The translations under genes and the position numbers were made by a program. A stretch of DNA of 64,000 nt. Source: Saccharopolyspora rosea (GTDB lineage: Bacteria > Actinomycetota > Actinomycetes > Mycobacteriales > Pseudonocardiaceae). Below, piece by piece: positions 1 to 64,000 of the stretch (position 1 is the first letter of the stretch; each line of letters starts with the position of its first letter). The stretch covers positions 5,146,001-5,210,000 of the forward strand of contig NZ_CP102826.1 of the NCBI RefSeq assembly GCF_025643595.1, written 5' to 3'. The notes beneath the pieces are model-generated. The model was given only the letters and a program-made list of their open reading frames with translations, did no database searches and had not been told where the DNA came from.

Positions 1-379
1 AGACGAGCACTCCGACCCGGGCGCCGACGCGTCCCGCGTGGACCGCCGCGACCACCCCGGCCTCCGGATCGGCGAGCAGCGCGGGCACGCAGTCCGCGGT
101 CAGCACCACCAGCGCGAGACCGGGTTCCGCGGTCACGAGCGCGTCGGTCGCCTCGACGGCTTCGGGGCGGGGTCCGTCCACCACCGTCGCGGTGCGGCCG
201 TGGATCTGCTCCATCCACACCAGACGGTCCGCCGGAAGGCCGATGCCCTCGGCGAGCCGACGCTGGTTGGCCGCCACCGCGGCCGGGTCGTCACCGACCC
301 TGCCGCCCAGGTTGAACGAGTCGTACGGCGGCGCCGAGACGCCGCCCTCCCGCGTGGTGATCACGCGCCGAATCCGCAC
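1..379 (-). CDS. pgeF: Peptidoglycan editing factor / polyphenol oxidase family protein (YfiH), N-terminal part
   Basis: This is the first 126 residues of a laccase-domain (YfiH/DUF152) protein; the C-terminus lies beyond the window. The family includes PgeF, which prevents mis-incorporation into peptidoglycan precursors, and purine nucleoside phosphorylases with the same zinc site. The reading frame starts at GTG (377-379) with GGAGGCGG just upstream and begins VRIRRVITTREGG. His60 (QIH), Cys97 (TADC) and His114 (VHAG) are in the expected positions of the metal/active site. The gene follows ftsZ at 120 bp, the normal order in actinobacteria. Assignment to the family is firm; the exact substrate is inferred from context. 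Confidence 0.88.
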   Translation of the reverse strand, partial: MRIRRVITTREGGVSAPPYDSFNLGGRVGDDPAAVAANQRRLAEGIGLPADRLVWMEQIHGRTATVVDGPRPEAVEATDALVTAEPGLALVVLTADCVPALLADPEAGVVAAVHAGRVGARVGVLV

Positions 380-421
380 TTCTCCGCCTCCCCGGGCACC
401 TCGCCGGACGTGCCCGCACAC

Positions 422-453
422 AAATCGACACCGGAACAGGCGTTCCGGTGCCG
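422..453 (-). terminator. Hairpin after ftsZ
   Basis: Arms 426-437 and 442-453 pair over 12 bases with one mismatch around a 4-base loop. On the minus strand the stem is followed by a T-richer run (GATTTGTG). It lies in the 120-bp gap between the ftsZ stop and pgeF, so it may be a terminator or an attenuator between the two genes. Confidence 0.55.
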
Positions 454-499
454 ATTCTCGCGCATGCTCCCCGCCCGAGGGGGCGGGCCCGCACCGCCG

Positions 500-2005
500 T
501 CAGCGGCGCATGAACGGGGGGATGTCGACGTCGTCGTCGTTGTCGTCACCGACCGGGACGGCGCGGTTGGGCAGCGACCCGGTGCGCCCGGCCGTGCCGG
601 TGTGCGTCGGGTACCCGCCGCTCGCGCGGGCCGGCACCGTGACGCCCTGCTGCCCGGTCGTCGAGCCGTCGCCGCCGAACGGCCCCTGCCGCGGGGGGAC
701 GCTGGTGCGCTGCGGCGCGGACTCCTGCTGCTCCGGGCGGTAGCTCTCGGTCCGCTGCTCCTGGGCGGGCTCGGTGCTCGGCACGGGCTGCGGAGCGGGA
801 GTCGACTGCTGCGGCTGCTGCGGCTGCGCCGGTTGTTGCGGCTGCACCGGCTGCTGCTGCGTCGGCTGCTGCTGGGCCGGGGGCTCCGGCTGCGCCGGCT
901 GCGGCGCCGGGGCGGGCGCCGCCGGGCGTTCCGGCTCGGACCGCGGCTGCTGCACGGCGGGCCGCGCGGTGCTCTCGGTCCCCGAGGACGGGGACTCCAC
1001 CACGTTGTCCTCCGGGCGCGAGGAGACCTTGGTCGGCTCCAGCTTCTTGTGCGTCGGCGCACCGGAATCGAAACCGGCGGCGATCACCGTGACGCGCACC
1101 TCGTCGCCGAGGGAGTCGTCGATGACCGTACCGAAGATGATGTTGGCCTCGGGGTGCGCGGACTCCTGCACCAGCGACGCGGACTCGTTGATCTCGAACA
1201 GCCCGAGGTCGGATCCGCCCGCTATGGCCAGCAGCACGCCGTGCGCGCCTTCCATGGACGCCTCCAGCAGCGGCGAGTTGATCGCCTTCTGCGCGGCTTC
1301 CACGGCTCTGCCCTCCCCTCTCGCGGAGCCGATGCCCATCAAGGCACTGCCCGCCCCGGACATGACGCTCTTGACGTCGGCGAAGTCCAGGTTGATCAGA
1401 CCGGGCGTAGTGATCAGGTCGGTGATGCCCTGCACACCGGACAGCAGCACTTCGTCGGCCGAGCGGAAGGCGTCCATCAGGCTGACCCCGATGTCGCCGA
1501 GCTGCAGCAGCCGGTCGTTGGGGATCACGATCAGCGTGTCGCACTCGTCGCGGAGCGCCTTGATCCCCTCTTCGGCCTGCTGCGCGCGGCGCTTGCCCTC
1601 GAAGGAGAACGGTCGGGTGACCACACCGATGGTCAGCGCGCCGAGCTTGCGGGCGACCTGCGCGACCACGGGTGCGCCGCCGGTGCCGGTGCCGCCGCCC
1701 TCCCCGGCGGTCACGAACACCATGTCGGCGCCCTTGAGGACCTCCTCGATCTCCTCCTTGTGGTCCTCGGCCGCCTGCCTGCCGACCTCCGGCGCCGCAC
1801 CGGCGCCGAGACCCCGGGTGAGCTCCCGGCCGATGTCGAGCTTGACATCGGCGTCGGACATCAGCAGGGCCTGCGCGTCGGTGTTCACCGCGATGAACTC
1901 GACGCCTTTGAGCCCGACCTCGATCATGCGGTTCACGGCGTTGACGCCGCCGCCGCCGATGCCGACGACCTTGATCACCGCGAGGTAGTTGTGCGGGGGC
2001 GTCAT
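500..2005 (-). CDS. ftsZ: Cell division protein FtsZ
   Basis: Tubulin-like GTPase that polymerises into the cytokinetic Z-ring at midcell. The 501-residue product has the nucleotide-binding GIGGGG motif near residue 16, the tubulin signature [10 protein letters not shown] at about 101-110, and the T7-loop region [13 protein letters not shown] long Gln/Pro-rich linker follows, ending in the conserved tail [11 protein letters not shown] that binds FtsW/SepF-type partners in actinobacteria. The linker is long, which makes the protein larger than the usual 380-480 residues. The ATG at 2003-2005 gives the canonical N-terminus [13 protein letters not shown]. Normally ftsQ lies directly upstream; here ftsQ is almost 17 kb away, so ftsZ must rely on a promoter within the 2006-2466 gap. 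Confidence 0.98.
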
Positions 2006-2466
2006 CGGATCCGCCTTCCTGATCGTGGCTCTGCGCTCTCTGCTCCGACCGCCGGAACGGGCACCCCCTGGTACCCCGGTCGCCGCGGGTGCCGGAACCG
2101 CCGAGCCGCCGGTCCGGTGCCCGGTGGTGCGGACCGTAGGCATCCGGGCGCCTCCGCGTCCAGCAGCCACGCCGGAGTCCGTGGCAGGTGTTCCGTGCCT
2201 CGCACCGCGTCACTTCCGCTTCGACCGGGTGCCCGCGCCTGGCGGCGCATCGAGCCGAGCTGTACCTCCCCTTCTGCGGTGGTCACGTCACGACGTGATC
2301 ACCGCCGACACCGTACCCCGAACGCCGCGGTCGCGTCGGAGGCAGGCGGAGCGTCGACCTGCCCCGTTGGAGGGGACCCGCGCGGCGGTGCGGAAATCCG
2401 GACCGGAGGTGTCTGGAATCGCTGCCAGGCTGCTCGCGACCGAGAACCCGACTGGGAGGAAGAGGA
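2006..2466. promoter_or_regulatory. Divergent intergenic region between ftsZ and an SDR gene, with an inverted repeat
   Basis: A 461-bp gap separates ftsZ (minus) from the SDR gene (plus) and should hold the ftsZ promoters. An inverted repeat TCACGTC / GACGTGA with a 2-base spacer lies at 2283-2298, a possible operator. I do not see a convincing -35/-10 pair. A frame that overlaps the ftsZ ATG (2002-2286, minus) has no recognisable protein content and was not called. Confidence 0.4.
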
Positions 2467-3384
2467 ATGAGCGGACCACTGCACGGCGCGGTCGCGCTGG
2501 TCGCCGGGGCGACTCGCGGGGCGGGGCGCGGCATCGCCGTGGAACTGGGGGCCGCCGGCGCGACGGTGTACGGAACGGGGCGCACGACGCGGCGGCAGCG
2601 CTCCGACTACGGCCGGCCGGAGACCATCGAGGAGACCGCCGAACTGGTCTGCGCGGCCGGCGGCACCGGCATCGCGGTCCAGGTCGACCACACCGTCCCG
2701 GAGCAGGTGCGGGACCTGGTGCGGCGGATCGAGTCCGAGCAGGGGAAGTTGGACGTCCTGGTCAACGACCTCGGTGGCGAGCACCTGCTCGACTGGCACA
2801 AGCCGATCTGGCAGCAGGACCTCGACATGGGGCTGCGGCGGCTGCGCATCGGCATCGAGGCGCACATGATCACCGCGCACCACGCGCTGGGACTGCTGTC
2901 GCGGCGGCCGGGTGGACTGGTCGTGGAACTCACCGACGGCACCGCCGAGCACAACGAGCGGCACTACCGCGGTGAGCTCGGCGCGTTCTTCGACGTCGCG
3001 AAGGTGGCGTTGCACCGGTTGGCGCGGGCCGAGGGCGAGGAGCTGGCGCCGCACGGCGGCACGGCGGTGTCGCTGTCGCCGGGCTGGCTGCGCTCGGAGC
3101 TGATGCTGGATTTCTACGGCGTCACCGAGGAGAACTGGCGGGACGCCCTCGCGGCCGAGCCGCACTTCTGCATCTCGGAGTCGCCGCACTACGTCGGCCG
3201 GGCGGTCGTCGCGTTGGCCACCGACCCGCAGGTGGCGCGGTGGAACACGCGGTCGCTGTCCAGCGGGCAGCTGGCCGGGGTGTACGGCTTCACCGACGTC
3301 GACGGTTCGCAGCCGGACTGCTGGCGCTACGCCCTGGAAGTCCGGGACGCGGGCAAGCCCGCCGATCCCACCGGCTACCGGTGA
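2467..3384 (+). CDS. SDR-family oxidoreductase
   Basis: Short-chain dehydrogenase/reductase of 305 residues. The N-terminal dinucleotide-binding motif is GATRGAGRGIA (residues about 14-24), followed by GRTTRR, which favours NADP(H). The usual NNAG is changed to NDLGGE. The catalytic YxxxK is not clear: the segment that should carry it reads ELGAFFDVAKVALHR, so the active-site Tyr appears to be Phe or displaced. The enzyme is therefore an atypical SDR and may have altered activity. A strong ribosome site (GGGAGGAAGAGGA) precedes the ATG. It is the first gene of the 17-kb island inserted between ftsQ and ftsZ. The substrate cannot be predicted. Confidence 0.8.
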   Translation: MSGPLHGAVALVAGATRGAGRGIAVELGAAGATVYGTGRTTRRQRSDYGRPETIEETAELVCAAGGTGIAVQVDHTVPEQVRDLVRRIESEQGKLDVLVNDLGGEHLLDWHKPIWQQDLDMGLRRLRIGIEAHMITAHHALGLLSRRPGGLVVELTDGTAEHNERHYRGELGAFFDVAKVALHRLARAEGEELAPHGGTAVSLSPGWLRSELMLDFYGVTEENWRDALAAEPHFCISESPHYVGRAVVALATDPQVARWNTRSLSSGQLAGVYGFTDVDGSQPDCWRYALEVRDAGKPADPTGYR

Positions 3385-3385
3385 A

Positions 3386-4348
3386 TCAGCGGTACAGCGC
3401 GGTGAGCCGGGACGCGGCGTCGGCCATCCGGCGCCGCAGCTCGGGCGGGTCGAGGACCTCGACCTCGGGGCCGAGGCGCAGCATCTGCTCGTAGGCGACG
3501 TCGAGGGATTCCACCGGCATCGTCGCGGTGACCCAGCCGGACTCGTCGGCCTCGCCCGCGGAAGCGTCGGCCCCGCGGGCGGCCTCCTCGTCGACGAGCA
3601 CGGGCAGGCGGCGCAGGCCGGTCGGGCTCAGGCGCACCCGGATGTGGTCGGTGAGCAGCGAGCGGCCGAAGTCCGACACGTGCGAGTCCCAGAACGCCGC
3701 CAGGTCGAAGGACTCGTCGCGGGCGAACTGCGCGCCGGGCTCCACCCGGCTGAAGCGGTCCACCCGGTACACCAGGAACCGCCGCCCGCGGCGGGCGGCC
3801 AGGTACCAGACACCGGCCTTGAGCACGAGGCCGTGCGGTTCGAGCTCGCGCCGCACCTCCGCGCCGTCGCGGCGGTACCACGCCGTGACGGCGCGGTCCT
3901 GCCACACCGCGCGGCTGAGTTCCGGCAGCAGGTCCGGGGTCTCGGCCGCGCGGAACCAGCGCGGCGCGTCCAGGTGGAACCGCCGCCCCACCCGCTCCGG
4001 GGCGTCGCGCAGCGGCGGCGCGAGCGAGGCCGACAGCTTGACCCGGGCGGCGGCCACCGCGTCGGCCAACCCCATGTCACCGGCGGGCCCGGGCACCCCG
4101 GCGAGCAGCAGCGCCTCGGCCTCCGCGCGGTGCAGGCCGGTGAGCCGCTGCCGGTAGCCGCCGAGCAGCCGGTAACCGCCGGTGCGACCGCGCTCGGCGT
4201 ACACCGGCACGCCCGCCTCCGCCAGCGCGAGCACGTCGCGCGCGACGGTGCGCTCGGAGACCTCCAGTTCCCGGGCCAGCTCCGCACCCGTCATCGATCC
4301 GCGCGCCTGCAACAGGCACAGCAACGCGATCAGCCTCGACGCCCGCAC
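3386..4348 (-). CDS. WYL-domain (YafY-type) transcriptional regulator
   Basis: Residues about 1-60 form a DeoR-like winged helix-turn-helix (TGAELARELEVSERTVARDV). The centre carries a WYL effector domain (HGLVLKAGVWYLAARRGR) and the C-terminus a WCX-type extension. Family members sense small ligands or nucleic acids and control transport, metabolic or stress genes. The GTG start at 4346-4348 is the first in frame. Only 30 bp separate it from the stop of the ABC permease gene upstream on the same strand, so it may be co-transcribed with the sugar transporter and control it; that link is inferred from position only. It converges tail to tail with the SDR gene, with 1 bp between the two stops. 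Confidence 0.88.
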   Translation of the reverse strand: MRASRLIALLCLLQARGSMTGAELARELEVSERTVARDVLALAEAGVPVYAERGRTGGYRLLGGYRQRLTGLHRAEAEALLLAGVPGPAGDMGLADAVAAARVKLSASLAPPLRDAPERVGRRFHLDAPRWFRAAETPDLLPELSRAVWQDRAVTAWYRRDGAEVRRELEPHGLVLKAGVWYLAARRGRRFLVYRVDRFSRVEPGAQFARDESFDLAAFWDSHVSDFGRSLLTDHIRVRLSPTGLRRLPVLVDEEAARGADASAGEADESGWVTATMPVESLDVAYEQMLRLGPEVEVLDPPELRRRMADAASRLTALYR

Positions 4349-4378
4349 GCCGCGACACTACGTCGGCGGACCGACAGC

Positions 4379-5185
4379 TCACTTCAGCCCGGTCGTCTTG
4401 AGGGAGGCGACCAGCCAGCGCTGGCCGAGCAGGAAGACCACGACGGTCGGGACCGCGGCGAGCATCGCGGCGGCGATGACGTACTGCTGCTTGGACGCGT
4501 ACTGGCCCTGCAACGAGGCGATGCCGACCTGGACCACGCGCAGCGACTCGTCCTGGGCCACCGCCAGCGGCCACAGGAACGAGTTCCAGTTCGCCAGGAA
4601 GAACAGCACCGCCAGCGCGGCGAGCATCGGCCGGCTCAGCGGCAGGATGACGTGCCAGTAGACGCGCCAGTGCCCGCAGCCGTCGAGGTGCGCGGCCTCC
4701 TCCAGCTCGGGCGGGACCCCCAGGTAGAACTGGCGCAGCAGGAAGATGCCGAAGGCGTTGAACACGCCCGGCACGATCAGGCCCGCGTAGCTGTCCACCA
4801 TGCCCAGTCCGCGCACCACGACGAACAGCGGCACCAGGATCACCGGCAGCGAGATGAGCAGGGTCGCCACCACCGAGGCGAAGGCGAACCCGCGACCGCG
4901 GAACGACAGCCGCGCCAGCGCGTACGCGGCCATCGAGTGCAGGAACAGCGCGATCACCGTGACGGTCACCGACACGAAGGCGCTGTTGGCCAGGTACCGC
5001 AGGAACGGGACCTCGGTGAGCACGTAGGCCACGTTGGACAGCGTCAGCTCGCGCGGCCAGCCGAGGTCGTAGAGCTCGTCGGCGGGGCGGAACGCGCTCA
5101 GCAGCAGCCACAGCAGCGGTGCGACCGAGACGAGCGCGACGGCGTAGGCCAGCGCGGCGCGTCCGGCGCGGCGGCGGTCACGCAT
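4379..5185 (-). CDS. Carbohydrate ABC transporter permease (MalG type)
   Basis: Inner-membrane permease of the CUT1 family, 268 residues with about six hydrophobic segments. The cytoplasmic EAA loop (EEAAHLDGCGHWRVYWHVILPL region) that contacts the ATPase is intact. It overlaps the upstream permease by 8 bp, showing an operon of binding protein, MalF-like and MalG-like permeases. No ATPase gene is present in the locus, so the transporter presumably uses a shared MsiK-like ATPase, as is common for CUT1 systems in actinobacteria. The substrate is probably a sugar or oligosaccharide but cannot be specified. Confidence 0.92.
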   Translation of the reverse strand: MRDRRRAGRAALAYAVALVSVAPLLWLLLSAFRPADELYDLGWPRELTLSNVAYVLTEVPFLRYLANSAFVSVTVTVIALFLHSMAAYALARLSFRGRGFAFASVVATLLISLPVILVPLFVVVRGLGMVDSYAGLIVPGVFNAFGIFLLRQFYLGVPPELEEAAHLDGCGHWRVYWHVILPLSRPMLAALAVLFFLANWNSFLWPLAVAQDESLRVVQVGIASLQGQYASKQQYVIAAAMLAAVPTVVVFLLGQRWLVASLKTTGLK

Positions 5186-6062
5186 CGAACCGACCTCCCC
5201 TGGTCAGCGCGAACAGCGCGGCGGTCACGGCGCCCAGGGCCACCACCAGCAACGCGCAGATCGCCGCGGCGTAGCCGAACCGGCCGAACTGGAACGCCTG
5301 CTGGTAGGCGTAGTAGACGACCGTCGAGGTGGCGTTGGCCGGGCCGCCGGAGGTGGTGACGAAGACCAGGTCGAACGCCTGCAGCCCGGTGACCGCGTTG
5401 ATCGTCGAGGTGACCAGCACGAAGAAGCTCGTCGGGCGCAGCATCGGCCAGGTCACCCGGCGGAACCGCTGCCACGGCCCCGCACCGTCCACAGTGGCCG
5501 CGTCGTACAGCTCGGCCGGGATGTCCTGCAGGCCGCCGACGAAGATCAGCATCTGGTAGCCCATCAGGAACCACACGCTGATCAGCACCAGCGTCACCAG
5601 CGCCAGGTCCGGGTCACCCAGCCACGAGACGCCGCCCAGCCCGACCGCGGCGCCGAGCCTGCTGACCACACCGGTCTTGTCGGTGAGCAGGAACTGCCAC
5701 AGCAGGCCGATCACCACCAGGCTCACCGCGTTGGGCAGGAACAGCGCGGCCCGCACCGCGCCGACGCCCGGGAAGTGGTCCCGGACCAGCAACGCCAGCG
5801 CGAGCGAGACCACGAACGCCAGCGGCACGAACAGCACCGCGTACAGCGCGGTCACGCCGAAGCTCCGCCACAGCAGGCCGTCCCCGGCCATGAGCCGGAA
5901 GTTGTCCAGCCCGGCCCACGAGACGTTGCCGAAGCCGTCGACGTCGAACAGGCCGACCACCAGCGCCAGCGCGGTCGGGACGGCGACGAACAGCAGCAGC
6001 CCCAGCCCGTCCGGGGCGAGGAAGGCGAACGCCGCGGCGGCGTCGGATCGGCGGCGGCTCAT
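5178..6062 (-). CDS. Carbohydrate ABC transporter permease (MalF type)
   Basis: Permease of 294 residues, partner of the following MalG-type protein. It begins MSRRRSDAAAAFAFLAPDGL with the first membrane segment at about residues 11-33, and carries the EAA-like loop YDAATVDGAGPWQRFRRVTWPML. The ATG (6060-6062) overlaps the stop of the solute-binding protein gene as ATGA, indicating translational coupling. Confidence 0.92.
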   Translation of the reverse strand: MSRRRSDAAAAFAFLAPDGLGLLLFVAVPTALALVVGLFDVDGFGNVSWAGLDNFRLMAGDGLLWRSFGVTALYAVLFVPLAFVVSLALALLVRDHFPGVGAVRAALFLPNAVSLVVIGLLWQFLLTDKTGVVSRLGAAVGLGGVSWLGDPDLALVTLVLISVWFLMGYQMLIFVGGLQDIPAELYDAATVDGAGPWQRFRRVTWPMLRPTSFFVLVTSTINAVTGLQAFDLVFVTTSGGPANATSTVVYYAYQQAFQFGRFGYAAAICALLVVALGAVTAALFALTRGGRFDA

Positions 6063-7387
6063 TGGATCGCGGCTCCGTCGTAGGTGGACAGGAACGTGTC
6101 GATCTGCTCGGCGGCGGCCTCGGCCGCCCGCACCGGGTCCGCCCCGTCGAGCTGGCACGCCTGCAACGCGTCCGAGACGGCCCGGTACACCTCCGGCGGG
6201 TAGCGGGGTTCGGGCCGGGCCCGGGCCATGACCTGCTCGGCGAACACCCGCATCGGGCCGCGGTCGAACGCGCCGCGGTCGCGGGCGGCGCGCTGCACCG
6301 AGTAGCGGGGCGGGAGGTTCGTCTTGGCCTCGGTGTTCCAACGGCGCATCCGGTCGATGCACGCCGGGTCGGAGGAGCCGAGCGCCCAGGCCACGAACTC
6401 GGCGGCGGCCTCCGGGTTGGCGCCCTTGGCGTTGGCGACCATCGCCCAACTGCCCAGCGCGGTGGTGTAGCTGCCGCCGGGCGGGGTGGGCAGCGGGACC
6501 ACGCCGTAGCGGAAACCCGGCGCCTGCTCGGCGATCTCGGCGATGCCCCAGATGCCGAGCTGCTGCATGGCGCAGTAGCCGTGGGCGATGTTGGACACCG
6601 AGTCGTTGCCGCCCTCGCCCTGCACCCGGCGCGGGGCCGCTCCGCGGCGGACCGAGTCCTGCCAGAACCGCAGCGCGGCGCGCGCGGCCGGACCGGCGAA
6701 GGCGGACCGGCGCTGGTCCGGGGTGAACACCTCGCCACCGGCCATCCACAGGAACGGGTACCAGGTGAAGTTCTGGTAATAGCCCGGGTTGGTCTCCAGC
6801 AGCAGGCCGAAGCGATCCGGGGTGGTGAGCCGTTCGGCGAGCGCGAGCAGGTCGTCCCAGGTGCGCGGCAGGTCCCCTTCGGACAGCCGGGCGCGCTCGA
6901 AGGCCGCCTCCGAGTAGTACAGCGCGAGCGGTTCGATCTCCATCGGCAGGCCGTAGACCCGCCCGTCGACCAACCGGGTTTGCAGCACCTCCGGCAGGAA
7001 GTCCTCGCGGACGCCCGGATCCAGGTGCGGGGTCAGGTCGGCGAGCGCGCCGCCGTTGTAGTAGCGCAGGAAGTCGCCCGGGCTGAGCAGGAACACGTCG
7101 GGGCCGGCGCCCGCGCTGAACGAGGTCTGCAGCGTCGGCCCGGACTTGTAGTCCTTGTTCGGCACGTACCGCACGCGGACCTTGACGTCGTGCGTGGCGT
7201 TCCACTCGGCGGCCAGCCGGACGACCCAGTCGCTCTGCCGCTTCTGCTGGCCGCCGGGTCCGTAGAAGTTCCAGAAGGTGATCTCGCGGGGGTTCCGGGC
7301 CGGTCCGCAGCCGGTGAGCACGCCTCCGGCGAGCGCGGTCGCACCGAGTCCGCGGAGGAAGGAGCGCCGAGTGCGGAGTCGCGCCAT
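6059..7387 (-). CDS. Extracellular solute-binding lipoprotein of a CUT1 sugar ABC transporter
   Basis: Substrate-capturing lipoprotein of 442 residues. The N-terminus has a twin-arginine-like RRSFLRG followed by a hydrophobic stretch and the lipobox LTGC (Cys about 27), so it is probably exported and lipid-anchored. The mature part has the family-1 solute-binding fold: ITFWNFYGPGG at the start, the GPDVFLLSPGDFLRYY segment, and conserved Trp/Tyr residues typical of sugar stacking. It is the first gene of the operon, with the operator-like AAACGTTT just upstream. Confidence 0.92.
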   Translation of the reverse strand: MARLRTRRSFLRGLGATALAGGVLTGCGPARNPREITFWNFYGPGGQQKRQSDWVVRLAAEWNATHDVKVRVRYVPNKDYKSGPTLQTSFSAGAGPDVFLLSPGDFLRYYNGGALADLTPHLDPGVREDFLPEVLQTRLVDGRVYGLPMEIEPLALYYSEAAFERARLSEGDLPRTWDDLLALAERLTTPDRFGLLLETNPGYYQNFTWYPFLWMAGGEVFTPDQRRSAFAGPAARAALRFWQDSVRRGAAPRRVQGEGGNDSVSNIAHGYCAMQQLGIWGIAEIAEQAPGFRYGVVPLPTPPGGSYTTALGSWAMVANAKGANPEAAAEFVAWALGSSDPACIDRMRRWNTEAKTNLPPRYSVQRAARDRGAFDRGPMRVFAEQVMARARPEPRYPPEVYRAVSDALQACQLDGADPVRAAEAAAEQIDTFLSTYDGAAIQ

Positions 7388-7401
7388 GGATCACCCCCAA
7401 G

Positions 7402-7409
7402 AAAACGTT
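7402..7409. promoter_or_regulatory. LacI-type operator-like palindrome upstream of the sugar ABC operon
   Basis: AAACGTTT, with the central CG typical of LacI/GalR operators, lies 15 bp before the binding-protein start codon. No LacI gene is in the window, so the match rests on motif and position alone; a distant LacI regulator or the nearby WYL regulator could act here. Confidence 0.35.
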
Positions 7410-7463
7410 TGCTGACGGTATGCAGTGATCGGGGTCACGTCAATGCGCCATTCGAGTGGGTGA

Positions 7464-11331
<3,868 letters not shown>

Positions 11332-11334
<3 letters not shown>

Positions 11335-11436
11335 GCACTCGTCTTCGAACTCCTCGTGCGCGGCGGTGCCGGGCGCGCGGCCACGCACCGCCGGGGAAGC
11401 GGCTACCGCCGCCCTCCGGGGACCGGGTTCGAAGAC
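11332..11436. repeat. Intergenic inverted-end repeat, copy D (degenerate)
   Basis: Ends GTCTTCGAAC (11341-11350) and GTTCGAAGAC (11427-11436) are perfect inverted repeats. The interior (about 11362-11411) aligns to the conserved core of the copies at 18741, 35127 and 50960, starting GCGGTGCCGG, but has diverged in the middle. The transporter stop TGA (11332-11334) begins the unit, as in the ftsQ and ftsI copies. Confidence 0.7.
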
Positions 11437-11460
11437 CGGCACCGACGAGAGGAGTCAGCG

Positions 11461-12591
11461 ATGAACCGAGCGGATGTGGCCGTGGTCGGCGGCGGGATCG
11501 TGGGGCTCGCGCACGCCCTGGCGGTGGCCCGGCGCGGCGCGCGGGTGGTGCTGTTCGAACGCGACGAGCGGGCGGTCGGCGCGTCGCTGCGCAACTTCGG
11601 CCTGCTGTGGCCGATCGGCCAGCCCGGCGACCGCTACGAGCGGGCGTTGCGCAGCCGCGAGATCTGGTTGGAGATGGCCCGGCGAGCGGGGCTGTGGTGC
11701 GCCGAGGTCGGCTCGCTGCACCTGGCCTACCACGCCGATGAGCAGGCCGTGCTGGAGGAGTTCCTGGACACGACCCCGGCGGCGCGGGAGCGGGGCTGCC
11801 GCCTGCTCACCCCCGCCGAGGTCGCCGACGCCAGCGACGTCGTGGTGCCCGAGGGGCTGCGCGCCGCGCTGTGGAGCCCGACGGAGGTCAACGTCGACCC
11901 GCGGCAGGCGATCCCGGGCGTGGCGGCGGCGCTGGCGCGCGACTTCGGCGTCGAGCTGAGGTTCGGCACCGCGGTGCGCGGGATCTCGCTGCCGCACGTC
12001 GAGACGACCTCCGGAACCTGGCGGGTGGACCGGGTTTTCGTGTGCAGCGGCAACGAGTTCCAGGCGCTGTACCCGGAGGTCTTCGCCGACAGCGGCATCC
12101 GGCGGTGCAAGTTGCAGATGCTGCGCACCGGGCCGCAACCGGCGGGCTGGGCGCTGGGCCCGACGCTGTGCGCCGGGTTGACGCTGCTGCACTACCAGTC
12201 GTTCGCGCACTGCACGTCGCTGGCGCCGCTGCGCCAGCGGTTCGGCGACGAGCTGCCGTTCCACCGCGAGCACGGCATCCACGTGCTGGTCTCGCAGACC
12301 GCGTCCGGAGAGGTCACCATCGGCGACTCGCACGCCTACGGCGACACCCACGACCCCTTCGAGCACGAGGCGGTCAACCGGGCGATCCTCGACTACTTCG
12401 AGGGTTTCGCCGCGATCCCGCGCCCGGCCATCGCCGAGCGCTGGCACGGCGTCTACCCGTCGCTGCCGGACGGGCGGGCTCATCTGGTGGTCGACCCCGA
12501 ACCCGGGGTCACGGTCGTCAACGGCCTCGGCGGAGCCGGGATGACGTTGTCCTTCGGGTTGGCCGACGACACCGTTTCGCAGGAGGTGTGA
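11461..12591 (+). CDS. FAD-dependent aminophosphonate oxidase (TIGR03364 type)
   Basis: DAO-fold flavoenzyme of 376 residues. The N-terminal FAD motif VVGGGIVGLAHALAVARRG (residues about 8-26), FERDERAVGASLRNFGLLWPIG and the C-terminal GLGGAGMTLSFGLA are typical of the TIGR03364 group, which is found with phosphonate-degradation genes and proposed to oxidise aminophosphonates (PbfD-like members act on N-alkylated 2-aminoethylphosphonate). Here it would release phosphonoacetaldehyde for the next gene product. ATG 11461 has GAGAGGAG 6-8 bp upstream. It overlaps the following start region closely: the stop is directly followed by the dehydrogenase ATG. Confidence 0.88.
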   Translation: MNRADVAVVGGGIVGLAHALAVARRGARVVLFERDERAVGASLRNFGLLWPIGQPGDRYERALRSREIWLEMARRAGLWCAEVGSLHLAYHADEQAVLEEFLDTTPAARERGCRLLTPAEVADASDVVVPEGLRAALWSPTEVNVDPRQAIPGVAAALARDFGVELRFGTAVRGISLPHVETTSGTWRVDRVFVCSGNEFQALYPEVFADSGIRRCKLQMLRTGPQPAGWALGPTLCAGLTLLHYQSFAHCTSLAPLRQRFGDELPFHREHGIHVLVSQTASGEVTIGDSHAYGDTHDPFEHEAVNRAILDYFEGFAAIPRPAIAERWHGVYPSLPDGRAHLVVDPEPGVTVVNGLGGAGMTLSFGLADDTVSQEV

Positions 12592-14037
12592 ATGTCCGAG
12601 CTGCTGGGAAATCACGTCGGCGGCCGCTGGGTGCCCGCCGAGACCGGGCTGACCCGTCCCGACGTCAACCCCGCCGACACCCGGGACGTCCTCGGCGAGT
12701 TCGCCGAGTCCGGTGGGGTCGACGTGGAGGCCGCGGTGGACGCGGCGCGCGCCGCCCGCGCCGACTGGCACGGCCTCGGCCCGATCCGCCGCGCGGAGTT
12801 CCTGCGCGAGGCGGGCCGGCTGATCTCCGCGCGGGCCGCGGAGTTCGCCGAGACGATCACCCGCGAGCAGGGCAAACTGCTGTCCGAGGCGCGCGGCGAG
12901 GTGCGCCGCGCGCTGGAGGTCCTGGACTTCACCGCCGGCGAGTCGCGGCGGCTGGGCGGCGTCACCGCGCCCGCCGAGGACCCGCGCACCTGGGCGTTCA
13001 CCTTCCGCCGCCCGATCGGCGTGGTCGGCCTGATCACGCCGTGGAACTTCCCGCTCGCGATTCCGATGTGGAAGGTCGCGCCCGCGCTGCTGTCCGGCTG
13101 CACGGCGGTGCTCAAACCCTCGCCGCTGACCCCGCTGACCGCGGCGCTGCTGGTCCGCGCGTTCGCCGACGCCGGACTGCCGCCGGGCGTGCTGAACCTC
13201 GTGCAGGGCGACCGGCCGGTCGGCGAGGCGCTGGTGGCGCACCAGGCGGTCGCCGGGATCTCGTTCACCGGCTCGGTGCCGGTCGGCACCGCCATCCAGC
13301 GGGCGGGCGCCCACCGGCTGTTGAAGACGCAGCTGGAACTCGGCGGCAAGAACGCGGTCGTCGTCCTCGACGACGCCGACCTGGAGCAGGCCACCGACGC
13401 GATCGTGCGCGGCGCGTTCGGCCAGGCCGGGCAGCGTTGCAGCGCCACGAGCCGGGTGGTCGCCGACGTCCGCGTCGTCGACGAACTGGTCGACCGGCTG
13501 GTGGAACGGGTCGCCGCGCTGCGCGTCGGGCCGGGGACCGACCCGGGCAGCGACGTGTGCCCGGTCGTCAACGACGACCGCATGCGGGCGTGCCTGGACG
13601 CGGTGCACCGCGCCGAGGACTCCGGTGCGGTGGTCGCCTGCGGCGGCGCAGCCGCGACCGACGGCCTGCCGCCGGGCCACTACGTTCGGCCGACGGTGCT
13701 GCGCGACGTCCCGTGGGACGCCGAGATCGCGCAGGAGGAGATCTTCGGCCCGGTCCTGTCGGTGATCGACAGCGACGGCTTCGACGATGCGCTGCGCATC
13801 GCCAACTCCGTCCGCTACGGCATGTCCGGCGCGGTGTTCACCCGCGACCCGGCCCGGATCTTCGAGGCGCTGGACCGCTTCGAGGCCGGGATGCTGCACG
13901 TCAACCGGCCGGGCGTGGGCGCCTACGCGCACCTGCCGCACGTCGGCGCCAAGCAGTCCCAGCACGGACCGCCCGAATGTTCGCCCCAGGTCTGGGACTT
14001 CTACACCGAGTGGCGCTCGGCCTGCATCGCGTACTGA
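12592..14037 (+). CDS. phnY: Aldehyde dehydrogenase, probable phosphonoacetaldehyde dehydrogenase
   Basis: NAD(P)-dependent aldehyde dehydrogenase, 481 residues. It shows TPWNFPLAIPMWK (cofactor site), the general-base Glu in LELGGKN and the catalytic Cys in GQAGQRCSATSR. Cofactor-contact EIFGPVLSVI is also present. Family membership is certain. The specific role, oxidation of phosphonoacetaldehyde to phosphonoacetate, is inferred from its position directly behind the FAD oxidase and in the operon of phosphonoacetate hydrolase. The start ATG touches the previous stop (TGAATG) with AGGAGG upstream. A related option is a succinate-semialdehyde-type dehydrogenase. Confidence 0.88.
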   Translation: MSELLGNHVGGRWVPAETGLTRPDVNPADTRDVLGEFAESGGVDVEAAVDAARAARADWHGLGPIRRAEFLREAGRLISARAAEFAETITREQGKLLSEARGEVRRALEVLDFTAGESRRLGGVTAPAEDPRTWAFTFRRPIGVVGLITPWNFPLAIPMWKVAPALLSGCTAVLKPSPLTPLTAALLVRAFADAGLPPGVLNLVQGDRPVGEALVAHQAVAGISFTGSVPVGTAIQRAGAHRLLKTQLELGGKNAVVVLDDADLEQATDAIVRGAFGQAGQRCSATSRVVADVRVVDELVDRLVERVAALRVGPGTDPGSDVCPVVNDDRMRACLDAVHRAEDSGAVVACGGAAATDGLPPGHYVRPTVLRDVPWDAEIAQEEIFGPVLSVIDSDGFDDALRIANSVRYGMSGAVFTRDPARIFEALDRFEAGMLHVNRPGVGAYAHLPHVGAKQSQHGPPECSPQVWDFYTEWRSACIAY

Positions 14038-14045
14038 GGACGCGC

Positions 14046-14096
14046 CGGTTCCGCGACGGGCGCGGGCGAATCCGCTCAGCGTCCGTCGCGGAGCCG
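14046..14096. terminator. Bidirectional terminator between the phosphonate operon and the DUF397 gene
   Basis: Arms 14046-14059 and 14083-14096 pair over 14 bases with one G-T-type mismatch. The second arm lies inside the 3' end of the convergent DUF397 gene. It is well placed to stop transcription from both sides. Confidence 0.6.
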
Positions 14097-14264
14097 ACCG
14101 AGGAACGCCGTCCACTGCCTCCGCGCGAACACCAGCGCGGGCCCGCCCGGGTCCTTCGAATCCCGCGCCGCCACCGCGTCCCCGCCCAGGAACGCGACTT
14201 CCACGCAGGCGCCCTGGTTCATGCTCCGGCTGGACTTCCGCCAGCGCGTGACCCGCTCAGGCAC
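14076..14264 (-). CDS. DUF397 domain protein
   Basis: Small actinobacterial protein of 62 residues with the DUF397 signature: WRKSSRSMNQGACVEVAFL near the N-terminus and AVAARDSKDPGGPALVF in the centre. Such proteins are encoded next to XRE/DUF5753 regulators and are thought to antagonise or modulate them, as with WhiJ- and BldB-type pairs in Streptomyces development. The GTG at 14262-14264 has GGTGGCGA upstream and lies 9 bp after the regulator stop, so the two genes form an operon. Confidence 0.88.
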   Translation of the reverse strand: MPERVTRWRKSSRSMNQGACVEVAFLGGDAVAARDSKDPGGPALVFARRQWTAFLGRLRDGR

Positions 14265-14273
14265 TCGCCACCT

Positions 14274-15131
14274 CTACCGCAGTTCGGACAGAACGTTCTC
14301 GATGAACGTCTTGGATTCTCGTCGACCGAGTGCTTCCTTGCGAAGAGCTTTCGCAATCGAACTGTAGGTGTCGATCAGCACAGGATCTTCGACGTCGTAG
14401 CGAGCGCCCAGCACCGGATGGCTCTCCAGGAAGACACCGGGCGTGAAGTCCTCGAATTCGAGCAGGACGAACTTGCCGTCCATGCCGGAATGCGCGCCCA
14501 CGCCCGTCGGCAGCACCTGCACGGTGACGTGCGGCAGCTCTCCCATCGTGAGCAGGTGCCGGAGCTGGTCAGCGAGGACGTCCCGCCCGCCGATCGGGCG
14601 CCGCAGCACGGCTTCCTCGATCACCACGTCCAGCACCAGCGGACGTTCCGCCTCCAGTCGGCGTTGGCGTTCCAGCCGCAGCTCCGCGACCTTGGTCCGG
14701 TTCCCGGGCGCGACGCTCCGACTCGCCTCCGTCAGCGCGGCCGCGTAGTCGCGGGTTTGGAGAAGACCCGGCACAACCAGCTGCTCGTAGTTGAATTCAC
14801 GCACAGCCTCGCCCTCGGAGCCGAGGAAGAAGGCGAACCACTCCTCGACCACGTCCGAGTACGGTTCCCACCAACTGGGTTCCGAGGAACGTTTCGCCTG
14901 CTCGACAAGCGTTTCCGCCTCGGATTCCGGTGCACCGTAGAAGCGGAGCAGATCGCGCACGTCCCGGTACTGGAGCCGGTACATGCCCGCTTCCATCTGG
15001 CTGATCTTGCCCCGCGAGCACCCGAGTTCCCCGGCGGCCTCGCTGGTGGTGCGCCCGGCTTCGCGACGGAAGTGGCGAAGCCTCGCCCCAATCCTGCGGC
15101 GCAGCGACACCGCGTCGGTCCTGATAGCCAC
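14274..15131 (-). CDS. XRE-family regulator with DUF5753 domain
   Basis: DNA-binding protein of 285 residues. The helix-turn-helix occupies about residues 8-62 (TTSEAAGELGCSRGKISQMEAG), followed by the long DUF5753 domain (ending in ESKTFIENVLSELR). I choose the GTG at 15129-15131 because AGGAGG lies 5 bp ahead of it; the GTG at 15137 overlaps that site. Paired with the DUF397 gene downstream. The 116-bp region upstream holds direct repeats with palindromic symmetry, probably its own operator. Regulators of this class control development or secondary metabolism in filamentous actinobacteria. Confidence 0.88.
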   Translation of the reverse strand: MAIRTDAVSLRRRIGARLRHFRREAGRTTSEAAGELGCSRGKISQMEAGMYRLQYRDVRDLLRFYGAPESEAETLVEQAKRSSEPSWWEPYSDVVEEWFAFFLGSEGEAVREFNYEQLVVPGLLQTRDYAAALTEASRSVAPGNRTKVAELRLERQRRLEAERPLVLDVVIEEAVLRRPIGGRDVLADQLRHLLTMGELPHVTVQVLPTGVGAHSGMDGKFVLLEFEDFTPGVFLESHPVLGARYDVEDPVLIDTYSSIAKALRKEALGRRESKTFIENVLSELR

Positions 15132-15195
15132 GCTCACCTCCTACCAGGCCAAGTCTGCACCAGGGGCACCGTCCGTCGATCGAGTGCTAGCTCGA

Positions 15196-15225
15196 CTAAC
15201 GCGTTAGCCATTAACGTGTTAGCCA
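15196..15225. promoter_or_regulatory. Tandem palindromic operator between the XRE regulator and a small ORF
   Basis: TAACGYGTTAGCCA occurs twice, 15 bp apart (15197-15210 and 15212-15225). The first copy lies in the perfect palindrome CTAACGCGTTAG (15196-15207). It is placed between the divergent XRE/DUF5753 gene and a small ORF; autoregulation by the XRE protein is the simplest reading. Confidence 0.6.
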
Positions 15226-15253
15226 CATCACGGAACCCACCAAGGAGGTCGCG

Positions 15254-15511
15254 GTGCAGGAAGTCGTCAGCGAGGAGAAGTTCCTCGCGGAGCTGGAAGA
15301 ACTGGCCCGGGAGAACGCGCCCAGGGTGTTCGCGTTGTGTTCCGAGGTCGGTGAGCGCGAGGACGGGTACGCCGCGTACTGGGGCATGGCGTTCGACGAC
15401 GGTGCCGAGGTGGTGAGCACGTCCGGGCCCATGCGGGGCAGCTTCCGGTCCGCCGAATCCGCGCTCGGCCGCCTTTCCGGTCGCCGCAACCTCCACCTCG
15501 TCTGGATCTGA
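15254..15511 (+). CDS. Small hypothetical protein
   Basis: Protein of 85 residues with an acidic helical start (VVSEEKFLAELEELARENA) and no recognised domain or membrane segment. The GTG start has a near-perfect ribosome site (AAGGAGGTCGCG), and codon use matches the neighbours, so it is very likely translated. It is divergent from the XRE/DUF397 pair and shares the tandem operator region. Such small partners of XRE/DUF397 loci are widespread in actinobacteria but uncharacterised. Confidence 0.7.
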   Translation: MQEVVSEEKFLAELEELARENAPRVFALCSEVGEREDGYAAYWGMAFDDGAEVVSTSGPMRGSFRSAESALGRLSGRRNLHLVWI

Positions 15512-15563
15512 CAGCGGGTCGGCGGATCTTGACCGGGCGTCGCGGGCGGCCGAGGGTGGCGGG

Positions 15564-16457
15564 ATGCGGCTCAACCTGCACCGGCTGTGGATCTTCCTGC
15601 ACGTCGTGGACGAGGGCGGGTTCTCCGCGGCGGCGCAGAAGCTGTTCATGAGCCAGCCCTCGGTGTCCAACCAGGTGCGGCAGCTGGAGAAGTCGTTGCA
15701 CGCCACGCTCATCGACCGCTCCGGGGCCCGGATCCGGCCGACCGCCGAGGGCGAGGTGCTCGCCGACTACGCGCGGCGGATCTTCCTGCTCGCCGGGGAG
15801 GCGGTGGCCGCGCTCGACCAGGTGCGCGACCTGCAGGCCGGGGAGCTCGCGGTGGGCGGGACCAGCACCGTCGGCACCTACCTGCTGCCACGACTGGTCG
15901 CCCGCTTCCACCACCGGCACCCCGGCCTGCGGTTCGGCGTGCGCACCGGCAACGGCGAGCAGGTGCTGCGGGAACTGCTCGACGGCGAGGTCGGGATCGC
16001 GGTGTTCGCCGACCGACCGGACGCCGACCAGGTCGTGGTCGAGCCGATGTTCTCCGACCGGCTGGTGCTCATCGCCCCGCCCGAGCACGCCCTGGCGGAC
16101 CGCCGGGCGCGGCCCACCGACCTGGCCGACCAGCGCTTCCTGATGCGCGAACGCGGCTCCGCCACCCGCCGCCTGCAGGAGGAGACGCTGCTCGGCTGGA
16201 ACCTCGCCCCGGAAACGGCCGACATGTCCGGCACCGAAACCCTCAAGCAGGGCGTGGCCGCCGCGCTCGGCGTGTCCCTGATCTCCGAGCACGCCGTCGC
16301 GCACGAACTCCGCGAGGGGGAGCTGACGACCATCCGCGTCGACCCCGAACCCCCGGCCCGCCCCGTCGTCGTCGCCTACCGCCGGGACCGCCTCCTGTCC
16401 GCAGCCGAGCGGGCCTTCCTGTCCCTGCTGCACGAACTCCGCGACTGGCCTGCTTGA
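15564..16457 (+). CDS. LysR-family transcriptional regulator
   Basis: Protein of 297 residues. The N-terminal winged helix reads WIFLHVVDEGGFSAAAQKLFMSQPSVSNQVRQLE (shown here only by its key part SAAAQKLFMSQPSVS), followed by a periplasmic-binding-protein-like effector domain from about residue 90. The CysB/Cbl-type arrangement suggests a small-molecule co-inducer. It may control the phosphonate operon or nos, where a LysR-box-like repeat is seen at 8743-8755, but the XRE/DUF397 block lies between. The stop codon merges with a GTCTTCGAAC-type repeat. Confidence 0.92.
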   Translation: MRLNLHRLWIFLHVVDEGGFSAAAQKLFMSQPSVSNQVRQLEKSLHATLIDRSGARIRPTAEGEVLADYARRIFLLAGEAVAALDQVRDLQAGELAVGGTSTVGTYLLPRLVARFHHRHPGLRFGVRTGNGEQVLRELLDGEVGIAVFADRPDADQVVVEPMFSDRLVLIAPPEHALADRRARPTDLADQRFLMRERGSATRRLQEETLLGWNLAPETADMSGTETLKQGVAAALGVSLISEHAVAHELREGELTTIRVDPEPPARPVVVAYRRDRLLSAAERAFLSLLHELRDWPA

Positions 16458-16495
16458 GTTCGTCTTCGAACTAGCCGAGACGGCCGCTGAACTCA
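16455..16495. repeat. Short intergenic repeat, copy E, acting as a terminator between LysR and DinB genes
   Basis: TGAGTTC (16455-16461, including the LysR stop) and GAACTCA (16489-16495) are inverted. Inside are GTCTTCGAAC, the end motif of the larger repeats, and, on the minus strand, TCAGCGGCCGTCTCGGCT, identical to the end of the nested unit at 35259-35274 and its flank. It lies between convergent genes and may stop transcription both ways. Confidence 0.6.
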
Positions 16496-16498
16496 GCG

Positions 16499-17032
16499 TT
16501 ACCCGAGGATGGGTGTGCCGGTGGCCTCGATCAGCTGGTACGCGGTCGCGCCGTCCAGGGTCTCCCGGAGGATGTCGGCGTGGCCCGCGTGGCGGGCCGT
16601 TTCCTGGATGAGGTGGCTGAGCACCCAGCGGGGCGTCCGGACGGTGCCCTCCGGCAGCAGGCTGCTCAGCGGCGAGATGTCCAGCGGTGCCCCCAGGTCC
16701 GCGACGCCGGAGACCACCGACTCGGTGTCCCGGGCCTGCGCCCGGTACGCCTCCACCAGGCCGTCCAGCGTCTCCCCGTCGAGCACCCGGAACTCCGCGT
16801 CCCAGTCGCGCTCCGGCGACGGGCGCCCGGCCAGCACGTCCACCCAGTTCCGCTCGGCCGCCGTGACGTGCTTGATCACGCCGCCGAGGCACGGCCCGCT
16901 GACCGTCGGCCGCGCGGCGGCCTGCTCGTCGGTGAGCCCGTGCACGGCACGTCGCAGCGACGCCCGCTGTTCCTCCAGGAAGGCCAGCAGACCGTCCCGC
17001 TCGTCGGTCGCCGCACGCACCAAAGTCGGCAT
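16499..17032 (-). CDS. DinB-family protein (DUF664)
   Basis: Four-helix-bundle protein of 177 residues, DinB/DUF664 superfamily, whose members are putative metal-dependent thiol transferases. Conserved His residues occur in VIKHVTAAERNWVD and in the C-terminal HLIQETARHAGHADILRE, the expected metal triad. The ATG at 17030-17032 has GGAGGAACG upstream; a longer frame starting at 17092 lacks such a site. Function in the cell is unknown; relatives use mycothiol or bacillithiol. Confidence 0.85.
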   Translation of the reverse strand: MPTLVRAATDERDGLLAFLEEQRASLRRAVHGLTDEQAAARPTVSGPCLGGVIKHVTAAERNWVDVLAGRPSPERDWDAEFRVLDGETLDGLVEAYRAQARDTESVVSGVADLGAPLDISPLSSLLPEGTVRTPRWVLSHLIQETARHAGHADILRETLDGATAYQLIEATGTPILG

Positions 17033-17110
17033 CGTTCCTCCATCCACTCGGGTGTCCGCATCATGCCCCGGGGCACCGACAACGCCGCTCATCGTCCACG
17101 GTGGACCGCC

Positions 17111-17911
17111 TCACCGCGTCGCGACCAGCCGGCGGAAGGCGCGGGCGGCGGTGGAGCCGGGATCCGCGGTGACGAAGACGACCTGCTGGTCGTCCTCGGG
17201 GACCGGCAGCACGTCGCAGTTGACGCGGATCCGGCCGACCTCGGGGTGGTCGAGCACCTTCCGGCGGTGGCCGGGCGCGTGCACCGGGTACGCCTCCCAC
17301 AGCTCGCGGAACTCCGGGCTGCGAGCGCGCAGTTCCGCCAGCAGGTGCGCGAGGTCCGCGTCGTCGGAGTAGCGAGCGTGGGCCGCTCTCAGCCGCGCCG
17401 CCGCGATGCGGCCGAAGCTCTCCGCCGCGCTGCTCTCGACGATCCCGGTGCGCAGGAAGTGGCGGCGGGCCAGGTTCGGTTCCCCGCGCAGATCGCCGAG
17501 CAGGGCGTCGGCGAGCGGGTTGAAGGCGACGACCCGGTACGCGGCGTCGGTGACCACGGCCGCGGTGTCGGGCAGGCGGCGCAGCATCTCGGCGATGTGC
17601 GGGCGCACCCGGCGCACCGGACTGGACGGCGGTGGTGCGCTCGCGCCCGCCAGGGCGAACAGGTGCGCGCGCTCCGCCGGTGCCAGGCGCAACGCGTCGG
17701 CGAGCGGTCCGAGGACGTGCGGCGAGGGCCGCGGGCCCCGCGCCTGCTCCAGGCGCGTGTAGTAGTCGACGGACATGTGCGCCAGCAGCGCGACCTCCTC
17801 GCGCCGCAGCCCCGAGGTGCGACGGGGTCCCCGACCGGGCAGGCCGATGCTCGCCGGGTCCAGGCGCGCCCTGCGGGACCGCAGGAATTCCGCGAGTTCC
17901 GCCCTGGCCAT
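17111..17911 (-). CDS. XRE-family regulator with MmyB-like ligand-binding domain
   Basis: Regulator of 266 residues. The helix-turn-helix covers about residues 5-75 (SGLRREEVALLAHMSVDYYTRLEQ, abbreviated as the motif SGLRREEVALLA), followed by an MmyB-like PAS-related domain (AVVTDAAYRVVAFNPLADALLG). Such regulators often control an adjacent divergent SDR gene, which is the arrangement here: the SDR gene at 17990 starts 78 bp away on the other strand. The ATG has GGAGGCAG just upstream. Confidence 0.9.
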   Translation of the reverse strand: MARAELAEFLRSRRARLDPASIGLPGRGPRRTSGLRREEVALLAHMSVDYYTRLEQARGPRPSPHVLGPLADALRLAPAERAHLFALAGASAPPPSSPVRRVRPHIAEMLRRLPDTAAVVTDAAYRVVAFNPLADALLGDLRGEPNLARRHFLRTGIVESSAAESFGRIAAARLRAAHARYSDDADLAHLLAELRARSPEFRELWEAYPVHAPGHRRKVLDHPEVGRIRVNCDVLPVPEDDQQVVFVTADPGSTAARAFRRLVATR

Positions 17912-17989
17912 GCTGCCTCCGTCCGCGCGGTCGTGGGTGGGATCGTCGATCCCTGGTCGCGGTGCCCGGCCGGTGGGAGCGTCACGCCC

Positions 17990-18706
17990 ATGAACGCCTC
18001 CACTGCGCTGGTCACCGGCGCGAACAAAGGTATCGGCAAGGAGATCGCCCGTCAGCTGGCCCGAGCGGGACTGACCGTGCACGTCGGGTCCCGGGACGCC
18101 GAGCGCGGCCGGCGGGCGGTCGAGGAGATCGGCGGTGACGCCCGGCTCCTCGTCCTGGACGTCACCGACCCCGCGGGGATCGCCGCCGCGGCGCGGCAGA
18201 TCGACGCGCTGGACGTCCTGGTCAACAACGCGGGCATCTCCGGCACGTCCGCCACGGCTCCCGGATCCGACGTCGAGGAGTTCCGGCAGGTCTACGAGAC
18301 CAACGTGTTCGGCGTCCTCGCGGTCACCAACGCCTTCCTCCCGGCGCTGCGGCGCTCAGCCCACCCGCGGATCGTCAACGTCTCCAGCGGCACCGGCTCG
18401 CTGACCTGGAGCACGAACCCGAATCCGCAGTTCGCCGCCGGACGCGGCGGGGCCGCCGCGTACCGGTCGTCGAAGGCCGCGCTCAACGCCGTCACGCTCT
18501 GCTACGCCCAGGAGCTCGCCGACGACGGCTTCAAGGTCAACGCGCTGGCCCCCGGGTTGCGGGCCACCGAGCTCAATGCCCGCGCGGCCGCCAGCGGCGG
18601 GGACCCGGCGGAAGCCGCCGCGGGAGCGGTCCGGCTGGCGCTGCTGCCCGACGACGGCCCCACCGGCTCCTTCTTCTCCTGGGACGGGTCACCCGTGCCG
18701 TGGTGA
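17990..18706 (+). CDS. SDR-family NADP-dependent oxidoreductase
   Basis: Classical short-chain dehydrogenase of 238 residues. It shows TGANKGIGKEIA (cofactor loop), NNAG (about residue 80), the catalytic Ser in VNVSSGTG and YRSSK as the YxxxK pair. Related to carbonyl-reductase-like enzymes under control of a divergent MmyB-type regulator, which here lies immediately upstream. The physiological substrate is unknown. Its 3' end runs into repeat copy A, which separates it from the convergent ftsQ gene. Confidence 0.9.
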   Translation: MNASTALVTGANKGIGKEIARQLARAGLTVHVGSRDAERGRRAVEEIGGDARLLVLDVTDPAGIAAAARQIDALDVLVNNAGISGTSATAPGSDVEEFRQVYETNVFGVLAVTNAFLPALRRSAHPRIVNVSSGTGSLTWSTNPNPQFAAGRGGAAAYRSSKAALNAVTLCYAQELADDGFKVNALAPGLRATELNARAAASGGDPAEAAAGAVRLALLPDDGPTGSFFSWDGSPVPW

Positions 18707-18708
18707 TC

Positions 18709-18824
18709 CTCAGAGCCCGTCTTCGGACTCGTTGTGCGCAGCGGTGCCGGTTGCGAGACCACTCACCGAAAGAGAAAGCGGCTCACGCCGCTTACTCGGT
18801 ACCAGGTTGAAGACGGGCTCTCAG
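18709..18824. repeat. Intergenic inverted-end repeat, copy A, at the ftsQ end
   Basis: A 116-bp unit with 16-bp ends (18709-18724 and 18809-18824) that match at 15 positions as inverted repeats, AGAGCCCGTCTTC being common to both. The core 18741-18793 is shared with the copies at 35127-35179 and 50960-51012. On the minus strand the core is a hairpin (arms AAGCGG / CCGCTT) followed by TCTCTTTC, terminator-like for ftsQ. The ftsQ stop codon is part of the right end. Confidence 0.8.
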
Positions 18825-19567
18825 GCCACCGTCGGCAGGGACGGCGCCGTGACGTCGTAGACGCTGCCGGGTCGGGTCAGCAGCGGGGGCAGGATGGCCG
18901 CCTTGCGGTCCGATTCGTCGGTGTCGCCCCACTGGACCTCGCGGTCGCCCTTCAGCCGCAGGTGGATGTCACCCGGGTCCTGGGCGTCCACCGCGAGCAC
19001 GTCCGCGCGCAGCGCCGGGGGCAGGGCGGTGAGCACGGTCATCGCCGCCCGGGTGGCCGGGTCGTCCGGGGCCACCCGGCGGACGTGGAGTTCCGGCAGG
19101 TCGGCGGGCGGGTCCTTGACCACCTGGAACGGCACGCCGGCGGAGTCGACGAGCTGGATGCCGTCGCGCGCCACCAGGAACGCCGCCGGGGCGCGTTCGG
19201 TGACCTCGACCCGCACGGTCGTCGGCCAGGACAACGAGACCCGGACATCGGCGACCTTGCGGATCGCCCGCAGCCGGGACGCCACGTCCTCGGTGTCGAC
19301 CCGCAACATCGGCGTGCCCGGATCGATGCCCGCGGTCCGCACGATCTCGTCCTGGGAGAGCGTCCGGTTGCCGGTGACCTCCACCGCCCGCACGCCCAGC
19401 AGCGGCGTGAAGTACAGGACCAGGGCGAGCACCGTCACCACCGCGAGCGCGGCGGGGAGCACCCAGCGCCGCCACCACGGCACGGCGCCCGCGCCGCCGC
19501 GCACCGGCCTGCCCCGGGTGCTGCGCAGCCCGGGGCGGTTGGCGCCGCGGCGGCGGGTGGTGGTCAC
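18821..19567 (-). CDS. ftsQ: Cell division protein FtsQ
   Basis: Bitopic divisome protein that links early and late division proteins with FtsL/FtsB. The 248 residues comprise a basic cytoplasmic tail, one membrane helix at about residues 35-53 ([18 protein letters not shown]), the POTRA domain beginning [18 protein letters not shown], and the beta domain. The GTG start overlaps the murC stop as GTGA. It is the last gene of the murE-to-ftsQ operon; normally ftsZ would come next, but repeat A and the 17-kb island intervene. Confidence 0.95.
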
Positions 19568-21021
19568 CGCTCCCCCGCGGTCCTGCGGTCGACTTCGGCG
19601 AGGATCTCCGGTCCGAGCATCGTGACGTCACCGGCACCCATGGTCACCACCACGTCGCCGGGCCGGACCAGGCCCGCGACCCGCGGTGCGGCCTCGGTCA
19701 AGGACGGTTCGAAGTGGACGCGTTCCGCAGGCAGCGGCACCGCGTCGGCGATGAGCTCGCCGGTGACGCCGGGCTGCGGGTCCTCCCGCGCGCCGTAGAC
19801 GTCGAGGACCACGACCTCGTCGGCGAGGCCGAGCGCGGCGGCGAACTCGCCCGCGAACGCCGCGGTGCGGGAGAACAGGTGCGGCTGGAACACCACGACC
19901 AGCCTGCCCGCGCCGACGACCGGCCGGGCCGCGCGCAACTGGGCGTCCACTTCGGTCGGGTGGTGCGCGTAGTCGTCGTAGACGCGGACGCCGTCCGCGC
20001 GGCCCTTGAACTCGAAACGCCGCCGCACGCCGCCGAACGCGGCCAGGCCGTCGAGCAGTTCGCGCAGCGGGGCGCCGAGTTCCAGTCCGGCCAGCAGCGC
20101 GGCCACCGCGTTGCCCGCCATGTGCTCGCCGGGCACGGACACCTGCACGTCGATCCGCTCCCCGCCGAGGTCCACCGCGGCCACGCCGGTGCCGTGCTCG
20201 GGCCGGTAGCCGACCAGCCGCGCGTCGCCGGCGCCGGAGACCGCCTTGCCGTAGCGGCGCACCCGCACCCCGGCGGCCTCGGCCCGGTCGGCGAGCCCGG
20301 CGGCGCCCGGGTCGTCGGCGCAGGCGATGAGCACCCCGCCCGGTTCGATGCGCTCGACGAACTCGGCGAAGACGCGGGTGTAGTTCTCCTCGGTGCCGTG
20401 GTGGTCCAGGTGGTCGGGTTCGACGTTGGTCACCACCGCCACCGACGGCGCGAACACCAGGAACGAGCCGTCGCTTTCATCGGCCTCGGCGACGAAGATC
20501 CCGCCGTCGCCGTGGTGCGCGTTGGCGCCCGACTCGTTGAGGTCGCCGCCGATCGCGAACGACGGGTCGAACCGGCAGTGCTGCAACGCCACGGTGAGCA
20601 TCGACGTGGTGGACGTCTTGCCGTGCGTGCCCGCCACGCACGCGACCCGGTGGCCGGCCATCAGCGCCGCCAGCGCCTCGGCGCGGCGCAGCACCGGGAT
20701 GCCGCGGCGCTGCGCCTCCGCCAGCTCCGGGTTGTCCGGTTTGATCGCCGTGGACACCACGATCGCGGTGGGGGCGTCGGCGAACTGCTCCAGGTTCTCG
20801 GCGCGGTGGCCGATGGCGACGTGCGCGCCTTGGGCGCGCAGCGCCATGACCGTGCGCGAGTCCCGCGCGTCCGAACCGGACACCTCTTCGCCGCGGGCCA
20901 GCAGGATCCGCGCGATGCCGCTCATCCCCGCCCCGCCGATGCCGACCAGGTGCACCCGGGTCAGCAGTGCCGGGTCCGCGACGGCCCCGGTCGGTGGGAC
21001 GCCGGTCACTTCGGCCTTCAC
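19564..21021 (-). CDS. murC: UDP-N-acetylmuramate--L-alanine ligase MurC
   Basis: Adds the first amino acid, L-Ala, to UDP-MurNAc in the cytoplasm, using ATP. The 485-residue protein has the N-terminal UDP-binding [17 protein letters not shown], the ATP loop [13 protein letters not shown], and the family segment [11 protein letters not shown] near residue 345. The GTG start (21019-21021) overlaps the murG stop as GTGA. Confidence 0.97.
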
Positions 21022-22196
21022 CGTCCGGCCACCTCCAGAACGATCTGCGCCAGCACGCGGTCCGCTTCGCGGTGCCCGCTGCTCAGCGTCGCCGTGCTCA
21101 TCGCCTGCAACCGCTGGACGTCCAGCGCCAGCGGCAGGACCTCGTCGATCACCCGCTGCGGGGTCATCTGGTCGTCGGGGACCAGCCGGGCACCGCCCGC
21201 GGACACCACCGGCTGCGCGTTGAGCGCCTGTTCGCCGTTGCCGTGCGGCAGCGGCACGAAGATCGCGGGCAGCCCGACCGCGGAGACCTCGGCGACGGTC
21301 ATCGCCCCGGACCGGCACACCACCAGGTCGGCCGCCGCGTAGGCGAGGTCCATCCGCTCCAGGTACGGCACGGCCGCGTATCCCGGGGCGCCGGGGACCT
21401 GCTGGACCGCGAGGGTGTTCTTCGGTCCGTGCGCGTGCAGCACGCCGATCCCGGCGCGGCCCAGGGCTTCCGCGGCACCGGAGAACGCCGTGTTCAGCGT
21501 GCGGGCGCCCTGCGAACCGCCGAACACCAGGACGGTCGGCGCGTGCGGGTGCAGGCCGAAGAACGCCCGGGCCTGCGCGCGCAGCGCGAACCGGTCCAGG
21601 CTGGTGATGGACTCCCGCAGCGGGATGCCGATGGTGCGCGCTCCGGCCAGCCCGCTGTCCGGGGTGGCCGCGAGGACGCGTTCGGCGAACCGCGCGCCCA
21701 CCTTGTTCGCCAGTCCGGCGCGGGCGTTGGCCTCGTGCACCACGATCGGCACCCGACCGCGCGCCGCGAGGTAGGCGGGCAGCGACACGTAGCCGCCGAA
21801 GCCGACCACCACGTCGGCACCCACCCGGTCCAGCACGTCGCGCGTCTGGCGCACCGACTCGCGCACCTTCAGCGGCAGCTTCAGCAGCTCCGGGCTGGCC
21901 TTGCGGGGCATCGGCACCGGCGGGATCAGCTCCAGCGGGTAGCCGCGGGCCGGGACCAGCCGGTTCTCCAGCCCGCGTTCGGTGCCCAGCGCGGTGACCC
22001 GCGCGTCCGGCCGCATCCGGCGGACCGCGTCGGCCAGCGCCAGCGCGGGCTCGACGTGCCCGGCGGTGCCGCCCCCGGCGACCACGATCGACAGCGGCGG
22101 CCGACCGGGCTGGGCGGCCCCGGGCCAGGCCGCGGGAGCGGGCGGCGGGTTGGCGCCCGGCGTGCGGTCGATGCGGACCGTCTGCTCCCCGCTCAA
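21018..22196 (-). CDS. murG: UDP-GlcNAc transferase MurG
   Basis: Membrane-associated GT28 glycosyltransferase that converts lipid I into lipid II. Motifs include [15 protein letters not shown] (near residue 35), [26 protein letters not shown] and the donor-site [14 protein letters not shown] start at 22194-22196 is preferred because GAGGAGG lies 7 bp upstream and the codon overlaps the ftsW stop (TTGA); no ATG or GTG is available nearby in frame. The product is 392 residues, with an N-terminal extension rich in Pro and Ala before the first Rossmann strand. Confidence 0.95.
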
Positions 22197-23578
22197 CGGT
22201 GTCCTCCTCGTGTCTGCGTCCGGGCCCGGGGACCGCTGCGCGCGCGTCGGTCCCCGCTGCCCCGGCGGGTGGCCGCCGCGCCGGAGCTCTTGGAGCCCGG
22301 CCGGCTCGATGATGTCGTGGGCCGCGCCGAGCGCCGTCGGGCCGGCGGGCGGTACGGGGCCGGGGTGGGCAGTCGCAGCAGCTTGCCCACCTTGCCCGGC
22401 CCCAAAGACCGTAGCGCGGCGATCGCCTCGGGTTCGTGCCGGGCGAAGTTCGCCAGCAGCCCGAACACCAGCATGCTGGTGACCACGGAGGACCCGCCGG
22501 AGGAGATCAGCGGCAGCGGCAGCCCGGTCGTGGGCAGCAGGCCCACCACGTAGCCGATGTTGATGACGGCCTGCCCCACCAGCCACACCGTCAACGTCGC
22601 CGACACCAGCCGGATCCACGGGTCGGTGTTGCGGGTGGCGATCCGCATCCCCACGTAGGCGGAGGTGCCGAACAGCACGAGCACGATCGCGCAGCCGACG
22701 AAGCCGAGTTCCTCGCCGATGACGGCGAAGATGAAGTCGTTGTGCACGTTGGGCAGGTACTGCCACTTCGACCAGCCCTGCCCGAGGCCGCGGCCGAACA
22801 GCCCGCCGTCGGCCAGCGCGTACAGCGCCTGCATCGACTGGTAGCCGTGGCCGCTGGGGTCGGTGCCCGGGTTCAGGAACGTGGTCAGCCGCGCGAGCCG
22901 GTAGGACGCGACGACGGACAGCACCACGCCGCCGGTGAGCCCGCCCAGCAACAGCACGGCGAACAGCCGCAGCGGCGCGCCCGCGAACCACAGCAGCGCC
23001 AGCAGCACGAGGAACAGCGTGACCGTGGAGCCCAGGTCGGGCTGCAGCATGACGAGGGTGAACATCAGCAGGGCCGCCGGGACGAGCGGCACGAGCAGGT
23101 GCCGGTACTGGGCGATCAGCGCGCGTTTGGTGACCAGCACGTGCGCGCCCCACAGCGCGAACGCGACCTTCGCGAACTCCACCGGCTGGAAGGACACCCC
23201 GGCGACCACGAACCAGCTGCGCGCCCCGTTGAGCTCGGTGCCCAGCGGGGTGAGCACGGCGACCAGCAGTCCGACGCAGCCCAGCAGCAGCGCGAAGCTG
23301 AACCGGCGGATCAGCTTCACCGGCACGCGCAGCGCCAGGTAGAACAGCACCAGCCCGGCCCCGCAGTACATGACCTGCTTGCTGAACACGCTGTAGGACG
23401 ACCCGTCCTTGTTGAAGGAGTCCACACTGGACGCCGACAGCACCATGACGAGCCCGAACACCGTCAGCAGCCCGAACACGGCCAGCAGCAGGTGGAACGA
23501 CGCCAGCGGCCGGGTCAGCCACGCGGTCAGCGGCGTCAGCGCGCCGCGGCGCCTGGTGGTCTTGGTCGCGGTGGCCAC
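22193..23578 (-). CDS. ftsW: SEDS-family peptidoglycan polymerase FtsW
   Basis: Polytopic glycosyltransferase that polymerises lipid II at the septum together with FtsI. The 461-residue product has about ten membrane segments and SEDS motifs including [26 protein letters not shown] and the C-terminal [13 protein letters not shown] basic Ser/Arg-rich cytoplasmic tail of about 70 residues follows. GTG 23576-23578 is the probable start ([12 protein letters not shown]). MurD ends 7 bp upstream. Confidence 0.96.
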
Positions 23579-23585
23579 CGGTCGA

Positions 23586-24983
23586 TCACCCGCCGTTGAC
23601 CGGGGTGGGCGCCTCGGCCAGCACGGCGCGCACCGCGTCGGCGAACGCGCGCCCCCGGTGCGCGTAGTCGGTGAACATGTCCATCGACGCGGCCGCCGGG
23701 GCGAGCAGGACCACCGATCCCGGGCGGGCGAACTCGGTCGCCGTGCGGACGGCTTGCAGCATGCCCGCATCGTCTCCCGCGGTGACCTCCCGCACCGGCA
23801 CATCCGGGGCGTGTCGGGCCAACGCGGCGGCGAACCGGTCGCGGTCGCGGCCCAGCAGCACCACCGCCTCCAACCGGTCGGCGTTGGCCGCCACGAGGTC
23901 GTCCACCTCGGCACCCTTGAGCAGTCCGCCCGCGATCCACACCACGCGGGGGTGGGCGCGCAGCGCGGCGTCGGCGGCGTGCGGGTTCGTCGCCTTCGAA
24001 TCGTCCACATAGGACACACCGGCGGCCTCGGCGACCGGGACCGACCGGTGCGCCCCGGGTTCGAAGGCGCGCAGCCCGGCGGCGACCGCGGCCGCGTCGA
24101 CGCCGTACGCGCGGGCGAGCGCCGCGGCGGCCAGCGCGTTCGCGATGTTGTGCGGGCCGGCCGGGTGCACGTCGGCCAGCGACGCGAGGACCTCGCGCCC
24201 GCCGAACGCGCGGTCCACCAGGGACCCGTCGGCGACGCCGAGTTGCCCCTCCGCCGGAGCGCCGAGCGTGAACGACACGTGGCGGGCGCTCTCGGGCGCG
24301 GCGGCGGCCAGCCGCGTCGACCACCCGTCGTCGGCGTTGTGCACGGCGACCGCGTTGCCGCGGAACACCCGCGCCTTCGCCGCGCCGTAGGACTCCAGCG
24401 AGCCGTGCCAGTCCAGGTGGTCGGCGGCGAGGTTGAGCACCACGGCGGCGTGCGCGGCCACCGACTCCGACCAGTGCAGCTGGAAGCTGGACAGCTCCAC
24501 GGCGAGCACCCGGTGCCCGGCCCGGACCGCGTCCACCACGGGCAGGCCGACGTTGCCGCAGGCGACGACGTCGACCCCGGCGGCCCGCAGCACCGACGCC
24601 AGCATGCTCACGGTCGTCGTCTTGCCGTTGGTGCCGGTCACCGCCAGCCAGGTCGGCGGGTGGTCGGCGTCGGCGCCGAGCTGCCAGGCCAGCTCGACCT
24701 CGCCGATCACCTCGACCCCGGCCGCGGCGGCGGCCGTCAGCAGCGGCGCGTCCGGCCGCCAGCCCGGACTGGTGACCACCAGGTCGGTGCCCGCCGGCGG
24801 CTCGTCCAGACCCGGCACCAGCTCGGCGCCCTGCGCGCGCAGCGAAGCGAGCGCCGCGAGCCGGTCGGCGGAGCCGTCGGTGACCGTGACCGACGCGCCC
24901 GCGGCCAGCAGCGCCTCGGCCGCCGACCGGCCGGACACCCCGGCCCCGGCGACCAGCACCTCGCGCCCGTCGAACCGACCCAC
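23586..24983 (-). CDS. murD: UDP-N-acetylmuramoylalanine--D-glutamate ligase MurD
   Basis: Cytoplasmic ligase that adds D-Glu to UDP-MurNAc-L-Ala. The 465-residue protein shows VLVAGAGVSGRSAAEAL at the N-terminus, the ATP loop VTGTNGKTTTVSM, LNLAADHLDWHGS and the C-terminal DDSKATNPHA. The GTG start has GGGGAGG 8 bp upstream. It sits between mraY (44-bp gap) and ftsW. Confidence 0.97.
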   Translation of the reverse strand: MGRFDGREVLVAGAGVSGRSAAEALLAAGASVTVTDGSADRLAALASLRAQGAELVPGLDEPPAGTDLVVTSPGWRPDAPLLTAAAAAGVEVIGEVELAWQLGADADHPPTWLAVTGTNGKTTTVSMLASVLRAAGVDVVACGNVGLPVVDAVRAGHRVLAVELSSFQLHWSESVAAHAAVVLNLAADHLDWHGSLESYGAAKARVFRGNAVAVHNADDGWSTRLAAAAPESARHVSFTLGAPAEGQLGVADGSLVDRAFGGREVLASLADVHPAGPHNIANALAAAALARAYGVDAAAVAAGLRAFEPGAHRSVPVAEAAGVSYVDDSKATNPHAADAALRAHPRVVWIAGGLLKGAEVDDLVAANADRLEAVVLLGRDRDRFAAALARHAPDVPVREVTAGDDAGMLQAVRTATEFARPGSVVLLAPAAASMDMFTDYAHRGRAFADAVRAVLAEAPTPVNGG

Positions 24984-25027
24984 CGCGTTGCCTCCCCGTC
25001 GTCGTCGGCCCCTGCGGCCCTGGCGGA

Positions 25028-26110
25028 TCAGAAGAACGTCCCGGCGCCCGCCAGCCAGTCCGCGTAGAACAGACCGACGCCGAACATGCAGCTGATCGCG
25101 GCCAGCACCCAGAACCGGATGATCACCGTGGTCTCCGCCCAGCCTGCCAGCTCGAAGTGGTGGTGGAACGGCGCCATCCGGAACAACCGCCGACGAGTGG
25201 TGCGGAACACCACGATCTGCATCACCACGGACAGGGCCTCGACCACGAACAGACCGCCGATGATGATCATCAGCAGCTCGGTGCGGGTCACCATGGACAG
25301 CCCGGCCAGCAGACCGCCCAGGGCCAGCGACCCGGTGTCACCCATGAAGATCTTCGCGGGTGCGGCGTTCCACCACAGGAACCCGACGCAGGCGGCCATC
25401 GCCGCCGCGGACACCACCGCGATGTCCAGCGGGTCGCGCACCGTGTAGCACGCGGGCATCGGGCCCTGCGGCAACGAGCAGTCGTTGCGCAGCTGCCAGA
25501 ACGAGATGAACACGTACGTGGCCAGCACCATCGCCGCGGTGCCGCCGGCCAGGCCGTCCATGCCGTCGGTGAAGTTGACGGCGTTGGACCAGCCGCTGAT
25601 CGCGATGTAGGCGAAGATGACGAACCCGATCGCGCCGAACGAGATCACCGTGATGTCGCGGATGAACGACAGGTGCTGCGAGGCGGGCGTGATGCCGTTG
25701 CGGTCGGCGAACTGCATCGCCAGGATCGCGAACAGCACGGCCGCGACCAGCTGGCCCACCAGCTTGGCGGTCTTGTTCAGACCGAGGTTGCGCTGCTTGC
25801 GGATCTTGATGAAGTCGTCCAGGAACCCGACGATGCCCAGCGCCGTGGTCAGCCCCAGCACCAGCAGGCCGGACGCCGTCGGCGGTTCGTCGGCGACGGT
25901 CAGGTGGGTCACCAGGTAGCCGACCCACATGGCGACCAGGATCGCCATGCCGCCCATGGTCGGCGTGCCGCGCTTGGCGGCGTGCTTGCTCTGCACCTCC
26001 TCGCGGATCTCCTGGCCGAAGCCCTGCTTGGAGAACACGCGGATCAGGTAGGGGGTGAACAGGATCGAGACCACCAGCGACACCGCGGCGGCCACCAGGA
26101 TCGGCTTCAC
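25028..26110 (-). CDS. mraY: Phospho-MurNAc-pentapeptide transferase MraY
   Basis: Integral membrane enzyme that forms lipid I by transferring phospho-MurNAc-pentapeptide to undecaprenyl phosphate. The 360-residue protein has ten membrane segments and the signatures [29 protein letters not shown] and FHHHFE. The GTG start (26108-26110) overlaps the murF stop as GTGA. Confidence 0.97.
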
Positions 26111-27564
26111 TCGGCACCACCCCCGGCCAGCAGCGCGTCCGCGACCCGCCACAGCCCGGCCGAGTTCGACGCCTTGGTCAGCACCACATCACCGGGACGC
26201 AGCTCGGCGCGCAGCAGCGCGACGGCCGCATCGACGTCCGGCACCAGAACCGACTCCTCTCCCCAGGAACCTTCCAGCGACGCGGCCTGATGCATCACCC
26301 GCGCCTGCTCGCCGACCACCACCAGCCGGTCGATGTTCAGCCGGACGGCCAGCCGCCCGATCTCGTCGTGGGCCTCGGTTTCGGCCTCGCCCAGCTCGTT
26401 CATCGGGCCGAGCACCGCCCACGCCCGCCCGGGGCGTCCGCGGGTCATCGCGGCCAGCGTCTTCAGCGCGGCGCGCACCGACTCGGGGTTGGCGTTGTAG
26501 GCGTCGTTGACGACGGTGATCCCGTCGGGGGTCTCGGCGACCTCCATGCGCCGCGCCGACATCCGGCGCACCCCGCCGAGCCGTTCGGCCACCTGCTCCA
26601 GCGTCGCGCCGTGCTCCAGCGCGACCGCCGCGGCGGTCAGCGCGTTGCCGACGTGGTGCTCGCCGACCAGCGGCAGCGCCACCCGCGCCGAGCCGTGCTC
26701 GGTGACCAGCGTGAACCGCGGCCGGGCGTGCTCGTCGATCTCGATGTCCGCGGCGCGCACGTGCGCCTCGGGGTGCTCCCCGACGAACACCACGCGCGCC
26801 CGGGTGCGGTCGGCCATCGCCCGCACCAGCGGGTCGTCGGCGTTGAGCACCGCGACCCCGTCGGCGGGCAGCGCCTCCACCAGCTCGCCCTTGGCGCGCG
26901 CCACGGCCTCCTGCGAGCCGAACTCGCCGAGGTGCGCGTGGCCGACGTTGAGCACCGCGCCGATGCGCGGCGGCGCCACCCGGCACAGCCCGGCGATGTG
27001 CCCGACACCGCGCGCGGACAGCTCCAGCACCAGGTGCCGGGTGCTCTCGTCGGCGCGCAGCACCGTCCACGGGTGGCCGAGCTCGTTGTTGAACGAGCCG
27101 GGCGGCGCGACGGTCGGGCCCATCGGCTCCAGCAGCTGGGCGATCAGGTCCTTGGTGGACGTCTTGCCGGACGAGCCGGTCACCCCGAACACGGTGAGTT
27201 CGGGCAGCCGGTCGACCACGTACCGGGCGAGCTTCGCCAGCGCGGCCAGCACCGCGGCTCCGGAGCCGTCGGTGTCACCGGCCAGCGCCATCACGCCGGA
27301 CCGGTCCGCGGGGACGCTGGGGACGATCACCGCCGGGGCGTCGACCTCGCGCGCGGCGAGCACGCCCGCCGCACCGTCGGCCACGGCCCGGGCGGCGAAG
27401 TCGTGCCCGTCGACGCGCTCGCCCGGCACGGCCACGAACAGCCCGCCGGGTTCGATCTTGCGGGAGTCGAACTCGACGCCCGCGGTGACGATCTCCGAGC
27501 CTTCCGCACGATGAAGCCTGCCGCCCACCGCGTCCGCGATGTCAGCGAGGCTGAGCCGGATCAC
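26107..27564 (-). CDS. murF: UDP-MurNAc-tripeptide--D-Ala-D-Ala ligase MurF
   Basis: Adds the D-Ala-D-Ala dipeptide to complete the UDP-MurNAc-pentapeptide. The 485-residue product contains [14 protein letters not shown] (ATP loop), [13 protein letters not shown] and [15 protein letters not shown], all typical of MurF. The start is a GTG (27562-27564) with AGGAGG upstream; the open frame continues further but without a ribosome site. A gap of 98 bp separates it from murE. Confidence 0.97.
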
Positions 27565-27662
27565 CTTGCCTCCTGTGTCTTGCCCGCTCCCTGCGGACAC
27601 CCGCACCGAGCCTCCCCGCGGGACGCTCCCGAGCGACGTCCCCGCTCGTGGCGGGGTGCCGC

Positions 27663-29294
27663 TCATGGTGCCTCGGTGTCGCCCTGCCCCCGACGATCTT
27701 CGGTTTCCTGCGGTCCTTCCAGTCGTCGGCGCAGCGCGGCGGCCAGTTCTTCCCGGTCGGAGAAGGGATGCACCACGCCCGCCACCTCCTGTCCCGTCTC
27801 GTGGCCCTTGCCCGCGACGACGACGATGTCGCCGGGACCGGCGCGTCGCACCGCCTCGGCGATGGCTTCCCGCCGGTCGCCGATCTCGATGATCTCGCCC
27901 CGCTCCTCGGCCGGGACGGCCAGGGCCCCGGACAGCATGGCGGCCCGGATCTCCGCGGGGTCCTCGCTGCGCGGGTTGTCGTCGGTGACGACCAGCAGCT
28001 CGGCGCGGCGGGCCGCGGCCTCCCCCATGACGGGCCGCTTGGCGACGTCCCGGTCACCGCCGCAGCCGAGCACGACGATCACCCGGGCGTCGACCTGCGC
28101 GCGCGCCGCGTCGAGGACCGCGGCGACCGCACCGGGTTTGTGCGAGTAGTCCACGACGGCGGTGAAGTCCTGCCCCAGCGCGACCCGCTCCATCCGGCCC
28201 GGCACGTCCACCTCGGCCAGTCCGCGCTCGATCGCCCACAGCGGCACCCCGGCGGCGTGCAGGACACCGATGGCCAGCAGCGCGTTGGCGATGTTGAACG
28301 GCCCGGGCAGCCGCAGCCGGACGTGCATCTTCACCTCGTCGGGCCCGTGCGCGGTGAACGTCTGCTCGCCGGTCGGGTAGGCCTGCACGTCGGTGGCGGT
28401 CCAGGCGGCGTCCCCGGTGGTGGAGACGGTGATGGTGCCGTCGCGGACCAGCCGCTGCCCCCAGTCGGAGTCGACGCACACGACCTCGCGTTCGGAGCGG
28501 CCGTCGAACAGCAGCGCCTTGGCCCGGAAGTAGTCCTCCATGTCGCGGTGGAAGTCCAGGTGGTCCTGCGACAGGTTGGTGAACGCCCCGACGGCGAACC
28601 GCGTACCGGCCACCCTGCCGAGCGAGAGCGCGTGGCTGGAGACCTCCATCGGCACGTACCGGACGCCCTGTTCGACCATCACGGCCAGCAGCGCCTGCAG
28701 GTCGGGCGCCTCGGGCGTGGTGAACGCGCTGTCCAGCCGCTCCCCGGCGATGCGCGTCTCCACGGTGCCGACCAGCCCGGTGGTGAACCCGGCGGCGGCC
28801 AGCGCGGACTCCAGCAGGTAGGTGGTCGTGGTCTTGCCCGAGGTCCCGGTCACCCCGAGCACGGACAGCTCCCGGGACGGGTCGCCGTAGATCAGCGCGG
28901 CGGCGCGGCCGAGCACGGCCCGGGGGTCGTCGTGCACCAGCAGCGACACCCGCCCGGACCGCACGGCGGGGTGCTCGTCGAGCCCGGCCCGTTCGACCCC
29001 GCCCTGGTCGGTGAGCACGGCGAGCGCACCGGCCTCCAGCGCCTGCGCGGCGAAGTCGGCGCCGTGCACGCGGGTCCCGGGCAGGGCGGCGAAGAGGTCA
29101 CCCGGACGCACGTGTTGGGCACGCAGCGTCACCCCGGTCACCGGCGCGGCATCGGCGCTGTGACCGGGGACGCGAACCACCTGCGCGCCGACGAACTCGG
29201 CGAGCTGCTCGATCGCCACCGGCTCGACGTGGGACGGGCGAGGCGGGGCTGTCGCGACCGCGGAAGGCACGTCGCGACAGGCTACCCGCACCAC
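27663..29294 (-). CDS. murE: UDP-MurNAc-dipeptide--meso-diaminopimelate ligase MurE
   Basis: Adds the third peptide residue. The DDNPRSEDP motif is the signature of enzymes that add meso-diaminopimelate rather than lysine. ATP loop VTGTSGKTTTTYL at about residue 150 and NLSQDHLDFHRDMEDYF are present. Length 543 with the first GTG; a GTG about eight codons later is also possible, so the N-terminus is uncertain. It starts the murE-ftsQ operon, facing a divergent YbaB-like gene 141 bp away. In most relatives ftsI lies directly upstream; here a 6-kb island separates them. Confidence 0.95.
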   Translation of the reverse strand: MVRVACRDVPSAVATAPPRPSHVEPVAIEQLAEFVGAQVVRVPGHSADAAPVTGVTLRAQHVRPGDLFAALPGTRVHGADFAAQALEAGALAVLTDQGGVERAGLDEHPAVRSGRVSLLVHDDPRAVLGRAAALIYGDPSRELSVLGVTGTSGKTTTTYLLESALAAAGFTTGLVGTVETRIAGERLDSAFTTPEAPDLQALLAVMVEQGVRYVPMEVSSHALSLGRVAGTRFAVGAFTNLSQDHLDFHRDMEDYFRAKALLFDGRSEREVVCVDSDWGQRLVRDGTITVSTTGDAAWTATDVQAYPTGEQTFTAHGPDEVKMHVRLRLPGPFNIANALLAIGVLHAAGVPLWAIERGLAEVDVPGRMERVALGQDFTAVVDYSHKPGAVAAVLDAARAQVDARVIVVLGCGGDRDVAKRPVMGEAAARRAELLVVTDDNPRSEDPAEIRAAMLSGALAVPAEERGEIIEIGDRREAIAEAVRRAGPGDIVVVAGKGHETGQEVAGVVHPFSDREELAAALRRRLEGPQETEDRRGQGDTEAP

Positions 29295-29435
29295 CTGAGG
29301 CCCACTCCCGCTGGTCGGCTCCCTGTTCGATCGACCCCGGGCTCACCCGAACGTCCCAACATCACCCGTCCTGCCCACAGCCCCGACCGGGTGAAGTAGA
29401 ACTGGTCCGGCTCGTCACCGAGGGGGGAGATCGCG

Positions 29436-29864
29436 ATGCCACCCGAGTTCGGCGCGGACCCGGCGCAGGCGGAACAGGCGCTGCAGGACTGGGCGGACGG
29501 CCTGCGCGACAAAGCGCAGCGGTTCGCCGAGGTGCGACGGCAGCTGGACGACACCCGGATCACCGAGAGCGGCCGCTCGGTCACCGTCACGGTCGACGCG
29601 CAGGGCGTGCCCACCGACGTCCGGTTCGCGGACTCCCGCGCCCCCGGCGCCGAGCTGAGCGCCGAGTTCATGGCGGTGCTGCGGCGGGCCCAGTCCCGGA
29701 TCACCGAACGCGCGACGGAGATCACCGGGTCGGTGCTCGGCGACGACAGCGCCGCCGCGAACGCGGTGCTGGAGCAGTTCCGGCGCCGCTTCCCGGGCCA
29801 GCAACCACCGCCCGCGCCGGAGCTCGACGACGGCGACTTCAGCGACGAGACGTTCCTGCGCTGA
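29436..29864 (+). CDS. YbaB/EbfC-family protein
   Basis: Protein of 142 residues related to the YbaB/EbfC nucleoid-associated fold; the middle reads SVTVTVDAQGVPTDVRFADS, the typical beta sheet, between helices. In actinobacteria such proteins are often encoded directly upstream of EspC-like and WXG-type secretion substrates, as here, and may act as chaperones or regulators for the module. The ATG has GGGGGAGA upstream. It leads a five-gene plus-strand operon. Confidence 0.82.
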   Translation: MPPEFGADPAQAEQALQDWADGLRDKAQRFAEVRRQLDDTRITESGRSVTVTVDAQGVPTDVRFADSRAPGAELSAEFMAVLRRAQSRITERATEITGSVLGDDSAAANAVLEQFRRRFPGQQPPPAPELDDGDFSDETFLR

Positions 29865-29873
29865 GAGGATCGG

Positions 29874-30191
29874 ATGGCGGGATTCGAGTTACCACCGGAC
29901 CAGCTCCGAGCCCACGCGAACGAGCTCGACGCGCACGCGTCGGCGCTGGGCACGGCGGCCGATGCGGCGAACCAGGTGCAGCTCGGCGCGGACGCGTACG
30001 GGCAGATCTGCGCGTTCCTGCCTCCGAGCCTGTCCGCCGCGGGCGGCACGGTCGCCGAGACGGTGCGCGCCGCCGCCAACGCCGTGGAGTCGCTGTCCAC
30101 GGCGCTGCGCGACGCGGTCGCCGACCACGAGGCGCAGGACGCCGAGATCGCCGACGCGCTCGCCCGGCTGTCGAAGGAACTCGGCGGGTGA
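29874..30191 (+). CDS. EspC-like type VII secretion-associated protein
   Basis: Protein of 105 residues with the DUF2580/EspC pattern: an amphipathic helical hairpin starting FELPPDQLRAHANELDAHASALGTA and an Ala-rich second helix (the key part is LRAHANELDAHAS). EspC-like proteins are exported through type VII systems, often as partners of larger WXG/LXG-type effectors. The gene lies 9 bp behind the YbaB-like gene and 4 bp ahead of the toxin gene start, with GAGAGGAT as ribosome site. Confidence 0.82.
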   Translation: MAGFELPPDQLRAHANELDAHASALGTAADAANQVQLGADAYGQICAFLPPSLSAAGGTVAETVRAAANAVESLSTALRDAVADHEAQDAEIADALARLSKELGG

Positions 30192-30195
30192 TCCG

Positions 30196-31560
30196 GTGAG
30201 CGAATCCGCGGGCACCCCGGGTCCCGCGGCGGGCGGCGCGGAGAACCCGCTGGTCGCCAAGCCGCAGGACTCGACGGAGTGGTACACCGGCATCCCGTTG
30301 GCCGAGGCGATCGCGGACGCGGTCACGGCCATCGAGAACGGCAGTTGGGCCGATGCGGGCGTCGCGGGGATCGGCGTCGGCCTGGAGGCCCTGTCCGCGG
30401 TCACGGATCCGCTCGGCACGTTGTTCTCCGGGATCCTGTCGTTCCTGGCCGAGCACTTCCAACCGCTCACCGACGCGCTGGACTGGCTCGCCGGCAACGC
30501 GGACGCGGTCCGCGCGCACGCCCGGACGTGGCGCAACGTCGCCGACTCCCTGCGCGGCACGGCGGACGGCCTGGACTCCGATGTGCAGCGCGGCACGGCC
30601 GGCTGGACCGGCGCGACCGCGGACGCCTACCGCGCCCGCCTGACCGCCACCGCGCAGCTGATCCGCGCCCAGTCCGACGCCGCCCGGGGCCTGGCGTCGG
30701 CGACGGAGCAGGCGGGCGAGATGGTCGCCGTGGTCCGCACCACGGTCCGCGACTTCATCGCCGACTGCGCGGGCCGCCTCGCCGCCTGGGCCGTCGAAAC
30801 CCTCGCCACCGACGGCTTCGGAATCCTCGCGGTGCTCGAACAGGCAACGGTCCGCATCGCCCGCTGGGGCACCCGCGTCGTGGAGATGATCAACAAGTTG
30901 ATCAGGGCCCTGACGCGACTCCTCCCGATGCTCGGAAAACTCGGCGACCTGATCCGCCGCATCAGCAAGATCCTCAACGACATCGCCCACGGCAAACCCC
31001 TCCCGGGACACCCGAGGAAACCCGGCGAACCGGAAGACCCGCACACCCCGCACAACCCCAACGACCCACCGGACGAACCGCCTGGGCACGACAGGCCGGG
31101 CCCGGCGGAGAACCCGGAGGACCGTCAACGCCTCATCGAGGAAGCCCAGGCCGAGGGCCACAAGATCAGCCCCGACAAGGTCGTCGAGATCGGCAAGGAC
31201 CCCAACGGCCGCATAGTCTGGCTGGAAGAGGGGAAGGGCGGCGAACGAGGCGCGGGCCTAGAGCACATCTACGAAGAGCACGGAAAACAGTTCGAAGAGC
31301 ACGGAATTCCACGTGAGAACGTTCCGGACTTCGTCCACCGTGCGGTCACCCAAGGCCGCTACACGGGCCACAATCAAGGAAACCCACCCGGAAGACCCAT
31401 TTACGAGATTGACTACAATGGTGAGCGCCACTTCGTCGCGGTGTCCGTAGGGAAGAACGGGTTCATAGTAGGAGCCAACATGCGGAGCCCCGACAATCCA
31501 TTCGGCGGCACGAAGAGGGATGGCAAACTCGACACCGATCCGAACTACCGAGGTTGGTAG
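30196..31560 (+). CDS. WXG-type polymorphic toxin, probable type VII secretion effector
   Basis: Protein of 454 residues with three parts. A helical N-terminal half has a WXG-like GWTGATADAYR in the turn of a hairpin near residue 140. A Pro-rich linker follows (about 275-305, PHTPHNPNDPPDEPPGHD). A distinct C-terminal domain (about 345-454) contains GLEHIYEEHGKQFEEHGI and PIYEIDYNGERHFVAVSV, with conserved His/Glu/Arg that resemble BECR-type (barnase-EndoU-colicin-RelE) RNase toxins. The toxin class is an inference from pattern, not a family match. DNA from about 31250 on is clearly less GC-rich than the rest of the gene, as expected for an exchanged toxin tip. Confidence 0.75.
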   Translation: MSESAGTPGPAAGGAENPLVAKPQDSTEWYTGIPLAEAIADAVTAIENGSWADAGVAGIGVGLEALSAVTDPLGTLFSGILSFLAEHFQPLTDALDWLAGNADAVRAHARTWRNVADSLRGTADGLDSDVQRGTAGWTGATADAYRARLTATAQLIRAQSDAARGLASATEQAGEMVAVVRTTVRDFIADCAGRLAAWAVETLATDGFGILAVLEQATVRIARWGTRVVEMINKLIRALTRLLPMLGKLGDLIRRISKILNDIAHGKPLPGHPRKPGEPEDPHTPHNPNDPPDEPPGHDRPGPAENPEDRQRLIEEAQAEGHKISPDKVVEIGKDPNGRIVWLEEGKGGERGAGLEHIYEEHGKQFEEHGIPRENVPDFVHRAVTQGRYTGHNQGNPPGRPIYEIDYNGERHFVAVSVGKNGFIVGANMRSPDNPFGGTKRDGKLDTDPNYRGW

Positions 31561-31562
31561 AA

Positions 31563-31937
31563 ATGACCGGAAATCCCACACTCCGATCGGTTCGACTCCG
31601 ACCTGAATGGCAGACCGGGCCACTCTGGACGACGACGGACCAGGACCGATTCTCGGACAACAACGCCACACCCGAAACCATGTCCGAGGAGTTCGCCGTA
31701 TCCTCGCAGCTCACCCAAGAGATAGCGGAATGGGACAGGGAATTCCAGCAGATCTTCGACCCAGAAGATCCTCTGTCCTCCGACTTCCCGGATGAGGCGA
31801 CCGAACAGCGCTGGCGCGAACGGGGACGGCAACTCGCCGGAAGACTGGCCGAAGAACTCGGCCCGCACGTTCGTGTAACCTATTTCAAAGAAGTTGTCCA
31901 GCAAGGCGCGGAAAGCAGCGAACAGCACGATGACTGA
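31563..31937 (+). CDS. Probable immunity protein (short form)
   Basis: Acidic protein of 124 residues, no signal sequence, start 2 bp after the toxin stop with GAGGTTGGTAG as ribosome site. Its whole length aligns with residues about 96-200 of the next gene product: both carry a GPLW motif, an IA-W-D-(F/Y)QQI-type segment and an ending VTY-x4. Position directly behind the toxin and a cytosolic acidic character suggest an immunity protein. Low GC, like the toxin tip. No named family was recognised. Confidence 0.65.
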   Translation: MTGNPTLRSVRLRPEWQTGPLWTTTDQDRFSDNNATPETMSEEFAVSSQLTQEIAEWDREFQQIFDPEDPLSSDFPDEATEQRWRERGRQLAGRLAEELGPHVRVTYFKEVVQQGAESSEQHDD

Positions 31938-33045
31938 AACCGGCGCAGCGGCGATCCGGACTCGCCACGGGGCGGATTTCGAGCGGTGCGGAGTCCCGGC
32001 CGACCTGCTCAACAAGCTGATCATGCAGGTCGCCACCAGCGGGGACGAGCCCGTCATGGTCGTCGGCCACGACCGGCCCACCCGCGTCGTCGAGTTCGGC
32101 GGGCAGCAGGTCCCGGTCGCCCTCAGCGTCGCGGGCAGCGGCTACGTGATCTCCGCGCACCCGGAGCCGCTGTCCCGCGTGGACGGTTCCCGGTGGCCTC
32201 CGCTCGGAAGCCGCCCGCTCAGAGTGCGCCTTGGCGCCGAGTGGGGCGCCGGGCCGCTGTGGATCACCTTCGGACCCGAGGAGTCGGTCGCCGCGAACTA
32301 CCTCCCGGAGGAGGTGCGCGACGTACTGGCCCTCCCGCCCGACCTGCTGCTGGACATCGCCCGCTGGGACCACGACTACCAGCGCATCCTCGACGAGAAC
32401 TACCCACCGGATTCGAAGTTCCCCTCCGAGGAAGCGGCCCTGCGCTTCCGCCGCACCGGATTCGCCCTGGCGAAGCAGCTGCGCGCCGCACTGCCTCCGG
32501 AGGTCACCGTCGAGTACGCGGAGAACTTCAGCGACCGCATCCTGACGGTCCAGGCCCCCCAACCCGCGGTCGCCACCCACCCGGTCCGCCCGGACCGGCT
32601 TCCCGGTCTCGACCCGCGCGCCGGAGCGGTCCACGTCGACCTACCGCACTCGCTGGTCAACGCATGGGCCCAGCAACTGGGACGCGGCCCGGAACGGCTG
32701 CTGGAACTCGACGTCCGCGACATCCCGTCGGCCCGGGACCTCGCCAACGCCATCGCCCCGGGCGTCGACACCATCGTCGAGGCGATCACCCGAGCGCCCG
32801 CGAAAGCCCTGGTGCTCACCAAGGTCGAGCAACTGGACGTCCGGAACCGCCCGGTGCTGGTCGAGTTCCTCCACGCCCTCCCGAAGGCACTCACCGCCCG
32901 CAACGCCACGGGGACTCCACTGCACGTCGCCCTCGTCGACCTCTCCAGCGACAGAGCGGAAGCGACCCTCGCCGAACTCCACAACGCCCCGTCCGGCGAA
33001 ATCGAGACCCCCGTCCCGGTCTTCGCCTACCCCGCGATGGCGTAA
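31930..33045 (+). CDS. Hypothetical protein with immunity-like central domain
   Basis: Protein of 371 residues starting at an ATG inside the end of the previous gene (8-bp overlap). Residues about 96-200 are homologous to the short immunity-like protein upstream (GPLWITFG, LDIARWDHDYQRILDENYPP). The N-terminal 90 residues and the C-terminal part (about 233-371, with ALVLTKVEQLDVRNRPVLV and LHVALVDLSSD) are not recognised; the C-terminal pattern of alternating helices and a hydrophobic strand is faintly barstar-like. It may be a fused immunity or adaptor protein. GC content is higher than in the short copy, so the two have separate histories. Confidence 0.6.
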   Translation: MTETGAAAIRTRHGADFERCGVPADLLNKLIMQVATSGDEPVMVVGHDRPTRVVEFGGQQVPVALSVAGSGYVISAHPEPLSRVDGSRWPPLGSRPLRVRLGAEWGAGPLWITFGPEESVAANYLPEEVRDVLALPPDLLLDIARWDHDYQRILDENYPPDSKFPSEEAALRFRRTGFALAKQLRAALPPEVTVEYAENFSDRILTVQAPQPAVATHPVRPDRLPGLDPRAGAVHVDLPHSLVNAWAQQLGRGPERLLELDVRDIPSARDLANAIAPGVDTIVEAITRAPAKALVLTKVEQLDVRNRPVLVEFLHALPKALTARNATGTPLHVALVDLSSDRAEATLAELHNAPSGEIETPVPVFAYPAMA

Positions 33046-33052
33046 TACCCCA

Positions 33053-34771
33053 TCAGTGCCCGTCCCGCGGCACGGCGCTGCCGGACTTGCCGACGAGGAA
33101 GTCGAGGTCCGCCCCGTCGGACGCCTGGAGGACGTGGTCGTAGTACAGCCGCTGCCAGCCCCGCGGGTACGGGTTGTCCGGGTCCTTCCAGTCCGCGCGG
33201 CGGCGGCGCATCTCGGCCTCGTCGACTTCCAGGTCCAGGCGGCGGTTCGGGACGTCGAGGCTGACGATGTCGCCGGTGCGGACGAACGCGAGCGGGCCGC
33301 CGACGGCGGCTTCGGGGGTGACGTGCAGGACGACCGTGCCGTAGGCGGTGCCGCTCATCCGGCCGTCGGAGATCCGCACGACGTCGTCGACGCCGCGGTC
33401 CTGGAGCTTCTTCGGGACGGGCACGTTGGCGACCTCGGGCATGCCGGGATAGCCCTTCGGGCCCGCGTTGCGGATGATCAGCACGGTGTTCTCGTCGACG
33501 TCGAGGTCGTCGTCCCGGCACACCGCGTAGTACTCGTCGACGTCCTCGAAGACCATCGCCGGTCCGCGGTGGCGCAGCAGGCGGGGTGAGGCCGCGGACT
33601 GCTTGATCACCGCGCCGTCGGGCGCGAGGGTACCGCGCAGCACCGCGGTACCCGTCCCGACGGGCTGGAACGGCGCGTCGAACGACGTGATGACCTCGCG
33701 GTTGTGCACCTCGGCGTCGGCGATGTTCTCGCCGACCGTCCGCCCGGAAACCGTGGGGGCCGAGGTGTCCAGCAGGTCGCCGAGTTCCTTCATCACCGCG
33801 GGGAGCCCACCCGCGTAGCAGAAGTCCTCCATGAGGAACTCGCCGCTGGGCATCAGGTTGACCAGGGTGGGCACGTCGCGGGCGTCGCGGTCGAAGTCGT
33901 CGACGGTGAGGTCGACCCCGACCCGCTTGGCGATGGCGATGAGGTGCACGACGGCGTTGGTCGAGCCGCCGATCGCCGCGTTGACGCGGACGGCGTTGCG
34001 GAACGCCTCGCGGGTGAGCAGGTCGGACGGTTTGAGGTCCGCGGCCACCATCTCGACGATGCGCCGACCGGTCTGCTGCGCGGTCGCGTAGCGGCGGGCG
34101 TCCACGGCGGGCCAGGACGCGGCGTAGGGCAGCTGCATGCCCAGCGCCTCGACGACGCAGGCCATGGTCGAGGCGGTGCCCATGGTCATGCAGTGACCGT
34201 TGGAGCGGGACATGCAGCCCTCGATGAAGTAGCACTCCTCCTGCGTGATCCGACCGGCGACGAGGTCGGCCTCGGCCTGCCAGACCGCGGTGCCCGAACC
34301 GATGTCGGTGCCCCGGTACTTGCCGTTGAGCATCGGGCCGCCGGTGAGCATCACCGCGGGCAGGTCGACGCTGGCGGCGGCCATGAGCAGGCCGGGCGTC
34401 GTCTTGTCGCAGCCGGACAGCAGGACCACGCCGTCCAGCGGGTTGGCGCGGATGGTCTCCTCGGCCTGCATGGCCAGCAGGTTGCGGTACAGCATCGCGG
34501 TGGGGCGCATCAGCGTCTCGCCGAGCGCCATGTTGGGGAATTCCAGGGGGAATCCGCCCGCCTGCCACACGCCGCGCTTGACCGCCTCGGCGATCCGCTG
34601 CTGGTGGGCGTTGCACGGTGCGAGTTCGGACCACGTGGTCCCGATGCCGATGACGGGCCGGCCGTCGAAGACCTCGTCGCTGTAGCCCTGGTTCTTGACC
34701 CAGGAGCGGGCGTTCATGCCCGCGCGGCCGTGCGCGGCGAACCAGTGCGCGCTGCGCCCTGAGGTGCCCAT
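33053..34771 (-). CDS. IlvD/Edd-family dehydratase, sugar-acid (L-arabinonate) type
   Basis: Iron-sulfur dehydratase of 572 residues. The three cluster cysteines are visible in ELAPCNAHQ, LSGCDKTTPG and IEGCMSRSNGH. The sequence (VWQAGGFPLEFPNMALGET, GGPMLNGKYRGTDIGSG) matches the sugar-acid branch with [2Fe-2S] clusters, such as L-arabinonate dehydratase, better than the branched-chain enzyme IlvD proper. The ATG (34769-34771) has GGAGGAG 9 bp upstream. An inverted repeat AATACC/GGTATT lies 60 bp upstream. The gene converges with the toxin-immunity operon and lies in the island between ftsI and murE; no other sugar-acid gene is near. Confidence 0.85.
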   Translation of the reverse strand: MGTSGRSAHWFAAHGRAGMNARSWVKNQGYSDEVFDGRPVIGIGTTWSELAPCNAHQQRIAEAVKRGVWQAGGFPLEFPNMALGETLMRPTAMLYRNLLAMQAEETIRANPLDGVVLLSGCDKTTPGLLMAAASVDLPAVMLTGGPMLNGKYRGTDIGSGTAVWQAEADLVAGRITQEECYFIEGCMSRSNGHCMTMGTASTMACVVEALGMQLPYAASWPAVDARRYATAQQTGRRIVEMVAADLKPSDLLTREAFRNAVRVNAAIGGSTNAVVHLIAIAKRVGVDLTVDDFDRDARDVPTLVNLMPSGEFLMEDFCYAGGLPAVMKELGDLLDTSAPTVSGRTVGENIADAEVHNREVITSFDAPFQPVGTGTAVLRGTLAPDGAVIKQSAASPRLLRHRGPAMVFEDVDEYYAVCRDDDLDVDENTVLIIRNAGPKGYPGMPEVANVPVPKKLQDRGVDDVVRISDGRMSGTAYGTVVLHVTPEAAVGGPLAFVRTGDIVSLDVPNRRLDLEVDEAEMRRRRADWKDPDNPYPRGWQRLYYDHVLQASDGADLDFLVGKSGSAVPRDGH

Positions 34772-34830
34772 GTGCGTCTCCTCCTCGCACCGACGACATG
34801 GCGACGTAACCAGGTCGCTGCCCGGCGCGC

Positions 34831-34852
34831 AATACCCTCCACGTCCGGTATT
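34831..34852. promoter_or_regulatory. Inverted repeat upstream of the dehydratase gene
   Basis: AATACC (34831-34836) and GGTATT (34847-34852) are inverted with a 10-bp spacer, about 60 bp before the dehydratase start. Such symmetry suits a GntR- or IclR-type operator; no matching regulator gene is adjacent. Confidence 0.4.
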
Positions 34853-35084
34853 TCGAACACGAACCGTCTGGCCGAACACGTTGACGCCCACCACGCGCCG
34901 CCGTGCAGTCGTGATCCACGTCACCGGACCTTGTTCGCCGGCCGGCGAGCGAGTCCCAGCGGGGAGGACCGACGTGTCCGACGAGGCGCTGACCACCGCG
35001 ATCCGCCGGGCCAGCCGCTCGCCACACACCGAACGCCGCTTGCCACGCCCCGTCGGAACCCGGTCCGAAAACGAGCTCCGAGTC
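34853..35084. other. Intergenic region with no gene seen, upstream of the dehydratase
   Basis: This 232-bp stretch between the dehydratase operator and repeat copy B shows no open frame with coding character, no RNA gene signature and no clear promoter. Together with repeat B it forms the 600-bp gap between the dehydratase and ftsI. Confidence 0.4.
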
Positions 35085-35376
35085 CTCAGTGCCTGTCTTT
35101 GAACCTGCTCCCGGAACACACGTGGCAAGCGGCGCCAGCCGCTTTCTCTTTCGGTGAGCGGTCTCGCCGCTGGCACCGCCGCGGGTTCTCAGCGGCCGTC
35201 TCGCGAGGACAGCCCCGACGCTGTGTATTGGGCATACATGAGTCGGGGCTCCCGGAGCCGAGACGGCCGCTGAGGTTCCGCTCCCGGCACCGCCACGCAC
35301 AACGAGTTCGAAGACAGGCACTGAGGTTCCGGCACCGGCACCGCCACCCAAAAAGAGTCCGAAGACAGGCGCTCAG
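35085..35376. repeat. Composite intergenic inverted-end repeat, copy B, at the ftsI end
   Basis: The left end CTCAGTGCCTGTCTTTGAAC (35085-35104) pairs with 35306-35325 (19 of 20) and more weakly with a tandem extra end at 35357-35376 (17 of 20 between the two right ends). The core at 35127-35179 is the conserved 53-bp segment. A second unit with its own perfect 16-bp ends is nested at 35188-35274. The ftsI stop codon lies within the outermost right end. Confidence 0.8.
35188..35274. repeat. Nested 87-bp unit with perfect inverted ends
   Basis: CTCAGCGGCCGTCTCG (35188-35203) and its exact inverse (35259-35274) enclose a second inverted pair AGCCCCGAC / GTCGGGGCT (35211-35219, 35242-35250). 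The end motif recurs at 16478-16495 beside the LysR gene. It encodes nothing and looks like a small hairpin-forming unit inserted in copy B. Confidence 0.7.
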
Positions 35377-37223
35377 TGGACCTGCAGGGTCTGCACCGGT
35401 GCCGGCTCCTTCGACAACGGGATCTGGTACCGCTGCGTCAGGTACTGCGCGATGTCGTGGAACAGCGGCGTGGCCGTGGTCGACTCGTGCACCCCCGCCG
35501 ACGGGGCGTCCAGCATGATGCCGACGACGAACCGCGGGTTCTGCGCGGGCACCATCCCCGCGAAGGTGATCCAGTACTTCGACTGGCTGTAGCACCCGCA
35601 CGTGGGGTCGATCTGCTGCGCGGTGCCGGTCTTGCCGGAGATCTGGTAACCCTCCAGCGCAGCGTCGGGGCCGGTGCCGCGCTGCCCCGGAGCGTCCTGC
35701 ACCACCCCGCGCAGCATGTCCCGCACGGTCTGCGCGGTCTGCGGGCTGACGACCCGCACTCCCCGCGGGTGCGGGCGCTCCACCTTGGTGCCGTCCGGCC
35801 GGATCTCGCCGGAGATCACCCGCGGCGGCACGCGCACCCCGTCGTTGGCGATGGCCTGGTACATCCCGGCCATCTGGAGCACGGTCATCGAAAGCCCCTG
35901 CCCGATCGGCAGGTTCGCGAACGTCGAACCAGACCAGTTGCTGCGCGGCGGCAGGCTTCCAGGGCTCTCCCCGGGCAACTCGATGCCGGTCTTCTGCCCC
36001 AGCCCGAACTTGTGCGCCAGGTCGTTCCACCGGTCCGGTCCGAGCTGCTGCGAGACCATCAGGGTGCCCACGTTGGACGACTTGCCGAGCACACCGGTGA
36101 AGGTCAGCGGGAGGGTGCCGTGCTGCCAGGCGTCCCCGACGGTCCGGTCGGCGACCTTGATCGACCCGGGGACCTGGAGCACGGTGTCGGGCCGGACGAT
36201 GCCGTTCTCGATCGCCCCGGCCGCGGTGATCACCTTGTTCACCGAGCCCGGCTCGTACGGGGTGGTGACCGCGGGGTTGCCGATGTTCGGCCCCCACTTC
36301 GGTGCGCCGGGGTCGAAGGTCTTGTCGTTGGCGAGCGCGTACACCTCGCCGGTCTTGGCGTCGAGCACGACCGCGCTGCCGTCCTTGGCACCGGCTTTCG
36401 CCGTGTAGTCGCTGAGCGCGTGCTGCACCACGTACTGCAGGTCGGAGTCGATGGTCAGCTCCACGCTGGAACCCGGCGTGGCGGGCTCCAGTTCGCGCTC
36501 GGTGCCCGGGATGGTCAGGTTGGAGCTGCCCATGGCGGTGTCGGAGATCTTGACGCCGTCCTTGCCCGCCAGCACCGGGTCCATCGAGTTCTCCAACCCG
36601 ATCAACCCGCGGATCTTGCGCTCGTCCATCCGCCAGTTCGCGGCGCCGATGATGTTCGCCCCCACGTCCCCGGCCGGGTACTGGCGGACGGCCCGGTACT
36701 CGGAGCCGATCTGCGGGTACTTCTCGGTGATCTGCCGGGCCTTGCTCGGGTCGATCTGCGGTCCGAAGTAGGTGAACGAGGCGTCCTTGAACAGCGCGTC
36801 GAGCACTTCCTGCTCGGAGATCTGCCCGGCCAGCACCTGGGCGACGTAGTGCGCGATCTGCCGCTTCTTCTGATCGGCGGTGGGTTTCGTCGGGTCCTTG
36901 GCGTGCTCCTTGTTCTGCTCGTCGGTCAGCATCCGCGGGTTCGCGTAGAGCTGCCGGGCCTCGGTGCTGAACGCGAGCACGTTGCCGTCGCGGTCGAGGA
37001 AGGAGCCGCGCTCGGCGGGGATCGAGTCCTTGGTGATGCGCTGCTTCTCGGACTCCGCGGACAGCGCGCTGGCCCTGACGCCCTGCACCCACACCAGCTT
37101 GCCACCGGCGATCACCAGCGTGATCACCATCAGCAACCGCACGATGCCGAGCCGCCGGTCGCTGCCCGCGACGTCGGTCCGCGCGGTGCGCCGCCCGACC
37201 AGGCGGGTGCCCTTCCGGGCCAT
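35373..37223 (-). CDS. ftsI: Septal penicillin-binding protein FtsI (PBP3, class B)
   Basis: Transpeptidase that cross-links septal peptidoglycan as partner of FtsW. The 616-residue protein has a cytoplasmic tail, one membrane helix (about 27-45), a pedestal domain (PAERGSFLDRDGNVLA) and the catalytic domain with PGSVNKV (SxxK Ser), KSSNVG (SxN) and SGKTGTAQQ (KTG). The ATG overlaps the ftsL stop by one base (TGATG). The stop is embedded in repeat copy B, and murE is 6 kb further along rather than adjacent. Confidence 0.96.
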   Translation of the reverse strand: MARKGTRLVGRRTARTDVAGSDRRLGIVRLLMVITLVIAGGKLVWVQGVRASALSAESEKQRITKDSIPAERGSFLDRDGNVLAFSTEARQLYANPRMLTDEQNKEHAKDPTKPTADQKKRQIAHYVAQVLAGQISEQEVLDALFKDASFTYFGPQIDPSKARQITEKYPQIGSEYRAVRQYPAGDVGANIIGAANWRMDERKIRGLIGLENSMDPVLAGKDGVKISDTAMGSSNLTIPGTERELEPATPGSSVELTIDSDLQYVVQHALSDYTAKAGAKDGSAVVLDAKTGEVYALANDKTFDPGAPKWGPNIGNPAVTTPYEPGSVNKVITAAGAIENGIVRPDTVLQVPGSIKVADRTVGDAWQHGTLPLTFTGVLGKSSNVGTLMVSQQLGPDRWNDLAHKFGLGQKTGIELPGESPGSLPPRSNWSGSTFANLPIGQGLSMTVLQMAGMYQAIANDGVRVPPRVISGEIRPDGTKVERPHPRGVRVVSPQTAQTVRDMLRGVVQDAPGQRGTGPDAALEGYQISGKTGTAQQIDPTCGCYSQSKYWITFAGMVPAQNPRFVVGIMLDAPSAGVHESTTATPLFHDIAQYLTQRYQIPLSKEPAPVQTLQVH

Positions 37224-37801
37224 CAGCGCCCCACCGCCGGTCCGGGCGGCGGCGCCGGAGCGCCCTTGGCCTTCTCCGGTTCGCCGACGACGAGCACGCC
37301 ACCGCCCGGCTGCGGCACCAGGTGCGCGGGCGGCGGACCCGGCACCATGCCGAGTTCGGTGGTGGCGCGCCGCTGCAACGCCGGCGGCGAGGTCAGCGAG
37401 CTGACCTCGCGCATCAGTTGCTCCCGCTGCTCGTTGAGCGCGTTGATGCGGGCTTCACCCTCCTGCAACCGGTAGCTGCCGCTGACCGTGGCGATGGACA
37501 GCCACAACGTGGCCGCCAGCCCGGTGGCCAGCAGCGCCATCCCGGCCACCACCAGCGGAGCGCGCGAGCTGGTGACCTTCTCCTGGAGCTGCCGCCGCGC
37601 GGGGCGCCGCTTGGCCTTCGGCTGCGGACGCCGTTCTTCCACGCCGGTGCGCTGCTTGCGCGGACGCCGGTCGCGCTGGGAGCGGTCCCGCCGCTCCTCG
37701 CGACGCGCGTAGGCGCGTTCGGCGGCCGCGGACCGGGTCCGCTGCCGCTTGTCCGCGGTCTTGCCGTTCCCGCCGCGCGAGGCGCGTGCAGGTGCTGTCA
37801 T
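37223..37801 (-). CDS. ftsL: FtsL-like cell division protein
   Basis: Bitopic protein of 192 residues. A long basic Arg/Lys-rich cytoplasmic region (to about 78) precedes one membrane helix ([20 protein letters not shown]) and a short coiled coil ([20 protein letters not shown]). A Pro-rich tail follows. FtsL joins FtsB and FtsQ to activate FtsW/FtsI. Sequence conservation is low in this family, so assignment relies on topology and position between rsmH and ftsI. ATGA overlap with rsmH. Confidence 0.88.
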
Positions 37802-38799
37802 CCCGCCTCCTTGGTCCGCTCCGCGGCGCGCAGCCGCACGGACGCGGCTCTCGGGTTGGCCGCCTTCTCGGCGTCGCCTGCGAGTTCGGCACCCCGGGTG
37901 AGCAGCCGGATCTCCGGGCCGTGCCCGGGCAGTTCGACCGGCAGGTCCACCGGGGTCCGGGAGCGGGCGCGTTCGGCGAAGGCGCGCTTGACCATCCGGT
38001 CCTCCAGCGAGTGGTAGGACAGCACGACGATCCGCCCGCCGGGCGCCAGCGAGTCCAGCGCGGCGGGCAGTGCGCGGCCGAGGACGTCGAGCTCGGCGTT
38101 GACCTCGATGCGCAGCGCCTGGAAGGTCCGCTTGGCCGGATGCCCGCCGGTGCGCCTGCTGGCGGCCGGAACGGTGTCGTAGACCAGCCGGACGAGCCGC
38201 TCGCTGCGGCTGAACGGTTCCTCGCGCCGTGCCCGCACGATCGCGTTGGCGATCTTGGTGGCGAACCTCTCCTCGCCGTACTCCTTGAGCACCCGCGCCA
38301 GCTCCCCGGCCGAGTACGTGTTGAGCACGTCCGCCGCGGTCCGCGGCGCGCCCGGGTCCATCCGCATGTCCAGCGGCGCGTCCTGGGCGTAGGCGAAACC
38401 GCGCTCGGTCTCGTCGAGTTGCAGCGACGACACGCCCAGGTCGAACAGCACTCCGTCCACTTCGGACATGCCGAGCTCGGCGAGCACCTCGGCCAGCTGG
38501 TCGTAGACGGCGTGCACCAGGTGGATCCGGTCCGAGTAGGACGCCAGCCGCTCCCCGGCCAGCCGCAGCGCCTCGGGGTCGCGGTCGAGCCCGACCACGG
38601 TCAGCTCCGGGTGCGCGGCGAGCAACGCCTCGGAGTGCCCGCCCATGCCGAGCGTGGTGTCCACGACGACGGCCGGACCGCGCGACAACGCCGGTCCCAG
38701 CAGTTCCAGCGTGCGGTCCAGCAGCACCGGCACGTGCCGGTCCGCGGCGGAGCCGCCGGGATGTGCGGAACCGCTGCCCTCCTGCCTGTTCTCGGCCAC
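37798..38799 (-). CDS. rsmH: 16S rRNA m4C1402 methyltransferase RsmH (MraW)
   Basis: SAM-dependent enzyme of 333 residues that N4-methylates C1402 of 16S rRNA. Motifs include [14 protein letters not shown], the SAM site [26 protein letters not shown] and [13 protein letters not shown]. The GTG start (38797-38799) has GGGAGGGAGG upstream; the open frame extends to 38964 without a better site. It overlaps ftsL as ATGA. Confidence 0.97.
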
Positions 38800-39019
38800 G
38801 GCGGTCCCTCCCTCCCGCGTGCCAATCGGATGTGCACCGGTAGCCCGGCGCGCGGGCCGACGGCTGCGGTCCCGCGCGCGTGGTAACTCCGGTATTCCCC
38901 CATTGCGCCGGATCTCGTCAGGTCCCCGCCCGCCCGTCGCGTCCTGGTGCCGGGGAAGATGCACCAGGCGAGCGATAGCCGAGCGGACCGAGGCCTCACG
39001 AAACCCGGACGAGGTCTCC

Positions 39020-39451
39020 TCAGAACACCCCGGGCAGCACCTCCTCCTGGGCCTTGGCGTAGGCCTCCTCGTTCTCCTCCAGGTAGCTCTGCCACCTGTC
39101 CGCGTTCCAGATCTCCAGGCGGTTGATCGCGCCGATGACCACGCACTCCTTGGTCAGCCCGGCGTAGCGCCGCAGCTCCGATGCGATCGAGATGCGCCCC
39201 TGCCCGTCCGGCTGCTGCTCGTCGGTGCCGGCGAACAGGTACCGCTGGTAGGCGCGCACCGCCTCGTTGGTGAACGGCGCCTCGGCGACCTTGCGCGCCA
39301 TCTGCTCGAACTCGGCCCGCGGGAAGACGTACAGGCAGTGGTCCTGTCCCTTGGTGACCATCAGCCCCCCTGCCAGTGCTTCCCGGAACTTCGCCGGCAG
39401 CGTCAGACGCCCCTTGTCGTCCAACTTCGGGTGGTGGGTGCCGAGGAACAT
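39020..39451 (-). CDS. mraZ: Transcriptional regulator MraZ
   Basis: Ring-forming AbrB-fold regulator of 143 residues that binds TGGGG-type repeats before its own gene and controls the dcw cluster. Both halves carry the conserved strands: [19 protein letters not shown] and [18 protein letters not shown]. The ATG (39449-39451) has GGGGGAGGTGGAGG upstream. It is the first gene of the cluster; a 220-bp gap to rsmH follows. Confidence 0.97.
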
Positions 39452-39499
39452 CCGGCCTCCACCTCCCCCGCCGTTCGGGAGTGGCGGGACCCCCGTTCG

Positions 39500-39541
39500 C
39501 CCCACCGTCCCCCACACTACCCCACTCCGCTCCACCGTCAA
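39500..39541 (-). promoter_or_regulatory. mraZ promoter overlapped by four MraZ-type repeats
   Basis: Read on the minus strand, a promoter TTGACG (39541-39536), 16-bp spacer and TAGTGT (39519-39514) is followed by the mraZ gene with a short leader of about 55 bases. TGGGG occurs at 39524-39520, 39514-39510 and 39504-39500, with TGGAG at 39534-39530: four repeats at exactly 10-bp spacing, the known MraZ operator layout. They cover the spacer, the -10 element and the start of the transcript, so binding should repress. Confidence 0.82.
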
Positions 39542-39849
39542 CACGAACCGACCCGGTCCGCCCCACCCGAATGACGCCGTTTGCGCAGGTAGCGCCCGCG
39601 GGGGTGGCGGTGGGGCGAGCAGCGGCCCCGAGGTGATCAACTACTGGCACCCGGCGGTTATGCTCATCGGCCGCCACACCCCGTCGCCGCCCCGGAACTC
39701 TCCGGTGGGGCGGGGTGGGGGACTCGCGAGGTTCGCCCGGGTGCGGACCTGGCGCCCGCGCCGGGTGCCAGCGAACGGCACTGTCCGTTTGGCACACTGC
39801 ACGGGCACGCTATTGCAGGCGAGACGACTGTCGTTCAGGGGTGAGGCGC

Positions 39850-39990
39850 ATGTGCCCGGCGTGCGACCACCCCGCGCCGACGCCGACCGCGTCGCCGCCG
39901 CGGGCGGCCGGGTTCCGGGCCGGTTCGGGCGGGGGTCTCCCGCGAAGGCACCGGGTGCGGGTGACCCGCAGGATTCTGGAGGTGGCGTGA
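39850..39990 (+). CDS. Possible small ORF translationally linked to moxR
   Basis: A 46-residue frame (starts MCPACDHPAPTPTASPP) has GGGGTGAGGCGC before its ATG and ends overlapping the moxR GTG as GTGA. The CPxC pair at the start is the only motif. It may be a leader peptide or chance; the Pro/Arg-rich composition is typical of non-coding GC-rich DNA. Confidence 0.25.
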   Translation: MCPACDHPAPTPTASPPRAAGFRAGSGGGLPRRHRVRVTRRILEVA

Positions 39991-40997
39991 CGCCCAAGGT
40001 TCAGCTCCCGTCGACCGGCAGCGCCGCCGAACCCGGCATCGAGGCGCTGCACGACACCGCCCAGCGCATCGCGGACAACGTGGAGCAGGTGCTGGTCGGC
40101 AAACCGGAGGTGGTGCGCATCGCGCTGGTCACCATGCTGGCCGAGGGGCACCTGCTGGTGGAGGACGTGCCCGGCGTCGGCAAGACCTCGCTGGCCAAGG
40201 CGCTGGCCCGGTCGATCGACTGCACGGTCAGCCGCATCCAGTTCACCCCGGACCTGCTGCCCAGCGACATCACCGGCGTCTCCGTCTACAACCGCCAGTC
40301 CGAGAACTTCGAGTTCCGCCCCGGCCCGGTGTTCGCCAACGTCGTCGTCGGCGACGAGATCAACCGCGCCTCGCCCAAGACCCAGTCCGCGCTGCTGGAG
40401 TGCATGGAGGAGGGCCAGGTCACCGTCGACGGCGAGACCTACTCGCTGACCACCCCGTTCATGGTCATCGCCACCCAGAACCCGATCGAGATGGAAGGCA
40501 CCTACGCGCTGCCGGAGGCGCAGCGCGACCGGTTCACCGCCCGGGTGTCGATCGGTTACCCGGACGCCAAGGCGGAACTGGCGATGGTCGACGAGCACGC
40601 CGGGCACGACCCGCTGGGCGACCTGCGCCCGGTCGCCGACGGCGACCAGGTGCGGCAGCTGCTGCGCGCGGTGCGCGGGGTGCACCTGTCCACCGACCTC
40701 CGCCGGTACGTGATCGAGCTGGTCACCGCGACCCGCAAGCTCCCCGAACTGCGGCTGGGCGCGTCGCCCCGCTCGACGCTGCAACTGGTGCGCACCGCCC
40801 GGGCCCAGGCCGCGCTCGAAGGCCGCGACTTCGTCGTCCCCGACGACGTGCGGGCGGTCGCCGTCCCGGTGCTGGCGCACCGGCTGGTGCTGACCAGCGA
40901 GGCGCGCGCCGCCCGGCGCACCGCCTCGGACCTGGTCCGGCAGGTGCTGTCCAGAGTTCCGGTGCCGCGCGGCGACACCGACGGCGAGCGACGGTAG
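39987..40997 (+). CDS. MoxR-family AAA ATPase
   Basis: AAA+ chaperone-like ATPase of 336 residues. Walker A GVGKTSLAK (about residue 60), Walker B VVVGDEINRA, and sensor segment IATQNPIEMEGTYALPEAQRD are clear. MoxR proteins act with DUF58/VWA partners to mature or assemble enzymes. GTG 39987 has TGGAGG upstream. It is followed at 2 bp by a DUF58 gene and then a transglutaminase gene, the common MoxR-DUF58-TgpA operon. Confidence 0.94.
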   Translation: MTPKVQLPSTGSAAEPGIEALHDTAQRIADNVEQVLVGKPEVVRIALVTMLAEGHLLVEDVPGVGKTSLAKALARSIDCTVSRIQFTPDLLPSDITGVSVYNRQSENFEFRPGPVFANVVVGDEINRASPKTQSALLECMEEGQVTVDGETYSLTTPFMVIATQNPIEMEGTYALPEAQRDRFTARVSIGYPDAKAELAMVDEHAGHDPLGDLRPVADGDQVRQLLRAVRGVHLSTDLRRYVIELVTATRKLPELRLGASPRSTLQLVRTARAQAALEGRDFVVPDDVRAVAVPVLAHRLVLTSEARAARRTASDLVRQVLSRVPVPRGDTDGERR

Positions 40998-40999
40998 TC

Positions 41000-42250
41000 G
41001 TGCTCTCCGGCCTGACCATCCGCGGACGCTGCCTGCTGGCGGCGGGCGTGGCCGCCGGAGTGTGCTCGCTCGTCCTCGACGAACGGGATCTGCTGCGCGT
41101 CGCGGTGTTCGTGGTCGCGCTCCCGCTGCTGGCACTGCTGCTGGCCGGCCGGGCCCGGTTCGGTCTCGGCGCCCGCCGCGAGGTGGCGCCCACCCGCGTC
41201 CCGGTCGGCTCCGAAGCCCAGGTCCGGTTGCACCTCACGGGTTCCGGGCGGCTGCCGATCGGCGGGCTGGTGCTGGAGGACGGCGCCCCGCACGCGCTCG
41301 GTGGCCGCCCCCGGTTCCGGTTGAACGCGGTGCCGCGCCGCGGCGGGGCGGTCCTGACCTACGAGGTGACGCCCGCGCTGCGCGGCATCCACCACATCGG
41401 ACCACTGCGCACCCGGATCGGCGACCCGTTCGGCCTGTCGGAGTTCGAGCGGGAGCTGGCCGACCGCACCCGGCTCGTGGCGGTGCCGAAGGTGCACCGG
41501 CTGTCCGGGCTGCCCGCCGGTTCCGGGCTCGGCACCGGTGAGGACGGCTCCACCCGGCTGCGCGCGGGGCACGGCGAGGACGACGTGATGGTGCGCCAGT
41601 ACCGGCACGGCGACGACATCCGCCGGGTGCACTGGAAGTCGACCGCGCGGCGCGACGAACTGATGGTCCGGGTCGAGGAACGCCCGTGGCACGGCGGCGT
41701 CACGGTGCTGCTGGACCGCCGCTCGGCGGCGCACCGCGGCAGCGGCGCCCGGTCCAGCCTGGAGTGGGCGGTGTCCGCGGTGGCCAGCGTCTGCGTGCAC
41801 CTGCACCGCAACGGGCAGCAGGTCCGGCTGGTCACCGAGGACGGCCAGCTGCTGGCGGGCGGTTCCGGTCCCGACGCCGGGCGCGACGACGAGGTGGTGC
41901 TCGACGCGCTCGCGGCGGTGCGCTCGTCCGCCCAGCGGGACCTGGTGTGCAGCGGTGATCCGGGCGAAGGCCACGAGCTGATCGCGGTGCTCGGCGAGAC
42001 CACCACGGCGGCGGTCGACGAACTCACCCGGCTCCGTCCACAGGGGACGCGGAGCCTCGCGGTGCTGCTGGACGTGCGGGCCTGGAACGGCGAGTCGGCT
42101 TCCGGGGGCTTCGACCCGAAGCGCACCGCGCGGCGGTTGCGCGGCGCCGGCTGGTCGGTAGTCGTCGCCGACGGTCCGCGCGCGTCGCTCCCGGAGCTGT
42201 GGCGCGGGCTGTGCAGCGAGCGCACCGACTCGGAGGCGGCGGCGTCATGA
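41000..42250 (+). CDS. DUF58 domain protein
   Basis: Membrane-anchored protein of 416 residues with two N-terminal hydrophobic segments (to about residue 55) and a DUF58 domain containing the signature VRQYRHGDDIRRVHWKSTARR near residue 200. A VWA-like fold follows. It is the usual partner of MoxR. The GTG start lies 2 bp after the moxR stop; its end overlaps the next gene as ATGA. Confidence 0.92.
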   Translation: MLSGLTIRGRCLLAAGVAAGVCSLVLDERDLLRVAVFVVALPLLALLLAGRARFGLGARREVAPTRVPVGSEAQVRLHLTGSGRLPIGGLVLEDGAPHALGGRPRFRLNAVPRRGGAVLTYEVTPALRGIHHIGPLRTRIGDPFGLSEFERELADRTRLVAVPKVHRLSGLPAGSGLGTGEDGSTRLRAGHGEDDVMVRQYRHGDDIRRVHWKSTARRDELMVRVEERPWHGGVTVLLDRRSAAHRGSGARSSLEWAVSAVASVCVHLHRNGQQVRLVTEDGQLLAGGSGPDAGRDDEVVLDALAAVRSSAQRDLVCSGDPGEGHELIAVLGETTTAAVDELTRLRPQGTRSLAVLLDVRAWNGESASGGFDPKRTARRLRGAGWSVVVADGPRASLPELWRGLCSERTDSEAAAS

Positions 42251-44505
42251 GCGGCACGACCCTCTGGCGCACCGTCGACACCTCGCTGGTGTCCACGGCT
42301 GCGGGCGCAGTCGCGGTGCTGTGCGCGGCGACCGCGTTCGCCGGGGTGTTCTCCGACGCCCGGTGGGTGCTGCCCGCCCTGGTGTCGGTCGTGTCGGTCG
42401 CCGTGGTCGGCGCGCTCGGGCGCCGGTTCCTGCGCCGGGCAGTGCTGGTGGTCCCCGCCCAGCTCGCGGTCCTGCTCGTGGTCCTGACGACGTTGTTCAG
42501 CGGCAGCGCGGTCCTGGGCGTGCTCCCCGGCCCGGCGGCGGTCGACGAACTGGGAACGCTGCTGGTCCGCGCGGTGGACATCGTGCGCACCGGGGTTCCG
42601 CCGGTCGCGGCGGAACCGGCCTTGCAGTGCCTGGTGAGCCTCGGGCTGGGGCTGGTCGCGGTCGTCGTCGACGCCATCGTGCTCGGTTTCGCGGCCCCGG
42701 CGGTGTCCGGCCTGGTCCTGCTGTGCGTGTTCGCGGTGCCCGCGTCGCTGGACGGCGCCCTGCTGCCGTGGTGGAGCTTCACGCTCGGCGTGCTCGGCTT
42801 CGCCCTGCTGCTGGCGACCGGCGGTCAACACCGCGGGTGGCGCAGGTGGGAGGACCGCGAGCGCGTCGCGCACACCCTGTTCGGCCCGACGACGACCGCG
42901 GTCGCCGCCTCGGCCACCGCGATCGCCCTGGTCGTGGGCGTCACCGCGACCGGCGTCGGCACCCAGGGCAGGCTGCCCGGCTCGGGACCCGACGGCCTCG
43001 GCGGCACCGACGGCATCGGCCTGCAACCGTTCACCTCGCTGCGCGGCCAGCTCAACCGCGGCCGGGTGGTCGAGCTGTTCCGCGTCCGCGGCCTGCCGCA
43101 CGGCGCCTACCTGCGCGCGATGACGTTGCGCAAGTTCGACCCCCAGCGCGGCTGGCAGCTCGACGGGCTCACCCAGGGCGTCCCGGCCGACCGCCCCCTG
43201 CCGCTGCCGGAGGGCACCACGATCGGCGGCGGGGAACCGGCCCGGGTGGAGATCCAGCCGATCGGATACCGGGACCCGTGGCTGCCGGTCTTCGGCAACC
43301 CGACCGAGGTGTCCGGCATGGGACCGGACTGGCGCTACGACCCGGCCGCCGGGATCGTGTTCACCCAGACCAACCAGGAGAGCCGCCCCTACACCGAGCG
43401 CCTGGTCCTGCCCTCCCCCAGCCCGCACGACCTGCGCAACGCGCACGGCCCGGAGGCCATCGCCCCCGCCTACCTCGACACCGCGGGGATTTCGCCGCAG
43501 GTCACCGCCCTCGCCCGGCGCATCACCGCGGGCGCGCGCACCGACTTCGACAAGGCGGTGGCGCTGAACCGCTTCTTCACCGACCCGGCCAACGGCTTCC
43601 ACTACGACCTGCGCACCGCCCCGGCCACCGGCAGCGACGCCCTCAGCGACTTCCTGTTCCACGGTCGGCGCGGCTTCTGCGAGCAGTTCGCCTCGTCGAT
43701 GGCGGTCATGCTGCGCGCGGCCGGCATCCCGTCCCGGGTGGCGATCGGCTTCACCGCCGGCTCCCGCGACGGCGACGAACGGGTCATCACCACCGAAGAC
43801 GCGCACGCCTGGGTGGAGGCGTACTTCCCGGGCTGGGGCTGGCAGACCTTCGACCCGACCCCGCTGGACGACGGTCGCACCTCGCTGCCCCCGTTCCTGG
43901 GCTCCGAGCTGCACCCGGCGCAACCGGCCCCGCAGCCGACGCCCGGCGGGACGCCGACGCCGCCGACCGTCCAGCCGCAGCCGGACCACCCGAGCACCGA
44001 CGACCACGGCGGCGCCGTCCCCTCGCCCGCGCCGGGACGCGGCGCCGACTCCGGCGGAGTCGGCCCCTGGCCGACGGCCGTCGGCCTGCTGGCGGTGCTG
44101 CTCGCCCTGCTCGCCTCCCCCGCCGCGGTGCGCGAAGCCCGCCGCAGGCGCCGCCTGCACGCCGTCGCCGAAGGCGACGCGGGCGCGGCGAGCATCGCGT
44201 GGCTGGAGGTCCTGGACGAGTTCCGCGACCGCGGCGCCGCACCGGCCCCGACGGACACCGCGCGGATGGTGGCCGACGGCCTGATCGACGACCACGCGCT
44301 CGACGAGTCCGGCGCGGAGGCGCTGCGCAGCCTCGTGACGGCGGTCGAACGCGAGTGGTACGCCCCGACCTCACCGCAGGCCGACGACACGCTGGCGAAC
44401 ACCCTCGACGAGGTCCGCGACAGCCTGGCCCGCAGCGCGCCGCTGCCCTGGCGGGACCGGCTGTTCCCCCGCTCGGTGTTCCGCCTGGCCCCGGCCCGCG
44501 CCTGA
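42247..44505 (+). CDS. Transglutaminase-like membrane protein (DUF3488/TgpA family)
   Basis: Protein of 752 residues. The N-terminal part has about seven membrane segments (DUF3488), the large middle domain contains the transglutaminase triad region: Cys in RRGFCEQFASSMAVMLRAAGIPSR, His in TTEDAHAWVEAYF and the following Asp in WQTFDPTP. A Pro-rich linker, one more membrane helix and a DUF4129 C-terminal domain (EWYAP) follow. The catalytic residues are intact, so it may be a cell-surface cross-linking or peptidase enzyme. Part of the moxR operon. Confidence 0.93.
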   Translation: MSGTTLWRTVDTSLVSTAAGAVAVLCAATAFAGVFSDARWVLPALVSVVSVAVVGALGRRFLRRAVLVVPAQLAVLLVVLTTLFSGSAVLGVLPGPAAVDELGTLLVRAVDIVRTGVPPVAAEPALQCLVSLGLGLVAVVVDAIVLGFAAPAVSGLVLLCVFAVPASLDGALLPWWSFTLGVLGFALLLATGGQHRGWRRWEDRERVAHTLFGPTTTAVAASATAIALVVGVTATGVGTQGRLPGSGPDGLGGTDGIGLQPFTSLRGQLNRGRVVELFRVRGLPHGAYLRAMTLRKFDPQRGWQLDGLTQGVPADRPLPLPEGTTIGGGEPARVEIQPIGYRDPWLPVFGNPTEVSGMGPDWRYDPAAGIVFTQTNQESRPYTERLVLPSPSPHDLRNAHGPEAIAPAYLDTAGISPQVTALARRITAGARTDFDKAVALNRFFTDPANGFHYDLRTAPATGSDALSDFLFHGRRGFCEQFASSMAVMLRAAGIPSRVAIGFTAGSRDGDERVITTEDAHAWVEAYFPGWGWQTFDPTPLDDGRTSLPPFLGSELHPAQPAPQPTPGGTPTPPTVQPQPDHPSTDDHGGAVPSPAPGRGADSGGVGPWPTAVGLLAVLLALLASPAAVREARRRRRLHAVAEGDAGAASIAWLEVLDEFRDRGAAPAPTDTARMVADGLIDDHALDESGAEALRSLVTAVEREWYAPTSPQADDTLANTLDEVRDSLARSAPLPWRDRLFPRSVFRLAPARA

Positions 44506-44543
44506 CCCGCCGCGACGGCAGGGACCTCGCCCCGGACACACGA

Positions 44544-44583
44544 GATCGCCACCGGTCTCCGCGGAACGGGACAGGTGGCGATC
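44544..44583. terminator. Hairpin between the transglutaminase and DUF3040 genes
   Basis: GATCGCCACC (44544-44553) and GGTGGCGATC (44574-44583) are perfect inverted arms. It lies between convergent genes and is followed by GAGAAAA on the plus strand and by a purine/pyrimidine-rich run on the other. Confidence 0.65.
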
Positions 44584-44593
44584 GAGAAAACCG

Positions 44594-44998
44594 CTACTGC
44601 TCGAAGCGCTTGCGGAAGCGCTCCTCCATGCGCTGGGCGAAGGAGCTGCGGGTGCGACCGGGACCGCCCCGGCGTCCGGTTCCACCGCGGTCGGGAGCCG
44701 ACTCCCCGTCCGCCCCGCCGCCGCGCAGCGCGGACAGGGCGAGCACCGCTCCGGCGAACATCACGAGGAAGCCGACCACGCTCACCACCGGGATATCGGC
44801 CGGTTTGACCGGTATCACCAGGCCGAGGACCAGCATGGCCAGCCCCAGCACGAAAACGGCCGCTCCTTGGAGCCGCCGACGCCTGGAGGGGCGGTGCAGT
44901 CGTCCTCCGCGCACGGTGGAGGCGAATTTGGGGTCCTCGGCGTAGAGCGCGCGCTCGATCTGGTCGAGCAGTCGCTGCTCGTGCTCGGAGAGTGGCAT
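44594..44998 (-). CDS. DUF3040 membrane protein
   Basis: Protein of 134 residues typical of actinobacteria: conserved start MPLSEHEQRLLDQIERALYAEDPKFAS, two adjacent membrane helices (about 45-65 and 70-90) and a basic Arg/Gly-rich tail. Function is unknown; the gene is regularly found near the dcw cluster. The ATG has GGAGGAG upstream. Confidence 0.9.
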   Translation of the reverse strand: MPLSEHEQRLLDQIERALYAEDPKFASTVRGGRLHRPSRRRRLQGAAVFVLGLAMLVLGLVIPVKPADIPVVSVVGFLVMFAGAVLALSALRGGGADGESAPDRGGTGRRGGPGRTRSSFAQRMEERFRKRFEQ

Positions 44999-45165
44999 GG
45001 CTCCTCCTCCGGCACAGGTCTCTCAGTGGCGCCGGAGACCGCGGAAGGCGGCCTGCCTCCGCTGGTGGCCCGGCGAACGCTTGGGGGCGTCCCCTTCGAG
45101 GATACGGTTCCGGACACGCGAGGACTACCCGGTCCCCGAACCGGACCTGTGCGAGGTTGCCGACA

Positions 45166-45906
45166 TCATCCCCTCGGGGCAGCGACCCGTCCGACGGCGT
45201 GCAGCCGGGTCGCGATGTCGCGCAGCGGCGGCTGCCCGGCCACCTCGCGTTCGAGCTCGGCCATGGCTTCGGCCGCGCCGGGATTGCTGTCGAGCACCGA
45301 ACCGGGCACCAGGTCGCTGAGCACGGCCTGCCCCTGGACGATCTCGACGGTCAGTCCGGCGTCGGTGAGCACGCGGCGCAGCCCGTCGGTGTCGAACCGG
45401 CGTTGCAAGGTCTCGCCACCGCCCTCCAACCGACCGTCCGGGGCCTGGAACAGCCGCAGCGCCTCGGTCACCCGCCCGGCCAGCGCGCGGGCGAGCACTG
45501 CGGCGTAGCGGTTGGCGACCAGCACCGAGACCGCACCGCCGGGCGCGGCGGCGGCGACCATGGCGCGCACCGCGGCGTCGACGTCGTCGACGACCTCCAG
45601 GAGGCCGTGCGCCAGCACCAGGTCGGCGCCGCCCTCCGGGCGGAACGCCGCCAGCGCGTCGGTGTCGCCCTGCAACGGCGTGACGCGGTCGGCGACGCCG
45701 GCGTCCTCGGCGCGGCGCTGCAACGTCGCGAGCGCGTTCGGACTGGGGTCGACGACCGTCACCGAGCATCCGGCGGACGCCAGCGGCACCGCCCACACGC
45801 CGCTGCCGCCGCCGACGTCGAGCACCCGGGGCGGGCGGCCGCCCCGCCGGCTCCGGACATCGGCGAGTTCGCTTTCCAGCACCCGGTTGACGGCGTCGGA
45901 TCTCAT
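45166..45906 (-). CDS. Class I SAM-dependent methyltransferase
   Basis: Methyltransferase of 246 residues with the SAM-binding motif VLDVGGGSGVWAVPLA (about residue 28), VVDPSPNAL as the acidic loop and LAHGLLEVVDDVDAAV as motif II/III. The arrangement is like CmoA/SmtA-type enzymes; substrate unknown. The ATG 45904-45906 has no clear ribosome site, so it may be leaderless. Divergent from the ParA-like gene, with 106 bp between them. Confidence 0.88.
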   Translation of the reverse strand: MRSDAVNRVLESELADVRSRRGGRPPRVLDVGGGSGVWAVPLASAGCSVTVVDPSPNALATLQRRAEDAGVADRVTPLQGDTDALAAFRPEGGADLVLAHGLLEVVDDVDAAVRAMVAAAAPGGAVSVLVANRYAAVLARALAGRVTEALRLFQAPDGRLEGGGETLQRRFDTDGLRRVLTDAGLTVEIVQGQAVLSDLVPGSVLDSNPGAAEAMAELEREVAGQPPLRDIATRLHAVGRVAAPRG

Positions 45907-45999
45907 GGTGAGCAGCGTAATGCCGGGTCGCGGAGCCGCTTCACGGGCGTGCGGATCACCATCTGCCAAACAGCGGCTCGTGCACCGCCGCCGGTTCCG

Positions 46000-46005
46000 T
46001 AGGCT
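46000..46005 (+). promoter_or_regulatory. Probable -10 element of the ParA-like gene (leaderless)
   Basis: TAGGCT ends 7 bp before the GTG start codon, the distance expected for a transcript that begins at the start codon. No ribosome site is present before the GTG, which fits a leaderless mRNA. No good -35 was seen. Confidence 0.5.
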
Positions 46006-46012
46006 ACGACCC

Positions 46013-46846
46013 GTGCAGACGGTGGCAGTGCTGAGTCTCAAGGGTGGCGTGGGCAAGACGACCGTGGTGCTCGGTCTCGCCTCGGCGGCCATGCGCCGCG
46101 GGGTGCGCACGCTCGTCGTCGACCTCGATCCGCAGTGCAACGCGACCGCGTGCCTGGAGCCGGAGCGGACCGGCAAGGGGATCAGCGACGTGCTCGCCGA
46201 TCCCCGTCCGGACGTGGTGCGCGCGGCGATCACCGGCAGCGCGTGGGGTGACGAGGTCGACGTCCTGGTCGGGTCCGAGGACGCCGAGAGCCACAACGGC
46301 AACCACCCGGAACGCACCCTGACCCGCCTCACCGAGGCACTGTCCGAACTGGACGATCTGATCGCCGACGGCGAACTGCCGTACCAGCTGGTGCTGTTGG
46401 ACTGCCCGCCGTCGCTGGGACGACTCACCCGGTCCGCGCTGGTGGCCGCCGACCGGGCGCTGCTGGTCACCGAACCGACGATCTTCGCCGTGTCCGGCGT
46501 GCAGCGCGCCTTCGAGGCGGTGCAGACCGAGCGGGAGTCGAACAACCCGCGGCTGCAGCCGCTCGGCGTGATCGTCAACCGGGTCCGGCCGCGCTCGCAC
46601 GAGCACCAGTTCCGCATCGAGGAGTTGCGGGAGATCTTCGGACCGCTGGTCATGCCGGTGGCGTTGCCCGACCGGCTGGCCGTGCAGCAGGCGCAGGGCG
46701 CCTGCCTGCCGATCCACCAGTGGGGAACCCCCGGCGCGCGGGAGGTCGCGCTCGCGTTCAACCTGGTGCTCGCCCGCACGCTGCGCGCCGGCCGGTCCCG
46801 CCCGTTCGACGAGGACGACGAGGACGAGCCGGACGACTCGGAATGA
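46013..46846 (+). CDS. ParA/MinD-family ATPase
   Basis: Deviant Walker ATPase of 277 residues: VLSLKGGVGKTTVVLGLA at the N-terminus, VVDLDPQCNAT (switch) and LVLLDCPPSLGRLT. It ends in an acidic tail. Such stand-alone ParA-like proteins of actinobacteria are of unknown function, possibly in positioning or septum-related partitioning; no parB is adjacent, so a chromosome-partition role is not supported. Four bases follow before the Nei gene region. Confidence 0.9.
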   Translation: MQTVAVLSLKGGVGKTTVVLGLASAAMRRGVRTLVVDLDPQCNATACLEPERTGKGISDVLADPRPDVVRAAITGSAWGDEVDVLVGSEDAESHNGNHPERTLTRLTEALSELDDLIADGELPYQLVLLDCPPSLGRLTRSALVAADRALLVTEPTIFAVSGVQRAFEAVQTERESNNPRLQPLGVIVNRVRPRSHEHQFRIEELREIFGPLVMPVALPDRLAVQQAQGACLPIHQWGTPGAREVALAFNLVLARTLRAGRSRPFDEDDEDEPDDSE

Positions 46847-46859
46847 GGGGGTGCGCACC

Positions 46860-47639
46860 CTGCCCGAGGGCGACACCGTCTTCCTGACCTGCCACCGCCT
46901 GCACGAGGCGCTGGCCGGGCACCGGCTCGTCCGCGGCGAGCTGCGCCACCCACGTCTGTCCACACTGGACCTCGCGGGCAGGTCGGTGCGCGAGGTCCGC
47001 CCGGCGGGCAAGCACCTGCTGATCCGGTTCGACGACGGCCACACGCTGCACAACCACCTGCGCATGGACGGCGCCTGGCACCTGTACGGCCCGGCGGGGA
47101 GGTGGCGCCGACCGGCCCACCAGGTGCGGGCGGTCCTCGCCACCGAACGGCAGGTCGCGGTCGGCTTCAACCTGCACGACCTGCGCTGGCTGCCGACGGC
47201 CGAGGAGCCGCGCGTGATCGGCCACCTGGGTCCGGACCTGCTGGCGGCGGACTGGGACGACGACCACGAGGCGGAGGCGGTGCGGCGCCTGACCGCCGAC
47301 CCGGACCGGGAACTGGGGCTCGCGCTGCTCGACCAGTCCGTCGTCGCCGGTCTCGGCAACATCTACCAGACCGAGGTGTGCTTCCTCATCGGACGGTCAC
47401 CGCGGACCCGCGTCGCCGACGTCGACGCCCACCGCGTCGTCCGCCTCGGCCGGGAGCTGTTGCTGCGCAACGCCTGGCACCCGGAGCAGTCCACGACGAA
47501 GAGCCTGCGCCCGGGAACCCGGCACTGGGTCTACGGGCGCCGCACCTGCCTGCGCTGCGGCGGACCGGTGCACCGCGCGACGCAGGGCCGCGACCCCGGC
47601 TCCCGCGTCAGCTACCACTGCCCGCGCTGCCAGCCCTGA
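46860..47639 (+). CDS. nei: Fpg/Nei-family DNA glycosylase, probable CTG start
   Basis: DNA glycosylase/AP lyase (Nei2 type) that removes oxidised pyrimidines. The enzyme family uses Pro2 as Schiff-base nucleophile and Glu3; the expected N-terminus PEGDTV is present but preceded by a CTG (46860-46862), while the nearest conventional start is a GTG three codons upstream that would bury the proline. A CTG start, with GAGGGGGT about 10 bp upstream, gives 259 residues and Met-Pro-Glu. The H2TH region (LLDQSVVAGLGNIYQTEVCF) and the C-terminal zinc finger (CLRCGGPV...CPRC) are intact. If the GTG is used the product would be inactive unless processed. Confidence 0.9.
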   Translation: MPEGDTVFLTCHRLHEALAGHRLVRGELRHPRLSTLDLAGRSVREVRPAGKHLLIRFDDGHTLHNHLRMDGAWHLYGPAGRWRRPAHQVRAVLATERQVAVGFNLHDLRWLPTAEEPRVIGHLGPDLLAADWDDDHEAEAVRRLTADPDRELGLALLDQSVVAGLGNIYQTEVCFLIGRSPRTRVADVDAHRVVRLGRELLLRNAWHPEQSTTKSLRPGTRHWVYGRRTCLRCGGPVHRATQGRDPGSRVSYHCPRCQP

Positions 47640-48904
47640 CGCCGGGAGCGGACGTCGGCGAGGCGCCGCAGCATCGGGTAGAGCAGGACGATCCCGACCG
47701 ATCCCCAGACCACTCCGGTCACCCGCAGGTCGCCGACGGACAGCGTCAGGTCCCCGACGCCGGCGATGATCGCCGTCCCGAGCACCGCCAGGTTCACCGG
47801 ATCAGCGAAGTCCACTCCGGACCCGAGCCAGATCCGCACGCCGACCAGCGCCAACAACCCGAACAGCACGAGCGTCGCGCCGCCGAGCACGCCGAGCGGA
47901 ACAGTGTTGATCAGCGCGGTCAACTTCGGCGAGAACGACAGGACCACCGCCGCCAACGCGGCGACCGCGCACGCCGCGGTCGAGTACACGCGCGTCGCGG
48001 CCATGGCACCGATGTTGGCGGCGTTGCTGGACAGCGCCGCCCCACCAGCCGACCCGGACATGGCGGTGGCCAGGCCGCCGCCGATCAGCGCGTCCCCGAC
48101 GTGCGGGTCGAGGTTGCGACCGCTCATCGCGGCGACCGCCTTGACGTGCCCGACCTGTTCGGCGACCAGCACGATCGCCAGCGGCAGCACGTACGGCATC
48201 ACCGACAGGTGCACCTGGGGCGCCACGAGTTCCGGGAGTCCGAGCCACGGCGCGTCCCGCAGGGCAGCCACCCGGGTGGGGTCGAGTTGTCCGGACACCG
48301 CGGCGCAGCCCCAACCGACGAGCACGCCGACCAGCACGGCCAGCCGAGCGGGCATCCCGCGGCTGACCACGGTGAGCAGCACGACGGTCCCGAGCGTCAC
48401 CGCCGCCGGGACCGGTTGCGCGTCGAACGAGGACACCGACTGCGGCGCGAGGCTCAATCCGATCATGAGCACGATCGCCCCGGTCACGACCGGCGGCATC
48501 GCGGCCTCCAGCAGCCGGACCCCCAGCGCCTTGACCGCCACCCCGACGCTGACCACGACCAGGCCGACGACCATGATCCCGCCGAGCAGCGCGGCCGGCC
48601 CCGCACCGGCCTTGTGCGCGGCGACGCCCAGCGGCACCACGAAGGACACCGACGCGCCCAGGTAGCTGGGCACCCGGTTGCGGGTGAGCAGCAGGAACAG
48701 CAGCGTCCCCACGCCCGACAGCAGCAGTGTCGTGGTGGCGGGAAATCCGGTCAGCAGTGGCACGAGCACGGTGGTGCCGAACATCGCCAGCAGGTGCTGC
48801 ACGCCGAAACCGATCGTCAGCGGCCAGCTCAACCGCTCCTCGGAGGCGACGATGGCACCGCCGCCCGGCGACCGACCGTCGCCGTGCACGGTCCACGACG
48901 CCAC
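47612..48904 (-). CDS. Uracil/xanthine permease (NCS2 family)
   Basis: Nucleobase transporter of 430 residues with about 14 hydrophobic segments. Motifs: QHLLAMFGTTVLVPLLTG near the N-terminus and GNIGAM-like SSNAANIGAMAATRV. The group is UraA/RutG-like. The GTG at 48902-48904 has GGGGGAGGACG upstream; an open frame extends to 49009 but lacks a site. Its 3' end overlaps the convergent nei gene by 28 bp. Confidence 0.92.
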   Translation of the reverse strand: MASWTVHGDGRSPGGGAIVASEERLSWPLTIGFGVQHLLAMFGTTVLVPLLTGFPATTTLLLSGVGTLLFLLLTRNRVPSYLGASVSFVVPLGVAAHKAGAGPAALLGGIMVVGLVVVSVGVAVKALGVRLLEAAMPPVVTGAIVLMIGLSLAPQSVSSFDAQPVPAAVTLGTVVLLTVVSRGMPARLAVLVGVLVGWGCAAVSGQLDPTRVAALRDAPWLGLPELVAPQVHLSVMPYVLPLAIVLVAEQVGHVKAVAAMSGRNLDPHVGDALIGGGLATAMSGSAGGAALSSNAANIGAMAATRVYSTAACAVAALAAVVLSFSPKLTALINTVPLGVLGGATLVLFGLLALVGVRIWLGSGVDFADPVNLAVLGTAIIAGVGDLTLSVGDLRVTGVVWGSVGIVLLYPMLRRLADVRSRRQGWQRGQW

Positions 48905-49063
48905 ATCGTCCTCCCCCGAACTGCCGACCGGGCGCGAACAGCGCCCACGGCGTGCAGTGACCGAACGAAGATTACACTTTCGCATCACACGATCAAGCCA
49001 CCGCCGCACCCGGATCGCGGGAGTCCGCGTCGACCAGCGGTGATGCCCGCGCGGGCGTGTCGC

Positions 49064-49879
49064 TCAGGGCCGCGGTTCGCCGCCGAACAGTTCGCGGAGC
49101 CCGGCCGCGAGTCCGGCCAGCCGATCGGTCGCGTCCTGGAGCAGGTGCGCCTGCTCGGTGCTGCCGCTGGCGGCCACCGCCCGTCCGGCCGCCGCGACCA
49201 GTCGCCCGTAGCCCTCGACGCCCTCGTCGAGTTCCGCGCGCAGCCGGTCCGCGTCCGCATGCAGCTCGGCCCGCTCCGCGGCCGGCGCGTGCGGCGCCGC
49301 CTCCTCGACGGCCACCAGCCGGTCGGCGCCCCGCCGCAGCTCGACCGCCGCGGAGTCCGCGGTGCGCCGCGCATCGGCCGCGGCCTCACCGGCTCCGGCG
49401 CTGGTCAGCTGGACCAACGCCCGGTGCAGGCTCTGCTCGGCGTCGCGCAGCCGCCGCATCGGTTCGCGGGCTCGCGAGTCCTGCGGCGGCAGCTCCACCG
49501 GCTGCGGCGGCGCTTCGGGCAGCGGCGCCTTCCTGAGCTTCCAGTACCTGGTGCCGGCACCGACCGCACCGACACCCGCGGCCACGGCGATGCCACCGAG
49601 CCCGAAGGTGGCGAATTCCTGGACGCCGTGCGCCCAGCTGCCCCACATCTCCCACAGCCCGGGCGCGGTCGCCGACGTGTAGGCGCCCGCACCGAACACC
49701 CCGGCGGTCACGGCGCTGCCGGTCGCGGCGCGCTTGGCCCGTCTGCGCTGCCTCAGCAGCCGGGCCCGCGGATCCCGCCACCGCGCGAGCGTGCGGCGCA
49801 CCTCGGTGAGGACCGGACCGCGCAATTGTTCCAGCGCGGCCTCGCCCCACTGCGCGAGTTCGTTGCGCCGCGACCGCAC
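49064..49879 (-). CDS. PspM-like membrane protein (Rv2743c family)
   Basis: Protein of 271 residues with two membrane helices (about 55-75 and 88-108) and a long charged helical C-terminal domain. In mycobacteria the gene after clgR and pspA (Rv2743c, PspM) encodes a membrane partner of PspA in the envelope-stress response; order and topology match, though sequence conservation is low. The GTG start has only a weak ribosome site. It lies 11 bp after pspA. Confidence 0.78.
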   Translation of the reverse strand: MRSRRNELAQWGEAALEQLRGPVLTEVRRTLARWRDPRARLLRQRRRAKRAATGSAVTAGVFGAGAYTSATAPGLWEMWGSWAHGVQEFATFGLGGIAVAAGVGAVGAGTRYWKLRKAPLPEAPPQPVELPPQDSRAREPMRRLRDAEQSLHRALVQLTSAGAGEAAADARRTADSAAVELRRGADRLVAVEEAAPHAPAAERAELHADADRLRAELDEGVEGYGRLVAAAGRAVAASGSTEQAHLLQDATDRLAGLAAGLRELFGGEPRP

Positions 49880-49890
49880 GTCGGACTCGT

Positions 49891-50727
49891 TCAGGCTTGA
49901 CCGGCTTGCGGGTTCTGCTGCTTCTGCTGCGTCGCCGGGTCAGCGGCTTCCTGGCCGCTGGTGACCTGCTGCTGTTGCCCGCCGGTCACCTGCTGCTGGT
50001 CGGAGCCGGATCCCATCGAGGCGCGCAGCTGGGCGAGTCGGCTGGCGCCCGCGGCGTCGATGGACGCCTGCTGGACCTCCATCATCCGGCCCTGCACGCT
50101 GTTCTGCGCCAACTCCGCCTCACCGAGGGCCGTGCTGTAGCGGCGCTCGATCTTGTCCCGGACCTCCTCCAGCGAGGGGGTGTTGCCGGGCGCGGCGATC
50201 TCGGTCATCTGCCGCAGCGACGAGGAGACCTGCTCCTGCATCTTGGCCTGCTCCAGCTGGCTGAGCAGCTTGGTGCGCTCGGCGATCTTCTGCTGCAACA
50301 CCTGGGCGTTGCGCTCGACCGCCTGCTTGGCCTGCTCGGCGGCCTGCAACGACTGGTCGTGCAGCGTCTTGAGGTCCTCCACGCCCTGCTCGGCGCTGAC
50401 CAGCTGGCTGGCCAGCTGCTGGGCGGTCTCCTCGTACTTCTGCGCCTTGGTCTCGTCGCCCTCGGCACGCGCCTGGTCGGCCATCACGAGCGCCTGCTTG
50501 GCCGACGATTGCAGCTTCTCGACCTCGCCGAGCTGGCGGTTGAGCTTCATCTCCAGCTGGCGCTGGTTGCCGATGACCGAAGCAGCCTGCTGGGAGAGAG
50601 CCTGGTGCTGCCGCTGGGCCTCCTCGATGGCCTGCTGGATCTGCACCTTCGGGTCGGCGTGCTCGTCGACCTTCGACGAGAACGACGCCATCAGGTACTT
50701 CCAGAACTTCACGAACGGATTGGCCAT
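49891..50727 (-). CDS. pspA: PspA/IM30-family envelope stress protein
   Basis: Coiled-coil ESCRT-III-like protein of 278 residues that protects the inner membrane. It begins with the amphipathic membrane-binding helix [19 protein letters not shown], followed by continuous coiled coil (about 25-225) and a Gln-rich tail with QQQVT repeats. The ATG has GGCGGAGG upstream. Downstream lies the PspM-like gene and upstream, after a 311-bp gap with repeat C, is clgR: the mycobacterial Psp order. Confidence 0.95.
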
Positions 50728-50943
50728 CTCCTCCGCCTGCCTTCTCTTCGCTGCTCAGCTGCCCCGGACACGGTCCGCCACGGGCACACCCACTGGTCCC
50801 ATCGTGTCAGGTCGCCGTGTCGGCTTCCACCAAGCCGGGGAGATCCGCGGGTTCCCCGCGCGAACCGAACCGCAAAAACCCGACGACCCGGACCACCAGG
50901 GTACGGTTCGTCCGGGTCGTCGGTTTCACAAGGTCAACAGCGA
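50728..50943. other. Upstream region of pspA
   Basis: The 216 bp between pspA and repeat C should hold the pspA promoter. It has no clear -35/-10 pair and no gene. Short inverted stretches around 50880-50930 (CGACGACCCGG with GGTCGTCGG-like inverse) could form a hairpin. Confidence 0.35.
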
Positions 50944-51042
50944 CTAGCGCGTGTTTTATCAGCGGCGGCAGCCGCTTTCTCTTTCGGTGAATGGTCTCGC
51001 AACCGGCACCGCCACGCAAAGCACTTCCGAAACACTCCCTAG
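50944..51042. repeat. Intergenic inverted-end repeat, copy C, at the clgR end
   Basis: The core (50960-51012) matches the cores at 18741-18793 (inverse strand) and 35127-35179. The ends are degenerate: CTAG-N3-GTGTTT at 50944-50956 pairs with the inverse at 51030-51042. The clgR stop TAG is part of the right end. It lies between pspA and clgR, where mycobacteria have none. Confidence 0.75.
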
Positions 51043-51509
51043 GCGGCCACCACGACTCCACCCGGCTTGTGCACCGGAGCGCTGATGCGCTGGCTGAGCA
51101 CCGGCTGGAGGCGGGAGTTCTCGGCGCAGGCGCGCGGGTCGGCGTCCGCCGCGGCCTCGGCCAACTCGGACTCGGCGAGGTCGGCCTCGGACAGCTGCCC
51201 GCCGAGCAGGCTCGGCACCAGACCGCCGTCGATCTCCTCAGCGGTCGACTGGTCCACGACCTCCGGCGCGACCATCGTGTCGTCGAGGTCGCCGGCCACG
51301 GTAACCAGCAGCTCGGGCAACGGGAGTTCCAGGGCGTCGCAGATCGAGGCGAGCAGTTCGCTCGACGCCTCCTTGCGGCCCCGCTCGACCTCGGACAGGT
51401 AACCGAGGCTCACCCGGGCAGCGCGCGAAACGTCCCGCAGGGTGCGAGACTGGGCGGTCCGGGCGCGGCGCAGCCGTTCACCGACCGCCTCCCGCAACAA
51501 TACGGTCAT
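51039..51509 (-). CDS. clgR: Clp gene regulator ClgR
   Basis: XRE-type activator of 156 residues. The helix-turn-helix is at about residues 8-65 ([29 protein letters not shown], key part [12 protein letters not shown]). The C-terminus ends VVVAA; in Streptomyces the last two alanines of ClgR are needed for its degradation by ClpP, so the degron is kept. ClgR activates clp protease and psp genes. The ATG has GGGAGG upstream and a ClgR-box-like site lies 100 bp further up. It is separated from pspA by repeat C. Confidence 0.93.
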
Positions 51510-51610
51510 CGCGCGCCTCCCTTCCTGAGTCGGCCAGCGCGTGCGCGACGCGTGAACGCCCCCTACGTTACTCATCCTCCGGGCCGAACGAGAACGATCG
51601 GCCGCAAGTC

Positions 51611-51621
51611 CGCCAAGGGCG
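51611..51621. promoter_or_regulatory. ClgR-box-like site upstream of clgR
   Basis: CGCCAAGGGCG matches the core CGCYNANRGCG of the known ClgR operator, and flanking bases fit except one. It lies about 100 bp before the clgR start, inside the 164-bp gap to pncC, consistent with autoregulation. Confidence 0.55.
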
Positions 51622-51673
51622 AACGTCGCCAACCGAGTCGCCGTGACGCCGCGGCGCCGGGTTTGCGCAGCGT

Positions 51674-52180
51674 TCACGCCTCGGAGGGACAACGAAGCAG
51701 CCCGGCGAACTGTTCCAGTGCCACCCGAACGGCCGCAGCCCGCACTGCGTGGCGGTCGCCCTCGACCCGCGCGGTGTGCACCGTAACGCCTCCGGGACCG
51801 GCGAAGCCGAGGTGGACCGTGCCCGGCGCGACCCCGTCCTGCGGATCGGGTCCGGCGACGCCGGTGAGCCCGATCCCCCAGTCCGCGCCGCACCGCCGCC
51901 GCGCTCCGGCGGCGAGCTCCCGCGCCACGTCGGGGTGCACCGCGCCGTGCTCGGCGAGCAGCGCCCGGTCGACGCCGGCCAGCTCCGCCTTGAGGTCGGT
52001 GGCGTACACCACCAGACCGCCGCGCACGACGTCGCTCGCCCCGGCCACGTCGGTCAGCGCCGCCGACACGAGCCCGGCGGTCAGCGACTCGGCGGTGGCG
52101 ACGGTGCGACCCTGCCCGCGCAGGAAGTCCAGCAGCCCGGCGACGTGCGCCCGCTCCAGCCCGAGGGCCTCGACGATCAC
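51674..52180 (-). CDS. pncC: Nicotinamide-nucleotide amidohydrolase (CinA C-terminal domain)
   Basis: Single-domain CinA/PncC protein of 168 residues that deamidates NMN to NaMN in NAD recycling. Motifs: [24 protein letters not shown] with the catalytic Ser, [14 protein letters not shown] and [22 protein letters not shown]. The N-terminal CinA domain is absent, as in stand-alone PncC proteins. GTG start overlaps the pgsA stop (GTGA). Confidence 0.92.
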
Positions 52181-52791
52181 GCCGTCGCCCGCTTGCCGAC
52201 GGCCCGCAGCCGCAGCGCCCGCACCACGTAGTCGAGGCCGGTCAGCACGGTGGCGAGCACGGCCGCGCCCATGACGGTCCAGCGCACCACCTCGCCCGCG
52301 TCGCCGAGCGGCAACAGGTAGCAGCCGATCGCGATGGCCTGCAGCAGGGTCTTGATCTTGCCGCCGCGGCTGGCCGGGATGACGCCGTGCCGGATCACCC
52401 AGAACCGCAGCCCGGTCACCGCGGCCTCCCGGCCCACGATGATCCAGGTGACCCACCAGCTCAGATCGCCGAGCAGGCTGAGCCCCACCAGCGCGGCACC
52501 GGTCAGCGCCTTGTCCGCGATCGGGTCGGCGACCTTGCCGAAGTCGGTGACCAGCCCGCGCCTCCGGGCCAGGTCGCCGTCGATGCGATCGGTGATGGAC
52601 GCCAGCGCGAACACGCCGGTCGCGACCCACCGCCACACCACGTCGTGCCCGCCGGCCCAGAACAGCGCCACCAGGAACACCGGCACGAGAGCCAGCCGGG
52701 ACACCGTCAGCACGTTGGCGATGTTGAGCACCGGCACCGGCCCGGGCTCGGTGCGCCCCGGCTGGTTCACTGCCGCGTTCTCGGCCGTCAT
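52177..52791 (-). CDS. pgsA: CDP-alcohol phosphatidyltransferase, PgsA type
   Basis: Membrane enzyme of 204 residues that makes phosphatidylglycerophosphate from CDP-diacylglycerol. The signature DG-x2-AR-x8-G-x3-D-x3-D is present ([20 protein letters not shown]). In mycobacteria the copy at this place (pgsA3) is the relevant one. ATG overlaps rimO as ATGA. Confidence 0.94.
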
Positions 52792-54251
52792 GGCTGCTCC
52801 CCGGACCGGTCTTGTGCGGGCGTGCCGGCGACCGGGCGCACGACGAGGTCCACGCCCTCGCTGTCGACCACCCGGCAGCGCAGCACCTCGCCCACGCCGA
52901 CCTCCCCAGGATCGACGACGAGGCATTCGCCGTCCACCTCCGGTCCCTGGTGCTCGGCGCGGCCGGCGCACTCGCCGTCGGCGACGCGCTCGACCAGCAC
53001 CCGGACCTCGCTGCCGATCCGGTCCTCGGCGCGCTGCGCGACGAGCTCGTCGGCGAGCTGGGAGACCTGCTCGACGCGCTCGGCGACGGTGTCCTGGTCG
53101 ATCTTGCCGTCGAACCCGGCGGCCTCGGTGCCCTCCTCGTCCGAGTAGCCGAACACGCCGACGGCGTCCAGCCGCGCCCGGGTCAGGAACTCCTGCAGCT
53201 CGGCGAAGTCCTCCTCGGTCTCGCCGGGGAACCCGACGATGACGTTGCTGCGGATGCCCGCCTCGGGGGCCAGCTCGCGGATCCGGTCGATCAGCTCCAG
53301 GAACGACTCGGTGGAGCCGAACCGGCGCATCCGCCGCAGCACGGTCTCGCTGGCGTGCTGGAACGACATGTCGAAGTAGGGCGCCACGCCCGGCGTGGTC
53401 GCGATGGCCCGCACCAGCCCGGGACGGGTCTCGGCGGGCTGCAGGTAGGACACGCGCACGCGGTCGACGCCGTCGAGGGCGGCCAGCCGCGGCAGCAGGG
53501 TCTCCAGCGCCCGCGGGTCGGCGAGGTCCTTGCCGTAGGAGGTGGAGTTCTCGCTGACCAGGAACAGCTCCCGCGCGCCCTCGCGGGCCAGCCAGGCGGC
53601 CTCGCCGAGGACCTCCTCCGGCGGCCGGGACAGGAACGAGCCGCGGAACGACGGGATCGCGCAGAACGAGCACCGCCGGTCGCACCCGGAGGCCAGCTTC
53701 AGCGCGGCGACGGGCGAGTCGTCCAGCCTGCGCCGCGCCACCGAGCGCGTCGCGGGCAGCCAACCGTGCCCGGGCACGGACACGCCCGCGGACTCGGCCG
53801 CGGCGGGCCGGGCGACCGGCGTGATCGGCAGCATCTTCCGCCGGTCCCGCGGCTGGTGCGCCTGCACGGCGCGACCGGCGACCACGTCGTCGAGCCGTTC
53901 GGCGAGGTCGGCGTAGTGGTCGAAGCCGAGGACGGCGTCGGCTTCGGGCAGGTGCTCGGCGAGCTCGGCGCCGTAGCGCTCGGCCATGCAGCCGACCGCG
54001 ACGACCTTCGCGCCGGTGTCGGCGGCGGCCAGCAGGGTGTCCACCGAGTCCTTCTTCGCGGACTCCACGAAGCCGCAGGTGTTGACCACGACGACGTCGG
54101 CGTCCTCGGGCTCGCCGAGGTCCCACCCCTGCTGGTGCAGCGTCCCGGCCAGCTCCTCGGAGTCGACTTCGTTGCGCGCGCAACCGAGCGTGACCATGGC
54201 GACCCGGCGCCCGGACTGTCCCGCAGTGGCCTGATTCCGCTCGCTTGCCAT
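52788..54251 (-). CDS. rimO: Ribosomal protein S12 methylthiotransferase RimO
   Basis: Radical-SAM enzyme of 487 residues that methylthiolates Asp of ribosomal protein S12. The N-terminal UPF0004 domain has cysteines in LGCARN, NTCGF and VGCMAERYG; the radical-SAM motif is CDRRCSFC; a TRAM domain closes the C-terminus. The ATG at 54249-54251 is the first in frame; it faces argA at 128 bp. The pgsA and pncC genes follow with overlaps. Confidence 0.96.
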
Positions 54252-54363
54252 GCGACGAGCGTAACGTCACGGGTGATCCGCACTGCGCACGAGCCTGGTT
54301 CGGCGAACGGCCGGGGGTGGTCGAGATAACGGCCGCCGGAGGCGCGCCACCCACCGCACGTTG

Positions 54364-54379
54364 GTTAGGCTTGCCTAAC
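54364..54379. promoter_or_regulatory. Palindrome over the promoter and start of argA
   Basis: GTTAGGC-TT-GCCTAAC is a perfect palindrome ending one base before the GTG start. It contains TAGGCT (54366-54371), a plausible -10 for a leaderless transcript. The symmetry resembles DtxR/IdeR iron boxes but could serve another regulator. Confidence 0.6.
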
Positions 54380-54937
54380 GTGACTGCTCCTGCAGAGGTG
54401 CGCCCGGCACGCGTCGGCGACGTCCCCGCGATCAAGCGCCTGATCGACCACTACGCCGGGAAGGTGGTGCTGGGCAAGGAACTCGTCACGCTCTACGAGG
54501 ACGTCCAGGAGTTCTGGGTCGCCGAACACACCGGCGCCGTGGTCGGCTGCGGCGCGCTGCACGTGCTCTGGGAAGACCTCGCCGAGATCCGCACCGTCGC
54601 CGTCGACCCGACGTCGAAGGGGCTCGGAATCGGTCACGCACTCGTCGAGCGGCTCATCGACACCGCGTCCGAACTCGGGCTCCAGCGCATCTTCGTGCTC
54701 ACCTTCGAAACGGCCTTCTTCGGCCGGCACGGCTTCCTGCCGATCTCGGACACCCCCGTGCCGCCGGAGGTCTACGAGGAGATCCGCCGCTCGCCGGACG
54801 AGGGCGTGGCCCAGTTCCTCGACCTCGCCCACGTCAAACCCAACACGCTGGGCAACACCCGAATGCTGCTGAACCTCAGCGAGCGGGGAACGCGCGGGGC
54901 GCCGACGGCCCGGGGTCTACGATGGGCCCGTGAATGA
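54380..54937 (+). CDS. argA: Amino-acid N-acetyltransferase, ArgA (Rv2747) type, copy 1
   Basis: GNAT acetyltransferase of 185 residues that makes N-acetylglutamate from glutamate or glutamine, the first step of arginine synthesis. Signatures: IKRLIDHYAGKVVLGKELVTLYEDVQEFWVAEH (key part VTLYEDVQEFWVAEH), the acetyl-CoA loop VDPTSKGLGIGHALV and FVLTFETAFFGRHGF. The start GTG directly follows a palindromic promoter, so translation is probably leaderless. It overlaps the second copy by 8 bp. Mycobacteria have one gene here, between pgsA/rimO and ftsK. Confidence 0.92.
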   Translation: MTAPAEVRPARVGDVPAIKRLIDHYAGKVVLGKELVTLYEDVQEFWVAEHTGAVVGCGALHVLWEDLAEIRTVAVDPTSKGLGIGHALVERLIDTASELGLQRIFVLTFETAFFGRHGFLPISDTPVPPEVYEEIRRSPDEGVAQFLDLAHVKPNTLGNTRMLLNLSERGTRGAPTARGLRWARE

Positions 54938-55445
54938 CTATGCATCGACGGATATAACGATTCGGCGGGCTCGGATCGCCGACGTGCGCCGGATCAAGTC
55001 CCTGGTCGACACCTACGCGGGCGAGGTCCTGCTGGCCAAGGACCTGGTCACGCTCTACGAGGACGTGCAGGAGTTCTGGGTCGCCGAACACACCGGCGCC
55101 GTGGTCGGCTGCGGCGCGCTGCACGTGCTCTGGGAAGACCTCGCCGAGATCCGCACCGTCGCCGTCGACCCCGTGGTGAAGGGCCGGGGCATCGGCCACC
55201 GGCTGGTCGACCGCCTCGTCGAGCTGGCCGGCGAACTCGGCCTGCGCCGCGTCTTCGTGCTCACCTTCGAGACCGCTTTCTTCGGCCGCCACGGCTTCCG
55301 CCCGATCGACAGCGCCCCGGTCAGCCCCGACGTCTACGCCGAGATGCGCCGCTCGGTCGACGCCGGTGTCGCCGAGTTCCTCGACCTCGCGCACGTCAAG
55401 CCCAACACCCTCGGCAACACGCGCATGCTGCTCGAACTGCCCTAG
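54930..55445 (+). CDS. Amino-acid N-acetyltransferase, ArgA type, copy 2
   Basis: Protein of 171 residues, about 75 percent identical to copy 1 by eye. It carries the same motifs (VTLYEDVQEFWVAEH, VDPVVKGRGIGHRLV, FFGRHGF). A 104-bp stretch (55068-55171) is identical at the DNA level to 54506-54609 of copy 1, though the flanks differ. The GTG at 54930 lies in the end of copy 1. Its stop shares the CTAG with the convergent RloB-like gene. Confidence 0.9.
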   Translation: MNDYASTDITIRRARIADVRRIKSLVDTYAGEVLLAKDLVTLYEDVQEFWVAEHTGAVVGCGALHVLWEDLAEIRTVAVDPVVKGRGIGHRLVDRLVELAGELGLRRVFVLTFETAFFGRHGFRPIDSAPVSPDVYAEMRRSVDAGVAEFLDLAHVKPNTLGNTRMLLELP

Positions 55446-56056
55446 CGAGCCCGATCGTCCGGCAGGACCGCCTCGACCAACCGCCACATGCCGGACGACG
55501 GGTTGTGCCGGTGTTCCTCGCCGAAAGCACAACGCCGCTTCGCCCGTTCCACCGCGTTCCCGACTCCGTGCTCGAAGTCGCAGAACCGCACGTTGGTCTT
55601 GTCGTAGTGCGGTACGTGCCGTCGCAGGCGTCTCTCCACGTCCGCGGCGGTTGGGAACGCGGATTCGCAGTTCTCGAAGTGCAGGATGAGCCAGTACTCG
55701 AAGCACCGGTTGGAGACCACGACGTTGATCCCGTGTTGTCGAGCCAACCGGAGGGCGGAGTCCAGATCGAACTCGTCCACGTCGACGACGCACCAGACCT
55801 CGTCGAAGTCCCTCGGGTGCAGTTCGGTCATTCTCGCCGTCTTGCGTACGAGGGTTAGCGGATCGACACCGTCGGTCAGGAAGTCAACGCGCGCCGCCTT
55901 CCGGGCGTACCGACTGTGGAGCGCGGCAAGGTACTGCTTTTCGGTGCGGTCCGCACCGCACGCCACCAGCAGCAGCGGCAGCGAGTCGAACCGGGGGTTC
56001 CGGCGCCTGCGACTGTTCTCCCGAGTAGTGCGCTTCCGGTCCGCCTTCCGATTCAC
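55442..56056 (-). CDS. RloB-like protein (AbiLii type)
   Basis: Toprim-related RloB-family protein of 204 residues: LPLLLVACGADRTEKQYL at the start with the Glu of the family, VVDVDEFDLDSALRLA (paired Asp) and SNRCFEYWLILHFENCE. The family forms the second component of RloAB/AbiL abortive-infection systems. GTG start overlaps the AAA-ATPase stop (GTGA). The end coincides with the argA copy 2 stop in one CTAG. Function in this host is inferred from the pair. Confidence 0.85.
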   Translation of the reverse strand: MNRKADRKRTTRENSRRRRNPRFDSLPLLLVACGADRTEKQYLAALHSRYARKAARVDFLTDGVDPLTLVRKTARMTELHPRDFDEVWCVVDVDEFDLDSALRLARQHGINVVVSNRCFEYWLILHFENCESAFPTAADVERRLRRHVPHYDKTNVRFCDFEHGVGNAVERAKRRCAFGEEHRHNPSSGMWRLVEAVLPDDRAR

Positions 56057-57357
56057 CGCTCACCTCTCGCGGCGGCCACGAAGTTCTGATGATCCAGCAG
56101 CGGTACCGCGCCGTAGCTGCCTTTCAAATACCGGCGTTCGGTGTTCTCGCCAGAGCGAGGCCGGAAATCACTGAGAGCGTACAGCTCGCTCGCTCCGGCG
56201 TCGTTCTTGCTGACAAACCAGACCTCGTCCCGCTTGAGGACCTCGTCGTTCAACATGGTCCCGAGAAGACTCGTGTCGTGGGTGGTGAAGATCAGTTGCG
56301 CGCTGCGGGGATTGGTGCGCTCGTCCCGGAAGAGCCCGATGAGCCGCGCGGTCAGCAACGGGTGCAGGCTCGAATCGATCTCGTCCACGAGCAGCACGGA
56401 ACCGTGATCCAGCGCCTCCAGCGCGGTAGGGATCAATCGTAGCCATGACCGGGTTCCGTGGGATTCGTCGGAAAGGTCGAACGGAACCTCGCCACCGACG
56501 TGCATGGTTTTGACGCGGAAATCTTGAAGTTCGGCCAGGACCAGATCAAGGTCTTCCAGGTTCTTCACGTCCAAGCCGGCGCGCGCAGCGGACCTAGCAA
56601 AACTTTCCGGATCGTTCTCGAATTCCTGCCGCATGGACCGTGCCAATGCGCTTTCGGCTCTCGCTCTCTCGACGACAAGATCCGTAATACCCAGGTCAGC
56701 CGCTCGAAGCAAGTCGACCACCCGACGCCTGTTGCCCTCGCCCCTTTCGATGAACGCGTTGAGCAGCTGCGGCGAATCGTCGCGAAAAGGACCCGAGAAA
56801 CTCAGCGCCTCCGAGAAGAAGGAGTAGGGGCGGTCCGCAAAACCCACATTGAGCTGCACGGCGACGCTCAGCAGCAGCGCGTTCTCCCGGGTCATATCCT
56901 TCAACACGTCCAACTTGGCGCTGGACTCGGAAATCTTGCTGCCGAACCTGATCTCGCCGCGATCGCGATCGAACATGATGCGTCGACGTTTTTCCGGGTA
57001 CGAGTACAGCCACTCCTCCAACACCTGGCGGTCATCCAACGAGAATCCGTAGGTGTACGGAACCCCGTCTACCTGGAACTCGGCGACGAAGACGGACGGC
57101 GTGTCCGCCGCACCACCGGTCAGCCTGAAACGCCTGCGCGGGATCCGTTCGTGTGCGTCCCAACGTCGAAACGAATCTCGGACCGCGGTCCGCATGAAAG
57201 CCAGCCCGTCCAGCAGGTTCGACTTCCCCGACGCGTTGGCTCCGTAGACGGCGGTCACGGGGAGCACGCTCCGGCCCCTCTCGATGGCAGGCATCAGCAG
57301 GAGCTCCTGCTCCTCCAAGAACGACCGATGGTTGCCGAGACGGAAGCTCCGAAGCAT
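56053..57357 (-). CDS. AAA-type ATPase of the RloA/AbiLi family
   Basis: ATPase of 434 residues (AAA_21/ABC-type). Walker [15 protein letters not shown] (about residue 45), Walker [17 protein letters not shown], and a switch His in FTTHDTSLL are clear; the signature-like [11 protein letters not shown] precedes Walker B. Partner of the RloB-like protein. ATG 57355-57357 has GGTAGGGGGTG upstream. GC content is lower than in the flanks, supporting horizontal gain. Confidence 0.88.
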
Positions 57358-57505
57358 CCAGGCACCCCCTACCAAGCACGTTGACCCCGACACGTGCAAG
57401 TAAACCGCACAAGTGGCCATCTGGATACGCCCATCAGCCCACTCCGGCCCAAGATCACGGCAACGGGGGACCCCGGCGCTGGCGGGCGTGTTCGGACGGC
57501 GGAAC

Positions 57506-57523
57506 GATCGCTAGGCTGCGATC
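57506..57523. promoter_or_regulatory. Palindrome enclosing the -10 element of the lldD-like gene
   Basis: GATCGC-TAGGCT-GCGATC: the -10-like TAGGCT (57512-57517) sits between perfect 6-bp inverted arms, about 30 bp before the start codon. A dimeric repressor (for example GntR type) bound here would block the promoter. Confidence 0.5.
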
Positions 57524-57551
57524 AGCCCTCGCCAGAAAGGAACGGTTCTCG

Positions 57552-58766
57552 ATGGTCAAGCGACAGTTCCCGCGCTGGTCCGAACTGCGCCCCCTGCTGC
57601 GGGTCAACGCGCCGCAGCTGAACCCGACGCAGCGCCGGTTGTCGCAGGCCCACACCATCGCGGACCTGCGAGCCATCGCGCGCCGCCGGACACCGCGCGC
57701 GGTGTTCGACTACACCGACGGCGCGGCCGAGGCCGAGATCAGCCTGCGCCGCGCGCGCAAGGCGTTCCGCGATGTGGAGTTCCACCCCTCGGTGCTGCGC
57801 GATGTGTCCAGTGTGGACACGTCGACCACCGTCCTCGGCAGGCCGTCGGCGCTGCCGTTCTCCTTCGCCCCCACCGGCTTCACCAGGATGATGAACCACC
57901 AGGGAGAACCCGCGGTGGCGCGCGTCGCCGAACGCGCGGGCATCCCGTACGCGCTGTCCACAATGGGCACCACATCGGTGGAGGACCTCGCCGACGCGGC
58001 ACCGGGTGCGCGCAAGTGGTTCCAGCTGTACCTGTGGCGCGACCGGGAGGCCAGCCGCGAACTCGTCGAACGCGCCCAGCGCGCGGGGTACGAGGCCCTG
58101 CTGCTCACCGTCGACACCCCGGTCGCCGGGGCGCGGCTGCGCGACAACCGCAACGGCCTGTCCATCCCGCCCGCGCTGACGCTGCGCACGATCGCCGACG
58201 GCGCGATGCACCCGGCCTGGTGGTTCAACCTGCTGACCACCGAACCGCTGTCCTTCGCCACGTTCAGCCACTGGTCCGGCACCACCGCCGAGCTGATCAA
58301 CGAGATGTTCGACCCGTCGCTGAACTTCGCCGACCTGGAGTGGCTGCGCGCGCTGTGGCGCGGTCCGCTGCTGGTCAAGGGCATCCAGAACGCCGAGGAC
58401 GCCCGGCGCGTGGTCGAGCTCGGCGCCGACGGGGTGATCCTGTCCAACCACGGCGGACGCCAGCTGGACCGGGCGCCGACCATGCTGGAACTGCTGCCGG
58501 AGGTCCGCGACCGCATCGGCGACCGGGCGGAGATCCTGCTGGACACCGGCATCCTCAGCGGCGCCGACATCGTCGCGGCGCTGGCCCTGGGCGCGGACTC
58601 CTGCCTGGTCGGCCGCGTCTACCTGTACGGCCTGATGGCCGGTGGGGAGCAGGGCGTGCAGCGGGCGGTGGACATCCTCCGCACCGAGATCGTGCGCACC
58701 CTCCAGCTCCTGGGCGTCGGCTCGGTCGGCGACCTCGACACCTCGCACGCGACGCTGCGGCGCTGA
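57552..58766 (+). CDS. lldD: FMN-dependent alpha-hydroxy-acid (L-lactate-type) dehydrogenase
   Basis: TIM-barrel flavoenzyme of 404 residues that oxidises 2-hydroxy acids such as L-lactate. Motifs: [29 protein letters not shown], and the FMN/active-site segment [20 protein letters not shown] with the catalytic His. ATG 57552 has AAAGGAA upstream. It stands alone, divergent from the AAA-ATPase gene; no mycofactocin genes are adjacent, so the L-lactate dehydrogenase assignment is by family. A palindrome overlaps its promoter. Confidence 0.9.
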
Positions 58767-58798
58767 CCCGCGCGGAACCGCGGCCGGTTCCGCGCGGG
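58767..58798. terminator. Perfect hairpin between lldD and the secreted propeller gene
   Basis: Arms 58767-58780 and 58785-58798 (CCCGCGCGGAACCG and its inverse) pair over 14 bases around CGGC. It begins directly after the lldD stop and lies between convergent genes. Confidence 0.75.
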
Positions 58799-58807
58799 CC
58801 CGCGGGC

Positions 58808-60070
58808 TCACCGCCCCGGACGCGGATCCACCGGCTGGGCCGGGTGCGCGGCCGAGGCGCTGCCGCCGTCGATCGGACCGGTGCCGAACCACGCCTCGCA
58901 CGGCCCGCCGACGTAGTACTCGAAGTCGGTGGTCATGTGGATCACCGACCGCCCGTCACGGGTCGGCAGCGTGGTGGGGCTGAAGTTCCGGCACACGCTG
59001 CCCTCGTTGTACTTGATCTGCACCGGCGACGGGATCTCCCGCCAGCCGTGCGCGAGGTTCCTCGGGTCGTCGTTGACCATGAGCGTCCGGCCGTTGCCGG
59101 GAGCCCAGCCGCCGTCGTGGTTGGCGAGCATCTGGTACGCCAGCAGCAGCCGTCCGTTGCGCCCCGGTCCGGGCGCCCACGCGATCGTCGGCGTGCCCAG
59201 CGGCTGACCACCGGTGTCCGAGACGATCTCGGTGCCCAGGTCGTAGGGGTTGCCGAAATCCCACCCGTCGCGGGAGGTCCGCATCCAGACCGTGCAAATG
59301 TGCACCGGGTCGTAGTTGCACACCTCGTAAACCATCACATAAGTGCCGTCCGGAAGCCAGCGAACCCCTGACATTCCCGGTCGGACCCGGAATTTGTCAT
59401 TTTTCACGGTCTCCCGCAGATCGGTCCAGTTCCGACCGTCCCGGGAACGCACCTGCACCAGTTTCTGATCGTGCTTGGGATCGCCGTCGTCGGAGTAGAA
59501 CGCCACCAGGTCGCCCCGCTCGGACACGGTGAACTCCGGTTCCCACACCCCCGGTCCGACCGGCGCCTGCACGATGGTCGACAGGAAATTCCAGGTGCGC
59601 CCGTGGTCGTCGCTGCGCCACACGCGGATGCTGCTGCGCCGCTGGTCCGGGTCGGCACCGACACCGGCGGTGCCCGCCCACAACAGCGTGCCCGCGGGCA
59701 TGTCGCCCACCTGCCTGGGCAGCTCGTACAGCGTTGAGCAGCACATTCCCTTCTTGTTCTGGCCCTCGGGATCGTGGATCTCGCCGAGCGGGTGGAAGCT
59801 CGCGCCGTCGTCGGTGCTCTCGTAGATGACCGCGAACCCGGCGTCGTTGACGTAGGTCGTCATGCTCGCCAGCACCCGCCCGTCCGCCGCCCCGGAGTGC
59901 TGCAGGCGAACCAGCCGCGGGTAGCTGCTGCCGCCCTGGCGCACCATCCGCCCCTTGTCCACGTCCGCGGCACCCGCCCCCGGTGGAGCGGCGTCCGCCC
60001 CGGCGGTTCCGGCCGCGACCACCATCACCAGCAATGCGACCAGGCATGCGCGGACTTTCCTGACAACCAT
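58808..60070 (-). CDS. Secreted BNR-type beta-propeller protein (sialidase/exo-arabinanase-like)
   Basis: Secreted protein of 420 residues. A Sec signal peptide covers about residues 1-27 (ACLVALLVMVVAAGTAGADA). Asp-box-type repeats such as STDDGASFHP and SDDHGRTWNFL mark a six-bladed propeller as in sialidases (GH33) and GH93 exo-arabinanases; conserved Glu/Arg/Tyr positions (VWEPEFTVSERGD) fit a glycosidase. Substrate is open. Upstream DNA (60071-60240) is AT-richer than average, probably the promoter. Confidence 0.82.
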   Translation of the reverse strand: MVVRKVRACLVALLVMVVAAGTAGADAAPPGAGAADVDKGRMVRQGGSSYPRLVRLQHSGAADGRVLASMTTYVNDAGFAVIYESTDDGASFHPLGEIHDPEGQNKKGMCCSTLYELPRQVGDMPAGTLLWAGTAGVGADPDQRRSSIRVWRSDDHGRTWNFLSTIVQAPVGPGVWEPEFTVSERGDLVAFYSDDGDPKHDQKLVQVRSRDGRNWTDLRETVKNDKFRVRPGMSGVRWLPDGTYVMVYEVCNYDPVHICTVWMRTSRDGWDFGNPYDLGTEIVSDTGGQPLGTPTIAWAPGPGRNGRLLLAYQMLANHDGGWAPGNGRTLMVNDDPRNLAHGWREIPSPVQIKYNEGSVCRNFSPTTLPTRDGRSVIHMTTDFEYYVGGPCEAWFGTGPIDGGSASAAHPAQPVDPRPGR

Positions 60071-60279
60071 GCGCGAACCCCTCGAAAAACGCGGCGTAAC
60101 CGGACCAATGCCGATATCACGTCAGCGGCGGGGAATATATCGCACGAATCCGCGGCAAAAAGCCCGCGAAGAATTCCATCCGGCGCAATCTGAATTCGCA
60201 AACGGAGCAATCGCGCGAACAGCCGTGGAAAATCCGGTGAAAATGTGGTGGACGTCCCCGCGGGCGGACGTCCACCCCG

Positions 60280-62721
60280 CTACTCCTCGGCCGGACCGCC
60301 CCGGATCGCGTCCAGCGCGCCCTGCAGCTCGTCGGGCTTGACCAGCACCTCGCGCGCCTTCGAGCCCTCGGACGGGCCGACCACGGCGCGCGATTCGAGC
60401 AGGTCCATCAACCGCCCGGCCTTGGCGAACCCGACGCGCAGCTTGCGCTGCAGCATCGAGGTGGAGCCGAACTGGCTGGTCACCACCAGTTCGGCAGCCT
60501 GCAGCAGGAGATCGAGGTCATCGCCGATGTCCTCGTCGACCGCCTTCTTCTCGCCGGGCTGCGCCGCCGTGACGCCCTCGGTGTAGTCGGGCTCCTGCTG
60601 CTCCTTGGTGTAGGCGACGATCCGGTGGATCTCGTCGTCGCTGACGAACGACCCCTGCACGCGCGCCGGTCGGGACGCGCCCATCGGCAGGTACAGCGCG
60701 TCGCCCATGCCGATCAGCTTCTCGGCGCCCGGCTGGTCCAGGATGACCCGGGAGTCGGTCAGCGACGACGTCGCGAACGCCAGCCGCGAGGGGACGTTCG
60801 TCTTGATCAGGCCGGTGACCACGTCGACCGACGGCCGCTGGGTGGCCAGCACCAGGTGGATCCCGGCGGCGCGCGCCTTCTGGGTGATCCGCACGATGGC
60901 GTCCTCGACGTCGCGGGGCGCGGTCATCATCAGGTCGGCCAGCTCGTCGACGATGGCCAGGATGTACGGGTACGGCCGGTACTCGCGTTCGCTGCCGGGC
61001 GGGGTGGTGATCTCCCCGGAGCGCACCTTGCGGTTGAAGTCGTCGATGTGCCGCACCCGGTTGGCCTGCATGTCCTGGTAGCGCTGCTCCATCTCCTCCA
61101 CGAGCCAGGCCAGCGCGGCGGCCGCCTTCTTCGGCTGGGTGATGATGGGCGTGATCAGGTGCGGGATGCCCTCGTACGGGGTCAGCTCCACCATCTTCGG
61201 GTCGATCAGGATCATCCTGACCTCCTGCGGGGTGGCCCGCGCGAGCAGCGAGACCAGCATCGAGTTGACGAAGCTGGACTTGCCGGAGCCCGTGGAACCG
61301 GCCACCAGCAGGTGCGGCATCTTCGACAGGTTCGCGGTGACCATGTGGCCCTCGATGTCCTTGCCGAGGCCCATGACCAGCGGGTGCGAGTCCTGCGCGG
61401 CCTGGTCGGAACGCAGCACGTCGCCGAGCCGCACCATCTCCCGGTCGCTGTTGGGCACCTCGATGCCGACCGCCGACTTGCCGGGGATCGGCGCCAGCAG
61501 CCGCACGTTGTCGGTGGCCGCGGCGTAGGCGATGTTCTTGGTCAGCGCGGTGATCTTCTCGACCTTGACCCCCGGCCCGAGCTCGACCTCGTAGCGGGTG
61601 ACCGTCGGACCGCGGGTGAAGCCGGTGACCTGGGCGTCGATCTTGAACTGCTCCAGCACCGCGGTGATCGCCTCGATCATCGCGTCGTTGACCTTGCTGC
61701 GGTTCTTCGGCGGATCGCCGTCGACGAGCACGTCCAGCGGCGGGAGCTGGTAGTCGCCATCGACGTCGCGGCTGATCCGCGGCTTGTCCCCGCGCGGTTC
61801 GGCGGGTGGCGGCGCCGCCTTGGCCTTCGGCCTCGGCTTGGGCCGCGGTGCCGGCTCGGCCGGTGCGGACTCGGCTTGGACGTCGTCGAGCGACAGCTGC
61901 TGCTCGCCCTCCGACATCGAGGCCTGCCTGCGCCGGGACGGCCGGCGCAGCTTGACGGCCGCGGAGTCGGTCTCGGTGACGTCCGGTTTCCCGGCCCGTT
62001 CTTCGGCTTCCTGGCCGAGCCGCCGCAACCGCTCCGGGACCTCCCGCACCGGAGTCCCGGTGAGCACGAGGACCCCGAACAGCCCGACCAGCACCAGCAC
62101 CGGGGCGGCCACCCACGAGGTGAGGCCGTAGGCGAGCGGGCCTCCCGCGACGAACCCGAGCGCTCCCCCGGCGTAGGCCCAGTTGTCGGCCCGCAGCGGC
62201 GATCCGGCGAGGATGTGCATCACGCCGAGCACGGTGAACAGCACCAGCAGCGATCCGATCACCACGCGCGGCCGGGTCTCGGGGTTCGTCTCGGTGCGCA
62301 TCAGCACGACCGCGACTCCGGCCAGCACTACCGGGAGCACGACGGCCGCGGACCCGATCACCCACCGCAGCAGCCAGTCGAACCACTGCCCGATCGGCCC
62401 GCCGGCGTGCCACCACACCCCGGCGGCGGACACGACGGCCAACGCGAGGAACACCAGGGCCAGACCGTCACGCCGGTGCGCGGGATCGAGTTCGCGCGTC
62501 TTGCCGAGCGCACGCACGACACCGCCCACACCGCGCGCGACGCCACCTCCCGCGGACGACTTCGACGCGGGACGGCGGGACCGCGATTTCGAACCCGAGG
62601 AACTCTTCCGCCGCGCCGGGGTCTTCGACGACCCCGAACGCCGGGCGGCGGAGCCGTTACTCTTCGTGGCGCCCTTGCTGCGCGTCGAGCCCCGCCCCCC
62701 ACTCGATGTACGGCTCGCCAT
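60280..62721 (-). CDS. ftsK: DNA translocase FtsK
   Basis: Septum-bound motor of 813 residues that pumps chromosomal DNA during division. It has a basic N-terminal tail, four membrane helices (about 90-225), a Pro-rich linker, the RecA-like motor with GSTGSGKSSFVNSML (Walker A) and AIVDELADLMM (Walker B), and the gamma winged-helix domain at the C-terminus (TSMLQRKLRVGFAKAGRLMDLLE, key part RKLRVGFAKAGRLM). The ATG 62719-62721 is preferred over an upstream GTG three codons earlier. Gene order argA-ftsK agrees with mycobacteria. Confidence 0.96.
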   Translation of the reverse strand: MASRTSSGGRGSTRSKGATKSNGSAARRSGSSKTPARRKSSSGSKSRSRRPASKSSAGGGVARGVGGVVRALGKTRELDPAHRRDGLALVFLALAVVSAAGVWWHAGGPIGQWFDWLLRWVIGSAAVVLPVVLAGVAVVLMRTETNPETRPRVVIGSLLVLFTVLGVMHILAGSPLRADNWAYAGGALGFVAGGPLAYGLTSWVAAPVLVLVGLFGVLVLTGTPVREVPERLRRLGQEAEERAGKPDVTETDSAAVKLRRPSRRRQASMSEGEQQLSLDDVQAESAPAEPAPRPKPRPKAKAAPPPAEPRGDKPRISRDVDGDYQLPPLDVLVDGDPPKNRSKVNDAMIEAITAVLEQFKIDAQVTGFTRGPTVTRYEVELGPGVKVEKITALTKNIAYAAATDNVRLLAPIPGKSAVGIEVPNSDREMVRLGDVLRSDQAAQDSHPLVMGLGKDIEGHMVTANLSKMPHLLVAGSTGSGKSSFVNSMLVSLLARATPQEVRMILIDPKMVELTPYEGIPHLITPIITQPKKAAAALAWLVEEMEQRYQDMQANRVRHIDDFNRKVRSGEITTPPGSEREYRPYPYILAIVDELADLMMTAPRDVEDAIVRITQKARAAGIHLVLATQRPSVDVVTGLIKTNVPSRLAFATSSLTDSRVILDQPGAEKLIGMGDALYLPMGASRPARVQGSFVSDDEIHRIVAYTKEQQEPDYTEGVTAAQPGEKKAVDEDIGDDLDLLLQAAELVVTSQFGSTSMLQRKLRVGFAKAGRLMDLLESRAVVGPSEGSKAREVLVKPDELQGALDAIRGGPAEE

Positions 62722-62840
62722 GCCCCACACGGTATCTTTCCCCCGCCTCTCCCGTCACACCAGGCACAAACGTGTGCTGTTGCGCGATTTTCGGGCGAAC
62801 CGCTCCTGCCTGGGCGGCGAGCGTGACATCCTCGACCATC

Positions 62841-63677
62841 ATGGTTGCCCTGCCGTCCAGTCCGCACGAACCGACACGCCGGACCGACCGGGACAGGTTG
62901 TTCCGGGCCGCGTCCCCCCTGTGGCGGGTGCTGATGCGAGTGGACCGCGCCGTCATCGCGCTCACCGGGCGACTCGAAGTGACCGGCGACGTCCCGGACG
63001 CGGTCCGCGGCGGACCGCTGCTGCTGGCGGCCAACCACATCGGCAACATCGACGCCCTGGTGCTGATCGCCGCGTGCCGGAAGCGCCGGATCGCGCCGCG
63101 CTTCCTGGCCACGGGCGGCCTGTTCGACACCCCGGTCCTCGGCGCGGCGCTGCGCGCCTGCGGTCACGTGCGCGCCGACCGCGGCAAGAGCACCGCCGCC
63201 AACGCCCTGGACCGCGTCGTCGCGGCGCTGAACGCCGACCACCAACCGGTGCTGGTGTACCCGGAGGGCCGCATCACCCTGGAGCCGGACATGTGGCCGG
63301 AACGCGGCAAGACCGGAGCCGCCCGGATGGCGCTGGCCGCCGACGCGGCGGTCGTGCCGATCAGCCAGTGGGGCGCGCACGAGGCGATGTGCTACGGCAT
63401 GGTCCGCGTCGAGTCCGCCCGCGACCTGTGGATCCTGTTCTCCTCGTGGCTGCGCGCCGTCCGCCGACGCCCGACGCTGAAGGTCCACTTCGGCGAACCG
63501 GTGGACCTCACCGACCTGTCCGCCGACCGCATCGGCGATGCCGCCCGCGCCCGCGACCGCATCATGCGCGCCATCACGACCGGCCTGGCCGACCTCCGCC
63601 ACGACGAACCGAACGCACCCCACCACCACGACCCCACCCGCCCGACCACGGACAAACCCAGCCCCTGGCGGCCGTGA
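62841..63677 (+). CDS. 1-acylglycerol-3-phosphate acyltransferase family protein (PlsC)
   Basis: Acyltransferase of 278 residues with the catalytic NHxxxxD (AANHIGNID) and the substrate motif VYPEGRIT. It probably makes phosphatidic acid or a related lipid. The His-rich, Pro-rich tail is disordered. ATG 62841 is chosen because an earlier in-frame start would add an unlikely segment; the ribosome site is weak and the mRNA may be leaderless. Divergent from ftsK (119 bp). Confidence 0.9.
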   Translation: MVALPSSPHEPTRRTDRDRLFRAASPLWRVLMRVDRAVIALTGRLEVTGDVPDAVRGGPLLLAANHIGNIDALVLIAACRKRRIAPRFLATGGLFDTPVLGAALRACGHVRADRGKSTAANALDRVVAALNADHQPVLVYPEGRITLEPDMWPERGKTGAARMALAADAAVVPISQWGAHEAMCYGMVRVESARDLWILFSSWLRAVRRRPTLKVHFGEPVDLTDLSADRIGDAARARDRIMRAITTGLADLRHDEPNAPHHHDPTRPTTDKPSPWRP

Positions 63678-63751
63678 CCCCGGACATCCGTCCCATGTGG
63701 ACATCGCAGCGACCGCCGCAGCGGCAGCGCGTTCCGCGGCCAGCACGCGAA

Positions 63752-63783
63752 AGTGCCGGCCTCCCGGGAGGGAGACCGGCACT
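63752..63783. terminator. Strong hairpin after the acyltransferase gene
   Basis: AGTGCCGG-x-CTCCC-GGGA-GGGAG-x-CCGGCACT forms a 13-pair stem with one mismatch pair, between the convergent acyltransferase and small secreted-protein genes. Confidence 0.75.
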
Positions 63784-63814
63784 GTTCCCGCGGTCAGAGG
63801 AGTGCGAACGGACC

Positions 63815-64000
63815 TCAGCCGTTGGGGTGGTCGAGGACCGGGGCGTTGACGCAGTCGCCGGTCTGCGGCGAGGCGATCGGCAGAGCGATGCCGAGGACCC
63901 CGACATCGTCGTTGCACGCCTGGATCGGCAACACGCTGATGTTGTTGTCGTCCAGGAGGTTGATGCCGTCGTTGTCGGCGCTGTCGGCGAAGGCCGGGGC
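63815..64000 (-). CDS. Small secreted protein, chaplin-like, C-terminal part
   Basis: The last 61 residues of a gene that begins outside the window. The first residues APAFADS look like the end of a signal peptide (cleavage after AFA). The mature part has two cysteines in a hydrophobic stretch: NISVLPIQACNDDVGVLG and SPQTGDCVNAPV. The spacing and the pattern ISV-x3-Q/C-x-V-x-VLG-x-CVN recall chaplins, the amyloid-forming surface proteins of aerial hyphae, but the usual GNTV-type motifs are missing. Similar small secreted proteins are common in Pseudonocardiaceae. Confidence 0.6.
   Translation of the reverse strand, partial: APAFADSADNDGINLLDDNNISVLPIQACNDDVGVLGIALPIASPQTGDCVNAPVLDHPNG

What the first reader, a model, noticed from the sequence alone, without database searches (positions are those of the whole stretch)
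18709..51042. A family of intergenic repeats with inverted GTCTTCGAAC-type ends and a shared 53-bp core
Three copies (18741-18793 on the minus strand, 35127-35179, 50960-51012) share a nearly identical 53-bp core: a hairpin (AAGCGGC / GCCGCTT) followed by TCTCTTTCGGTGA and GGTCTCGC, then GGCACCGC. A diverged fourth copy lies at 11341-11436, and end motifs alone occur at 16455-16495. Copies A, B and D have inverted ends around GTCTTCGAAC. No ORF or transposase is inside, so this looks like a non-autonomous mobile or REP-like unit, or a mobile terminator. I do not recognise it as a named family.
Basis: seen in the sequence. Interest (0 to 1): 0.8.

Follow-up and report, generated by a model that had tools for sequence, protein, structure and literature searches.

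The report
Folded mobile repeat of Saccharopolyspora relatives

Summary
The 21-nt heart of the core occurs 186 times in this 6.56-Mb genome, against 9 for the reversed control. In this species most fetched copies are MITE-like: inverted ends GNGCCTGTCTTYGAAC, a TNA target duplication (35 of the 41 copies with TNA on both sides agree), and a resident IS5-family element with similar ends in 10 places, 9 of them inside copies of the repeat. A second end class carries CTAG. A covariance model of the unit matches 21 of 22 species of the genus (Saccharopolyspora), at least 60 times in 17, 12 of 46 genera of the family, and none but the own genome of 345 drawn from the class. Across 12 genera 31 of 43 base pairs show compensatory changes. 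The gap before ilvC is filled in 7 of 22 species and empty in 6. Ends vary, the folded interior does not: the reverse of a plain MITE. No Rfam match; five paper searches found no description. Mobility is well supported; the fold's role is not shown.

The parts
18713..18820 (-). Short-form copy (108 bp) with GAGCCCGTCTTC-type inverted ends; core 18741-18793; flanked by TCA on both sides, the right one (18821-18823) being the stop codon of the minus gene 18821-19567
   Evidence: TCA/TCA read directly from the sequence
35089..35372 (+). Long-form copy (284 bp, with a repeated right end): inverted ends, short hairpin, complete folded unit 35124-35293, two right ends; flanked by TCA 35086-35088 and TCA 35373-35375 (stop codon of the penicillin-binding-protein (ftsI-like) minus gene 35373-37223)
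50948..51038 (+). Short-form copy with the second end class: CTAG 50944-50947 and 51039-51042, ends GCGCGTGTTTT / AAACACTCC; CTA 51039-51041 is the TAG stop codon of the minus gene ending there
11335..11442 (-). Degenerate copy; left TGA (11332-11334) is the stop codon of gene 10066-11334; right flank CGA
16458..16493 (.). End-only remnant (GTTCGTCTTCGAAC plus part of the long hairpin's closing stem) directly after the TGA stop of gene 15564-16457
35124..35293 (+). The conserved folded unit: short hairpin AAGCGGC/GCCGCTT, spacer, then long compound hairpin (stem CUCAGCGGNCGUCUCG/CGAGACGGCCGCUGAG, inner stem AGCCCCGAC/GUCGGGGCU, loop around UUGGNC)

Best explanation
A family of non-autonomous, folded, interspersed elements of the Pseudonocardiaceae. 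Shown: each long copy carries a ~170-nt interior with a conserved secondary structure; in the window's species most fetched copies carry IS5-type inverted ends and a TNA target duplication. Inferred: the transposase of the resident IS5-family element (277 aa, 9 intact copies) acts in trans on these ends and inserts the element at CTNAG sites; many such sites are gene stop codons, and the duplicated TNA restores the stop. Because the elements carry CTGAGG themselves they are also targets: copies nest in copies and the IS sits in them, which makes mosaic forms. Inferred: over time the interior is passed between different sets of ends (CTAG type, GNGCCTGTC type, GTTTTTC type), so that different insertion sequences move it, while selection keeps the interior. 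Best guess for that selection: the sense strand folds as a single strand, most likely RNA in transcripts that run through the element, and shields or processes neighbouring messages so that inserts between genes stay harmless.
For: Copy number 186 vs 9 control. TNA agreement: of 59 copies with one right end, 41 have TNA on both sides and 35 of these agree; with multi-end copies 36 of 47 (of 70) against 21.4 expected by shuffling, 0 of 10,000 shuffles as high. IS5-family transposase (PF13340, PF01609; NF033580); 9 intact copies plus 1 broken, 9 of 10 at the repeat's own GCCGCTGA|TGAGGTTCC site, the tenth also at CTGAGG (86). A gene stop codon lies exactly at an element end in 29 of 70 two-ended copies (59, recounted in 89); 79 of 174 CTNAG sites in gaps are stop codons, so target preference accounts for this. 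Genus: 21 of 22 species match the model, 17 of 22 with >=60 matches. Gap before ilvC: full unit in 7 of 22 species, no insert in 6, nearly identical flanks in G011 (empty) and G013 (filled). Covariation: 17 of 43 pairs on 24 sequences; 31 of 43 on 54 sequences, score 0.389 vs 0.118 shuffled and 0.05-0.07 slid; 29 of 43 on 111 distinct sequences of the genus, 107 of them not in the first set. Three orthologous copies in another genus (right flanks 91-94% identical over 1.5 kb) differ by 8, 2 and 6 double against 2, 0 and 1 broken pairs. Wobbles favour the sense strand: main-stem haplotypes hold 56 G-U vs 5 A-C in one set and 104 vs 25 in the other. Single-copy fold z = -9.4 and -9.3.
Against: Trans-mobilisation is inferred from ends and duplications only; 18 of 59 single-end copies lack TNA on one or both sides and 6 of 41 disagree. 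No insertion sequence with the CTAG-type right end at both ends was found. In 140 copies of other species no inverted ends were detected within 60 nt above control; with 250 nt of left flank (138 copies) only a small excess (8 vs 0.75 exact, 11 vs 5 one-mismatch 12-mers), so movement by inverted ends is demonstrated only for the window's species. No strand bias in own tandem gaps (27 vs 26) and an antisense excess in relatives (59 vs 25 after removing repeated copies) speak against a function that needs sense read-through. Compensatory changes in a DNA palindrome can also come from template switching between arms without selection. The wobble counts are not independent events, and the short hairpin shows no clear excess (2 G-U vs 5 A-C in one set, 9 vs 5 in the other). 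One relative's copy folds only at z = -2.6.
Confidence: 0.6

Rival explanations
1. An ordinary MITE family: only the ends matter, and the interior looks conserved because copies are recently amplified and arms of palindromes are homogenised by template switching.
For: Inverted ends, TNA duplication and partner IS; several double changes are C-G to G-C flips with few one-sided intermediates, as arm-to-arm copying would give.
Against: Ends differ between species while the interior is shared by 12 genera. Specific non-palindromic positions are kept: the G-U and U-G pairs at the base of the long stem in 52 and 53 of 54 sequences, and stretches GCGAGGACAGC and GATCCCGNAG (65, 66). Template switching would be expected to erase the mismatched GUU/GUU site.
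Confidence: 0.2
2. A mobile or domesticated transcription terminator or insulator that ends transcription from both sides.
For: 66 of 124 classifiable own copies lie between convergent genes against 44 of 323 gaps, and only 5 in divergent gaps against 98 of 323; strong hairpins on both strands.
Against: Residual gap length in convergent gaps is unchanged (median 62 vs 55.5 bp), so native 3' regions are still there; no orientation bias in the own genome; no T-tract seen after the long hairpin; some shared copies lie between co-directional genes.
Confidence: 0.12
3. A target of an unidentified enzyme that moves the folded interior as single-stranded DNA, with IS ends acquired later in some species.
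For: Interior constant, ends variable or not detected in other species; strand-asymmetric wobbles fit a single-stranded sense strand, RNA or DNA.
Against: No candidate enzyme found; the Y1/RAYT family PF01797 has no match in the own genome or in 12 more of 22 genus genomes. IS-type ends explain mobility in the own species.
Confidence: 0.08

Closest known systems
[quoted passage not shown]
   Same: Short, non-coding, inverted ends like those of a resident IS, TNA target duplication, nested insertion, high copy number, mostly between genes
   Different: The interior, not the ends, is what is conserved between species and genera; at least three end types occur on the same interior
REP/BIME elements with RAYT
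   Same: Many palindromic copies between genes, few between divergent genes; an IS that inserts into the repeat (recalled parallels: IS1397 and ISKpn1 in PU/BIME elements)
   Different: 170-nt compound structure rather than the 20-40 nt recalled for REPs; no PF01797 match in the own genome
ERIC, BOX, RUP, NEMIS and RU elements (recalled; PMC10969869 and PMC2229807 seen in search listings only)
   Same: Folded, intergenic, MITE-like repeats, modular in the case of BOX
   Different: No sequence relation was tested; recalled from other phyla
Structured noncoding RNA families of Rfam
   Same: Covarying multi-helix structure with conserved unpaired motifs
   Different: No Rfam 15 family matches the element, at gathering score in the window or up to E = 10 in 15 loci

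Membership tests
MITE (IS5-family-derived) | Terminal inverted repeats matching a resident IS | tested here: met
   Own species: first 14 bases GTGCCTGTCTTTGA shared by repeat and IS ends
MITE (IS5-family-derived) | Target-site duplication as for the IS | tested here: met
   TNA: 35 of 41 testable, of 59 single-end copies; IS copies flanked by TGA/TGA
MITE (IS5-family-derived) | Empty orthologous sites | tested here: met
   Gap before ilvC: 7 filled, 6 empty, 9 with shorter insert-like remnants of 22 species (by eye; filled ones confirmed by the model). Not shown for a copy of the window (one search gave no comparison)
MITE (IS5-family-derived) | Inverted ends present across the whole family | tested here: not met
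   140 copies of other species: no excess within 60 nt; small excess within 250 nt, 138 copies
MITE (IS5-family-derived) | Movement in trans by the IS transposase | not testable with these tools
   needs a transposition assay
REP/RAYT system | Cognate Y1 (RAYT) transposase in the genome | tested here: not met
   PF01797: no match in own genome, present in 9 of 22 genus genomes
Known Rfam RNA family | Match at the curated score | tested here: not met
Conserved structured RNA or ssDNA element | Compensatory changes beyond controls | tested here: met
   31 of 43 and 29 of 43 pairs; 0 of 500 shuffles reach the score in either set; alignments were fitted to the model
Conserved structured RNA or ssDNA element | Expressed as RNA | not testable with these tools
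   no RNA-seq held
Intrinsic terminator | Hairpin plus T-tract, oriented with upstream genes | tested here: not met
   T-rich stretch TCTCTTT follows the short hairpin in the own species but is not general in relatives; orientation 27 sense vs 26 antisense

The most novel reading that the evidence does not exclude
The folded ~170-nt interior is itself the unit of selection: a new kind of mobile structured RNA (or single-stranded DNA) element that survives for the age of a bacterial family by exchanging its ends, so that whatever insertion sequence is at hand moves it, while its own structure performs a function that its hosts or its movement require.
Probability: 0.25. Interest if true: 0.85.

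Novelty: new variant of a known kind. Interest (0 to 1): 0.7.

Why it matters
It is a high-copy repeat confined, as far as sampled, to one actinobacterial family (Saccharopolyspora and relatives), with a covarying structure that I did not find in Rfam 15 or in five searches of the held papers. If the interior is under selection independently of its ends, it separates cargo from vehicle in a bacterial repeat and makes it testable why folded elements such as ERIC, BOX and REP persist. Practically, long copies carry a predictable landing site for the resident IS5 element, and the copies form a repeat background for genome and expression work in antibiotic producers (recalled trait of the genus).

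Tried and rejected
Exact-core searches first suggested that the family was confined to one species (0-3 hits in each of 21 same-genus species; 0 exact hits in genome contigs). This was wrong: the core letters differ between species, and the covariance model found the family. RAYT as mobiliser: rejected. A partner IS for the CTAG-type ends: 36 right-end motifs found, no two facing each other at IS distance (the left-end motif was not searched genome-wide). Stop-codon preference as special targeting: rejected, since the CTNAG preference accounts for it (29 of 70 copies; 79 of 174 CTNAG gap sites are stop codons). Native terminators replaced by the element: not supported. Empty site for the window copy at 35 kb: the neighbouring dehydratase gene has no ftsI end within the 1.5 kb fetched in 17 relatives compared (4 more of 21 had only distant homologues), so no comparison was possible. 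Strand clustering along the chromosome: weak (runs z = -2.6 on 100 exact copies), not explained.

Papers: searches showed 15 of 716, 15 of 239, 20 of 27, 2 of 2 and 15 of 9,332 papers; I saw titles and starts of abstracts. Of PMC3610266 and PMC3827479 (S. erythraea transcriptome and sRNA papers) I saw only passages found by terms, none of which describes this repeat; their supplementary sRNA tables were not seen. So absence from print is not established.

Limits: model counts per genome are capped by scoring (128, 23 and 8 candidates) and searches used stricter filters; model E-values are rough; gene calls come from a simple codon-score script; alignments A2 and A3 were fitted to the model's structure; loci were best matches or exact-loop matches, not a random sample (80 of 97 pattern stretches were analysed). 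The baseline includes gaps that hold elements. Names of genes at shared sites: ilvC, acetolactate synthase small subunit, aroB, a shikimate kinase and an sdhA-type flavoprotein are; the gene before sdhA had no match and is not named.
Full report
OBSERVATION. The window is 5146001-5210000 of a single 6,562,638-bp contig. The 21-nt heart of the core has 186 hits with up to 3 mismatches in that contig, against 9 for the reversed pattern. In 97 fetched stretches (987,252 bases, window included) I found 131 copies at up to 4 mismatches, 115 with an exact 21-mer. The contiguous part of that sample, about 0.68 Mb, holds 17 copies, which agrees with the whole-genome count.

ANATOMY IN THE OWN GENOME. 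Most of these copies have inverted ends GNGCCTGTCTTYGAAC / GTTCRAAGACAGGCNC (left end found in 98 of 131 by a pattern with up to 3 mismatches). Seventy copies have both ends. Of 59 with a single right end, 41 have TNA on both sides, and 35 of these 41 agree; the other 18 lack TNA on one or both sides. Including copies with repeated right ends, 36 of 47 agree, against 21.4 expected, and 0 of 10,000 shuffles were as high. A smaller class (15 of 131 by the left-end pattern) has CTAG at the ends and GTGTTT-type inverted repeats on the same interior. In the window, copy 18713-18820 has TCA on both sides, the right TCA being the stop codon of the minus gene at 18821; copy 35089-35372 has TCA on both sides, the right one being the stop of the ftsI-like gene; copy 50948-51038 has CTAG on both sides, one overlapping a TAG stop. 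Overall an element end coincides with a gene stop codon in 29 of 70 two-ended copies. That is above the share of stop codons among all TNA sites in gaps (414 of 2163, p = 1.5e-5) but like their share among CTNAG sites (79 of 174, p = 0.55), so the CTNAG target explains it.

PARTNER. An IS5-family element (transposase 277 aa; PF13340 E = 1.2e-27, PF01609; NCBIfam NF033580) has ends GTGCCTGTCTTTGATCTTGGG that share the first 14 bases with the repeat. The genome holds 9 intact copies at 99-100% identity and one broken. Nine of the ten lie at one and the same internal site of a repeat copy (GCCGCTGA|IS|TGAGGTTCC), the tenth elsewhere, also at CTGAGG. Repeat copies without the IS show the uninterrupted site. 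That the transposase moves the repeat in trans is inference. No IS with the CTAG-type right end at both ends was seen (36 motifs, none facing at IS distance).

THE REAL UNIT. Aligning 16 long own copies with 8 hits from relatives gave a ~170-nt unit: a short hairpin, a spacer, then a long compound hairpin flanked by two GCACCGC direct repeats. RNAalifold finds 43 pairs, 17 with changes on both sides. The window copy folds at z = -9.4 (sense) and -9.3 (antisense); one relative's copy only at -2.6. Copies lacking the long hairpin, as two of the three in the window, keep one GCACCGC.

DISTRIBUTION. In the class only the own genome of 345 matched.

STRUCTURE IS CONSERVED, ENDS ARE NOT. On 54 sequences from 12 genera 95.9% of cells are paired, 31 of 43 pairs have changes on both sides, and the covariation score is 0.389 against 0.118 shuffled and at most 0.074 slid. 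On 111 distinct Saccharopolyspora sequences, 107 of them not in the first set: 29 of 43, 0.322 against 0.112. Three single copies in another genus are orthologous (right flanks 91-94% identical over 1.5 kb; the fourth species' copy lies elsewhere). They differ by 8, 2 and 6 double changes against 2, 0 and 3 one-sided and 2, 0 and 1 broken pairs; three ilvC-leader copies by 3, 6 and 6 double against 0, 5 and 5 one-sided and 1, 1 and 2 broken; two sdhA-leader copies by no double change and 1 broken pair. Unpaired stretches such as GCGAGGACAGC and GATCCCGNAG and the wobble pairs at the base of the long stem (52 and 53 of 54) are nearly fixed. By contrast, 140 copies from other species show no inverted ends within 60 nt above control; within 250 nt (138 copies) there is a small excess, with other end types such as GTTTTTCAWCCTGGT / ACGAGGTTGGAAAAAC.

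MOVEMENT AT AN ORTHOLOGOUS SITE. ilvC was found in 22 of 22 species. The gap between it and the acetolactate synthase small-subunit gene holds a full unit in 7 (G001, G002, G003, G012, G013, G016, G020; confirmed by the model), in G001 and G016 with other flanks; it is short and free of insert in 6 (G000, G009, G011, G018, G019, G021); the other 9 hold shorter insert-like remnants (by eye). G011 (empty) and G013 (filled) have nearly identical flanks.

SURROUNDINGS. In the own genome 66 of 124 classifiable copies (of 131) lie between convergent genes, 27 sense and 26 antisense in tandem gaps, 5 in divergent gaps; gaps of at least 80 bp in the contiguous sample are 44 convergent, 181 tandem and 98 divergent of 323 (this baseline includes gaps with elements). 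Relatives, after removing 3 repeated copies and 6 at locus edges from 140: 36 convergent, 25 sense, 59 antisense, 11 divergent of 131 (before removal). The length left in convergent gaps after subtracting the element (median 62 bp, 35 copies) is like that of 94 convergent gaps without one (55.5 bp). So elements are added DNA, tolerated at gene ends and rare between divergent genes. Selection against harmful insertions would give this too; it does not prove a function.

WHAT THE FOLD DOES. Of pairs that are not Watson-Crick, haplotypes of the main stem have 56 G-U against 5 A-C in one set and 104 against 25 in the other. This favours the sense strand acting as a single strand, RNA or DNA, though the events are not independent. 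The short hairpin shows no clear excess (2 vs 5, 9 vs 5). The lack of sense orientation in gaps argues against dependence on read-through. I commit to an RNA-level role that keeps neighbouring messages intact, at modest confidence.

KNOWN OR NEW. Rfam 15 gives no match to the element, and five paper searches found no description in the listings seen. It works like an IS5-type MITE in this species and sits in the genome like REP or ERIC elements, but it fails one MITE expectation (constant ends) and the REP/RAYT one (cognate enzyme).

Noticed in passing
own genome, e.g. L073:17400-17500, L009, L025: A second version of the long hairpin (CTCCGATGGGCACAGCGGCGCGTCAGCGCCTCC...GACGGGCGGG) replaces or precedes the usual one in many copies, and two alternative spacers (GYGGTCTCGC or GTACGCAAGC) follow the core: the elements are mosaics.
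   Followed up: partly
L264, L266, L201, L198: Some copies in S. shandongensis and S. elongata are flanked by copy-specific inverted repeats outside their own ends, as if inserted into the loop of an existing hairpin.
   Followed up: no
L296, L297, L298; L311: Four species of one other genus have a single match each; in three it is at the same place, so it may be a domesticated copy; in the fourth (L311) it lies elsewhere.
   Followed up: partly
L173, L176, L181 (before ilvC); L037, L040, L051 (before sdhA); L038, L039 (aroK-aroB type): Copies shared at the same place by several species, between co-directional metabolic genes, some being the best model match of their genome.
   Followed up: partly
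own genome, 1.6-2.0 Mb and 4.0-4.8 Mb: Weak clustering of copy orientation along the chromosome (runs test z = -2.6).
   Followed up: no
window 38900-39012: mraW RNA (RF01746), minus strand.
   Followed up: no
window 33053-34771: A dihydroxy-acid dehydratase-like gene sits next to the ftsI-like gene here; in 17 relatives compared no ftsI end lies within 1.5 kb of its homologue: a rearrangement next to a repeat copy.
   Followed up: no
L329, L331, L333, L336, L337: Short insert-like remnants (such as GCCTGTCGCCG...CGGCGGCAGGC) in the gap before ilvC of five species: apparently a smaller, related palindromic element.
   Followed up: no
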